A model generated the notes under the pieces. That model saw only the letters and a program-made list of their open reading frames with translations. It made no database searches and was not told where the DNA came from. From the NCBI GenBank assembly GCA_946699065.1, contig CAMPDV010000309.1, positions 1-64,000 of the forward strand: DNA of 64,000 nucleotides. Direction: 5' to 3'. Position numbers and translations under genes: made by a program. Shown here piece by piece: positions 1 to 64,000 of the stretch. This stretch comes from Loxodes magnus (lineage: Eukaryota > Ciliophora > Karyorelictea > Loxodida > Loxodidae). Numbering within the stretch: position 1 is the stretch's first letter; each line of letters begins with the position of its first letter.

Positions 1-283
1 TTTAAATAATGAACTTTTAAATTATTAAGTTTATGAAGTTTTCAGATACTTAACTTTTGATTAAAGTTAAACTTGATTTAGCTTGCTATATAGCAAACAA
101 TAAAACTAAAAGTTATATAATTACTTGGAGTAAATCACTATTAAAATAAGGGATAATAGCATCTTAATAATGTTTATATTTATACATCACATAAAATTAT
201 AAATAACTAGCTAATATAATCTATCAATATTTTAGCTTTGATACAATTCTATAATTTTAAAATAGCAAAATTAAATTGTAAGG
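1..283. other. AT-rich spacer
   Basis: Low-complexity A+T sequence with no motif, RNA gene or convincing codon pattern. It ends at the left target-site duplication of the first zinc-knuckle element. Confidence 0.6.
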
Positions 284-303
284 ATATATAACTATAAAAT
301 ATA

Positions 304-1240
304 ATAATAATAATTAAATTAAGTTTGGCAATCTTGGAGCAATTTCACCCCTTCCTGCCGATCGCCGGATTGCTCCGGGATTATATAAAAATGTTTAAAA
401 ATTTGATATCTCTCTCTCTCACTTGGTCTTATTGTCTTCGGTTTCATCTTTCATTCTGTTCTGATTTCTTTCTATAGATCTTGCCAAGCTCATTCATATA
501 AAGTCTTTCTCTATCTCTTCTCTATTACAGTTGATGCTTTTTCCTTTATTACGCTTGTAATTTTCTTTGCTTTGTTCAGTATTAATTCTTGAAACTTGGG
601 AATTTCTTGCATCTTCTTCATAAATGTTCTCCCGAATTACAATAATAACATCTTTTCTGAATTCTTTTAGGTTTTCTTATTTCCTCCTTCTCGATCATCA
701 TTGGATCACTTCTTTGCTCATTTTACTCTATTTGTCGTTGCAGTTTCTCTTCTATTTTTTCAAGTCTATTGTCCAGTTCTGTCTGTTTCTGAAGCTAATT
801 TTGGGATTAGCTTCTCTGATCTTGTGATATGTTCCAAAAAGCGCTTAGTTCTCTTTCCTAGGACATGAGTTTTGATTCTATTCCTTCTGCTAGGTTAAAC
901 TGTTGCATTAGCTTCTCATTGTCCTTCTTTAGCTTCTTGATCTCTTTCTGGAGATTTAGTACTACTTTGATGAGCTATTCCATGCTCATCTGGCCAGAAG
1001 GATTAAATTCTGATACCTCCTGTGCAAAGCAGACTTCGTCTGCTTTCTGGGTTTCTCCTGAGACGTATTGCATGGGTGATTTTCTTAGATTACATCTGTT
1101 CTTCTTGAACCTATGTTCCTGATTATTAAGAAAAAGGTTAGGATTAAGTAAAAGAAGACTGACTGAGAGTGGCTTCTGGTTTCCTCTCCTTCTTGGAGGT
1201 GGTGTAGAAACCTTTTTTGAAGCCTTCCATTTTTTAATTT
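304..1240 (-). mobile_element. Zinc-knuckle element, copy 1, with 20-bp target-site duplication
   Basis: A 937-bp insertion on the minus strand, clearly richer in G+C than its surroundings. It is bracketed by a perfect 20-bp direct repeat ATATATAACTATAAAATATA at 284-303 and 1241-1260. Its 3' end, on the plus-strand left, carries an (ATT)n tail. A long variable target duplication, a simple-repeat 3' tail and no terminal repeats are the marks of target-primed (non-LTR) retrotransposition. Three related copies lie at 1789, 14961 and 28371. No reverse transcriptase is encoded, so the element is inferred to be mobilised in trans. Confidence 0.85.
345..1073 (-). CDS. Coiled-coil plus CCHC zinc-knuckle protein (copy 1)
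   Basis: This reads as 242 residues with UAA/UAG=Gln and UGA=Trp, ending at UGA 347-345. The first half is a charged heptad-like coiled coil containing FNPSGQMSMEQLI. It is followed by a perfect CCHC knuckle, CYYCNSGEHLWRRC, whose Trp is a UGA codon. Downstream is a basic tail with LYMNELGKIYRKK. The same order is seen in copies 2 and 3, where another UGA of this copy (QYWTK) is UGG. The element also starts with an ATG at about 1230 whose first 40 codons resemble the starts of copies 2 and 3 but lie in another frame, so the true start is unsettled. The likely role is nucleic-acid binding, as in Gag or LINE ORF1 proteins; that is inference. Confidence 0.65.
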
Positions 1241-1773
1241 ATATATAACTATAAAATATATAATATCAAATAAAAAATATTTTCTTTATAAAATATTAAA
1301 CTTGCTCTATATTAACTTTAAATCAGTTAAGATTTTATAGCTTGCAAACTTTTAAGCAAATTTACAGCCATAAAATAATTTAGTTGATATTGTTAGAGAA
1401 TGCACTTAATTTAGAACTATACCTGCAAATGATTATGAATTTAAATAAAAGTGCTAATTCTTATATTTTAGTAGATTTCATTATTTCTAATATCTTTTAT
1501 CATTATAAATTAAACTACCAAAGCTATTTTCTCCTTTAAGTTTAGGCTTAAAAAAGGAAGCTAATATTTGTAAATATAGCTATTTCTAGGTATACTTATA
1601 CTAAAAGAAATTATTTTTATTGTCCTAAGACTTTTATTACAGAATAGCAATCTTAAGCTATTTTATTAAATTTGATAGATAACTAATAAGCTTTGCTTTT
1701 AATTTTATGAAGAGCTTCACTAAAGATATAGATAAATAAAACTTATTAGCTTATTAAAATTAAAAAAGATTCA

Positions 1774-1788
1774 AGAATCCTTAATCAC
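1774..1788. repeat. Target-site duplication, left copy
   Basis: AGAATCCTTAATCAC here is repeated exactly at 3302-3316, bracketing the composite insertion. The equivalent place in unit 2 (about 20120-20150) has a single related sequence and no insertion. Confidence 0.85.
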
Positions 1789-2036
1789 ATAAAAAGAATG
1801 GATGAAAGTTTCAAGTCAGGCTTCTACACCACCTCTTCCTAAGCCAAAAAGGAAGGGAGGAAGCAAGAAGCTAAGTTTTAATAATCTAATAATCTTCTCT
1901 ATCACAACCTTAACCAACACTGAACTAACAACTTGGAATCTAATAAAACGAACGAAAGCCAACCTTGAAGAATATACACACGGAAACTCCAACCTCAAGC
2001 GAGAAACCGAGGAAACAGATGAAGTCTGTTCTGCAT

Positions 2037-2708
2037 ATGGAGGTCTCAGAGTTCAATCCTTCTGGCCAGATGAGCATGGAGTAGCTCATCAAAGTGGTAC
2101 TGAACCTCCAGGAAGAGGTCAAGAGATTGAAGAAGGACAATGATATGCTGATGGCAAAGCTAGACTTAGCAGAAGGAATTTATTCAAGACTTATGTCCTA
2201 GGAAAAAGATCTTAACGCCTTTTGGAATATCTCACAAAGTCAGACTAACGAATCCTAAAATTAGCTTTAGAAACAGACTGAACTGGATAACAGACTCGGA
2301 AAAGTAGAAGAGAAATTGTAAACTTTTAAGAAAGAGTAAAGCGAAACTGGAGCTATACAAATGGAAATCGAAGCCTAGAAAGAGCAAACAAATCAAGGAA
2401 AATAATTAAAAATAAAAAAGAAATGTTTCTGCTGTGGAAGCGTATGACATTTTTATCGGAAGTGTTAGAAATTCTAATAGAAAAAAAGAAACTATTGGAT
2501 AAAAGAACAACAAAAGAAGAAAAAGGAAGAAGTAAAAATGAAAAGAATGTATTGCAACCCGGATGGTTCAATATACAAGATTAAGATGGAACCATATCAA
2601 GTAAAAGGAAGGAAAACCTGGAGAAACCCGAGTTCCCAATCTCGCTAAAATTGGACGTCCCAAAGATTTATATTTAACAGCAGGGAACCCGAACTGCTGT
2701 CCTCCTGA
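2037..2708 (+). pseudogene. Coiled-coil plus CCHC zinc-knuckle protein (copy 2, frame-shifted)
   Basis: The frame from ATG 2037 to UGA 2706-2708 encodes 223 residues: FNPSGQMSMEQL, a long coiled coil, the CCHC knuckle CFCCGSVWHFYRKC (Trp as UGA) and a tail with MYCNPDGSIYKIK. Upstream coding from ATG 1802 is in a different frame. Compared with copy 1, one extra base lies just before 2043, where copy 2 has TATGGAGG and copy 1 has CAGGAGG. The copy is therefore probably dead unless initiation at 2037 is used. Most of the protein remains alignable to copy 1. Confidence 0.6.
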
Positions 2709-2768
2709 CGGGGTTAGAAATCCTTAAAATGGAAAGCTCAAAATTAATATTATTATTATATAATAATT

Positions 2769-3290
2769 TTTAAAACCGCCATAGTTGTTCGAAGGTTTAC
2801 AAAAAGGTCGTCTTCATCAGAGGTTGGGGAAGTTAAGTACCCATAATCGACTTTATGTCTTCCTCTGGTTTGGTTTGGCCTCGAGACATAAGATTCTTTT
2901 ACCTTCGACACTGGCTTGACTTGGCTTCGTTTATTTTTAATACTGGAACGAATAAGAAATAATATTGCGAGCTTCGTCAGAGGTGGGGAATTTAAGTACC
3001 CATAATTGACACATGTCGTGCTCTGCTTTGGTGATGCAATGAGACACAATCCTGCCATGTCCTTGGACCTCCAGCAAGTATTAAAGATTACGAGTATTCT
3101 AAAATTATATCAGTATTGAACATTTTTATCAGTACTGAATAATTATACCAGTATTGAACAAGATTTATCAGTATCTGATAATTTTATCAGTAACAAACAT
3201 TCATGTCAGTATGAAACATTTTTTTTAAAGAGCTGCGCACCAATGAGAGTGCTACGCCCTCTATAATCAAATTTATTTATTTAATTATTT
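2769..3290. mobile_element. SINE-like dimeric repeat, nested copy
   Basis: About 520 bp nearly identical to 26078-26614. It holds two related arms: TCTTCATCAGAGGTTGGGGA near 2811 and CTTCGTCAGAGGTGGGGA near 2972, each followed by a GTACCCATAAT block and a GAGACA block. About seven degenerate ATCAGTATTGAACATTT repeats (3100-3215), a hairpin (3229-3262) and an ATTT-rich tail follow. No protein is needed to explain it. A minus-strand open frame of about 100 codons spans the arms in both copies, but its repeated NYGYL/DYGYL words come from the dimer. No clear polymerase III boxes were found. Confidence 0.7.
3229..3262. other. Conserved 3' hairpin of SINE-like repeat
   Basis: AGAG pairs with CTCT, and GCGCAC with GUG and CGC, around the loop CAAUGAGA. 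The same hairpin occurs at 26538-26571, and a looser version at about 14932-14957. It sits immediately before the simple-repeat tail, a position that fits recognition of the RNA 3' end by a reverse transcriptase (inference). Confidence 0.5.
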
Positions 3291-3316
3291 ATTATTATTT
3301 TAGAATCCTTAATCAC

Positions 3317-6257
3317 TTATACAGAAATGTTACCAAAGTTTATTGTTTCAATTATAAATTAATTCCTACTTGATGCAACTTTATCTTACTACTACAATTA
3401 TAAATAAGCATTTGAGAAATATAAATATAAGATAATAAAGTTTGGCAAAAGTACTTTAACTTAAAGCAAATTGATACTAAATCCAATTAATAATTTAAAT
3501 ACAATAATATATACCTAACACTTAGTAATTTATAATAGCATTTATATATCTTTATTTACTCATAGTTGCTTGTATTTAGTTAATTTAATCATATAAAATA
3601 ATTTCTCACTTTAAACCATTTTAAAGGTTTATTTCTATAAACTTTTGCTTTTATAATGATATCAAATTATCTAAGATATTTTTATATTTCTTCATTATTT
3701 TAGTCAAGATTCTTTTCTTAGCACAATTAAAGATTTATTATAAACTGCTTAGCTAATATTTTAGAAAGTCTTAGATTTAGAATCGAAAGTTTGCTAACTA
3801 AATAGACTTAAAAATAACAAATCCCAAAATTTAGAATCTAATGACCTTGAAAGTCTCATTAATTATTCTTATTATGCTTAAGAGCTATTACCTAGTCAAT
3901 ATACAGTATGCATTGATTCTAATAACAGAGCTTTTATAGTAATAACTTGAATTAAGATAAAATATCTTAATGTTTAAATTAACAGCTTAAGTGACTATAT
4001 GAACATTTTATAAATTAAAGAATTATAATAGAACTTTATTTTATGCAATTCCTTAAATTAGAAATAGTATAAGCTACGATGCTAGTGGTAAGCTTAAAGG
4101 TGGTTTATAAATAAAAAAGATTTTAATTTGGTAATAGTTACTTAATACTAATAGTTCAATTACTTAATTTTTATTTCTTCTTAATAATTATTTAAATATA
4201 GCTTTTCATTCTGATCTGTTAAATAGATTAATAATCTTACAATTTTAATTGTGCAATTCATAGTGGAATTTCTCATTAAGCAATATAAACTTCTAAGTAT
4301 AATTTTAAATAATAGTTATAAGAGAAACTCTATCTAAAATGTAGTAACTAAATAGTAATGCTAAATAATTAAGATAATTACATTAAGTTATAAGGTATAC
4401 AAGTGTATTGTCTGGATATTTCTCTATAAGTAAATTTAGAATATATTAAATGCTTATTTAGTTCTTTTCTGAGTTATCAATTCATCAATTCTTAAATTTA
4501 TTAACTTAAAGTTTAGAAATATGTCAATGGATTATAACTAAGGAGAGCGTCTCTAAGTTTTATAATTATAACCAGATTGTTTTCTTGAAATTACCCAGTT
4601 GATATGAACTCTAAGAGTTAATAATGCTTATACACTTTTAAAGAATAATAGCAATTCTTTTTAAATAGTCAAAAACTTAGCAAAAAGACTATTAATTTAG
4701 TTAGAAACTTCAAAATTTATAAAATAAATAGTTATAAGTCAAGTACCTAACTAATATCTTTATCTCTAAGCAACTTTTACTCTAAAGTTAAAAATAAGCC
4801 TAAACTATTAAATTATTATTCAAGTTTTGTTATTACAATCATTTTTAGGAAGGTTTATGCTTTAATATATAAAAACTTCAAACAATTATTTTTCTTTTAT
4901 TTATCTATAACTTTTTAAATTAGAAAGCAAGCTTTTCTTCATTTATTTGATTGCTTCATTTTAATTATTAATGCTAAGCAAAATAAGCTTTCTTAGAATC
5001 TTCATTTATCCTTGTAATCAAATCCTTTAAATTTTTACTAGCAAACGTTACAAAGCGAAAATGATGTATTAAAATTAAATAATTTATTCATTGAACTTTT
5101 TCCTTTAAGTCCGATATTAATTCTTGATTACTTGCCTTGGCAATTAATTCAAAATAGAATAAACATTTTTTCTTATTAAATCGATGAACTTTATCCATTC
5201 TAGCCTTTCACTTTTATTTTTATTTAATTTTGGTATTAAAATAAATAACTTATACCCTCTTAAAATAAAAGAAATATAATTGAGACTTGTTTATTTATAA
5301 TCTTAAATTATTGATTTTAAAGATTTTATTTTATAAGCATAATGACCATTTATGATAGATCATATTCTAGTTATTACTCTTATGCTTTTACTCTATTTTG
5401 TTGGATATTAATAATTATTAAAACTAAGATCACAACTTTCGAACTCTTTAAATAGAAAAAGCAAACATTTAACTTTTAGGTATTTCCTTAAAACTAGAAT
5501 TGAAAGATTATAAATTAACTAAAGCTTTATCTTTATTACTAAAACTAGAATAAAATATTTTAATTAGCTTTTTATTTGCTAAAGTTTAATATTATTAGAT
5601 GGCTAGTTAACGAAATGGTAAAGTTCCAATTTCTAAGTTTTTATAAGACTTTAAAGCGAAGTTAATAATGTGTAGGCTTTTAATTTTTCCCTTATTTTAT
5701 TTTCAAATCAACTTTTGTTTTCTACTTTTAATTTTTAGGTTTTTATTTTTAATATCTGATTTCTATTTTTCTTGTTGTCTAAAGCCTTCTACATGTATTT
5801 ATTATTGAAGAGTTTCTTTCTTTTTTGTACATTTTTATTATTTTGCTATAAAGAAAAATAAAGTTATTAATGTTAGTTCTTAAATCCTATGAACAAGGAA
5901 ATTTAATTAGACTTTTAAATTTATTTATTACCACATTTAAATTTATCTTTTGCTTTATTCTATCGATTCTTCCATTTATCTAATGCGACTTAATCTTTCT
6001 AAATAAAGGGAAACAAAACTAGTAATTGAAAACAATAAATAAAGTAATAGAACATTTATATATCTTAGAGAGAAGAAAGCTATTACCTATAATCTTTATT
6101 CATATAGATTGGATACCTTTCCATTTAATTTAATTCTTCATCGAAATATAGAATAAATAGAAATTAAATCAAATAATTGTTAAAGTAACTCTATTTAAGA
6201 CGTTTTATGCTTATTTCCTATATTTGTTTTAAGATGGCTTTGCAAGTCATTTGATAA
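3317..6257. other. AT-rich spacer of unit 1
   Basis: No gene supported. The stretch aligns loosely with about 20150-23160 of unit 2; shared words include CTTAGTAATT and TAGTTGCTTGTATT, and later GTACATTT with TAAAGAAAAA. Divergence is high, as expected for non-coding DNA. Confidence 0.5.
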
Positions 6258-9200
6258 ATGTCTCGAATGGAAGATTTTAAAGTCTCATCTTTACCACGAA
6301 AAATTAACCAAATTTTATCTCTGAGATTATAGAAGTTAATTCTTATGCTGGTAGTTTTAAGTTTGCCTTATGTAGTGGAATCACAATGTGAGTAAAATTA
6401 GTTCATTCAAGAATACAATTCTTCGCTATGCATGTCAGTTTGTCCTGAACAGTTCAATTGGGAAGTTACTTAAGAAGGAAAATGTAAATGTAAAGCAGGA
6501 TATTTTTGGCATAAACTTACATAAACATGCTAAAAATGCCAAATCGAAAACTGTGAAGAATGCGTTGCTTAATACTATTCAAACGATTAGCATACCGTTT
6601 ATTGTACGAAGTGCCTGTCTAAATTTTATCTACTAGGAAGATAATTCTCAAAATGCTTGTCTACATGTCCTTAAGACTATTAATAAAGTAATGGATAATG
6701 CGCGTGTCCATCTAGATAATATAGTTTTGACTGAAGCTTGAAATGTTTCAATTGTTCTGAAATTCATTAAGAATGCCTTAATTGCTATTTAGAGTTAGAA
6801 AAATAACTTCTGTAATGCTAAGATTGTACTGAAAATTTCGTAAAAGTATCAGGAACTTGCGAAGAATAATAATCTTTCATCTGTCCTTTTAACTAATATA
6901 TTTATAAATATTCGAATACCATAACTAGCTGTAAATGATGTGTTAATGACTGTGGCAAAATTAAAGAATGCGAATATAACAAAACATGCTTTTGTAATAA
7001 TTATAACTATTTCGATGAGTCTTCTGGAAATTGAAGCTGCGTTGGTTAATGTCCATCTAATTATTAACCTAAATGAAATTATGCTGGAAATAGAATATGC
7101 GTAAAATAAGGCAGCTATTTAAACTATTATAATAATGGATTTTTAAAAGATTGCTCAATAATAAAAGGCTTTTGAAATGTTAATTAGGTTTGCAGATGTA
7201 ATTAAACGGGCTATATTTATGATGTGTCAACCAACTCATGTATCAAGTAATGCCAAAAAGATGGGTATACTAATGTGTAAGGGACCTGCTATTCATGCAA
7301 TAATACGTTACTAGACTGTTAAATATGTGACAATAGATGAGGATGCAATAATTGCAGTTCAAACAGCAATTTGCAAGGTATCTACTGCTAATGCAATGAA
7401 AACTATTGTGAAAATATGTTTTATGAATGTGTATAATGTAAAGAAATTCCTAACTGCAAAAAATACAACAGGGGATTATGTACAATGTGTTAGGAGGGAT
7501 TCTTCTTAGCATACAACTTAACTTGCATCAAAATATCAAAAATAAAGGAAGGTTGTCTATCTGGAGATTACGGAAGCACAAATATTAACTATGAGCCATC
7601 TTGTTCAAAATGTGCTGATAATTATATATTATGTAACAATTCTTGCATTTAGAAAGGATAAAAATGCCTAGATTAGGATAGAAATACTTATTTCCAAGAT
7701 AATGATAATGATGATATTCACCAGCCTTGCTTTTTCTCTATTCCATATTGCAAATATTGTGAAAACTCCTAATGTTTAGAATGTTTTGAAAATTATACTG
7801 TGTAAGCTGATGGCTAATGCATTGAAGGTGCAAAAAAATGCAATGTAAACAATAACGAAGAACAATAAAATAATACAAACAATAACGAAGAAGAATGTTA
7901 AGAAGGATTTTATCTCTAAAGTGGTGAATGTAAAGAACTTTAAAATAAGGAAGAAAAGAAATGAGATGCAGTTCCTAAGAATCTTGATGACTTAAATTTA
8001 ACAAGCTAACAAAAAAAATTTATTTAGGATACCTAAAGGATTTCTTTATCTCTTATGTCTGCTACTGCAGCTGTTGGGTATACTTCCTTAGCTATAAGTT
8101 CTGGATAAGCTGGTTCTTGCTAATAATTTTGGGTTGCTTAATGTTTCAATGAAATTATAAAATGTACCGGCTTTATCACAGTTATGATGCCTAATGCTTT
8201 ATAAGCTCTTTATCTAGTATATGTTGATATTTAGCAAAAAGGTCTAGATTTTCTCGGAATTGATTTTAACTCTCATTAAGATTCCTAAACTTAAATACGA
8301 TACAACTTATAAATCTAAAGCATCAATTCTGCTTCTCTTCTTGCAAATGGAATTGCCTAACTTTTTGATATAACACTGTGTGGAATTCTTTTCTATATAA
8401 TATGGCAATTAAAAAATGCTGAAGTAATTTTGATAAATTATTTCAAAAATTTATATAGAAGCTATAGATACTCAGCCTTTATAAGACTAGGCATGAATAT
8501 ATCGCTAGGGTTGATGACTTCAGTTTTCCTTTAAATTAGATTTTCAAGTTTAGAAAACCTTTACGTTTCAATGAACGTTTTCGTTGCTTATTTCTTTTTA
8601 GTAAGTTCTAAAATACAGTTTCTGATGATATGGTTTTGCTATATAGTGATAATTAAAATAAAGTAATATCACAAAATAGAATAAAATGATTTAAAGTCTT
8701 AAATAGTAAACTAATCAAACTTAAAGCTTAAAAAGGCTATTTTACGCAAATATAGCAGTTTATTTTGCGAACTTAAAGAGGCTAACTCTATTTACAATCT
8801 ATTCTTCTATGCATTCTTCTTTATTAGAAGAGTAATTTTAGCCTTTATAATGATAATGTGCTAAGAGTATCCAGAGCTCTAAATTTCTTTAAGTTCCTTT
8901 TAATAGTTTGTATGAATTAGCTATTTACTTAAATTTAGACCTTTAAAGGATAAAGTCATACTAACTATAAGCATTATAAATGAAGTTTGGGTTTTAATTT
9001 TAATCCTTTTGCTTTCATTTTATGTAAATAAATACCCTGAGAAACTAGAAGACCTCGCATTTGCAATAGTGATAATCACCATGATAATTTCTTTATTAAA
9101 TTATCTCTTTGCCTTTACTCTAATTATCTATAATTTCATAAAGGAGAGAAGAGCTTTAAAAGTAAGAGACTAAACATAGCAAGTTATATAAGATTAAAAC

Positions 9201-9350
9201 TTATTTTAAGCTTAAGTTTTAAATCAAGAAACATAAAGAAGTGATAGAAAGCAAATAGATAAATCAGAAACAAAAGAAACTTTAGTCTAATAGAACAATT
9301 CTACTTTTATCTAGGAATCTCAAGTTGACAAAGGAATACAAGGAAGCTGA
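6258..9350 (+). CDS. Large cysteine-rich repeat membrane protein (intact copy)
   Basis: This is one 1030-codon frame with UAA/UAG=Gln and UGA=Trp, ending at UGA 9348-9350. The start is ATG 6258 (another at 6267). A hydrophobic stretch LILMLVVLSLPYVV at about residues 30-43 looks like a signal peptide. Residues 45-560 are dense in CxxC and CxCxxG motifs of the growth-factor-receptor/furin-like type (for example CKCKAGYFW, CQKCQIENCEEC). From about residue 597 the chain turns hydrophobic with at least six membrane segments (AFFFIRRVILAFIMIMC, VWVLILILLLSFYV), then a polar Gln-rich tail. Such proteins form large surface/TRP-like families in ciliates (family knowledge); the role is unknown. A GTAAGT...ACAG stretch of 18 nt inside the membrane region could be an in-frame intron. 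Confidence 0.75.
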
Positions 9351-12300
9351 TGAGTTAACATACATAAATTTAAGCAATTTACCTATATCAATTATTTATT
9401 ATTTTAAAACTTTTATTTACAAATTCTGAAATAATCCATAAGTAAATATATTGCTTAGTCAATGATTGAAGAGAGCAATAAAAAAATCAGAATGCTTCTT
9501 AAATTTAAATAAAAATTTAGAATTAATTATTTTTTTTATTTATTATAGATTTTAATTATCACAATAAAGCAATAGTAAGTCTAATTGTGTGCTTATATTA
9601 GTTCTCTCTTTTATTTAATACTCTTTTATTTTTATAATCTATTTAGATAGTTCTTTATACTCTATTTGGTTGTATTTTTCATGAACAATTTCTTAAGAAT
9701 AAGTTATAATTTCATTTTTTTTGCTTATATGACTTATCATCCTGAGAGGAATTATTTCATATAAGTTTTCAAATTTTTATTCTCTTTCTGCTCAATACAA
9801 TAAAAAGACTTAAACCTTTTAAATTATTTTATTTAAAAGAAGTCCTTAATACCTAAAGTTTATTGTCATTATTGTGAAATAATATATATAAAGACTTTCT
9901 TCTTAATCTATCTAACTAAGGATAAATATAATAATAATATTAGCATCCATTAATTAAATTATGAGATATATTTTTAAGTTTATTTCTTTAATTATTTCCT
10001 CTAACTTATTTAGTCTTTATCAGTATAGTGCTTAGTTATTTATCTTTTCCTTGTTATTTATTTATTAAGCAAAGCTTAGTTTTAAAATTTATTTTTTACT
10101 AAGTAATTATTCTGAAGATTTATGAAATGTTGATGATAAATAGCTACATTTATTAGATATACTCTTTAGATTAAATTTTAGATAATTATAAAGTTAAAGC
10201 CAATAATAAAAAGTTTGATATTTTAGAGATTATAAAATCTATTTATTTTAGTTAATAAAGCCTTTTTAATAATTTAGATGTTTATCACATACTAAGTTAA
10301 TAATTATCAACAATTACTAAAAATTATTAAAGAAACCTAAATTTAGTTTTACTATTAAATTAAGATATAATGCTTACTTCAGAGACTAAAGAATAATACA
10401 TTACAAAATTAGAGTTTAAGGATTAAAACTTATTTCAATTCTATCAGAACTTAAAAGATAATTATGCTTTCAAATTTTAAGTTTTTTAACTATAAAATTA
10501 TATAATTTGCTTTAAGATTTAATGTAAATTGCTATTTATTGGTAATAGTTATTTTTAACTTTACTAAGTTCTCTTTACTAAATAACTTTATCTAAACCAA
10601 TTTTTATTTTAATATCTATTTATTAAATTTATTTTTATATTTTTATATTCTTATATTAATAGTCCTTTTAAATAGTTCCTTGAAACCTTCTTTCTTCTTA
10701 AAGAATTGCTAGCTAAATTTTAAATTTTTAACTTTTTCTAATTTTAAATTTTTTAATTAGATTCCCTTAAATAAAACAAAAAGCATAATAAAATGTAGAC
10801 TAATTTAATATCTTAAAGGCTTGATAATCATTTTGGACTGATTCAAATTTTTTAATTTTAGAAACTAAGATTTTAAAGCATAAATTAGATTTAAGAAAAA
10901 TTTAAATTAAAAAATTATAAAATAATAAATAAAAGTGGAAAAGCGAAGCTTAATTTAATGAAGAATATTTCTTTTTAAATAAGCAATGTCAATGATATTA
11001 AGATTTTATCATAAAATTTTATAAAAAAATTCTTTTAATTTTATTTATTTAGTTTTTATTGATTATTGTTTATTTTTAATTTTAAGATAGAGGAGTATTT
11101 TATTAAATTTAAGATTTAATTTCTTTTATGAATGATTATTAAGACTTACAATGAAATATTTGCGTAAAATTTGACTTACAACTGTTCAAGTTTATAGATT
11201 TGCAAAACTTGGTTTGAAAATATAGGTATTTAATTTTATAATTAATAAGATAAAATGTTAGGAATTTGATAAATAATGATAAAATGCTTTAATAAAGTAA
11301 TAGCTATACATACTTCTGCATTTTAAATAAAATGATAAAGAATTTAAATTTTCTAGTTATTTTCTTAAATATAAATTAATTTATACTTAAATGATTTTAG
11401 AGAATTTTATATCCTATATTTTTTATAATTAATTTCTTAGATATTTTCTTCTTTTAAGTTAGATATCTATTTAGCTTTTCATACAAAATATCTCTATGTT
11501 TGGTATTAATTAATAATGATTTTTTTTTAATTTATCATAAATTTAAAATCTAAGAATCTATTTTCTATTAGAGTTTAGATTAATTTTTATAATAATTAAT
11601 TAAATCTAATTTAATGTATTTTTATGAGGGAAAAAAACTTAGTTTTAGGAAAGTCTTTCTTTAGTATGGGTAAATCCTTGCAATAGAGAAATTATTAATT
11701 TTAAAGTTTATTTAATTCAAAAATAATTGATTTTATCAAAATTCTATTAAATTTCCTATTTTTCATGATAGTTAGAATCTATTTTTCATAATATTTTGCC
11801 TTTATATATTCATTGATTCTAATTTATATACTTTACTTATAGTTGTATAATTATATAATATCCTTCATTAGTTAATTATTATTATTTAAAATATTATAAT
11901 TTTCAAGTATTTTAAGTGTAATTTATTTAAGACTTATTATAGTTTTAAGAGGAAAGTGCTTATTTGAGGGATTATTTCTAACTAACTAAGTAAACATCTT
12001 TTTATAATTATTCTAAATAAAGGCATTTATATCTAAATACGAAATTAACTAATAATAAATATTTAATTAAAATAATAAGATCTATTGATTATGCAATACT
12101 AAGAAGATTTAAATCTATTTAATATATAATGAATAAGCAAAAATAGTAATTATGCTTAGAAATCTTTAATTATTTCTAAATGTTTTATATCTTGTAGTTT
12201 ATTTCTGCTTTACTATATTTAAAGCTTTTTATATATTTTTATTAATCAAATACAGCATTTAATCCTTTAAAAATTAAATATTTTTAATTCTTAAAATTCT

Positions 12301-12493
12301 TCAAATTATTCGTTAAAAGAGAAAATTTAAAGAATAATATAATTATACAGCCTGCTAAAATTATTAATAATGGCTATTTATTGCAAAACTGAGCTTTTAG
12401 ACTGAATAGTTAAATAAAATTACTATATAAATATATAAAACTATATAACTAAGAAATTAAAGCTAGAATATTTGAACCTTATATAAAGAAGGA
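9351..12493. other. AT-rich spacer between the cysteine-rich and kelch genes, unit 1
   Basis: No gene supported. It aligns loosely with 24850-29540, which carries two extra insertions (26078 and 28371). It contains long T and A runs and many short inverted repeats, as expected at this composition. Confidence 0.5.
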
Positions 12494-12697
12494 TTATTTA
12501 CTCTAATTTATTTTCTTTTAGGAATAATTAATATTAATAACTAAATAAAATAAAATAAAAGATAGAGTCTTAATTATCTAATAACAACAGACAAAGAAAA
12601 ATTAACTTTAATTAAAAATAGATCAAGCATAATATTAAAAAAAATTGCGTAAATGAAGTACTTCGCTTACTATCTAAATTAACTATTTGCTATAATT

Positions 12698-13870
12698 ATG
12701 GAATTTATTTAGAATTAACTAAAAAACTAAAATTTTCATAAGATTCTTTATAAAAAGTAGTTCAATGATCATCCAGAGACTATTAAGTAAAGAATTAGTG
12801 CTATTCCATTTACTAAAGAAAATAACTATCCCTCTTAAATTAAACCTTTTGAGCCTTTTGGAGCTTTAAGATCATTTAATAAAAAAGAGAAAGAAAAGGA
12901 AAGATAAATAGTATAGGGTAGTAAGACATAGTCCAGTAATATATTTAAAGAAAAATTAACACTTGAGAATATTAAATGCAAACCTGTCATAAGCATCAAA
13001 TTAGATTTGGATAAAGTTTATTAAAATCCTAACTATTAGAATCTTCGTTCTTTAAGTTCTAGACATGACAGCAGAAGTAGCATTTCTAATAGACTAAACA
13101 AAGAAACAGTCTTTAAATCACAATTTAATAACGACTATGTTTAGTATAAGAAAAATAAGCAGATAGAATAAAAAATTAATTCTTCTAAAACTTTAATTAA
13201 GAATATTGCTTAGGAATTAGAAAAAAAATAAGCATCTCCTTAAGTAAATACACATAGAAGGTTTCAAAGCGAGTAGTAATTTGAAAAAATTTTTATTTAA
13301 GAACTTGAAGAAAGAAAAATTTAATAGAAGCTAGAAGCTTTACTTCCTTAACCCTCTAATAACTTAAAGATAAGTAGTTCTATAGAAGAAAGACTAAAGA
13401 TATTTTAATAGTAAGATAATAACAATTTTGACATTATTAAAGATTTAGAATTCAATCCTGAAATTGATCTTGAATATGAAGAGGAATCAAAGATGTAAGA
13501 TAATGGGAAGAAAAAAAAGAACTAAATGAAAATATTTTACGGCTTTAAAGAGAAAAAAGCTCTACTTTAAATTAAGAATCTTTTTGATAATGATTAATGA
13601 GCTCTCTATCTTTCACTTATTCCTTTCAACATATTTTGATATCATCTTAATGCCTATAGTTATATACCAACTGCAAGATAAGGTGCTTCTCTAACCTATC
13701 ATGACGGGTTATTTTATTTATTCGGTGGATCTCTTATGCTTAAAAAAGATGATTTTTGGAAATTAGATTCTAGTAGCTGATAATGACTATAAGTTTAAAA
13801 AGTAGGTAAATACTGGCCTAAACCGAGGATAATCATTCTATATTTATTTATAGCAATAAAATTTTTCTAT
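12698..13870 (+). pseudogene. Truncated kelch gene copy
   Basis: The first 1132 bp (12698-13829) match 29755-30886 of the intact kelch gene without indels and with about a dozen visible substitutions. The frame is open with UAA/UAG=Gln. At about 13830 similarity falls abruptly to roughly 70% for some 40 bp, with a 1-nt deletion, and then disappears, so the kelch propeller beyond its first blade is missing. The region just upstream of the ATG (about 12589-12665) also diverges sharply while 12494-12588 matches well. The patchwork looks like gene conversion from the unit 2 copy onto an older, already broken copy. Confidence 0.7.
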
Positions 13871-14574
13871 CGATATAATTGTCTGATTATACGAATTTTA
13901 AGCTCTTTTAAACTTTTCTTTTTATTAAGGTATTTCTATTTAAATTTACATAGAAAAATTATTTTAGAATATTAAAACAGTTTAAATTAGTTATAAAATA
14001 GTTTTGATTATCTAGAAACCTGGAAATTAAGAAAAAAATAAATAATATCAATTTTAATAGGTATAATATAAAGATATTAATAAATAAATTAAGAGAGAAA
14101 ATTATAAAAACATGGCTTTTTATTTAACTCTTATTAAAGAAATTAAAACTCAAAATTTTTCAAATAGCCTCCTAGCAAACTTCCTTTAATTATTTTAGTA
14201 ATTCGAAATAATTTTAAAATAATTCATTGTGCAGCCATATTATATCTTACTTTTATATTATTTTTATTATTTTCTATTTAATATAACTACAACTTCATCA
14301 GGTCTCTTTGATACTCTTCTGCCGCTTCTAATTTCTCTTTCAATAGGCTAATAATTACTACACTGATAGAATTAATTCAATTTCTTTTAACAAATACTCC
14401 TTGAGTAATTTAAAATTCACTGTCTACTATACTCTTTGTTGATTCGTTTTAACTAATGCATTTCATCTTATATTTTTTATTGTTCATTTTAAACTAAATT
14501 CAAAATTAATATCAAATTGGTGCTATATTTTTCTATTTACTTCTCTTTTTCATTAAATATAATATAAAATGGAA
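13871..14574. other. AT-rich spacer
   Basis: No gene or repeat recognised. It separates the broken kelch copy from the SINE-like block. Confidence 0.5.
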
Positions 14575-14960
14575 ATCGGCTACATCAGAAAAACTAGTAG
14601 GTAATCTGGTACAGTGTATAACGCATTGGGAGTAGTCTCACACTAGATGCACTACGGGAATGGTGGATAAGTTCAGTTGAGACATGTCTAACTTACTCCA
14701 AGGGTTCTCTCTAGCAATATGAAAGTTTGACTGACGGGCCCCCTAATTAATAACTTAATAACTAATTCTTATTCAAGAAAGTTGAAGTATTTAATTCAAG
14801 ATTCAAGACTAATTTCTAATAAGAAGGTTCCCCATTTGGAGAAGACGAAGTGACTCTTTGGACGAATAAAATGAAATCAAGCTTTTGAGAACATTTTTTT
14901 AATATTAAATATTAATACTAAAAAAGCTGCGTTCCAACGAGATACTACGCGCTCTATATA
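14575..14960 (+). mobile_element. SINE-like block upstream of zinc-knuckle copy 3
   Basis: About 385 bp, markedly less AT-rich than its surroundings, with words such as GGTAATCTGGTACAGTG and CTGACGGGCCCCC. Its end (ACATTTTTTT, then GCTGCGTTCCAACGAGA and CTACGCGCTCTATA) matches the 3' end of the SINE-like repeats at 2769 and 26078, while the body differs. It therefore looks like a second family sharing the same 3' terminus. It abuts the zinc-knuckle element start. I found no clear target-site duplication for it or for the pair. Confidence 0.5.
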
Positions 14961-15715
14961 TAAAGAAAAAATGGAAAACTTCTTGTAAAAAACCTCTTCT
15001 CAAAAGGATTCATCTTACGAGCAATAAAATATATTTTAAGCACTCCAATTGCTGTAATAAGAAAATTTCAACCTACTAAGAACAGTTCAAGAACTAGAAA
15101 GAAAAATAGAGCACCTGATGTACAATTAATAAGAACAAATGAAAAATGAAAATAAATAGACAGGAAACAACAAAATAGAAGAACTAGATAAAAAATTCGA
15201 CTAATTCGCAGAACTAACTGAAAGCATACTTTTGCAAAATATACAGGGGAATTATCCTATGGATGTGGAGAAACAGCCTGCAATAAAAGATATTCCCTAT
15301 AGGAAAATACTGCGATGCTGATACTGCAAGAGACCAGGACACAAAGTTAGAAACTGCTTCTAATTCCAATAAAAACAGAAAGCAGAAAATTTAAAGCTAT
15401 GAAGAACCATAAGTAAACTATATTGCACTGTGGAAGGAAGAATTTATAGAAGAAAGATGTACGCAGGGCATGAAATTCTAGAAGACATGATTATAGTAGG
15501 ACAAAGAAGAAATGAACAAATGCTTGGAATGAAGATTGATTGAAGCAAAATTACGAAAATAAAAAAGGGAGAACACAGCACAGATAGATATGTACTTCAA
15601 GAAGAAGACCCAGAAGAAGACTGGAAATGGAAATTTTAACAAAACTATTAAACTTTAAAAAGTGACAAACCTTATTGATAGGTGGGATCACTATAATTAA
15701 TTATTATTATTATAT
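14961..15715 (+). mobile_element. Zinc-knuckle element, copy 3 (intact ORF)
   Basis: The 5' end TAAAGAAAAAATGGAAAAC matches the ends of copies 1 and 2. The 3' end is an (ATT)n tail at about 15694-15715 directly after the stop codon. The whole element is little more than one ORF. A target duplication was not found, perhaps because the upstream SINE-like block obscures the left edge. Confidence 0.65.
14971..15678 (+). CDS. Coiled-coil plus CCHC zinc-knuckle protein (copy 3, intact)
   Basis: An unbroken 235-residue protein from ATG 14971 to UGA 15676-15678, with UAA/UAG=Gln and internal UGA=Trp. The N-terminus MENFLQKTSS resembles the starts of copies 1 and 2. Residues ~20-90 form a coiled coil (LLQQENFNLLRTVQELERKI). 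A canonical CCHC knuckle CWYCKRPGHKVRNC lies near residues 114-127, its Trp a UGA. The tail holds LYCTVEGRIYRRKMYAG, matching MYCNPDGSIYKIK and LYMNELGKIYRKK of the other copies. CCHC knuckles bind single-stranded nucleic acid; a Gag-like or ORF1-like role is inferred. No enzymatic domain is present. Confidence 0.75.
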
Positions 15716-15719
15716 TCAT

Positions 15720-18700
15720 ATTTATTTAACTCTTTACATATTTAAATATATTCATTTGAGCTGGCTCTCTGTTATTTTCCTATTGCTTTATGAAAAGAGA
15801 GTTTTATTAAGGTATTCTAATTTTCTTTTTTATATGCTTTTGATAAAATCGTTAGCATTTCTTTTATTATATTAAATTTATTTTTTATAAAATTTTACAT
15901 AAATCACATATATTGCTTTCTTCCTATATTAAGATTCAGTCGTAGAGTTGCAGTTTATCCAGTACTTTTAATAATAATAATATACTATAAGAATCTTAAT
16001 GATTAATAATATTGTGACATAATTGTCTAGATACTTGTAAATAATCACGTAAAACGAAAAATAAAATTTTATTTTCATCAAATCTCTTAGTCTCAATCTC
16101 CTTGCTATATATCTCAATCAGAAGTTTCTTAGTTGAATTCTTCTTCATCTAAGGAATTTATTTAATTTTCTTTTTATAATTTGAGAACCTCTATACGCTT
16201 TGTAAGTAATTATTAGTGAAGAATTTTATGAATTATTAAATTATAGGAATTAAATTTTAGTTTTAGTTAATGCTATTTCAGTGGAGAAAATTAAGTTTTA
16301 GCAACTATTTCCTGTAATCATTTTACAACTCTTAAATTCCTAAAGAATATCTATAGTAAAAGCAATCAAAAACATTTTTATATACACCAAAATATTATCA
16401 AATAAATATAGTGTACTGAATTAGGTTGGAATGAGGCGTAAATTAATTTCATTTAAAAGTTATATAAGTATTTCTCTCTTTATAATCTAAATCTGTCTTT
16501 TAAATAAGGATTTATTACAAATTTTCATAGTTTGGAGAATGGAAGCACTTTATCATTTTCTAATGATTTATTATTCTTTTTGTAGTAAGAATAAGTGTAT
16601 TCCTTAATAAAGATTTCTAGAAGAACTTTTTATTCACTTTTTATTAAATTCTATAAAGTGAGTTGCTTAAATTTTGATTTAGTATAATTAGAGATTTTTT
16701 CTTAATTATCTCCTATATGGTAAATTTTATTAAGAAAATGCTGACAATATAAACGCAATATCAGTGCCTAAATTTTCTTTACTGATTTAGCTTAAAGTAA
16801 AAGTAGATTAACTTCAATACTTCCAAGTGGAAAAAAGAAAACGGTTTAAATAAATAAAGCAAGATTCATTGAATGTAGATTAAGAAGATTAAAGGCCATT
16901 CTTGAAATTAATCTTTAAGATTTAGTTATTTTATTAATCATGTCTTTAAGTCCTGATAAAGTAGTCCAAGATTTAATATTATCCCCATATTCTGCTTTAG
17001 ATAAAATAAAAATTATAAAATGTTTTAAAATTATGCGAAGATATAACTTCTTACTTAGATAATATTAATAGCTTTAGAGATTGATATTCTCAAATCAGAG
17101 ATTTTTGCTGCTTACTGTAGTTTATAATTTTCCTATCTTATATTCTAGGTAAGTAACTCCTTCTTTTTAGATAGTAGTTATTTATTTATGTATAATATAC
17201 TTATTTTTTATTTCTCTTTTAGGAAATTAATTATTTCCCATTTTGAACGTATATGTTAAGCTTTACTTAAAAGAAACTTAAATAGTGGCTTATAGTAATT
17301 TTTATCATTGGTTAATGAACTTGAAAGTTCTATTAGATCATGTACAAAACCATATGCTACAAAAAATTTTTAGCAGTAGTCAATTCATATTCTTTTAGAT
17401 TTATTCAAGATATCTTATAACTATATCATTATATAAATCTACAAGAAAATGAGATAGATACTTTCTTTTAGAAATCTATTATAAGCTATGATTGATTTCT
17501 TAAAAATGCTATCAATAATAAATAAGCATCAATAATTTCATAGCACGATTCAAATGCGAAAATTATCCAGGACGTTTTATACATAATTTTAAATATAAAA
17601 ATTTAATATTTTAGTAACTTAAACATTCAGCCATAGTTGATTGCTATTTAGTGGTAGTATAGGTCTTAGATTGAATTATAATAATAGATATACTTACTTT
17701 AAAAGTATGAAGATTAGATATAATTATTTATATTTTATTATATTTAGAATTATTTTAATTAAAATACAATTCCTTTATTCTTATTTGCTATTAGTTACGC
17801 TAAGTATTATAATTTTTAATATTATTATTAATTGCAAATTTATGAATGTAAAGCTAACTAATTTAACGAGCTATATAATAATTTAAATATAAAAGTAAAG
17901 AATATAAATAGATTTAGTGAGAATCTTATGGGTGTTAAATAACTATAAAATTTAATTTAAAAGATATTCTTTATACATAGATTTTCTATTAAACTAAAGG
18001 TAAGATACTAAATTGATTTAGATGAAAGTAATTACTATTTATTTAAATATAAGCATCTAAAATTAAAAAACAGTTCATTTTAGTTGCCAAATATCTAAAT
18101 AAACAATAGATATAGACATGCTTTCAAATTACATTTAAGTTATATAGATAAATAAATGTATATATTTACTTTTTATATAAGAAGGGAAATAAGAAAGTTA
18201 TTAAATTACTATTTATTTTAAAACAAAATATACTAATAGTATAGTATTTTAATTAAATTATAATTAGATTCATGAAATCGTTAATAACTCTTCATAATTT
18301 AAATTAGAGATTGTAATTATAATTTATTTAAATCAATAAGTGAATAGAATGCTTAAACTAGAAATTAATTTACATCATGGTATATAATTATTAAATTTGA
18401 TTATAAATAACTAAATTTCTTATTTCATTTAATATTATGAAAAGTTAGAACTTTTATGAGAAAATTCATACTTTTTAATATTAATTATCAAAATTAAAAA
18501 TAAATAGTCTTGCTTTATCTTTTAGCTTGTAACTAATTTCTTATTAATTTATTTATAATTAAATTTCTTCTATCTTAATCAGTACTTAGTTGGTGTATTT
18601 ATTTTAGTTTTAAAACTTAGTTTTTTATTATTTTCTTAAGTTAAATGGAATCTAAATGGTTTTAAATATCTAAAGAATGGCTTTTATCTCTTTTAAGTTT

Positions 18701-19949
18701 ATAAGAAAAATATTTTTATAACTAGCTAAATTATTTATTTAAGGTTATATGATTTATTAAACAAGGTACTAACTCTAGATAAGCAAATATTTGAGCAATA
18801 ATAAATATAAGTAGAATTATAAAAGTAAAGATTCTTTAAGTTTTACCTAATAAATGATTTTAAAACTATTTATACTCGTAGACAGGAATGTATATTAAGA
18901 ATTGTATTTTATTAGCTATTTCTTTTGTTTCTTTTATTTCTATTAACTAAACCAACACTCATTTGTATTTATTTAATAAAGACTAATAAATAGATTTATT
19001 TAACTAATATCTAAGTATTTTTTAATTAATTAAGGAGTCTTTTATTTTATTTTAAATTATGTTTATGGCTTTATAATTCATAATAAAAGTAATAGTGTAT
19101 AGAATAATAAATTGCTAAGCATAAGAAAATTACAACTTTATATGTATAATTTGCATTACCTTCTTAAAATAGTAAATTAAAACAATTTATACTAAACTTC
19201 TTGAAAGCAAAACACCCTTCATAAGCTATTAATACTTAAATTCTAATTTCAAATATTATAATACTTTTAAATTTATAAGCTTTAAGTTTTCAGCCTAATA
19301 TATAAAAGATATTAATTTAATTTAATTTCCCTTTAAATAATTAACGAAATTAAAATTGATATAGTTACTTGAGCATATTCAATATATCTGATAATACGAT
19401 ATTTATAAAGTTTATAATTCTACATCTCTTAAAATTCATAAATAAATAGAAAATTATAAACATATGATAAATTTCCTTTAGCACAATTGTTTAGTTTATT
19501 AAATGAAAAAAATTAAACTTTTAACTATTAATGATTTATACCATATAAAAGAAAAATATTTGTTATCAGCGAAAGTAATAAAGCTTTCTCTATTATCAGC
19601 TATAAAATTGCCTAGGCTATTTATTTATTCAGTTCATTAGCTTTTCCATGCCATTATAGCAATAAAGATAATTTGAGTTTATATTATTTATGAAAATGTT
19701 TGTTAATTTAAATCTATTTTACCTTTAAAAGATTACGAATCTAAGTTTTTAATTAAAGAAATAGAAATAAAAGATAAAGTATTTCATTCTAGCGAATTAA
19801 GTTATAATTAGTTAAATAAATAGACTTTTAATTATTTCTATTGTAAATATAACCAACAAAGTCAATTTATCTCCTGCAACTTCAATTTTGTAGCAAAATA
19901 TAGAGAATTGTTTTAAATATAAATAGTTTCTAAGTGTGTTTATATTAAA
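15720..19949. other. Long AT-rich stretch between duplication units
   Basis: No gene can be supported with confidence. One possible coding fragment (16795-17180) is listed separately. The plus-strand open frames near 15675 and 17641 are low-complexity and have no motif. Confidence 0.4.
16795..17180 (+). pseudogene. Possible coding fragment with a 22-nt intron-like segment
   Basis: One frame gives a protein-like stretch rich in Leu, Ile and Arg: ARFIECRLRRLKAILEINLQ, then LIMSLSPDKVVQDLILSPYS, then KIIKCFKIMRRYNFLLRQ and RFLLLTVVYNFPILY. It is followed by a GTAAGT...TTTTTAG segment of 22 nt at about 17150-17171. The alternation of basic and hydrophobic runs is reminiscent of voltage-gated channel S4-S5 segments. 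No start, pore motif or terminus was found, so it may be a remnant or chance. In this code open frames are common by accident. Confidence 0.2.
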
Positions 19950-19950
19950 G

Positions 19951-22900
19951 AAATTATATTTTCATTGCCATAAACCTTACATTCAAAAACATCTACTAAT
20001 AATTTCATTGATTATATGTGATAGATAACTAATAAAATTTGCTTTGCTTTTATTTTAAAGAGTATTATTAAAGATAGAATTTAATATATATAATAAAATT
20101 TTAGTTTATTAGAGTTGAAAAGACTGAAATATTCTTAATATCTACATAAGGAAAACTTATAAAAGTGTATTATTTCAACAATAATATCTTAATTATATCT
20201 ATTACAACTAAATCTTACTATTATTATAATAAATTAATAGTTATTACTTGAGATACTATTAATTTATTTTTAGAAAGTCATCGTATATTATATAAACATG
20301 AGTATAGAGATTTGCTTTGATTACTTTTGTTAAAGCAAATTGATATCATAATTTAATTATTTAAAATATATTAATACATAGTTAAACTTAGTAATTTATT
20401 ATAACTTAATTATATAATTTCGCTTTATTTATCATTGTTGCTTGTATTCAATTTAACTAGTTAGAAAACATTTTGCTTATATTCTTAAATTATGAAATCT
20501 CTCTTAGTTATTTTTGGAATAAGTTATTTCTTATTTTTCATTTTTCTTTTCATTTGCGAAGGTTAATTCCATATAGGATTCCTAAGTTTTTTGTGATCGA
20601 AGTAAAAATTCTTTTCATAGCATAATTTAATAAGTTAATATAAGTAATTTAAAAAACACCAAAGCAAGTCTAAGATCAAGAGTCTAAGTATAGCATTTAA
20701 TTAGATTTAAAAACTAATAAAATCAAAAGTATTTGAATTAAGCAAATTAGATATTCTCCATTAAGTTTTTAGTTTATATCTAAGAATTATTGGCAGATCA
20801 AAAAGAAATTTATATCATCATTATAAATAACTATACCTTTGAAATAAGAACTTGGACTATTTTAAATATTTTAGTTTTAACTTACATTTATCACATAATT
20901 GGTTTATATAAAAACTTTATAAATTAAAGAATTATAGAACTTTACTTTATACAATTAATAGCTTTTTAAGAAATTTTACTATAATGCTAGATAATTAACT
21001 TAAAGGTGATTTATAAATCAAATGAATTAAAATTTGGTAATGATTAATTGAATACTAGCTTAATTTCTTAAATTTAATCTATTATTTATTCCTAGTAATT
21101 ATTAAATATAACTTTTCATTTTTATCTATTTATTGGATTAATAATCTTAAGGATCTTAATTGTACAATTCACAGTTTTTATTTTCTCATTTAATCTTATA
21201 AACTTCTAAGTGAAGCTTTAAAATTGCTTTAAGAGAAATTCTATTTAAAATATAATAAGCATTTTATTTCTATACCTTTATAGCTGAACATATAGTAAAA
21301 ATTAGATAGTTAAGAATAAAAATCAATTGTATTTAAGTTTAAAAGCATATAAAGTTTATACTCTTACTGTTATTCTTTAAGAAATATTAATAAACTAAGA
21401 AATATCTAATTTAGTTGAATACATTTAAATATTTATCAATCAAGAAATTCTTAAATCAATTAACTTAAATCTTAGAATTATTTTAATAAGCTATTGCTAA
21501 AGAGAGACACTCTAAACTTTATAACTTAAAGTTAGCTTATTTAGTTGTCTTTAGACTGCATTTTTGTTATAAAGCTAAGAGTATACTAAAACATCTCACT
21601 TTTGGAAATTATTATCTATTTTTTACATTATTAAAAACTAATAAAAAATGTGAAAACTTCTAAGCATTTCTATTATTTATTAACTAAAAGAAATTTAGAT
21701 TTTTAAGTAAATTTTAATTTTGCCTTTTATCACTAAGTAGCTTTTTTTAAAAATAATTAATTTACTTATCTTCTTAATAAGTTTTCTAAAAGGAATTAGT
21801 CAAATTTATTTATTGTAATCGTTTTTAAGAAAGATTATCAGCTTTAATATTAAAAATTCTTCAATCAATTTCTTTACTCTTAAATATTTATAACTTTTTA
21901 AATTAGCTAAATAATTTTTCTTCATTAATTTGATTGTTTAATTTTAATAATTAGTCTTAAGCAAAAATAAGGGTACTTAGTAACTTAAAAAGAAATGAGC
22001 ATTTAGTAATTTATTCCAATCATTTAATCTTTTACTAGCTAATATAGAAAGTTTTAACGATTTGCTAGAATATATATAATTTTTGAAATTTATTTTTTGA
22101 ATTTTTTCATTTTTTTCTTTTGAAATCAAAATTAATTATTGAAAACACATTTGACACTTTTAAAATTGGAAGAAACTTTTTTATCTAATAAATGAGATTT
22201 TTCCTTTTTGATAAATACTTTTTCTTTTTTAAATTTTGGTAATAAAAGTAAAATAAATGATTTATTATATTCTTTAGATATTTAAAATGTTTCTAGCTTA
22301 AAAATTTAATTTTTGCAAGTCTTTTAATTTAATTTTAATTTAATTATATTCTACGAGTTGAATCATATAATCTATTTAAATATAATGATTTGTATTATCT
22401 TTTTTTATTTTTTTAATTTAATTTAAAAGTAGATCCTACTAAAATTATTTTTTATTTTAAATTAATAATTTTATTAGATTTTAATTACAATATAATTAAA
22501 CTATTTTATTTTATAAGTATAAATATATGTCGATAGCTCATATACTATTAATTACTCTAATGTTTTTAAAAACTAATATTGGATATATAATTTTAAGCTT
22601 ATAATAACTATTAAAACCAAAATTGTTAACTTACATCTTTCTAAATTAGAAAAATAAGCTTTCAATTTGTAATTTTTATTTTTTTCCTAAACTTAAAAAT
22701 TATTTTTTATCCTAAATTTATTAAAGTCTGATGTCTATTTTTTAAAGTTAGAGTAAAATATTTTAATTAACATTTATCTAAAAAATTTCTAATTTTATTG
22801 CTTGATCAGATAGACAAGTGATATAATTATAATTTATAATATTTTAATTGCAAAATTTTTTGTAGTTCCTCAAGGAAAATCAACATTGTGCAATATCTTA

Positions 22901-23160
22901 ATTTTCTTTTTTTTATTTGCAAATACTTTTGAACACTATTTTAAATCTTTCCTTTTTACTATTAATTTCGTTTGCTATTGCTGACTAAAGCACTCTTCAT
23001 AAATTTATTATTGAATAGATTCTTGTCTTCTCGTACATTTCTATTTTTTTATTTTAAAGAAAAAATTTAATTTTAATGTTTGTTCTTTTATCCTATATTT
23101 AAAAAATGTAATTAAATAATTAAATAATTAAATTAATTTACTATTTATCATTCTGAAAGA
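19951..23160. other. AT-rich spacer of unit 2
   Basis: No gene supported. It aligns loosely with 1640-6250 without the element insertion. The empty insertion site corresponding to 1774-3316 lies near 20120-20150. Confidence 0.45.
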
Positions 23161-23169
23161 TTTAAGTTT

Positions 23170-24848
23170 GGTTTAAATAGTAAATTCAGAATGTTAGCAA
23201 AATTATTTTATTCAAGAATATGATTCTTCAGTTTGTATGTCGGTTTGCCCTGAATAGCTCAACTGGGAAATTTCATAAGAAGGAAAATGCAAATGTAAGA
23301 TTGGATATTTTTGGCATAAATTTACTTAAACATGCTAAAAATGCCAAATTGAAAACTGTGAAGAGTGCGATATTTTTTACTATCAAAATGATTATCACGT
23401 TATTTATTGTACAAAGTGCCAGTCTAATTTTTATCTGCTAGGATAATTTTTCTCCAAATGCCTTTCAGTTTGCCCTTCAGATTATAATTTAAATTATGGG
23501 AAATGTAAGTGTAAAGATGGATAGTATAGCTTTGACTGAACTTAGAAATGCTTCAGCTGCGCTGATATTCAATAAGAATGCGAAAACTGTTAGATATGGT
23601 TAGAGTTATAATTACTGTAATGCTCAGAGTGTACTGATAATTACGTAAAAATATATGGAACTTGTTAACAAAAAGCATCATTTGATTGTCCATTTAACTA
23701 ATATCTTTAGGATCAAAATGGATTCGCTAGTTGTAGATGATGTTCTGATGACTGTGGGAAAATTTAAGAATGTAAATTAAGTTAAAATTGTTTCTTTATT
23801 AGTTATAACTACTATGATGAGTCTTAAGGATTATGAAGTTGTGTTGATAAATGTCCACCTAATTATAATTCATAATGAAATTATGCTGGAATTAGAATAT
23901 GTGTAAAGCAAGGCTACCTATTAAATTATTATAATAATAAATTTTTCCAAGACTGCTCAACGGTAAACGGTTTTTCTTAGATTGAATAGATTTGCAAATG
24001 TAGCTAAACAAATTATATTTATGATGAATAAGCCAAGTAATGCAAAAAATAATGCATTTTGAATGGATATATCAATGAATAGGGAACCTGTTATCCATGC
24101 AAGAATACGTTACTAGACTGTTAAATATGTGACAATTTATGAGGATGCAGTTAATGCAGTCCAAACAGTAATCTGAACGATAATATTTGTAAATGTAATT
24201 CAAAATGATGCGAAAATATGTATAATGAATGTGAATCATGCTAAGAAATACCTAACTGTCGAAAGTACAATAAGGATTCGTGCACATTGTGTAAGAATGG
24301 ATACTTCTTAACATAAAATTAATAATATCAAAACTTATAAAGCAAAATTCTTAATTGTATCTCAGGTGACTATGGGAGTTCAAACACTAATTACTAGCCT
24401 TATTGCTCAAAATGTGCTGATAATTATCAATTATGTAACAATGCTTGAGTTAAGAAAGGTCACAAATGCCTAGACTCTAATTATAAAACTATTTTCAAGA
24501 TAATGATAATGATGATATTCACCAGCCTTGCTTTTTTCTATTCCCTATTGTAAATACTGTTTGAACTCATTGAGTATTGAATGTTTTGAAAATTATACTG
24601 TGTAAGCTGGTGCTAATTCATTGAAAGTACAAAAAGCAATGTAAACAATAACGAAGAGCAATAAAATAATGCAAACAATAACGAAGAAGAATGTTAAGAA
24701 GGATTTTATCTCTAAAGCGGCAAATGTAAAGAACTTCAAAATAAGGAAGAAAAGAATTGAGATGCCGTTCCTAAGAATCTTGATGACTTAAATTTAACAA
24801 GCTAGCAAAAAAAATTGATTTAGGATACCTTAAGGATTTCTTTATCAA
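23170..24848 (+). pseudogene. Broken copy of the cysteine-rich membrane protein gene
   Basis: The copy aligns with codons ~45-590 of the gene at 6258: the same cysteine spacing, SVCPEQLNWEIS against SVCPEQFNWEVT, and a UGA-coded Trp in FDW. It lacks the sequence for the start codon and signal peptide. It has a 1-nt deletion near 24480 (CTAGACTCTAATTATAAAAC) that shifts frame before the last repeats. At 24846 it jumps to sequence that in unit 1 lies 1355 bp further on (8051-9405 missing), removing the whole membrane domain. Long stretches remain open, so it decayed after a period of constraint or was conserved by conversion. Confidence 0.8.
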
Positions 24849-24850
24849 AA

Positions 24851-26077
24851 CTTTTATTTATAAAATTATTTAGGAAATTATCTATTATTCTTATTTGTTA
24901 TATTTTGATAGGATCATTTAAAAAATTATTTTTAGTGTTTCTTCTTAAATTAATGTTAGTTGAATATATAAAACATTTTAATTTTATTAGCTACATTTAA
25001 ATTTTAAATCATTTAAATTAGAAGTTGCTTAAATAAGTTTAATAAATAAGCAAACTTTAGACTAATTAATTCTTAAAATCCTTAAATTTATTTTTCTTTG
25101 TTTTTAAACATTTTTTAATTCGTAAGAAATAGATATTATATCATAATTTAGATTTAAGAAAGATATAAATAAAATGTTTTAATTAATAAATAAAAATAGA
25201 AAATTTAATTAAATTTAATAAAATAAATTTTGTTCGCATTTAGCACAGTCAATGATACTAGAATTATTTTCTAAAGTTTCATATAAGAGATATTATATTT
25301 ATTTAATTATTTTTATTTTAAGATTAAATTTCTTTTTATAGAATTTTATTAATTTTGAGTGTAATATTTTTGCAAAAGTTGTTTTTTTCGTTGCTTTTAG
25401 CTAATAATTTTGTTAAAATAATTTAAAAAATATAATTATTTAATTTTATAATTAATCATATAAAATATAAGGAATTTAATACTTTTTAATAAATAATTTA
25501 ATTAGATAACTATTTTTATAATTCTTTCTTTTGAACTTTAAATATAACTAAAATAATTTAAGTTTTATAATTATTTCCTTAAATCAAAATTATTTGAAGA
25601 ATAAACATTTATTTTAAGATCTTTACATCCCATACTTTATAAAAACCAAATCTTTGATGATCTAATCTTTTAAGTTAAATATTTATTTATCTTTTCATTT
25701 AGAATAGAAATTATAGATTTAGGTATTAATAAATAATTTTTTATTTAGTTAATTTTAATAGTAATTTAATATATAGCACCTTATTTTCTTCTTATTTATA
25801 AATAATATTTAATAATTGTTTTTTATATAATCTTATTTAAATATTTTTGACTTAATATTTAATATATAAACTTGATTATAGATAAATTAAAAATATGATA
25901 CACAAATATAATTCTCTATTATTCTAGTAGTCAAATATTTTAAAACTTTAGTTTAAATTTTGTATAATTTTATGTATTAATTTAAGTGAAATTTAGTTTC
26001 ATATAGATTCTTAGATTTTATAAAATAAATATTATTAGATTTTATATTTTCTTTAATTATTATATATATATATATTC
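24851..26077. other. AT-rich spacer of unit 2
   Basis: No gene supported. The left end (AAAACTTTTATTTA) aligns with 9406 in unit 1, directly after the deletion point. Confidence 0.5.
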
Positions 26078-26581
26078 TTTAAAACCGCCATAGTTGTTCG
26101 AAGGTGAACAACAAGGTCGTCTTCATCAGAGGTTGGGGAAGTTAAGTACCCATAATCGACTTTATGTCTTCCTCTGGTTTGGTTTGGCCTCGAGACATAA
26201 GATTCTTTTACCTTCGACACTGGCTTGACTTGGCTTCGTTTATTTTTAATACTGGAACGAATAAGAAATAATATTGCGAGTTTCGTCAGAGGTGGGGAAT
26301 TTAAGTACCCATAATTGACACATGTCGTGCTCTGCTTTGGTGATGCAATGAGACACAATCCTGCCATGTCCTTGGACCTCCAGCAAGTATTAAAGATTAC
26401 GAGTATTCTAAAATTATATCAGTATTGAACATTTTTATCAGTACTGAATAATTATACCAGTATTGAACAAGATTTATCAGTATCTGATAATTTTATCAGT
26501 AGCAAACATTCTTGTCAGTATGAAACATTTTTTTTAAAGAGGTGCGCACCAATGAGAGTGCTACGTGCTCTATAATCAAAT

Positions 26582-26612
<31 letters not shown>

Positions 26613-26614
26613 TA
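26078..26614. mobile_element. SINE-like dimeric repeat, solo copy
   Basis: About 537 bp nearly identical to the nested copy at 2769-3290. Same order: two related GTCAGAGG/GTACCCATAAT arms, about seven ATCAGTATTGAAC-type repeats (26415-26527), the hairpin (26538-26571), then a clean TTTA microsatellite tail (about 26580-26614). High identity within a highly diverged duplication means this insertion is recent. No convincing target duplication is visible because the flanks are TA repeats. Confidence 0.75.
26538..26571. other. Conserved 3' hairpin, solo SINE-like copy
   Basis: AGAG...CTCT and GCGCAC...GUG/CGU pair around the loop CAAUGAGA. It differs from the nested copy at a few positions, one of them changing a G-C pair to G-U, so the fold is retained. 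Confidence 0.5.
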
Positions 26615-28370
26615 TTGTAAATTAAGAAAAGCTTTATAAGATATATATTTAGTTTTAAATAAAATATAATGAGATATTTTAATTATAATAATTAAAATTT
26701 AATAAAATAAAGTATTATCTATCTTTTTCATTCATTTCTAATCTGCTTTAAACATTAATTTATTTAAAATAAGTTTAATGTTTTTTCTTTAACTACTAAA
26801 AACTTAATTAACTTATTTAAATAATAGAAAACTTTAGCTAATAATAAAATATTTTTCTTTTATTAAATTATTATTTTTTATAAAATTACCTAACATCAAA
26901 GATAAGAACAGCATTTATCTATTAAAGAAGTAGATATTTTTTCTTAATAATGTGTTATAAACTAAAGAATGCTAAATTTTATTATTTTTAGAATTTTTAA
27001 CTTAATAATTATTTTAAATTTTGCTTTAGTGAAGCAAAATATTTTGGATTTATTTTTTTATTAAGGAAAATATAAAATTAGAATATTATATCATATTTAA
27101 TCTCTTATAGCATTTCATACTTTCTATGAATTTTCTTTTTCTATTAATTTCAATCTCTAATACAAATCTATTCTATTTTTAAACATGCCATTAAAGATTT
27201 ATATTTGTTAGATAAAGCGTAATTTACTTTTATCTTATTTTCTACAGCCAAATAAATAATAAAGATAAATAGAATTTACTATTCTAACTAATTGTTGACT
27301 TACTAGAAAATAAATTATAATAAGATTAAACTATTAATGCTAGGAAATTCTATTTACTAAACTTATAATCTAATATCAAATAAATCACCCTCTATTTATA
27401 TAAATAAAAAACTTAATTCTTTTTAATAAAAATAGAAAACAATAAAGAAATATATCTAGCTTATAGCATTATTTTAATATTGCTAGATAACTATTAATAA
27501 GTTACTTAGTTAATTATGATAAAAATCATAGTACTAATTCAAATTTTAAAGTGAAAAAATTAAGAAAAAACAGTTTACACTTAATCATATTAACTAATTT
27601 CTTATATTTTGTTAAATTTGATGTTTTCATTATTTTTAAATATATAGCTTCTTTTTATGATTAAATATTAATTGCTTAAAATTCATACTTGCAAAGTTAT
27701 TTTTAAAATAAAATTAGATAAAAGTGAGAGAATCTATAATATTGGAATTATGAATTTATATTAAATTTTACAATTATATGAATCTTATGAAGTAAAATTT
27801 TAATTCTAAAATGCTAAACTGCTACTAAAAAAGGAAAAACGAAAAAACAGAATTTGAAATATAATATCTGGATTAATAAAAATAAAGACTGAGAAAAATA
27901 TTAGACAAAATAGCAAAAATAAAACAAAAATAGAATAATAAAAAATTATCCTAAACTAATTAATTATAAAGTGAAAATCATAATATATTTTATCAATTCT
28001 TTGAAGGAATTAATAGCTGAAGTTAAAAAATTTAATTTCAATCTTGCTTCTTAAAGCAAAATTTAAATTTGAATAAATAAAAAAATTTTACTATAAATTT
28101 TTCAAATTAGTTAATTTTAAAATTCTTACTATGAAAATCCTAGGTTAATAATTATTAAAAGTCCTTTAAATTAAATATAAAGCTTTAATGATTTAAAAGG
28201 AGAATAAACTTTAGAAATATCACACCTTTAATATAATATCATTAAATTTTTGTTCAATAGAGTAAGCAATTTAATTAAAAACATAAATTAATCTATTAAT
28301 AATAGAGATTAATAAAATATTGATAAATTTCATATTTTTAATCGTTTTAAAATATTTATATTAAAATAAA
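26615..28370. other. AT-rich spacer of unit 2
   Basis: No gene, RNA or repeat recognised. Long A+T runs only. Confidence 0.5.
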
Positions 28371-28830
28371 CCAGTGGGATAAGCTAGTAGATCCCATTAG
28401 AGTAGGTAAATTCCGATAAGATGGAGATTGAGAAGAATCTTCAGCAAGGAAAAATAGTTGAACCAAAAATCAAGATTTAGAAACAATGCTACTATTGTAA
28501 AAGTAAATAGTACCTTTGGAAGATTTGTAACGATTTTAGAAAGCAAAGAAGAAATCTTGGAAGAGATAATTATAATAATAAATACGAAAAAAGAAAAATT
28601 AGATCTGGTGACACTAAAAAGGGTTAGTTTATAGAATTAAGAAGCCTTCTAAACAAAAAGAACCAGGGGAATTAATTTGAATTAATACCTGAAGGAGAAA
28701 GAGAATTTGGGATACAAGACTCACGAGTGCTAGGGCTCGTAAAAAACAAGAATTAAACTCGAAAGCCTTTATTAAATAATGATTGGTTAGATATTAAAGA
28801 CAATTTTTAATAATATTAATTATTAAAGTA
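28371..28830 (+). mobile_element. Zinc-knuckle element, copy 4 (5'-truncated)
   Basis: A G+C-richer island beginning near CCAGTGGGATAAGC. From codons just before the zinc knuckle onward it aligns with copies 1-3, and the coiled-coil half is absent. It ends in degenerate TTAATAATATTAATTATT, probably the decayed tail. Truncation at the 5' end is typical of target-primed reverse transcription. No target duplication was identified. Confidence 0.55.
28421..28800 (+). pseudogene. Zinc-knuckle protein remnant with a lost His ligand
   Basis: The frame from ATG 28421 reads MEIEKNLQQGKIVEPKIKI, homologous to MDVEKQPAIKDIPYRKIL of copy 3. The knuckle is CYYCKSKQYLWKIC, in which the CCHC histidine is replaced by Tyr. 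No in-frame UGA occurs where the other copies stop. The tail diverges from the other copies. Loss of a zinc ligand, the missing N-terminal half and the missing stop all indicate a dead fragment. Confidence 0.6.
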
Positions 28831-29754
28831 TACCATTAGATTTTTCTTGTTAATATTTGTTTATATATTTTATAAATTTTATAATTTTATTATCAAATTA
28901 TATCTGTATTAATTAAAACTATTATTTACAGATTATAATTTTAATTATTTTCAATATGTTTTTTTGTTTAGAACTAAATATGAGTTTTAAGAGAAAAATA
29001 CTAAGTTAATAGAATAATTCTATCTAGCAAATTAATATTATTTTATATTAAATTTTCATATTTGACGTTATAAATATTCTTTCAATCATTACTTAAATGT
29101 AAACATTAAAGTTGTTTAAATTATTGTCAAGCTATTAATTATAATTGTTATATTAAGCAAAATTGAAATAAAACTAAAATGATTAAATATTTAAAGAAAA
29201 TAAGCAAAAATTAGTAATTACATTGTACATAAGTCTTAATTATTTCATAATATTTAAATTATCTAAGCTTTATTTGATTTCTAACTATATTTATTTATAC
29301 TTGCTTCAAATAAAACATTTTATCAATCCTTTTAAAATAAGCTTTTAATTATTAGAAACTTTCAAATTTTTCATTGAAAATAGCTAAATTAAAAAAACGC
29401 AATTGTATAGTTAACTAAAGTTTGAATATTTGCTACTAATAAAAAAATAAACTTTAATATTAATAGTTAACTAAGTTTATATAAATGATGAAATTAGTAA
29501 TTTTAAGCTTAAAAACTTGAATAATATAAAAAATAGAATATTTACTCTTATTTATTTTCTTTTAGGAATAATTAATATTAATAACTAAATAAAATAAAAG
29601 ATAGAGTCTTAATTATCTAATAACAACAATAAACAATAAGCTAAAAGTAAGATAAATAGTAATGAAAAATAATTTAAATATAATATTAAACAATTATTAG
29701 TTAAATGAGGAATTTATTACAGTCAACTATCTAAATTAACTATTTGCTATAATT
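28831..29754. other. AT-rich spacer upstream of the intact kelch gene
   Basis: No gene supported. From about 29540 to 29625 it is nearly identical to 12494-12588 upstream of the truncated kelch copy, then diverges up to about 29720. The conserved part may hold the promoter or 5' UTR (inference). Confidence 0.45.
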
Positions 29755-31989
29755 ATGGAATTTATTTAGAATTAACTAAAAAACTAAAATTTTCATAAGA
29801 TTCTTTATAAAAAGTAGTTCAATGATCGTTCAGAGACTATTTAGTAAAGAATAAATGCTATTCCATTTACTAAAGAAAATAGCTATCCCTCTTAAATTAA
29901 ACCTTTTGAGCCTTTTGGAGCTTTAAGATCATTTAATAAAAAAGAGAAAGAAAAGGAAAGATAAATAGTATAGGGTAGTAAGACATAGTCCAGTAATGTA
30001 TTTAAAGAAAAATTAACACTTGAGAATATTAAATGCAAACCTGTCATAAGCATCAAATTAGATTTGGATAAAGTTTATTAAAACCCTAACTATTAGAATC
30101 TTCGTTCTTTAAGTTCTAGACATGACAGCAGAAGTAGCATTTCTAATAGACTAAATAAAGAAACAGTCTTTAAATCACAATTTAATAACGACTATGTTTA
30201 GTATAAGAAAAATAAGCAGATAGAATAAAAAATTAATTCTTCTAAAACTTTAATTAAGAATATTGCTTAGGAATTAGAAAAAAAATAAGCATCTCCTTAA
30301 GTAAATACACATAGAAGGTTTCAAAGCGAGTAGTAATTTGAAAAAAATTTTATTTAAGAACTTGAAGAAAGAAAAATTTAATAGAAGCTAGAAGCTTTAC
30401 TTCCTTAACCCTCTAATAACTTAAAGATAAGTAGTTCTATAGAAGAAAGACTAAAGATATTTTAATAGTAAGATAATAACAATTTTGACATTATTAAAGA
30501 TTTAGAATTCAATCCTGAAATTGATCTTGAATATGAAGAGGAATCAAAGATGTAAGATAATGGGAAGAAAAAAAAGAACTAAATGAAAATATTTTACGGC
30601 TTTAAAGAGAAAAAAGCTCTACTTTAAATTAAGAATCTTTTTGATAATGATTAATGAGCTCTCTATCTTTCACTTATTCCTTTCAACATATTTTGATATC
30701 ATCTTAATGCCTATAGTTATATACCAACTGCAAGATAAGGTGCTTCTCTAACCTATCATGACGGGTTATTTTATTTATTCGGTGGATCTCTTATGCTTAA
30801 AAAAGATGATTTTTGGAAATTAGATTCTAGTAGCTGATAATGACTATAAGTTTAAAAAGTAGGTAAATACTGGCCTAAACCGAGGATGGACCATACTATA
30901 TGTGCATATAACAATAAACTTTTTCTATATGGTGGAATAGGAAATAAAAAAGGAAAAAGATGTAAAATTTATAAAAAAGTTTATAGTTTTAATTTAAATA
31001 CACAAGAGTGAGCAAAACATCTTCCTTTAAATGAATGCCCTAAAGGAGTATATTCACATCGAACTGTTACTATAGGAAATTCTATGGTTGTTTTTGGAGG
31101 CATTCAAAAATATGGAAAAATAAACAATTAAATATAAGTATTTAATATGGATACATTATAGTGAAGCAAAATTAGATAAATTTAAAGCTAATAAGATCCC
31201 TGAAATATAGTTGGATTCTCTATGAATGCTGTATATGATAGTAGTGTGCTAGAAAATGCCTAAGATATTTTTTCGATCTAGCCTTAGAACGGAACTGGAA
31301 TTTTCAACCTATAAAACTAAGGTATTTACATTTACGGAGGAAAGAATGAATCTAAAATTTGTACTAATGATGTATGGATAATTCAAATCTCTACAGGTGA
31401 AAAAAAGGAAGATTTAAGTTTTCATTTTGTAAAAATGAATATAAAAGGAGAGAAGCCTTCACCAAGATATCATCACTAAAGTGTTTTTATTAAAAATAGA
31501 ATCGTTATTTTCGGAGGAAAAAATAACGTAAATTCGAATTTACTTTAAGAAGATCATGTAATAGATATGGGATTATTAAGTATAGAATTTTCACATTGAG
31601 AAAAGATTAAATAATTTGGAGAACCTCCAAGATCAAGATATTTTTTCTCAATGGCAAATACGGAAAATAAAATTCTATTGCTAGGCGGTATGTAATAAAA
31701 TGTTTTCTGTAGTATGCAGATATTTGCTTGCGAAACTGACTAAAAACTAGTGGCTGATTGTGCAAAAGCTTGGAGAATGATTTAGAAGAAAGCTCTTGAT
31801 ATAGTTAATCAAAGAGAAATATTTAATAATATAAAAATCAAATAACAATTTGAGGAATAAATTACTAATAGAGATGCATAAGAACTTACTTAAGAAAAAA
31901 ACCAAAATAAAATATAGCTAGCAGAAGATTTTGATTTACCTGTTAATAAAGAACAACGTATTAAAAAGCTTAGACCTATAATTGTTTGA
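29755..31989 (+). CDS. Kelch-repeat protein (intact copy)
   Basis: This encodes 744 residues from ATG 29755 to UGA 31987-31989. Residues 1-310 are a polar Gln/Lys-rich region with no known domain. From about residue 320 to 680 six kelch blades are visible by their double-Gly strands: LFYLFGG, LFLYGG, MVVFGG, IYIYGG, RIVIFGG and ILLLGG. Each is preceded by typical R-x-x-H or S-x-R turns and followed by a Trp. Several of those Trp are UGA (TQEWAKHL, LQWSKI, FSHWEKI), agreeing with the family pattern. A helical Gln/Glu-rich tail closes the protein. A six-bladed propeller for protein binding is expected; the partner is unknown. The partial duplicate lies at 12698. Confidence 0.85.
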
Positions 31990-33766
31990 CTAAAAAATCT
32001 TACTATAATTTAAAACCATCAATTTATTTTAAGTTTGCTAGTTTATTTTTACGAAAATTAAAAAAATGTATATTTATTAAAAATCTTATAAAGATTATAT
32101 TTTAAAGGTATTTAGAAATAAATAAATTTAATTAAAATAAAATTAAGCTGCATCAAGAATGATTTATAGGATTAAGAACAAATATTTTTTCATAAGTTTA
32201 TTTTAATTTTGTGTCTGCATGGTATTTTTTTGATTCTAAAATTTAAACTTTTTAAAATTTATTTAAATTTTAGAAATTTCAATAATTTATTTTCCTAAAA
32301 AATTTTATTCTAAAGCTATCTAAAAAATTATTATAGCATTAGATCGGTTATAGTTATCTAGTAACGTATATTTAATAAAAATATGAATAGTTTACGAATT
32401 TAAAAATTTGAATATACGAAATAAGCATTATTTTAATAATTGAGAATGTTGTTACTTTAACTTAACAGAGGGAACAATTAAAAATAATTGATTATTTATC
32501 AAGCTTCAAAATGTCTTAATTAAACTCTTTGAAGCATTTAATTTTAACTTATTTTCTACTAAAAGACATCTAAATAGTTTCTTTTAATTATATAAAGCTT
32601 TAGAAAGAGTTTATTTATATGATATAATATATTAATAATCTAACTTTAATTTAAAATTATTGCTTCTATTTTATAATTTCTCATTTTAATCTAATTTTAT
32701 AACCAACTATTAAGTTTTTAGTTTTATTATTTAAAATTATTATTTAATAATTTTAAATAATTAAGATATTTAACTTTGAGAAGAGATTTAAATTTATTAA
32801 ATTAGAGAAATAAGCTATAATATATAATGCAATAATTGTTTAGTAATTTCTACTTAATTCTTAAAGAACTTATTTCTAATATTTAACAATATAATAAAGA
32901 AATTTATTTACATAAATTAGATTAAAGGGTGCTAATTATAGATATTTTAAGCAACTAGTATTTCTTCTCTAGAATGAGAGTACTAAATATAAGTATAAAT
33001 TTGAAAGATTTGCCTTTGTATTATAAAAAGCACCTAGTTAAATCATTTATAAGATTTAATAAATTTATCAAGCCATAAAATTAAAAAATTTATTTAGATA
33101 ATGTAAAATAAAAGATTTTTATCATTTTTTATTTTATTGCTATGAGAATCGGGTTATGTAAATAAAATAAATAGATATAGTGAATAAATTACCTATCTAA
33201 ATAATTAGAATTAATATTTCATACATTTATAAATTTTGATTATTGAAAATATAATTTTTGTTTAATAGATTCATCTCTAGATTCTCTATATGTAGATATT
33301 TTGATAAATTTCATAATTTTTATTTATAATTTTATCTTGATTCTTTTTCTATAAAATGCATTTTATAAATCATTTTAATTTAGTTAAAGATAAAATAAAT
33401 TCAAGCTTTTTTAAATAATTAAACTTAATTATAATAATCATATCAAAAATTTTAAAAAATCAAGTAAATCTACGATTTCAGCTAAAATTAAATTTTACTT
33501 ATGATATAATTAATTATTTTTCTTAATTATAAATACCTAAGTTAAAAGGAATTATTTTAATAAAATCTATAAGAACTTATTGTTAAGCATATCTTGATTA
33601 TAATTAACAAATAAATAACTAAATAAATAGTAATAAACATCTTTTAGTATATTAAATTAATAGGAACTATATGAAAATTTGATTTAAAATTCCTTATGCG
33701 TAATTTTAATCATTACCTCGAAAATAAAATAAATTTAAAAATTTACAAGAATTTTGGTTAACAATT
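31990..33766. other. AT-rich intergenic region between convergent genes
   Basis: Separates the kelch gene (plus) from the CFAP97-like gene (minus). No gene, RNA or repeat was recognised. Confidence 0.5.
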
Positions 33767-35694
33767 TCAGTTCAACTCTTCTGAAACTTCTTCTTCTTCT
33801 TCTTCAATTTTTTATGCTTTTCCTACTTAGCTCTCAATAAGAATTTCTTTTCCTTTTTATTTTTCAAAAGTTTATTATTATTCCATTACTTCTTCTTCTA
33901 TTGAGCTTTCCATTGAGGCTCTTAAATTTTTATTTTAACTTTTTTGAAGTTCTGTTGATTATTATTTAATTTATACTTATAGATTTGAGGATTCCTCAAT
34001 TGATTCATTATAATTAATTTGCTTTAAATTAGTTTGAGTTTCATTCTCGCTTTCATAAGAAGCAATAACTTCATTTTACTCTTCTTCCTTTTCAATGAAA
34101 ATTTCTTCTTTGTCTTATTCTTTTATGTTTGTTTATTCTGATTAAGCTTCTTACTATTTTTGTGTTTTTTACTCATTTTCTTGTTTTTAATCATGTGCCT
34201 TGTTTTCTAAATTTTGCGTATCCTGCTTATTTTCAAATATTTAGGCATTTTATTGATCATCTTCATCATAATCTTATTCTATCTTTCCTTCATTTTTATT
34301 TTGATTTAATTCTTGACTATTTTCATCTTAGACTTAAATTTTATTTTCATGAACTTCATCTTCCTCAAAACTATTTTCGTAATTATCAAAAGAATTTTCA
34401 TAATTGTCTGTTTATTATGCTTCTAATTGCTAATTTTCATCTTCTTCTTAGATCTTTATATGTTTAACCTCTTACTCTTTTGCCTTTTATGGATTGTTAA
34501 CTTTGCTAGGAATAATATTTTTTTATTCATTTTTTGGTTTCTTTTAGGGTTGTGTGTCTTGCTCAAAGCTCATTTCGAAATCTTACGAATAATCTAAATT
34601 TTTGTCATTCATGCTTTATCTTCTTTCACTTTCGTCTTCTTTAGACTCTTCTTGTGATTAAGATTTAATCCTAATTTATCGTAAAGAATTCTAATTTTTT
34701 TAAGATAGTTAAGATTTTGTAATCCTTATTTTTTTTTAATCTTCATTTTGATACTCTTATTTCTAATCAATTGAGTTAAACTAATTTAATTCTCCACTTA
34801 GATTTTATTTATTGAATATTTAAGGAAACTTAGAAGGTTCTTCCTAAATTTAAAACTTACACTGTAATTGAAATGCTTTATAAGTATTTTTCCTGCCTGG
34901 ACATACAATTTATCAGCAAGTTCTTCCATTTTGTTTTCATACATCTTAAGAAATCTTTTTGCTTATTGATTAGTAAGTATGCTAACAATTCTTTTGAAGT
35001 TTGCTACTTGCTAAGCAATGATATGAACTTCTTTATCTTTTTTAAATATTTCTATATTGTAGAAAATATTTCCTATTTGTTTTTTTTACTTAAATAGTGA
35101 AATTTTTTCTTGGTCTATTGAAGGAAGGCAGTTAAAGTCATCTTAAGATGAATAATTTCCTTAGCCATTGATTCCAAACATACTCCAATCTGATTTTGAT
35201 TTGATGTGGAGATTTCTCTTTACTTCGTCTTTTACAGATGTAACTGCAAATTAATAAGGAAACTCACAAATATTATAAAGAATTTTTTCAGCATTTTTCC
35301 TTTCATTTTCTCATAACGTATGTTTTAGTACAGGCTTCTCTTCTTACAATCTTTTTACCATTTATTGATTCTCCAGTGCAATTTTAATTAATTCATTCTT
35401 TCTTTAACCTTTATTCAAACTCTTCTTATTTTCTTCCTAGCGCCTATGTGGACTTTATTATAAAATCGTAGATAATTTTTCGAGCAAAATTTTATTTTCC
35501 CTTTATATTTCTTTCTTTTTTATAGACTATATCTACTCTTTTTTCTTCTTATTCTTTAGGTGATTAAAAGTTGGAGGAGGTGATACATTGATTTAAGGGC
35601 GTATTTTATCAAGATGCTGCAAGTGTAGTTCTTAATCTTTATTAGTTCATTTTTTCTATAATAATCTACTAGAGCAAGGAATGGCTTTATACAT
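33767..35694 (-). CDS. CFAP97/Hemingway-domain protein with acidic Gln-rich tail
   Basis: This encodes 636 residues from ATG 35694 to UGA 33769-33767 once a 17-nt intron (34860-34844) is removed. Residues ~14-75 carry the CFAP97D1/Hemingway pattern: QKKWTNKDQELHLQHLDKI, then INVSPPPTFNHL, then ENKILLEKLSTIL. The Trp in QKKW is a UGA codon. Proteins of this family act in the axoneme and in sperm-tail maintenance in animals, so a ciliary role is expected (inference). The second half is Glu/Gln/Asn-rich and ends in a run of Glu. The CTTCTT runs visible on the plus strand are these Glu codons, not a microsatellite. The plus-strand open frame at 34129-34467 is an antisense shadow. Confidence 0.8.
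34844..34860 (-). other. 17-nt spliceosomal intron
   Basis: On the minus strand this reads GTAAGTTTTAAATTTAG. Without removal the frame from ATG 35694 runs into low-quality sequence; with removal 1911 nt remain, exactly 637 codons ending in UGA. The GTAAGT donor and TTTAG acceptor are canonical. Confidence 0.8.
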
Positions 35695-37604
35695 TTTTAT
35701 TTAAAGTCTTTTTAACTAATTTCTTTAGAAAGAAATATTCACAATTAAGTCATTTCAAATATCAAGTTAAAAACAATAAAATCTTTTTAGTTATTAACTT
35801 GCTACTAAGATTATTCATTCCTAATAAAGGCAACTTTAATTAATATAGTCAGAAGCTGTATTTAGCTTTAATCATTCATCTACCATAAGTAAACTTGAAA
35901 TATTCAATGATAAACAATAAAAAATATAAAGCTTTTAGAAAATAAAAGTGGCTACTCATGTTCTATCATTACAGGTATGTATAATAGCATTTGATAAACT
36001 TATGAAGATAACTTTTATTCTGATCTCAATCTAAAAAATTTTACTGATGTTGATTCTTTAAAATAGATAATTGAAATTATTTCTTTTTTATCGATTTTTG
36101 GTTTTTAGATCTACTTAAATTTTTATTATATTTCTTTTTGACAAATTTTCAACATTAAATGACTAAATAGATAGGTGAGCTTTCTATTTATTAAAAATTG
36201 ATAAGGAAAAGCATTTTATTAGTCTCAGTAGTAGATTCTAGAATCAAATTTAAAAAATGATGGAAATAATTTTTAAATATAAGCTTCATCTATTAGATAA
36301 ATCAGAAATATTTAGAATATTAATTTTAAATCTGAAAGAAAGGGGAACTAATTATCTTATAAGTAAAATAATATTTTATTAATCTTTAAATTTAATAGTT
36401 CTAGAATAAAATATAAAGAATAAATCATTAGAAATTAAATCTGATTTGTAAGTTAATTACTAAGCAAAATTATTATTAAAATTAATTATTAAACTAATAA
36501 ATTGAGATCAGATTATTTGAAAGTTATTTATGCAACCAGTGAGATAAATAAAATTAAAATAAATAAAAATTTATCATTTAAAAATTAAAAAAGTATTAGT
36601 AATAATTTTAGAATCTAAATAGCAGAGTTTGTTTGAAGAATTTAAAGATTTTCCTTTAAAACAAAATAATAAAAAAATTAAAGTAAAAATAGAAATAAGC
36701 ATTTTTATATATTCTAAGTTATTTAATTCTCTATCTTGTAGGTTTTAAGCTTATTTAGCTCAATTAAGCTTTTATCTTTAATTAATTATAATAAAGTTTG
36801 AATATCTATTTATGAAATATAAGCATATTGAACGAAACTTTAATAAATATTTTCAATTTAAATCTTAATTTTATAATATAATTTCTCTATAGTAACTATT
36901 ACTTAATGTATAACTAAGAAACCTAGTAAGTTTTATTATTTATTTAAGCTTCTACTTTCATAAAAAGAAATTATTATTTTAAATAAAATAAAAATAATTT
37001 AAGAGTCTAAAATATTACAATAAAAGATAATCAAATATTTCATTAAATGTAATTTATTATATAAATAGTAATAATCTTAAAAGTGTTCTATAAAAACAAA
37101 ATAGAAGATTATTTGGTTAGAATATAAAAATGAGATTAAAGATAGATAAGCATAATAAATATAAAGTTTAATTAAAACTCTAATTTTAAATGAATAGATC
37201 TTTTAAAATTAATAGTTCATTAGTTAATTAATAACCAAATTATTAACAAAAATCTTAGTAACTTTGAAGTGAAAGAAGATATAGCTTAGGCATGGTTATA
37301 GTTTATATTTTATTTAATACCTTTGTATAAATTATTTAAATAAAAGATTGATTATTTTATACCTGCTCCAATCTCCAAAATTTCTTTAATTTATTACAAT
37401 GTTATTCATTAATTTCTTTAGTAATTGGCTTGATAAATATTAATGACAGAGATTATTATCTATTTTTAGATGGAAGTATTAAGGGAATTAGATATGAAAT
37501 TATAATAGCAAAGTACATATAAGAGCCTTTACTAAGACAATTGCTTAAATTGACTACCCAAATTAAAAATTAGAAGGAAGCATTAAGTAAATCAAATAAA
37601 ATAT
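35695..37604. other. AT-rich intergenic region
   Basis: Upstream of the CFAP97-like gene and downstream of the CDPK-like gene, both on minus. No gene supported. Confidence 0.5.
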
Positions 37605-39398
37605 TCATTTTTTTACATTGTTTGCTTTCGTGTCTTCCGGCGATATTTGCTTTTTAGATCTAAAACTTCGTTTATTCTCAATCTAATCTGTCTCACTAAA
37701 TATTTTCTCAAAAATTTCGCGAGGAATTTTAGATCTCTATTAAGCTTATTGAAGAAACATATTTAAAAAATCATGATAAGAAATGGTTTGCAGCTAGTCA
37801 GCCTCTGCTTCAATTATAAGTTAATTGATAAAAGGCTCAGAATTGTCTTTAAATACATTGAGAACTTAATAAAGTTCTTTTATAGTAACACTTCCTGATT
37901 TATCTTAATCTATTATCTTGAAAATATTATCCAGCTTGTTATATGTTAAAAATTAGCTTGCATCAATAGCAACTGCAATAAATTCTGCGTAATCTATATT
38001 TCCAGATTTGTCTGTATCTAATGAACTAAACAAAACTTTAAGTTACTTTAAGCTCATTGAATTATTTCCGAAAATTTTTTTATATCCCTTGGATAATTCT
38101 TTAAAACAAAGTTTTCCATCACTATTTTCATCTAAACTTATGAAAAGACTATGAAGTTTTTCTTTTTATTCAGGAGTTACTAGTAAATTGCAAATATAGG
38201 ATATCATAACCTTTTAGAGTTTTAATCCTTTAGAATTTTCTTGAGTCTTTTCATCCTTAATCTCCTGCGATATGCCTAAAACTGAATTAAGCATTTTTTA
38301 CGAATGGTAATTGTTTTAAATCCATTTAGAATTTAAAATTTACTCTATAGTAGGTCTTTTTTTAGGATCTAACTTTAGAATGAACTTCATTAAATTAAGT
38401 ACTTCTTTACTAAGGTGCTCTGATTCTTACTTTTAAAATTAAATCTTACTGGAGCATATTTTTTAAATTATTTCAGATGAAGTTGCTCCATTAAACGGTA
38501 AATATCCAAACAGCATCACATACAAAATTATTCCACATGTTCACATATCGCTTTTTTCAGTGAAATTCTTAGTTTTTAAAACTTCTGGAGCTAAGTAGTG
38601 AGGGTTTTGCTATAAAGTAATATCAACAAGAGATTAATATGTTGAGTTGGTACAGTCTAATAATTTAATTGCATTGCATTTATTTTCCTTGAATATAATA
38701 CTTTCAGCTCTAACACACTTGATCAGAATATTCTGCTTATGTAAATATTAGACTACTTATAATAATTGAGTGAAAATTTAAGCTGCATCGAATTCGCTTA
38801 TAAACTCATTCGTTATTATTCTCTCCAATAGGTCACCTCCTCTACATAATTCTTATATTATATAAACCTTTTTATTGGAGCAAAAAAGTTCATAAAAATG
38901 AGGAATATTTGGATGGGAAAGACTCTTTAACATGTTGATTTAATTAACAAAGTCCTATGGATTATAGATTTTATCTTATCTTATTATTTTGGCAGCTCTA
39001 AATTCTTTTGTTTCTATATGATAAGCAATTTTTGTACAACTTCTAATTCCTCTTCCCATAATTTGTCTGATTTAGTAGCATTCACTAATATCTTAATCAC
39101 AAGCAATTTAATTTATTTCTTATAATCATAAGTTATGATAATAACTCACTGACCTAGTGTTGTTATGTCTAAAGCTTGCTCTTGATTAATTAACAAAAGC
39201 ATTATTTTCTCTAGATGGCAGTCTTTTCATGGCCATATCTGATAAACTACTTAGCACTGTATTATATTTAACAGTTAAAAAATCAATATTTTGCCTATCA
39301 GTACTCTCTGTATCTATTGTTTAAATGTCTTTAGATTTTTAGTTGCTTGGCTTAACTCTAAATATATTTCTAAAGGGACATGGAATTTTGCAACCCAT
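37605..39398 (-). CDS. CDPK-like protein with degenerate kinase domain (pseudokinase)
   Basis: An intronless protein of 597 residues. The N-terminus MGCKIPCPF has Gly2 for myristoylation and cysteines for palmitoylation. The kinase domain spans ~108-365: GRGIRS loop, the ATP-site Lys (AAKII, K137), YLAPEVL, and SDMWTCGIILY with Trp as UGA at 38543-38541. Catalytic residues are lost. The HRDLKPEN segment reads IKCVRAES, with Cys228 for the catalytic Asp and Ser for Asn. DFG reads DCT (248-250). The helix-C Glu is Gln153. EF-hands follow: DENSDGKLCFKE (~423), DTDKSGNIDYAE (~459), DQDKSGSVTIKE (~496), and a fourth that lacks ligands. The order is that of a calcium-dependent protein kinase; a calcium-regulated scaffold role is inferred. 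Confidence 0.85.
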
Positions 39399-41063
39399 TA
39401 TAACTAATTTATTCAAATGTTATCAGTAACTAAAAATTCAATAATAATTTCTTAATTCATAAAAATAGGTTAGTTAAATACTTCTTAACTTATTTCTACT
39501 TACTCTATTTTATTTCTTTCTAGTTATTAAATTCTAGTTAAATATCTATCTTCATAAACTCAAACTTATTCATAATAAATTCTTAAATAAACATTCTTTC
39601 AAAGGTTGATTGAATACCTAGAGCATTAGTTCTATTTAATAAAATTGACAAATGTGTTGCTACTGCTTTGTGTGTTAATAGTTAATCGTTAAATTGCAGA
39701 ATATACATGTGATTAATAGTAATCAAATATTAAACCAAATATAATAAAGAATATAACATTTTAAGCTCCAATCTCTTAAATTATCCCACCTTTAATATAG
39801 GACTTTAGTGATAAATATGCTTATTATTAGACTACTTGCATTCAAAGCTAGACTGATAATTCTTATTAAAAGGAACTTTATACAGCTAGTGTAGTATTTA
39901 TTTGAATATCATTAGAATATGAAACTTTTGCATTAGCATTTAATCTAAATAATAGTAACTAATGAGTATTTCATTTATCAAGTATTTTAAAATGGTAACT
40001 TAAATAAATTTAAGAACTATAATATAAACATAATTTAAAGGCTTTATCTAATACTAGCCAGAGAACCCTGATAAGCACTACTAGCTAGGCTACAATAATT
40101 AGCTTATTTGCTAAAACTTTAAGATTTAATTATTTTTATTATATTATAAAAGTGCCCAGATTTTTGATAAATTTGTCTTTAATTTAGTAAATTAGGGAAT
40201 TTAATGCTTGTAATAACTAAATTATTTTTAAAGAAATAAAAATATGTATATGACAATAAGCATAATGAGTTATAAACTCCTCTGATTTATTTATTTTAAT
40301 ACATATGAATTATCAAATCTTATTAATTAATTTCCATTTTATTGCTTAGCGAAATCATAATCCTGTTTTGTATAGTTAAACAAAACGAAATTAATATAAA
40401 TGTTTATCAATCATATACTCATAAATAAAATAAATTGGTTAAAAGTCTTTATAAGTTTAAGTTTTCACTGAAATTAGTAATTTAGAGATAAAATCTAAAT
40501 AATAAATTTAATTCTTCTTAAACAATCTTTATTTTTATTTATAGTATATTCAAATATCACTCATTTACATTGGACCAATATATATTTATATCAATTCATT
40601 CTTCATAAATTATATTAATAACACAATCATTTGGTTTATTCTAACTTTCATTTATATAATCAATAATTTAGATAAATTGACTTGAATTGCTATATATCAT
40701 CAAACTTATTTTAATACCTTTATTATTTTTAGCTTCTCACATATCATTATTAAGTTTTAGAAGCAATAATAATGATTAGATGTTAAGAATATGAATATTA
40801 ACTAAAAATAGAATAAGCACTTTAATAACAAATATTTCTCTTTCTTCCTTTTTATTTGATAACTAAATGAGAGATTAGGTAAAGAGTATTTAATTTATGT
40901 TTAGCTGATCAAATAAATAACTCTTTCAATTTTAAAACTCTTAATGTTTATCAGTCAGTTTTTTCTACTATATTAAAAAAATTTCCTTATATTAAATAAG
41001 CTTTCTAAATAAGAGATGAAAGTTAAAGTATTCGAAATACAAAGTTCCCATATATAAATTAAA
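39399..41063. other. AT-rich intergenic region (divergent promoters)
   Basis: Lies between the CDPK-like gene (minus) and a kelch-type gene (plus), so it should hold two divergent promoters. No gene or defined motif was recognised. Confidence 0.45.
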
Positions 41064-42044
41064 ATGGGAAATAAGGCATATTAAAAAGATAGTATAATGA
41101 AAGTGAGAGATAATTTAAGCATAAAGATATTGTTTTTAAGGAAAAGCATAAGAAGAACTTAATAATTTAGAAAAAATAGAATATTTGGCTTGCTAGGTAT
41201 AGGAATAGTTAAATATGAAATATGCTAAAATTTTAAAGGAGTTCCTAAGTTCAGAAAAATCTCAACAATTAATTAAAATTAAAGAACTTACTTGTCATAT
41301 TTAATAGCTCCTAATAAATTTGAATGCTGTTAATTGAAAATTAAAAAAACTAAAGGATATTGCACTTAAATCGAATAGCTGTACGAAGATATATTAGTTG
41401 TTTCAGGTGGTCTTTCATCTTAATAGAGGCTATTCTAAATAATTAAAGAAAAATAAAAAATGCTAGAGTTACAAATGAAGTTTTAAAGATTTTGACATAG
41501 AACTAGTTTTAATAAGAGAGATATAATATTTATAATTTCAGGATAAGCTGATAAAGGTTAGTAATTTGTAGATACAAAAGAGTGTGAAATGTTCAGATTG
41601 AGTAATAATGAGTTTTCTATTATTAGATAAATTTTATCCCCAGTAAGCTTTTTTGGATGTTCTTAACAAGATTCGAAACTTTGGGTGTTTGGAGGATATA
41701 GTTCTGAGTTAGATATTTTTTAAAACTTGATTTAAGAATTTGACTTTAAAACAAATAATTGAATTTATAACTAGAAAATTCTATTATAGAAAGGCACACT
41801 ATCATCGGTATCAATTCCTTAACAAAACTGCATTTTAATTTATAGAAACGGATGATATGAATCAAATAATTAAATATTTGACTTAAAGAACATAGTTAGC
41901 TAAAATTAGATATTTCCTTCTGAATAATTTAATTCCACACAGCCTATTGAATCTGGATACAAAGTTTACTAGTTTGAGATTTCTAATAATCTGTTTATTT
42001 TTGATTTAAAGAAATAAAAGTGGCAAGAGATACTTAAGCAATGA
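41064..42044 (+). CDS. Coiled-coil plus kelch-type propeller protein
   Basis: The C-terminal two-thirds (frame ending at UGA 42042-42044) has kelch-like strands: VSGGLSSQQRL, DIIFIISGQADKG, KLWVFGGYSSEL, CILIYRNGWYESNN and NLFIFDLKKQKW. The N-terminal part is a coiled coil (QEELNNLEKIEYLACQ) in another frame. Removing GTACGAAGATATATTAG at 41381-41397 (17 nt) joins the two as KSN-SFVSGG. The start is less certain: ATG 41064 (MGNKAYQKD) fits if a 28-nt GTATAA...TTTAAG segment at 41092-41119 is also removed, giving 311 residues. Reading the terminal UGA as Trp would extend the protein to about 42188. Probably a protein-interaction propeller. Confidence 0.6.
41381..41397 (+). other. 17-nt intron
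   Basis: GTACGAAGATATATTAG. Its removal connects the coiled-coil frame to the kelch frame; retention leaves the two in different frames. It shares the GTA start, TTAG end and length with the intron at 34844. Confidence 0.7.
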
Positions 42045-42744
42045 GACTAAAGCTTAAAAGATAAATTTTATTAATTTTTAACTCAATTAGTTTGCTTAAA
42101 CTTTTATAAATTATTAAATCAAGTAAGTAGACACAATCTAAATAAGTAAATTAATTTAAATATACAAGTGATTTAATTATCAAATTGATAACTAAGCTAT
42201 TATTAATTAAATCTACTCTCTAATATCTTTATTTAAACAATAATTCCACTATATAATTAAATTGCTCTTTTGTATAAATAATATTTTAATGATAATTGTA
42301 TAAAGTATATAAGTGCTAAAATTGTATAAAAATAGAGTAGAATATGAATTTAACTAATTATAAATACTACTAAACTTAAAAATGTATATAGTTTAAACAA
42401 AATAGAAGCTTATTACATACAAAGCAGCTTATTATAAAATGTTTATCAATATTGCTCCATTATTTCTTTATATGCATTCAAATTTGTTATATCAACAACT
42501 CCTTTTTCTCTTTAAGCAGATTTATTTAAAATTTATCTCACTTCAAATATAATTAAATGAACTTAAAACTTAAATATTTTTAGGGATAGATTCTCTAGGA
42601 ATTAATTTTAAAAAATTTGAATAAAAGAAATGAAGAAATTAGTAGTTGCTTGGTTTATCAATAATTAAAGAAATTTATAAATTAAAATAAATTTATAGAA
42701 AGCTAATTCTTTACTTTATAAGCAAATTCATTTAGAAATAATAA
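42045..42744. other. AT-rich intergenic region
   Basis: No gene supported between the kelch-type gene and the tRNA-like sequence. Confidence 0.5.
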
Positions 42745-42811
42745 GACAGTGTGGCCGAGTGGTCTAAGGCGCTAGTCTTTCGGGGCGTGGGTTCAAATCC
42801 CACCGCTGTCA
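42745..42811 (+). pseudogene. tRNA-Leu-like sequence lacking the anticodon arm
   Basis: A 67-nt tRNA body. The acceptor GACAGTG pairs with CGCTGTC plus discriminator A. The D arm is GCCGAGTGGTCTAAGGC, and the T arm GTGGG-TTCAAAT-CCCAC is perfect. Between the D and T arms only about 16 nt remain (GCTAGTCTTTCGGGGC), too few for an anticodon stem-loop plus the long variable arm of a class II tRNA. The residue looks like one strand of an anticodon stem (CTAGT) fused to a variable arm (CTTTCGGGG). A deletion between CTAGT direct repeats of the two stem strands, about 13 nt, would produce it; that is inference. Internal A and B boxes are intact, so transcription is possible. Confidence 0.75.
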
Positions 42812-43690
42812 TTTTAATCTTCAATACTTTAGTATTTAATTAATAAATCCTTTATCAATAATATATTCAATTTCTAAAAATTTTTAACTAAATTATATAA
42901 GATATGTATAATTAAGTTCCAACATACCTTAGTAAAAGTTGATGAATTGTGGATATTTTTTTGTCTTTGTTTAAGAATGATATCAAAATGGATTTATTAT
43001 AATATAAGGCGAATATTCACCATCCAATTATTTTATGAGAAATATTTACCAAAATATTTTATTTTCAATCATTTGAATTTGAAAGCTAAAATTAAAATCT
43101 ATAAATGTTTTAAATGAAAATATCCTTATTCTTCTTTAGAAAATTTGCTTAAAAATAAGGTAATTTAGTTTGCATATTGCTACATAATTTAAATTATTAT
43201 CTGCTTTAATTAAAAAAAGTCTAAAATTAATTAATTTTGTCTCTTTACAAACTAAAATATGTCTTTTTATATAAGTTTTATCCTAAATAATGTTAAATTT
43301 TTAATTATTTAAGATATATTAATATTTAAATTTAATCATAATAAAAGGAAAAATTCAACCTTCATATTATTTTTTTACTGTGCTCTAAACATTTGATCTA
43401 TATGAATATTATCGTAAAAAGTTAAAAATTAAAAGAATATTAGTTAAATGATATAATTTAAATTATATAAATTTTAAGCTAGTTAGAAGTTAATTTTAAA
43501 CTAAATAAAGTTATGCTATAAGTATAACACTTTTAATTAATATATTATGCCCTTTTATTGAGTATCAATTAGCTTTATAGTCAAACTTTATATTGTATCG
43601 TTAAAATGTAATACTTTGTAATATGATAATTAAGGATTTAGAATGCTTTAATTATTATATAATAAAAGATATATAAGCAACAATATAAAA
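42812..43690. other. AT-rich spacer between two tRNA loci
   Basis: No gene supported. The sequence directly after the tRNA-like locus is ATTTTAATCTTC, with one short T run that could end polymerase III transcription. Confidence 0.45.
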
Positions 43691-43763
43691 TGCCGAAACC
43701 CGGGATTGAACCGGGGACCTTTAGATCTTCAGTCTAACGCTCTCCCAACTGAGCTATTTCGGC
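43691..43763 (-). tRNA. tRNA-Phe(GAA)
   Basis: A 73-nt cloverleaf on the minus strand. The acceptor GCCGAAA pairs with TTTCGGC, and the discriminator is A. The D arm is GCTC-AGTTGGGA-GAGC. The anticodon arm TTAGA-CTGAAGA-TCTAA carries GAA. The T arm is CCCGG-TTCAATC-CCGGG. No intron. All stems pair fully and invariant A/B-box bases are present. It decodes UUU/UUC as Phe. Confidence 0.97.
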
Positions 43764-44563
43764 CGTTAATTAAAGTAAAATTAAATGAATTTAAATGAAT
43801 TAAGATTATGAATATTCTTCTATATAATTAAAACTACAATTATTATTGTCACTTAATTAAAATAATTCAATCCTTCATAATATTTTCTAACTAAGGCTTT
43901 TATTTTATTTTTTAGCGATTTTATAAAGAATATACTTAAAAATAATAATAAGCCTATTTAAATGTTTAAATTCTAAAGACATGCTGAAAAATCAACTTAA
44001 TAATGAATATTTACATTAAAAATAAAATTTAAAAAATAGATATTCAGAGAATAATTGAATAACCTTTATATTAATAAAAGAAAAGAGATTTTAGTACTAA
44101 TAATTCAGTTAAAATTAGGAATAATATAAAAATTAATAGTTTTAACTATGAAAGTTATTTAAGTAAATTACAAGAATAGATTTAATTTACATAAGAACAT
44201 AGTAAATAAATTAATAAAGAAGCTAGATTTCTGTTTAATTTAGAAATAATAAGAAAATTCATTTAATACATATATTATTTAAATTTTTATTTTTATAGTG
44301 GCTTTCTTTATCAATAATGAAATTATTTATCGTTCTCAAATAATACAGTTTGAATAAATAAAGATTTATCTAATATTAAAAGATAATACTTTTAAGAGTA
44401 AAAATGAAATAAGTCGTTTAATCTATTGAAAATTCTAGCATTTTTTTAATATAGAAGAAAATTTGGTGTCAATCTTTATTAATAAATCACTTAAGCAAAA
44501 TTATGTATAAATAATTTGAAATAAAAAGTATTTCTTTCACTATTTCTTATTGTGATTTGATGC
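43764..44563. other. AT-rich intergenic region
   Basis: No gene supported between tRNA-Phe and the unidentified minus-strand gene. Confidence 0.5.
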
Positions 44564-46330
44564 TCACTATTTAGTCTGAAAGTTTTATTTTTCATTTAAG
44601 CTATTTTAGCCTTTAAATTCTTTAAGATTTGAAAATCCAAAGAAAGTTTACAAAAATTGCTTTAAACACATCATCTTTCTTTCAATTACAAGTTCGCTAA
44701 ATTTCAAAATATCATCTTTGATATTGCATACTTATATATTCTTGTTCCATTGAATAATATCTATTTCTTAAATAGGATAGAGTAAGTTTGAGATTCCATC
44801 AAAAAGCTCCTAAAAATGTTAAAGAATCTTACATTCTACTTCTTCTAGTAATTTCCTTTTTAAAAATTAGAGAGAACATTATGAGAATTCTAAAATTGAA
44901 CTTCCTTGAGACAAAATATTTGCAATAAAATAACCTGTAAAACAGTGCCAAATGCTTTAATATTAATTATTTACTCGTTGCTAAACTCTTTCTAAAATAC
45001 CTATCCTGGATTTATGCAAATTTTTTGGATTAGTTATTTAGAAATAAAGAAGAAGGATATTAGCATTTATATATTATATCTGTATAAGCATTTACCTTTG
45101 CTGGGATTATTCTTTAGAAACTCTTTGCTTTTCATATGGACTTATTAAATCCCAATACATCTCAGCATATTCGTTTTGAAACGCCAGATTGAGAAACTAT
45201 ATAACAGAAATTGGAATTTGGTTTATTTTATTTAGCATCTCTTTTATTAGTTTTTCAATGATATTTAGCAAAGATTTTTATACGTTTAGAGTATTTATTG
45301 AAGGGGCCTATTCATAGTTTTCTTAATGTTTTTAGTTTAGAAATTCACTGAAATTTTGTTCTTGGGTATTCGATATTAGCGACTTAAAATCAAGTTGCTC
45401 ATCTTCTAAATTCTAAAGACATACTTCTTCAAATATATTTCTTAATCATGACGAAACTTAATTTCCTTGAATCTCAAAACAATCTTTAAAAACTATACCA
45501 CTAAATTTACATATCTTAAATATGTTATTAAAAAGTTCGCAAAAATGAAAGGTTTCTCCTTAATCTGAACTTTAGATTAAGTTTTAATTTTGATCTATGA
45601 TTTAAGAAAATTTTGGTTTCCAAACTATTTCTTACTTTTGCTACTCGTTTTATTAAGAGTATATAATAGAAGCTTACTTACATTTTTTTTCAAATAATAG
45701 TTTTTCTATAGCTTGCTAATTAATTTTTAATAGTTATATTCCTAATAATTCTAATATTTTCTACTTAAGATTATAATTCCTATCTGTTATCTACAGTTGC
45801 TCAGATTAAATCTTATCCTTGAATTTAAAATTTTAGATTTATCTTTTTGAGTCTCTTGTAAATCTTTCTAATTCTTAGCATATTATTCTATGCAGACTAA
45901 ATTTGCAGCTTTTATTATCCCAATTATGTTATAAGCTTTCACAGCTACTAGTTGAATCTCATTTTCTTTATTATTGTTCTTCTATTTATTATAAATTGGT
46001 TTTTTCATAACTATCTGATATCTTCTTTTGCTCGATATTTTGAGATTCTAATTTATATTTTTTTTAAAAGTTAATTTCTATTGAGTTTTAGATTGAAATA
46101 TTTATTTCCTCTTCTTATGAATCAGATTTATCCAAAAAATTGAAATCATTAACTAAAGTATGAAGATTAAATTCTGCGCTTCTTGTAATTAATTAACTGA
46201 AGTCCTTTTATTTTCTTTACTTGTCTCTTCTTTTTTAATATATTATTTCTTTATTTTTTCTGATTTATTCATTTTAATCTAATTTACTAACAATTATTTT
46301 TTACTTAGAGTTGCTTTGATTTGTTTTCAT
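44564..46330 (-). CDS. Unidentified 588-residue protein
   Basis: One intronless frame runs from ATG 46330 to UGA 44566-44564, with many UAA/UAG read as Gln and a few UGA as Trp. Residues ~1-130 are polar and Gln/Lys/Asn-rich. The C-terminal ~320 residues look like a folded, largely helical domain: QGETFHFCELFNNIFKICKF, EYAEMYWDLISPYEKQRV, SIWHCFTGYFIANIL, IERKMMCLKQFLQTFFGF. There is no signal peptide or membrane segment. I do not recognise the family. Confidence that it is a gene comes from length, sustained composition and the terminal UGA, not homology. Confidence 0.6.
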
Positions 46331-48092
46331 TCTTAAATCAGGTAAGACGAAGTTGATATTTTAAACTACCTTTCTTTGCTAGCCTTGGAATAGCACATTT
46401 AAATTTCTCTTTGATAATTCTTTCTTTAAATAATCATTCTGTTGCTTGGCTTCTCTTTCTTAATTACATTAATTAATTTATAGCTGCTAATATCTAATAT
46501 TAAGGAGTTAAACTAAGGTCTCTTATTCTAATTAAACTTTAGCTATTTTTAAGTGCCACTATTACTTAATAAGTTAGACTTTTTTCAATTGAGAACTTTA
46601 ATTCTTAGAATCTTTTACTTTAATAGTCTTAATTTTTAATTATATCTTTATCCAGCTTTAAATAAAACTTTCATAATTAAATATCTCTACCTAATATTAA
46701 ACTCTAGATCTTAAATTTAGTTTAATTTACCTTTATAATTGTTATTATCGCTGCTTTATTTAAAAATTATCTTTACTAGCACTAGTTACTTAAGCAGCTT
46801 TAGTATTCTGAAATATATAAATGATAAAGATATAGTGACTATTATTAATAATAGGAGCATCTTTATTTAAGGATAATATTCCTAGCTAATATACTAAATT
46901 CCTAATATTAAAAGTTTTTATTTCAAATATAGCTTAGTAATTAGATTGATATTAATGAAATAGACTCTAGTTACTATATTAGACTTATTAGACTTTAACT
47001 ATTAAGTATATTATTTAAAATAATACTTTAATTATTAGATTATGTAAATACTTTAATCTTTTATCAAAGAATCTATTATCTTATTTAGTGCTTTTTACTT
47101 ATATTCAATTTACTTTTAGTATTATTTATGTAAAACTAAGAATTAGCTCAGATATAAAAAGAATAACCTTAATGCTATTAGAACTGTAAATATAGAGATC
47201 TTAGTTAATAGTTATTGACTATATTACATTTGTTTGATTTAACTAGCATGATTTTATATTTGCCTAAGTAGTTTTAAAACTACTTTAGATAGAATACAAC
47301 GTTAAGCATATATAATAATAGTTATAAAGGATAATTATGAGAATAATCTATTTTAATATAATCAAAAGCTAAAAAATCCTAATTCTTATAAATTAAATCT
47401 AACTAATCATTAAAGCTTAGCTTATTTATTTCATATACCTTGTTATTTAAAATGCTAAATCAGAGATTAAAGGTAGCTTTATCATAGTTAAATAAACAGA
47501 TTCTAATTTTAATTTGGTAACTAATGCTTTTATTTTAGTTGATGCTGATATTATTTAAATTTTAGACTGTTTATTTAAAGGTTTAAGTTAAGTTAAATTT
47601 ATAATGCTAGATATAAAACTTTAATCTAAAGGCTATATTTAAATTAATAATTAGAGTCTTTTTTAAATTAAAGACTTTTAATTTATTTTCTCTTTACTTT
47701 AAGAAAAGTTTCAATTTTAATTGATATAGACTCAAATTATTGGTTTTTCCTTTTTTTAAATTGATATAATTGAATATTGATGAAAATTTAAAATTAAAGG
47801 AATTATATTTAGGTAATTTAATGAGGGAAAACCATTTTTTTATCTATAGAATGATAAATCAGAATTATCTGGATTTTGTACTTATATTAATCTCTAATAA
47901 AAGATGCTTCTTTAAAAAATTAAAATAGACACTGTATATCTTCAGAAGGGATAAACTTTATTCTATTTGAGATGAAATAGATTTGATTTAATATTAGAAA
48001 AAGAAGTTAATAATTATGTTTTATTCTTATAATATTAATTAAAGATTGCATATGATTTAGAAATGATATTGAAATAAGAATGTATACTCTAA
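46331..48092. other. AT-rich intergenic region
   Basis: No gene supported between two minus-strand genes. Many TTA/TAA-rich runs and short inverted repeats, none distinctive. Confidence 0.5.
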
Positions 48093-50390
48093 TCAACTTT
48101 TATTTTAGGCTTTCCTAATGAACATATCTATTTTAACTTAATTGGGATCTGAATCTTTTTTTCTCCTTTAAGCTGGCTTGTTATTATGTAAAACTCCTTT
48201 TCTCTTTATTCCTTTACGCTTTTACTTTTTGTTAAATAATTTTTAAGCAGAAAAATTTTTTAATCTATTTAGTTCACATTCTTTATAATGCTTTTCAATC
48301 CCTAACTTTGTCATTTCTGAACTGAATTAACAAAATTCGCAAATAAAATTGATACTGTTTAATGTTGCATTTCCTATTTGATTTTGTTCTTAGATTTATT
48401 CTTAAATAGTTGTTTATTGCTCTTAGTTTTAATTAGCAGCAATTTCATTCGAACTTTGATCGTCATATTCGAAATCGAATAGCTCAGCTAATAACTCTTC
48501 TGTAGTTAGATTTTAATTAGTATTAATATTAATAATTTCCATAAAATTAGCGTCATTTTTATCCAAATTCATCTCTTATGGTCTAGGATCCTATTGAAAA
48601 TTATTATTATCTTAATCTTCTTAAGGTATACAAGACTCTTATTTTGCAGCTATTTCTTATAAAGACTCTTTTTTCATTTGAAAATACTTTTGTATGCTTT
48701 TCTAAGCAAACATAATTTATGGCTTATTTTTTTGTTTGTTTTTTGCCAAAACAACTCCTTTTTATCTTTGCTCATAACAGCTTTTTTCATGGTCTAATAT
48801 TCCAACTTTTGTAAGCTTTTGTTCAAATTTGCAGTAGCTACATTTGAAATCAGTTAATTAAGGAAGCATGCTTTCCAGGGGTACAATTTTAAGAGGCTTA
48901 AGTAATTTATTTTCCTCTTATTAATCATACTTAATTTTATTAATATTTTCAGTAAAGCCTTTTTAATTCTCCAACTCTAACATGCTCGTATCCATTTTTA
49001 TTTATTATTCATTCTATACTTCATTTTCTATTTGCATTTAATCTATTTCGACTGATTTATCATAGTTTCTAAAATAATTTGTAATAAGAGAATGCTTCTT
49101 AGGTGGGTCCATTAAATGTCCAATAGCAACGCAAAGATATCTTACTGGATCCATTGGTTCTAACGCTCTTAATAGTTTAAAAGCGCTTTAAGTAAGAAAG
49201 TCCAAATCACCTCCCAAAGGAGTTGAGAAAGTAGCAATTTTTTCTTTAGTTTCGAATTTAAAAGTTTTTGCAGAGACTGATAAACTTAAGCCTACTTTAT
49301 TTAATTAGCCTATTTATTCTGCTAGCATTTCACATAGCCAACTCAAAACATGCTTTCTTTCTTCGTAGTTAAAAGCTAAACCAAATGTTCTTCCAACACT
49401 TATTGATTTTCTCTCCATAGGATCACTATGAGTCAAAGCACCAATACCAAAGCAAGAATCCAGAATAAAACGGATTTCCCTATCGTGCTTAAATGCTAAT
49501 TTAATGGCTAAAGGATTTTTTTGTACATCTTCACATGTAAAAAATCCTAGTTTATTAAGCTAAATCTCTGTAGATTCTCCAATAAAAGGTACTTTTCTCA
49601 AGTTTAGTTTAGCAATAAACTACATTATTTTATCTCTATCACTTTCTAGCTTAAATTAATCATTTGGCTTTTTGATATCTGTACATATCTTAGCTAGCAT
49701 TTTATTGCATGAGATACCTGCTGAACATGTTAAATTAGTAGCTTCAAATATTTATTTTCTTATTTCCCTAGCAGTAGATTCTGGAGTAAAGTCTGGATTA
49801 TTCTATAAAAACTTAGTGACTTCTAAATAGCCTTCGTCCAATCCGTAAGATTCAAAATTAGCATCGAATTTTTTGAAAATTTATCTGATTTACTTTGCTA
49901 TTTCAGTGTATTTTCTCATATTTGGTTCTATTAATTTTAAATCTTTACATAGATGTAGAGCTACGAAACCAGGCTAAGCACTTCTAATACCAAATTTTCT
50001 TGCAATATAGTTAGAGGTAGCAATTACACCGTTAGCTGAACCTATTGCAATGGGTTAATTAGCAAGTTTAGGATTGTCCCTAATCTCAACAGCAGCATAG
50101 AACATATCCATATCTACATGAATCCATATTTTGTCTAATTTTCTATCTTCTTCTAGCTATTTAAAAAAATTTTCAGTTCATATTTCAGCTTACTTAACTA
50201 CATATTCATTTTATAAATTAGCTTCATATCTAACTTTGTTTTTTTCAGCTTTTTTATCTTACTTTAATTTCTTTTATAGTTGCCATTAATAATATCAGGT
50301 ATCTTTAGTAACCTCAAGTATTTTGGCATTTATAGCTTCTCTATCAATATCTTACATTCCTGCCTTTTCAACCACAAAATTGATCTACAT
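48093..50390 (-). CDS. POLK: DNA polymerase kappa (Y-family translesion polymerase)
   Basis: The frame encodes 765 residues from ATG 50390 to UGA 48095-48093. The N-clasp motif EKAGMQDIDREAINAKI matches the KAGM...DKEKIN element of pol kappa. The catalytic motifs HVDMDMFYAAVE, SNYIARKFGIRSAQPGF and SYGLDEGYLE are intact. A helix-hairpin-helix region (LRKVPFIGESTEIQLNKLGF) and the little-finger domain follow. The C-terminal part has two ubiquitin-binding zinc fingers, CSYCKFEQ...HEKSC and CEFCQFSS...HYKEC. PIP-like boxes QKSIQKYF and, at the end, QVKIDMFI would bind PCNA. Coding appearance continues upstream to about 50470, and an upstream exon from ATG 50539 joined over a 20-nt GTATTAATTCGTTGGCTTAG is possible. 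Role: error-prone bypass of minor-groove lesions. Confidence 0.92.
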
Positions 50391-50982
50391 CTTCAAGGTT
50401 TATAAGTTTTCTTCTTATTTAATTGAATTTAATTTTTAGAATTCGTTAAATTTTTTAATTCCTTTATTTGTTTCTAAACTAAGCCAACGAATTAATACCC
50501 TTTAGTTTATTTAAAGCTAATTTAACACTACTGATTCATATAATAAGTATATATTTAAAATTTCTTTTAAAACTCTTTAAAATCAAATATTACATTCATA
50601 AATTAAATAGATTTGCTTATTTTCATATCAATGTCTCTTTTATTTCCTTTGACTTTAAATAAAAGCCAAATGGATGTAAGGCTCAGTGTGATAATATTTA
50701 TAGTAATGATATATAAGCAGAGACTTAGTAAGACCCAATACTGTTAATTAGGTATATTCTCAAATGATTTAAATAGAGATTTAATTTGAATAATATTTAA
50801 ATTCTTAAATATTTATTAAGATGTCATATATTTAACACTATTGAATACTTGCTTCGATTCTCATTTCTGCTTCGCTGTTTTTAGATTAAGCAACTTAGTA
50901 TTATTGATATTTAATTTGGTTTGTGCCTATTCCTTCGCTAATAGCTGATATTTTATAAAAGTTAGGAAAGCTTAATAATATA
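50391..50982. promoter_or_regulatory. Divergent intergenic region between POLK and ICMT genes
   Basis: About 590 bp between divergently transcribed genes; the promoters of both must lie here. The part nearest POLK may include a short first exon (50539 to about 50495). No TATA-like or other motif can be singled out in such AT-rich DNA. Confidence 0.35.
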
Positions 50983-51676
50983 ATGCAAAGTTTCTTAATC
51001 AATATTCAATTAGTTGAGCTTTCATTGTTTACAGGATTGAATGGAAAAATAGTATGAAGGGATTGAAATTCTCCAGATAGAATAATATCATTTCAAATAT
51101 TTCTATTCTTCATTTGCACTTATCATTTATCTGAATTTTTATGTGCATCCTTCTATAGACCTTTAGAAGTTACAATTGATAGTAAGATATTTTATTGTAG
51201 GCTTTTTAATCAAATATAACAAGGGATATTGAATGGCTCAGATAGGATGCTACTTAGAATTCTTCGTAGTCTATTACTTTGCTTTTCAAAGCTTTAATTT
51301 TATTTATCGCTTGTTATTTGTAGTGGGAGGAATAATTTTTATATTTGGATAGATTACAAGAGTTTTAGCCTTAATCACTGCTGGGCAACATTTTTCACAC
51401 TAGATCAAACTAATGCATGATAAATCTCATAAGCTTGTAAAAAATGGAGTTTACGCTTTGTGTAGACATCCTTCTTATGCCGGATGATTTTGATGGGCAA
51501 TTGGCACTTAAATTTTTCTTGGAAATAGTATAAACGCTATAACTTATACGATAGTGTCATGGAAATTCTTTAGAGGAAGAATTGCTTATGAAGAATAAAC
51601 TTTAATAAACTTTTACGAGGAAGAATATATTACATATCGAAATTAGACGAAGACATGGATTCCCTATATTAAATGA
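50983..51676 (+). CDS. ICMT: Isoprenylcysteine carboxyl methyltransferase
   Basis: The gene has two exons, 50983-51181 and 51201-51676, giving 224 residues, close to yeast Ste14. Exon 1 ends in TYHLSEFLCASFYRPLEVTID and exon 2 opens SFLIKYNKGYW, matching the family's YHVSEFL...SxDSFLLNHSxEY. The methyl-donor and substrate core follows: SHKLVKNGVYALCRHPSYAG, then WFWWAIGTQIFLGN, then a Glu-rich EEYITYRN near the end. In PSYAGWFWW, two of the three Trp are UGA (51485-51487 and 51491-51493). The terminal UGA falls at the usual ICMT end (WIPYIK-stop). Several hydrophobic membrane segments fit an ER enzyme that methylates prenylated CAAX cysteines. Confidence 0.93.
51182..51200 (+). other. 19-nt intron in the ICMT gene
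   Basis: GTAAGATATTTTATTGTAG. Splicing joins codon A|GC as Ser in TID-SFLI, exactly where ICMT proteins have the conserved DSFLLNH motif. Without splicing the frame is lost. This is the best homology-backed intron in the window. Confidence 0.9.
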
Positions 51677-52982
51677 AAAATCAAACCAAAACATTTACTC
51701 TTTCATTTTAACTCTCTATTAATGCATATGAACTAATACCTTTATAATCAAATAAACAATTAAATTTAAGAAAACTTTTTCTCTATTTTATTACAATTGG
51801 TTTTTAATTGGTTTTGGCGCCCTTTGTTAAAATTCAAAAGAATTAAAAAAGGCTATAATATCTAGCAATAAAATGAATTGATATGATATAATAAAGATAA
51901 TTATGTTTTGCTATTTATATACAACCCATCTAATTAAACTTTTTCAGCACTAATACTCTAAAAGGTTTATCTCTAGGTTCATATATCGCTATATGTACTT
52001 TATTTGGAGTATTTATAAACTAAAAATAATCTAATAAGAATTTTTTAATTTACTTTAATTATAAAGCATTACTAGTTTCTATGTACTACTCATAGTAACT
52101 TGTCTGGGATGATTGATTATTCTAAGATTACTTGACTAAAACTTAAAACTAAAACTAGCATTTACTCATATTTAAAGACTGAATAGTCCTTATTATTTTA
52201 AAGATACATCTTTAAAGCTAAATAAAGTTTCTATATCTATTAATTTTATATTTAATAAAGTATCTTAATCCAATACTTCTAAGAGATTACTCTAATTTTG
52301 TTACTTTAAACAATCAATATCCTTTATATCCCTTTATAAATATAGCTTCTTCTGTTCTAAAATATTCTTCTAAGATATAATAAATTAAAAGCTCGTAAGA
52401 GTAAAGAATAATAATGTATAGGACTTACAGTTAACTATCTTTAGAATTTATTTATAAATACTTTTATAGGTTTTCATCAATTACCGCTTCTTTCTTTCGA
52501 GGAATTGAATTAGATTTAAGATTCATTTTAGCTATAGTTCCTAATACTAGGGATAGAAGAAAGTACACTTTGAAAATGCTTTCTAAGCAATATCTAAGAT
52601 TCCAGCTACTTCTTGTCTAAGATTCTATATTATCATAAATTTGACTTTCAGATATGAGCTTTAATTATCTACTTTATAGCATTGAAATTTAAAAGAGCTA
52701 ATAGCTAAAAAAGTATAAGAATAAGGCAAAGTATAGAAGCATATAGGAGATATAACTATCTATCTATAAAAATAGGAAATTGTATATAAATGCTTAGACC
52801 ATTCTATTTATTAATGCAGCTAACTACAAATTTGTAGCTAAATTTAATTTTAATAACTTTTGAACACAAACATTGAAATAATTTATAAAAAGAGTTTGAT
52901 TGAAAAATAAAGAATTATATGAAATTCAAAGGAGTAGATAAATGGTTTAAAAGTATTAGTTTAGTTTAAATAATCAATAAAG
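51677..52982. other. AT-rich intergenic region
   Basis: No gene supported between the ICMT and RCC1 genes. Confidence 0.5.
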
Positions 52983-54764
52983 ATGTCGAAAGCTGGATAT
53001 GGTGAAGATAAAGTAATTTTTGTTATATTTAGTCCACTTCCTCATTTTATAAATCTACTGAATTATAAGGTATCAAAGAGCAATCAAGCAGCCAATTGAA
53101 AGAAATATCTAATGAGATTATTAAGATCATTTCTACATAATCAGTGACTTTAGCTCTAACTTCAGCTGGCTAAGTATATTCTTGGGGTAGTATTTCTCTT
53201 TCATTAGGAAGAAGATTAGCTAAGAGAGAAGATTCGAGAGTACCGATGCTTATTACGGAATTACGTGATATCAATATAACAGACATATGTAGTGGCAGAG
53301 ATCACGTATTGGCTTTAGATTAAGATAAATTTGTTTGGGCTTGGGGTAGTAATTGTAATGGATAGCTTGGCATAGATTCTACAGAGGATTAGAATTTACC
53401 ATAGAGAATTGATTAAGTAACTAATGTAGATAAAATCTGGGCGGGCTAAGATAATTCTTTTGCTCTGACAAAATTAAGTTTCTATACCTGGGGAAGCAAT
53501 AGAGGAGGAATTTTAACTCCATATAACAAAGAAAATGAAAAGCTAAACGATATACTAAAAGTGCCGACTCAATTTGTAAGCACACCTTGGAAATAAGCTT
53601 AAGTCGGAGCGAACGTTTTGAATGTAATAGCGCGTCCTGGAGAAATAATTTGATAAATAGCACTAGGTTCTTCAGAAGGAGTTTCTACTATAGAATTAAG
53701 AGATTTAAAATCTCAAATTGCAAAGCTTTAAGCTGATAATGACAGGCTTATAAGAGAAAGAAATCAATATAAAGAGTAACTCATCTCTGGAGGAAAATCT
53801 TTTTCTTAGTCTAATAAAATTCTAGCTAAAAGATTTTCTGAAGATGATACTATTCAACGCTTGGAAAATCTAAAAAATGAGGCAGAAGAATCTAGACGTC
53901 GAATTAATGATATGAAGTAAAATGAAAAGAGTAAGCTTAAATAAGTTGATTTTGATGTCTCAAATTATTAGCTTTAAGAAAAAGACCTTCTTGTAAGAGA
54001 CAAAGAAATTTGGTAGTCAATAGAAGAAATCGAAAATTAAATTAAGAAGTGCTAAAGAGAAAATTAAGACTTCTAATAACTTGAAATTGAAAAGAAAAAT
54101 AAGAGAGAATTGGCAGCTGCTAACGAAAGCATTAAGAGTTAGATGTACAAAAAGTAAACTGACAAAGAAAACGAAAGATTACATCTTTAAATGAAGTTCA
54201 ATAAGTTAAAAGAGTAATCTAAAGACTATAAAACCAAAATTGATATGTTCGAAAAACTTATTCGAGTTTAAAAAGAATCTTTAGCTAGGGAATATTTCCA
54301 GTTTCATAGCAGTGATATCTAAAGTGATATTTAGCAAATCTTTTATTATTTCAATAACCTTTAATTCACAAAAGCACATCAACTTAGTAAAAACGTTCAA
54401 TGCTCAGGCATGTAAGATTTACTGAAGCTAAGCAACAAATTTTTAAAGTAAAAATTTAAATTTTTATAGATAAATCTAAAATGAAGCTCATAAGCACAAG
54501 TTGAGTAAAGATAGTGTTGCATATGAGACCTTTTCTAAGATTTGGGCAATGTTTGATGATAACGTTGAGCTCAGGCTATACATTAATGACTTGCTAGAAG
54601 GAATAATGCAACAAACTTCCAAAAGATTAGAAGAAATCTATTAGCAAACTCAGGATCTTATATATAAGAAAGAAGACGTAGTTAACAAGGAAGAAAAGTA
54701 CGAAGCAGAGGAATTTTTGAGGAAGAAAATAAACCAAATAAAAAACAAAGAGGAAATTGATTGA
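52983..54764 (+). CDS. RCC1-repeat protein with long coiled coil
   Basis: Three exons (52983-53012, 53033-54447, 54470-54764) give 579 residues ending at UGA 54762-54764. Exon 1 encodes MSKAGYGEDK. RCC1 repeats are seen at GQVYSWGS, then CSGRDHVLALD with FVWAWGSNCNGQLG, then IWAGQDNSFALT with FYTWGSNRGG. Only about three blades are recognisable. From about residue 225 the protein is a long coiled coil (LRDLKSQIAKLQADNDRL) to the end. No membrane or signal segment. RCC1 blades here most likely mediate protein binding rather than Ran exchange. The fit of both introns to a single 580-codon frame supports the model. Confidence 0.85.
53013..53032 (+). other. 20-nt intron in the RCC1 gene
   Basis: GTAATTTTTGTTATATTTAG. 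Its removal joins MSKAGYGEDK to the frame STSSFYKSTEL that leads into the RCC1 repeats. Confidence 0.75.
54448..54469 (+). other. 22-nt intron in the RCC1 gene
   Basis: Starts GTAAAAATTT and ends TTTTTATAG. Removal fuses the coiled-coil frame ...LSNKFLK to QIQNEAHKHKLS; retention breaks the frame and ruins the C-terminus. Confidence 0.8.
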
Positions 54765-55236
54765 TTTTAATTATTTAGCTATATCTTATATAATAATATT
54801 TAAATTAAAATAAGCACAGCTCTTTCTACATCCATTACAAATAAAAAAATAAATACTCTAAACATACTAAGCCAAGTATCAATCTAAATAACTAACAATT
54901 CATATATATCAACTACAATAAATACTAAATTGCTAAATAAATTAAATAATATTGTTTAAAGAGTGACATGTAATGTATAAAGAAAAGGTTATTTGCTAAA
55001 ATCAAGAAATCGAAAATGTATTAAAAATAAAATAAATCCAGATAAAATTTTATTTATCCACTATTACAGTATCTTAAAAATAATTAGTTATACTAAATTA
55101 AATAAATTTTATTCTATTTAATTAGCTTTATTTTTTTATTTTAATTAAGGAAAAATTCATAATTAAAATTGATCTAATTCGCAATCATTTTAAATAAGTT
55201 TCTATTTAAGAAAATAAAATAATAAAATTTTAATAA
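54765..55236. other. AT-rich spacer
   Basis: No gene supported. Confidence 0.5.
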
Positions 55237-55926
55237 ATGGAGTCGCAAAAAATAGAGAAACAGAATTATTACCTCTAGAGCTATCTTAATGGTATAAAGT
55301 TTACAGCAAAGAGCTATGGTATATTCTTAGATTATAAATAAAAAAAAGTTATTTTTGCTTATTTAAATAATAATGAAATGCCACATAAATTAAATTGCTT
55401 TTTATTCCATAATGATATAATAAGAGTTTGAGTTTTCTAATATGTAAAGTTCTTATAAATTAATAAGATAATAATTAAATATAAATAACTAAATAATTAT
55501 TTAAATTACTAGATATATCTTTAAAGAGTTAAAAGGAATAATAGATAATTATATTAAACTTAAGTATTGTAACTAAAATAGATTTAAGAGTCAAATGTAG
55601 AACTAATTTAAAATAAAGGTTATAATTGAAATATTATAAATAGTAAATAGACAATTATTAAAATAAATTTAAGATATTATAATAGTTAAGTTATGTTTCT
55701 CAATGAAAGTAATTGTAAAGAGAGTCAACTTTATTCTTTTATAACTTTCAAAAAGCTACCTTGTTTATAAAATTATTAGTTAAATAATAAAAGGTGGCTT
55801 AAGAGTTACATAATAAAAAACTCATATAAAACAGACAAAAATGACAATGCAAAAATAGACTAAAAATATGAAAAAAAAATTTTTTGTTATATTTTTTCTT
55901 TAATTTTTTCAAAGATAATTAAATGA
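55237..55926 (+). CDS. Hypothetical protein, 229 residues
   Basis: One frame from ATG 55237 (MESQKIEKQNYYLQSYLNGI) to UGA 55924-55926. The composition is Asn/Lys/Gln/Tyr-rich, with a hydrophobic C-terminal stretch (IFCYIFSLIFSKIIK). A better-formed patch, NESNCKESQLYSFITFKKL, lies near residues 152-170. There is no recognised domain. Because this code has few stops, a 230-codon frame in AT-rich DNA could be fortuitous; the uninterrupted ATG-to-UGA layout between two real genes is the only support. Confidence 0.35.
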
Positions 55927-57437
55927 AAAATATACTTCTGATTATCTTAAGGAACTATAATTTTATAAATATTTGGCTATAATTAAATTATTAAGGAAAA
56001 AAGGATATAACTTTATCTTATCTTTTATTAATACAAATGAATTTAATTTATTTGATAATAATTATGATTTAAAGTAAAACTTATAAAAGTATTTAGTTTG
56101 CATAGATCAAATTTAAAAATTAAAAATCAACTAATTTAGTAAATAAATATGTTTGATCTATAAATGTAATATTATGCAATTAATTTTCCTTTATTAATTT
56201 GATATGAGATATTTTTATTAAATCCTAGTTGATTGCTTGGAAAACTTATTCTATAATTAAGGAATATTTTTTTATTATTTCCATATTCTTTCATTTTCAG
56301 TTAATTAATTAGGAAGATATAAAATGTAAAAGTTAGAAATTGATTAAAGCTATATAGCATTTATTTAATAATATTTGGTAAATTAATTTGTCTAGCTTCT
56401 TAAAGTTCTTAATTTATTAAACTTATGGATTTTCTGATTATGTTTGTATTAAATTATACAGATAACAATTGATGTTTATTTAGATTTTTTTAATTACTAT
56501 TTTTAATTAAATTTAATATAGCTCTGTAGAACTCTTCCTTTTGATTTATAGTTTTTAACTATTTATATTATTATTTTATATAATTTCTAGGTTTTTAAAT
56601 TTTAAAATGCTTAATAATAATCATGATATTTATAAATTATAACCTAAAGGATATTAAGTTAGGTATTAAATGAAGAATAAAAGCAAAAAATTTAATTAAC
56701 TAGCAATTCTTTATTTTACGCTGCTAGAGATAAAATTACTGAGTTATTATATTTAAAAAAGGAAAATAGGTGGTATTTGTTTATTAGCCTTTGTAAATTT
56801 TAAATTACAAAATGCCTGCAAACTTTTCTTTTTATTTTCTAAAGGGCATTGATTTATTTGGCATATTAGATATATTTGGTTATAAACAATAGTTAATGAG
56901 ACTTAAGTAAAGATACAAAACTATTTAATTAATAATTTCTAAACTAATCTTTGAAGATTCATGAAGATATGATTATTGAGACTTCGTTTTAAACTTGTTT
57001 TTCTTAATATCTCAGTTTGAGATATCAGCAGTTAAAATAAATATATTAAGCAAAACTTAGAAAATGCCACTTTTTATTTTCAGTGTCTTTATGCTATTAT
57101 TTTTTTAATTTTTATAATGAGTATACTTTATAGAAAGATACTTAGCATTATAAGCAACGCAAAAAAGCAAGTAGAAGCAGCGTAAATTAAATAAATTGAT
57201 TGTAAGATAAAAATGATTTTCTAGGTTTGATAATTATTCTAATTACTTTCATAATATTTAGAACTAGCATTGAAGCACCTAAAAGGCTATTTAATTGAGT
57301 TAAAAAGGAGATGATATAATTATCAATTAGTTATGGAATGTATCCTATAATTATAGATAAGATTATTAATAAATTAGATTCAATACATGATTTATACTTG
57401 CTAATGAAGCTTTCCATTTACTTGGATTATAAAAAAT
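55927..57437. other. AT-rich intergenic region
   Basis: No gene supported with confidence. The last ~300 bp before the histidine kinase start have somewhat more complex sequence and could hold an upstream exon. Confidence 0.4.
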
Positions 57438-59591
57438 ATGAAAGGTATGAAAAAAAGCTATTAAGAATTTCTATAAAAGAGGTCGCTTAAATTTATGCAA
57501 ATTTTAGCCCCTCTATGCAATATCTTAACTTTAGTTGGATTGATTTACTCAATTTTTAACTTGGAATAAAAAGGAATTATTAGTTCAGTTATAAGATAAG
57601 TCTTCTTTGGTTTGGTGTGAATTGTCTCTTACAAGTACAAATAGTTGATAAAGCCACTTTCTATCATACTTTTGCTTATAATCTATATATAGGGATTCAT
57701 TATATCAGCTGAGCATCCTAATTATTCCGTAATTGGAATTTTGTATTTTTCTGTATTAGCTACAGTATGGGGAAACAACACAGTTAGGAATTTCTACTTT
57801 TAGATGATTATTCATGTAGTATTTTATAACATTTGGATCTATACCGTTTACAAGCTTAACTATTTCAGCCTTATTGATAAAAGCATCTGGATTCCTAAAA
57901 TAATTGCTATTTTTATTTCCAGCTTAACTATATACACTACTGAGCAAGAAAACATAAAGCTATTTAAGAAAAGCGTCAAAAACAAATAGCAGAAGTTAAG
58001 ATGGTAGTTTATCACAGATAAAACTCCAAGTGGAATTATAATCATAAACCAAAACGAAGTCATTTATTAGAACTATCTGATCAAGTAGCTCATATAAAAC
58101 AAGGATTTCTTTAGGATTATTAGCTAAGCATAATACTATGAATAAAACAATGAAAGCGAAGAATTTATGATTGATTTGATGAACTACGTAGAAAAAAAAA
58201 GCTAAGAAATAAAAGATTTTGGACTTATTCAGTTGAGTATTAGCAATAATATCCATATATTTTAGTTGCAAGGCTTTAATATAGTAATGGAATAAAATTC
58301 ATGCACTATTTTAAATTTTGTTGATTTCACTAAGGTTATAAAACTAGAAAGAGAAATTTAGGAAAATAAGTATAAGACACTGTACATGAGATCTTTTTCG
58401 CATGAAATAAGACATCCTGTGACACATATATTTTCACTTACCAATCTTATTGAGAAAAGCTGCATGAATGTGGAAAATAATTAAGAGATATTATAAAAAG
58501 TTAGATTAATATAAAATGAACTGAAGTGTCTTTTAAATCTGTAGAACTAAATGTAGGATCTTAGTGATATCTAAAATTAGCAATTAGTATTGAAAGAAAC
58601 TAAATTCGATCTAATAGACTTAGTCCAAGAAAGTACGGATATAATAAAAGATCAATCTTAAAGAAGAAAATTAGATTTGATCACTGTTATTCATTCTAAA
58701 GTTCCACAATTTTTGATTTCTGACAAAAAGAGAATTCTGCAAATTCTAATTAATTTACTCTTAAATGCTTTCAAATATACAAAAGCAGGATTCATAAAAC
58801 TTGAAATTTTCAGTAAAGAACATTTAGTGAAATTTATGGTAGAAGACAGTGGTACAGGAATTAAAGAATAAAAACTGAATTAGATTAAGTAAATGCTTGA
58901 AAATTAATAGAACATTTAGTTCGATATTAATAAACCTTAAGGTATAGGGTTGACTCTTTATTTATGCTACTAAATTTCAAAGAAATTAAGTGAAAATTGT
59001 TTAAAAATTAAGTCAAGAGAGGGTGAAGGAACAAAAATTTCATTTTACATAAATTAGCAATAAAGTTTGAGGGAACTAAGTATTTTCGAAAAATCAATTT
59101 GTATTGATGACTATTCTTCTTGATAAAATGTTATTTAAAATGAAATAAAGGTTCCTATTTAAAGCTTTAAATCCATAAAAGACATAACTTTAGACTGCTT
59201 CTGCTCAAAAGTGCTGCTTGTTGATGATACTGAAATGATAAGATATGTTTTACAAACTGTACTTAAGAAATTTAGACCAGAAGAAGCATTGAATGGATAG
59301 TAGGGAATTGATAAAGTAAAAGCCAAAATGTAAAGTGATTGCTGCAAAGAGTATAAAGCTATTATAATGGATTGCGAAATGCCTATTCTTAATGGATGAG
59401 AAGCTACTAAATAGATTAGAGAATTGGGATATAAAGGATTAATAATTGGTTATACCGCTTATACTTCTTAGTAGGATTACCAAACATGTATTTCTGTTGG
59501 AATGGATGAAGTACTTACAAAGCCATCTGCTTTTGAGATAATACTCGAAACTATAGAAAACTTGATAAAATCAAGGAATAAGGATCTTTGA
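57438..59591 (+). CDS. Membrane hybrid histidine kinase with receiver domain
   Basis: About 717 residues from ATG 57438 (other in-frame starts at 57447 and 57495) to UGA 59589-59591. Residues ~20-190 hold about six membrane helices (ILAPLCNILTLVGLIYSIF, MIIHVVFYNIWIYTVY). A PAS-like linker follows. The dimerisation box is FSHEIRHPVTHI with His322. The ATPase has the N box INLLLNAFKYTKAG (Asn443), the G1 box VEDSGTGIKE and the G2 box GIGLTLYLC. The receiver domain starts VLLVDDTEMIRYVL, has the phospho-acceptor IIMDCEMP (Asp645), NGWEATKQIRE with Trp as UGA at 59397-59399, and the TKPS Lys. All catalytic residues are present, so a functional phosphorelay sensor is expected. Its ligand is unknown. 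Confidence 0.9.
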
Positions 59592-62500
59592 GCATAAATA
59601 ATCATTAACAATATATATTTAAATTTAAAATTATTTCTTAATTACCCTCTTTGAAGCAAAATAACTCAACTAAGTCAAACAGAATAAACTCTTATTTCTT
59701 TATTAGCAGGTTTTTTATTTAAATATTAGTTGAGCAAAAAACAAGGAATAACAGAAGCAAGATATATGAACATGATTTACAAATTTCTTTCTTAATTTCT
59801 CTATAAAGGTAATAATTTAAATTAATTAAAATTTAAATTAGATATCAATGGTCTAGGAATCAAGAATAATAAATAAAGGTAAAATAGTTTAAGATTTTAG
59901 CTTAGATTCCCTTTAAAATTAATTTCTTCAGGTTTTGTATCCTTTTACTATATACTTTTACTATATACTTTTAATAATATCTAATATTATAAAGTAATTG
60001 AAGTTTCATACACAAGAAAATTAAATTTTTTTTCTTAGTTAAGTAGAATGATTGATTAAATTATAGGCCAGCAAAAGTTTAATATAGCAACTAGAGTATT
60101 TTCTTTAGAGTCAGACAAAAAACTTTTATATACAATTAATCTACAAAAATTGATTGCTTTAAATAATAATTTATGCTTTAAGCTTCAAAATGTATTAGTG
60201 AGAAATTAAAAGAATTTAATTTTAAGATGTGATAAAATCTTCTTAAAATACAAACATTTACCTTAGTTTAGTCTTTTACTATTCTATTCATTCTTATCAT
60301 TTTAATTTATTTTTCAATTTTACAATAGTTCGTAATTTTCCTAAAGACATTCTTCAAGTTATTTTTTTACTGTGAATTATGATAAATTTTATCTATGAAA
60401 ACTAAATAGATTCTAAGCTTAAAATCTTTCGAAAAAATAAGTCATATATGCTTTAGATGATAAATAAAGCAATATAATATTTTAGAAGATTAAAGAAAAT
60501 AAAAATAAGATTAAAGCTATCATAATTCTAAATAATAGAAATGATAAATAATAAAATAGAATATCTAAGCATATAAAGGCAATAATTTATCTTTATTTGC
60601 TTTAATTTATTATTTTATTTAGTGACTTAAACTTCGTTTATCAATTATCTAGTTATTTACCTTATCAACTTTATTATTAATAAGGAATAATTCAACGCTT
60701 TAATTTAAAGTCTATCTTTGATTTCAAAAATTGTGCTGATTTTTTAAGAAGCTAAAGATTTTAAATAAAATAAAATAAATTTTTTGATTTAAGAATGAAC
60801 CATAGATAGAATAGATTTGGGAGAAAAAGCAAGAATTGCAATTAAATAATTGTACGTAAAATTTATTTCCAATGAAGTTAAATAATAAAAAAGTCTAAGA
60901 ATATATCAAAATTATTAAAAATAGAAAAAAATAACTAAGATTTCTCAAAATCATGTTGGTATTAATAAAACCAAATCTAAGATAGTATTTTATAATATTT
61001 ATTGATAACACTAGTTGATATAATAAACCATTTAAATTTATATCCTTTTATTTATTAATTTTGCTTTGCATAATTAAAATCTAATATTTTATTTGTTTAG
61101 CTTATATTCCCTTCTTTTAGAATCAATTAGATTTATTAATCTAGCAAACTCTAAAATTATTTCATTATTAGTTATTTCTTCATTATGAACTTATCATATA
61201 TTCAGCTATCTGAAATAATACCTTAAACTTTTAAATGAAAATGGCATTATAATATGCATAAGAAGAAATTTCATCTTAATATTTTTCCATACGGAAGAAT
61301 AAACGAAATAAGTTGTATATATAATTAAAAAGGAAACTTAAATAAAGCTTCTAATCAAAGTTAATTAAAATTAAAATAAGTATGTTTTCTACTTCTCCTT
61401 TAGCGTAAGAAATTAAATTTTATTTCTTTTAGTAAATTTAATTTATTGCATTCGTATTCAAACAAAATATAAGACTTGAGGCCAATTTAAATTTTATATG
61501 CTAGTACATCTTCTTTGGAGAATAAAGTTTAAATGATTATAAAATAACTATTTTAATTATTATTTTTATACAATAGAAAGACTTTCTAATTTATGTACTA
61601 GCTATGCTTTTTACTACTAAGTAGAAATTAAATTTTAATTGAATGTAATTAAGAATTATTTTTAATACTTAAGGTTTTAATATTAGTTTAGTAGGAAATT
61701 AATTACAAAAGTTAATAATAACTAAGCTATTTTAAAATTTAATATTAGTAGTATACTATGTAAATAGAAATTTAGAGATAACTATAAATCCTTTAAAATA
61801 ATAGCCAAATTAAATTAATAATTTACATTATAATAATAACTAAAATTTATCATAGCTTCAATAAATTAAGTTTTACAATTCTAGAAATTTTAATTTATTC
61901 TAATTGTAAAACTTTTTTCTGAAACAATTTGAAATAACTTAATTTACATGCTAGTTATTTTATTATAGCCTGGTAAAAGCAATCATATATTTGGCTTATT
62001 TATTTTTATATGCAGTTCTTTAATATATATTAAGGAATTTATTCTTAAATAATTCAAAATAAAAATAATTATTTCTTTACTTCTAAAAATTGAATTAGTA
62101 ACTATATGAATATGTAAAGATAAAGATAAATTTTATAATAACTAAAGTTCTTAGATGTTTTATATTTCATTTAATAAAATTATATTTCATTTGATTTTTG
62201 ATTTTTTCTTTAATATTCCATGATAAATTAAAAATTTATTTCTAAATAAATTTTTTAACTTTTTAATTTAAAGAGATAAACATAAAAAAGAATAAAGAAC
62301 TTTTTATGAATGAGTAATTTTGAAAATAATTAAAATAGTACAATATTTTATAATTTCTAAATTTTCCTTTATTATCTTAAATATTTTTTAAAGATATTTA
62401 TATTTTTATCTTATGCTCTTTTTATTCCTGCGACGAAAGATGAAATAGCAAAATAAAAAAAATTTAAGATATTTTCTTTCTTAATTTTATTCTTTAAAAT

Positions 62501-64000
62501 TAAAATTTCTTAGTTAGAAATTTTCTAAAGTTAAGGCTTAATTGCTTTAGATTAAATATTATTTTAAATCAATTTCATTGCTCATTTTCTAGCTGAGATT
62601 TCTGAGGTATTATGTTTTGATCCCTTATATGGGTATGTAAGATCTTCGTTAAAATTATAAATTTTGCTTTAGTTTTTCATTTAAGATAGAAAATTTTATC
62701 TAAATAAAGATAATTTTCACTCTTATTATAGCAATTATAGCATTTAAAACAAAAAATTAACTTTAGAGCTTTTTTCTTTTTAAGTTACTAGTTAAATTTG
62801 AATTAAATAATAAGAAATAAGTCATCAGATTAAGCTAACAATTTTAAGGTTTTTTAATTACTAATAAAACCTAAATAGATTATCTTAACTTTTAAATTAC
62901 ACATTTAAGAAATATTTTGATAGAGGAACAATCAAGCTTTTAAATTAAATAATTGAGATATAGATTAATTTATTTATTTCAAGAATGCTATATGTATAAA
63001 ATGCTATATTTCAAGTATTTTTATCTCTACATATGCTTTTATTTTCTTTTAAAATTTAGTTATCTATCTAATAAAGTTTATTTAGCTAATTAATTAATAA
63101 CTTTATTACACCTTAATTATATTCAAATATTCAAATTATTAATTCATCTAAAATAAATATATTTCCAGCTCATAAGCTTTATTTTCTACAGTTATATACA
63201 CTTTATAAAGTATAGGAAGAAAAAAAATCTCAAACATTTATTTGAGAAATGTGAACTATTTTTGACTTCCAATTAGTCGAATATCTAATTGCAAAGCATA
63301 AATAAATACAGATTATCTAATTAAATAGGGGAATTCATACATTTTTTATAAATTTTGGTATTTTTAATTTAATTAAAGTACTAAATTTAATTAGCATACC
63401 TAAATTTAAATTATAGAGATATACTTATAGATAAAAAACTTAAAGGGATAAGCACAATAATTAAATATAATTTGCTTGTGTTAATTAACTTTAATTAAAT
63501 ATAATTATAATTAGCTAGCTATTATTGTTTATAATCTATTATTATTAATTTATTAATTATTTCTAATAATTACTCGCTACTTCAAGTACTTATAATTTTT
63601 CAAGTTTGTTCAATATTATTTGAACTTAGCAAGATACATCTCTGATTAATGCAGATATAAGAAGATTCACATTTAATTCTTTCATTTATTCAATCCTAAT
63701 AAGCGGAAACCCTGTAAAAATTTATTTTTTATTTATAAATACATTTTAGTTAAATTAAAGCATAAGAGAGTTCTATTTCTATTTTAATACTAAGCATCTT
63801 ATTTTATTTAGCTTATATCTAAATTTATTTAGTTTACTTTATACCTACACTAATAATAAAAAAGTTAATCTTTCATAATCTTTATGCTTTTTGCTTCTTT
63901 TTTTAATTCGAAAATTTATGTTCAAATCTTTCTTCGAGTTGTATCTTATATCTTAATTGTTGAGAAATAGAGTTTTTAATTAATAAAAATTAAAGCCTTA
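59592..64000. other. AT-rich terminal stretch
   Basis: No gene, RNA, element or repeat array recognised in the last 4.4 kb. Long A/T runs and short direct repeats such as TATACTTTTACTATATACTTTTA near 59950 are the only structure. Confidence 0.5.

Follow-up and report, generated by a model that had tools for sequence, protein, structure and literature searches.

Evidence for the karyorelict genetic code, with UGA as tryptophan or stop, in a stretch of Loxodes magnus DNA

The 64,000 nucleotides analysed here (contig CAMPDV010000309.1, positions 1 to 64,000; hereafter the window) almost certainly follow NCBI table 27, the karyorelict code, which assigns UAA and UAG to glutamine and lets UGA mean either tryptophan or stop. 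The window is very likely nuclear DNA of Loxodes magnus, from a macronuclear assembly. A karyorelict-type code had been proposed in a sequence-only reading of part of this DNA, and its three elements were recovered: UAR as Gln, UGA as Trp inside genes, and a rise of UGA at coding ends. The finding is known biology. The published work on Loxodes magnus states that UAA and UAG are Gln and that UGA is Trp or stop (PMC11441545), and no difference was found from table 27 as described for Loxodes magnus and Parduczia. The double use of a codon within a single transcriptome illustrates how a genetic code can change without a lethal step.

Codon meaning in kinase domains and in the window

Because the window holds too few conserved positions, kinase paralogues of the same genome were used to assign the codons. 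Sixty-nine kinase domains, each matching the profile over all or nearly all of its length, were aligned, and each codon was scored by log-likelihood. UGA scored best as Trp (233.6 over 79 cells; Phe second at 51.1), UAA as Gln (138.7 over 355 cells; Lys second at 39.6) and UAG likewise as Gln (74.2 over 163 cells; Lys second at 16.8). The top Trp column of the 69 domains comprised 27 UGA, 32 UGG, 7 Phe and 3 Tyr, and three columns made up mostly of UGA and UGG held 57 of the 83 UGA codons. For five of 13 control codons (AAA, ATT, CAA, CAG and TGG) the top score went to an amino acid other than the one encoded, and the method is therefore inexact between similar residues. These scores bear out the earlier assignments of UAA and UAG to Gln and of internal UGA to Trp.

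Taken by itself, the window provided code evidence that was only suggestive. Its proteins were aligned to solved-structure chains, and the residues under six codons were tabulated over 22 alignment blocks. UGA faced Trp in 5 of 12 cells and UGG in 12 of 19, and Gln was found under UAA in 3 of 81, UAG in 4 of 32, CAA in 5 of 22 and CAG in 0 of 7. As UAR cells were rarely Gln, the window alone is no proof that UAR means Gln; the proof lies in the genome-wide kinase alignment.

Genes of the window and their in-frame UGA codons

The individual UGA codons named in the sequence-only reading all exist and are in frame. One lies in a calcium-dependent protein kinase (CDPK) gene with kinase and EF-hand domains (37605..39398, minus strand; Pfam PF00069, 5.3e-50, plus EF hands; inferred start MGCK), which contains sense UGA codons at 39128-39126 and 38543-38541 and a final UGA at 37607-37605. 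The codon at 38543-38541 had been called a conserved Trp, and Trp was indeed present in all five displayed solved-structure alignments, four of which entered the residue table.

The isoprenylcysteine carboxyl methyltransferase (ICMT) gene (50834..51676, plus strand; Pfam PF04140, 4.9e-27; start not fixed) has sense UGA codons at 51485 and 51491 within HPSYAGWFWW and a final UGA at 51674 directly after IPYIK. Both motif positions had been given as conserved Trp. Codon 51485 faced Trp in two beetle chains and Leu in an archaeal chain, and this part stood; codon 51491 faced Tyr, Tyr and Leu, so that the second W of the motif is no conserved Trp in the templates used. A further UGA of the region, at 51230, faced Thr and is possibly upstream of the ICMT start.

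A kelch-repeat gene on the plus strand (29665..31989; Pfam PF24681, 2.2e-53; start not fixed, introns possible) carries in-frame UGA codons at 30655, 30694, 30835, 30841, 31009, 31162, 31201 and 31597 and a final UGA at 31987. Its alignments were read by eye. The UGA of LQWSKI (31162) faced Trp in both displayed stretches covering the position (7kzm, 8uxs), whereas that of FSHWEKI (31597) faced Trp in 9mey and 9tp5 but Thr and Asn in two 7kzm stretches. Both motifs fall outside the interval 33767-59591 to which the sequence-only reading had referred. A second kelch-like coding stretch, with putative frame and end, lies at 41187..42044 (plus) with UGA at 41493, 41760, 41853 and 42042.

A CFAP97/Hemingway domain (35625-35344, minus; Pfam PF13879, 2.8e-20) is followed just after by a sense UGA at 35313-35311, and the two together span 35311..35625. 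This UGA faced Trp in two of four displayed chains and Ser in the other two; the motif QKKW reported for it is absent, the letters of the window being HTL-UGA-EN. An open frame on the same strand (33767..34906), delimited by coding model and translation and lacking a Pfam match, runs to UGA 33769-33767 and may encode the C-terminal portion of CFAP97, continued in a different frame past a putative junction.

DNA polymerase kappa (48093..50486, minus; Pfam PF00817, 1.1e-46; 4u6p alignment; start approximate) has UGA codons at the unconserved positions 50297-50295 and 50180-50178, which faced Arg and Gln, respectively, and a final UGA at 48095-48093. A hybrid histidine kinase with response regulator (57621..59591, plus; Pfam PF02518 and PF00072, HisKA below cut-off) carries in-frame UGA codons at 59121 and 59397, the latter facing Ile, and a final UGA at 59589. 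An RCC1-repeat gene with a coiled coil (52931..54764, plus; Pfam PF00415/PF25390) has sense UGA codons at 53003 and 53651 and a final UGA at 54762. Its unspliced frame meets six UGAs between 54482 and 54587, and removal of a 22-nt GT-AG stretch (54448-54469), a putative intron, leaves one open frame to UGA 54762. This intron was picked by eye; automatic scoring, with the end assumed at 54758, placed other introns first and gave 54448-54469 only within a two-intron model. A tRNA-Phe(GAA) gene, one member of a large genomic family, lies at 43691..43763 (minus).

UGA at coding ends

That the genes of the window close at a final UGA held insofar as a UGA was present at each end, but these ends had been found by seeking UGA where the coding signal fades and are thus no independent test of UGA as a stop. 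G+C content dropped past the final UGA in six of six genes tested (RCC1 left out). The best case of a terminal UGA in the window is ICMT, in which homology reaches the last codon before UGA 51674 and 5vg9 is aligned to its residue 277 of 288. Elsewhere in the genome, both eRF1 genes have a UGA past the family-expected C-terminus.

Coding ends were also located, without looking at UGA, at 68 loci, of which 28 gave a clear end and 40 gave none. In 18 of the 28 genes a UGA was no more than 10 codons away from the coding end; at seven positions shifted from it, the corresponding counts were 2 to 8 of 24-28. No clear rise was seen for UAA (16/28, against 13-16 of 24-27 at four upstream offsets) or for UAG (11/28, against 6-10 of 24-27 at four upstream offsets). 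Of the three codons, UGA alone is enriched at coding ends, and coding regions tend to end there. The 10 of 28 clear ends with no UGA within 10 codons perhaps reflect introns or noise, or another stop.

The sequence-only reading had further suggested that the cell tells sense from stop UGA by context near the 3′ end of the mRNA. In the last 20 codons before 18 assigned ends, where stop placement is uncertain by up to 10 codons, 2 of 352 codons were UGA (none of 180 in the final ten positions and 2 of 172 in the ten preceding them), about equal to the frequency expected from the kinase domains (83/17,675); in this small set no depletion of sense UGA before the stop was seen. UAA accounted for 11 of 352 of these codons, compared with 48 of 911 at 41-100 codons upstream. 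Published transcript data report depletion of both UGA and UAA over approximately 20 codons before the stop and a median 3′ UTR of 41 bp in Loxodes magnus (PMC11441545), and support the idea that nearness to the mRNA 3′ end decides between the two meanings.

tRNA-Trp, eRF1 and a model for the reading of UGA

In the proposed mechanism, tRNAs with UUA and CUA anticodons, which the genome carries, would be charged with Gln, and eRF1 would act little on UAA and UAG. A short-stem tRNA-Trp(CCA) would read UGA besides UGG and by default outcompete eRF1, so that internal UGA would be translated. At UGA, eRF1 would win only near the poly(A) tail, helped by poly(A)-binding protein and by the brevity of the 3′ UTR, a model patterned on proposals for Condylostoma and Parduczia.

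Genes for such a tRNA were found. With pair 27-43 broken, the anticodon stem of this tRNA-Trp(CCA) keeps only four pairs, and the tRNA is predicted to read UGA; five gene copies were examined over their full length. The exact 22-base core of the short-stem type occurred at 124 places in the genome (control, 0), with two tandem arrays holding 99 of the 100 matches listed, whereas the half typical of a 5-bp stem occurred at three. Two broken pairs, A27-C43 and U27-C43, were present. Tentatively, and with somewhat less than even confidence, almost all nuclear tRNA-Trp genes may be of this UGA-reading type, lying mainly in two arrays with one stem pair broken in two ways. If so, one kind of tRNA would serve UGG and UGA everywhere, the choice between stop and sense would be made wholly on the side of eRF1 and the 3′ end, and the balance would depend on gene dosage. 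Trp-specific tandem amplification was set aside and is not claimed, since tRNA-Phe (pattern at 242 places; control, 27) and tRNA-Gln YUG (234 places; control, 9) are found in arrays too.

Short-stem tRNA-Trp has already been published for Loxodes (PMC13092985). The CCA anticodon and the broken top anticodon-stem pair are shared with the tRNA-Trp of Blastocrithidia, Condylostoma, Blepharisma, Loxodes and Amoebophrya, as given in PMC13092985 and PMC12005148; the present genes differ in their 124 places, largely in tandem arrays, and their two broken pairs (A-C and U-C). Arrays of tRNA-Trp in Loxodes were undescribed in the titles and abstract openings surveyed, and Swart et al. 2024 (eLife), Seah et al. 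2022 and Kachale et al. 2023 may describe them; the word 'tRNA' is absent from the main text of PMC11441545.

Several other readings of these codons were weighed. That UGA is only a stop, with the interrupted genes being pseudogenes, or else encodes selenocysteine, is scarcely credible: some UGAs do occupy non-Trp positions, but 57 of 83 lie in three Trp columns shared with UGG, in kinase domains of full or nearly full length, and the kinase Trp score contradicts such a reading. A code in which UGA is plain Trp and another signal ends genes, as in Blepharisma or mitochondria, would suit the predominance of short-stem tRNA-Trp genes (124 places against 3), yet it is very improbable given that UGA alone of the three codons rises at coding ends and follows the point at which ICMT and eRF1 are expected to end. 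The code of Condylostoma magnum (table 28; PMC4967479, PMC13092985) has in common with that of Loxodes three translated codons and, presumably, context-dependent termination and the reading of UGA by a short-stem tRNA-Trp(CCA). All three codons also terminate in Condylostoma (PMC4967479), whereas here UGA alone rises at coding ends. A code of that type, with UAA and UAG also ending some genes, would accommodate the 10 UGA-less ends among 28. It would also accommodate the small minority of karyorelict transcripts that reportedly may stop at UAA. It is nevertheless improbable, with neither UAA (16/28) nor UAG (11/28) clearly rising at coding ends and with UGA standing past the expected C-terminus in both eRF1 genes and ICMT.

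A separate question is whether UGA is read by a tRNA-Trp(UCA), whether nuclear, edited or imported from mitochondria, in place of the short-stem CCA tRNA. Such a tRNA is encoded in ciliate mitochondria (PMC4967479). In Loxodes this route appears unlikely: none was found in the genome with the patterns used, which may miss a tRNA that has a different body, contains an intron or lies on a mitochondrial contig. The UCA-loop pattern matched 15 places compared with 13 for its reversed control, and none of the four examined was called a tRNA; a body-specific pattern open to either CCA or UCA matched CCA only, at three places. CTTCAGA repeats (C921 and others) were tried as tRNA candidates and rejected, none of three copies examined being called a tRNA.

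The short-stem CCA tRNA would compete with eRF1, and a search for eRF1 changes, as the sequence-only reading had suggested, identified two genes. Both carry E55A, T58R, S60Q, L124F and Y125F among other changes, which adjoin NIKS or sit in the YxCxxxF motif, E55 and Y125 included. In human eRF1, Y125F retained 100% of activity at UGA, 34% at UAG and 100% at UAA, and E55Q retained 80%, 35% and 75%, respectively (PMC4698671 table 1, there a private communication); since both keep UAA termination, such changes alone are no explanation for the loss of UAA as a stop. The first eRF1 match (L069) was set aside as Pelota. A UGA-selective eRF1 family is known from ciliates in which UAR encodes Gln. As that family is generally described, it resembles the two Loxodes genes in having changes near NIKS and YxCxxxF, including E55 and Y125; the combination here is E55A, T58R, S60Q, L124F and Y125F.

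Meaning of UAA, UAG and UGA

The meanings of the three codons were established by aligning the CDPK of the window with 68 protein kinase domains from its genome, taken from the 75 best among 136 scored. UAA, UAG and UGA were all masked as X, and each was scored by the amino acid that the ordinary codons of the other sequences gave in the columns holding it. UGA scored highest for Trp (233.6), followed by Phe (51.1; 79 cells), UAA for Gln (138.7), followed by Lys (39.6; 355 cells), and UAG for Gln (74.2), followed by Lys (16.8; 163 cells). Three Trp columns together held 57 of the 83 UGA codons: the top column contained 27 UGA, 32 UGG, 7 Phe and 3 Tyr, the second 20 UGA and 13 UGG of 41, and the third 10 UGA and 26 UGG of 47.

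Under the same procedure the codon's own amino acid ranked first for 8 of 13 control codons (GAA, TTT, CTT, AGA, TCA, GGA, TAT and TGT). AAA returned Arg with Lys second and ATT returned Val with Ile second, indicating that the test is inexact between similar residues. CAA and CAG returned Lys and TGG returned Phe; these three controls were handicapped because each codon's own occurrences were excluded from scoring, which left TGG without any Trp codon and CAA and CAG with one Gln codon. The sequence-only reading, which had assigned Gln to UAA and UAG and both Trp and stop to UGA (the karyorelict code, table 27), was right. The same code is published for Loxodes, with UGA as the sole stop and as Trp when sufficiently distant from the poly(A) tail, according to passages of PMC11441545, and the system is already known, including for the Loxodes magnus genome itself.

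Pfam matches in the window were CFAP97, CDPK, kelch repeats (two places), Pol kappa, ICMT, RCC1 and a hybrid histidine kinase with receiver. Conserved Trp residues encoded by UGA had been noted in genes of the window that are not related to each other, and every UGA position so listed was confirmed in the sequence. The claim stood for UGA 38543 of CDPK (Trp in all five displayed alignments to solved structures) and UGA 31162 of kelch (Trp in both displayed stretches of solved structures covering the position, by eye). It stood in part for ICMT UGA 51485 (matched by Trp in two chains from beetles and by Leu in one from an archaeon, all of solved structure), kelch UGA 31597 (Trp in two stretches of solved structures, Thr and Asn in two more, by eye) and CFAP97 UGA 35313 (Trp in two and Ser in two of four aligned chains). 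It was not borne out for ICMT UGA 51491, which aligned to Tyr, Tyr and Leu in solved structures, and two UGAs of Pol kappa aligned to Arg and Gln and one of the histidine kinase to Ile. A further ICMT UGA, perhaps upstream of the start, aligned to Thr.

Over 22 tabulated alignment blocks, the Trp share was 5 of 12 cells for UGA and 12 of 19 for UGG, and the Gln share was 3 of 81 for UAA, 4 of 32 for UAG, 5 of 22 for CAA and 0 of 7 for CAG. The window genes therefore suggest that UGA is Trp but cannot by themselves prove that UAA and UAG are Gln; it was the kinase alignment that bore out the placing of UAA and UAG at Gln positions.

UGA at coding ends

Coding ends were located with a coding model blind to UAA, UAG and UGA, which gave a clear end at 28 of the 68 kinase loci. 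A UGA lay within 10 codons of the end in 18 of these 28, versus 2/24, 5/25, 3/25, 5/27, 6/28, 8/28 and 6/28 at seven shifted control positions, and UAA and UAG showed no clear increase. Genes thus tend to close with UGA, as had been proposed from the window. There, G+C dropped after the final UGA of CDPK, Pol kappa, ICMT, the histidine kinase, one kelch gene and the CFAP97-region frame, gene ends that had been chosen with UGA in mind. In RCC1, removal of a putative 22-nt GT-AG intron picked by eye (54448-54469) gave a frame with two sense UGAs running to UGA 54762. Published Loxodes introns average 19.3 bp and the median 3′ UTR is 41 bp (passages of PMC11441545).

The last sense UGA preceded the stop by 61 codons in ICMT, 64 in the histidine kinase, 130 in kelch, 312 in CDPK and 695 in Pol kappa. 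The parts of PMC11441545 that describe gene ends report that the ~20 codons upstream of the stop are poor in UGA and UAA. No depletion of sense UGA was seen in the last 20 codons of the 18 kinase ends (2 UGA in 352 codons), some of which had two nearby UGAs and were possibly misassigned, and the context dependence of UGA that the sequence-only reading had proposed is therefore drawn from published work.

tRNA and eRF1 genes

Genome-wide searches covered the assembly of 705,730,643 bases in 7,843 contigs, the window being contig C309; for Loxodes magnus, macronuclear and micronuclear assemblies of 706 and 848 Mbp are given in passages of PMC11441545. The sequence-only reading had proposed a search for a UGA-reading tRNA-Trp and for eRF1 changes. 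Short-stem tRNA-Trp(CCA) genes and eRF1 substitutions were indeed present in the genome, but no UCA tRNA was found with the patterns used.

The CCA-loop pattern of tRNA-Trp occurred at 128 places (control 13) and a 22-base core sequence of the short-stem type, matched exactly, at 124 (control 0). Among the first 100 of these 124 matches, 48 copies formed a tandem array at C67:482313-491183 (unit ~188 bases; all A27-C43) and 52 lay at C148:155454 onward (U27-C43), 51 of the 52 in one array with a unit of ~241 bases. The top anticodon-stem pair was broken, with four pairs remaining, in all five short-stem copies examined over their whole length. Three places, all on C110, matched a tRNA-Trp of the 5-bp type in its 3′ half, and the two examined (L072, L073) had 5-bp stems and an irregular T stem, bulged or mismatched. 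Large tandem families were also found for Phe, Gln and Lys tRNAs, so the amplification is not specific to Trp. The short-stem tRNA-Trp of Loxodes is credited to Swart and colleagues in passages of PMC13092985 and PMC12005148; no description of the array anatomy was found in the papers searched, and it represents a modest addition to known biology.

The UCA-loop pattern occurred at 15 places, the control level (13), and none of the four examined was called a tRNA. A body-specific tRNA-Trp pattern permitting UCA recovered CCA alone, although Trp genes with other bodies could escape it. A repeat dispersed over C921, C444, C558, C561, C594 and C1144 combined a terminus resembling a tRNA T arm with the sequence CTTCAGA; none of the three copies examined (L086-L088) was called a tRNA.

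For UAA and UAG, one gene with anticodon UUA (L090) and two with CUA (L091, L092) were recognized as tRNAs by ARAGORN, which labelled them Stop or Pyl, and by Rfam. Their likeness to Gln YUG genes leads us to read them as putative tRNA-Gln. Their loop pattern occurred at 285 genomic places versus 40 for a reversed control.

Two eRF1 genes (L070, L071) were located 35 kb apart on C196 and were identical at 416 of 435 residues. Relative to human eRF1, L070 carried E55A, T58R, S60Q, L124F and Y125F among other changes and retained NIKS (positions read off the alignment); L071 was identical to L070 at these five sites. In human eRF1, activity on UAA/UAG/UGA was 75/35/80% for E55Q and 100/34/100% for Y125F, as excerpted from PMC4698671. 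The Loxodes changes would thus agree with reduced recognition of UAG and retained recognition of UGA, leaving UAA unexplained. Extra in-frame UGAs lay within 5 codons past the stop UGA of the eRF1 genes themselves, two in L070 and one in L071.

Under the model outlined in passages of PMC4967479, the short-stem tRNA-Trp would read UGA by default and eRF1 would prevail only close to poly(A).

The window itself held a tRNA and a tRNA-like sequence. The tRNA-Phe belongs to the family of a tRNA-Phe(GAA) tandem array at C22:46472-52892 (unit ~376 bases). A tRNA-like sequence at 42745-42811 on the forward strand, presumably of Ser identity, scored 46.3 bits with Rfam and had no ARAGORN call; the acceptor, D and T arms are present, with only 15 bases in place of the anticodon arm and variable region, and it is probably a deletion pseudogene.
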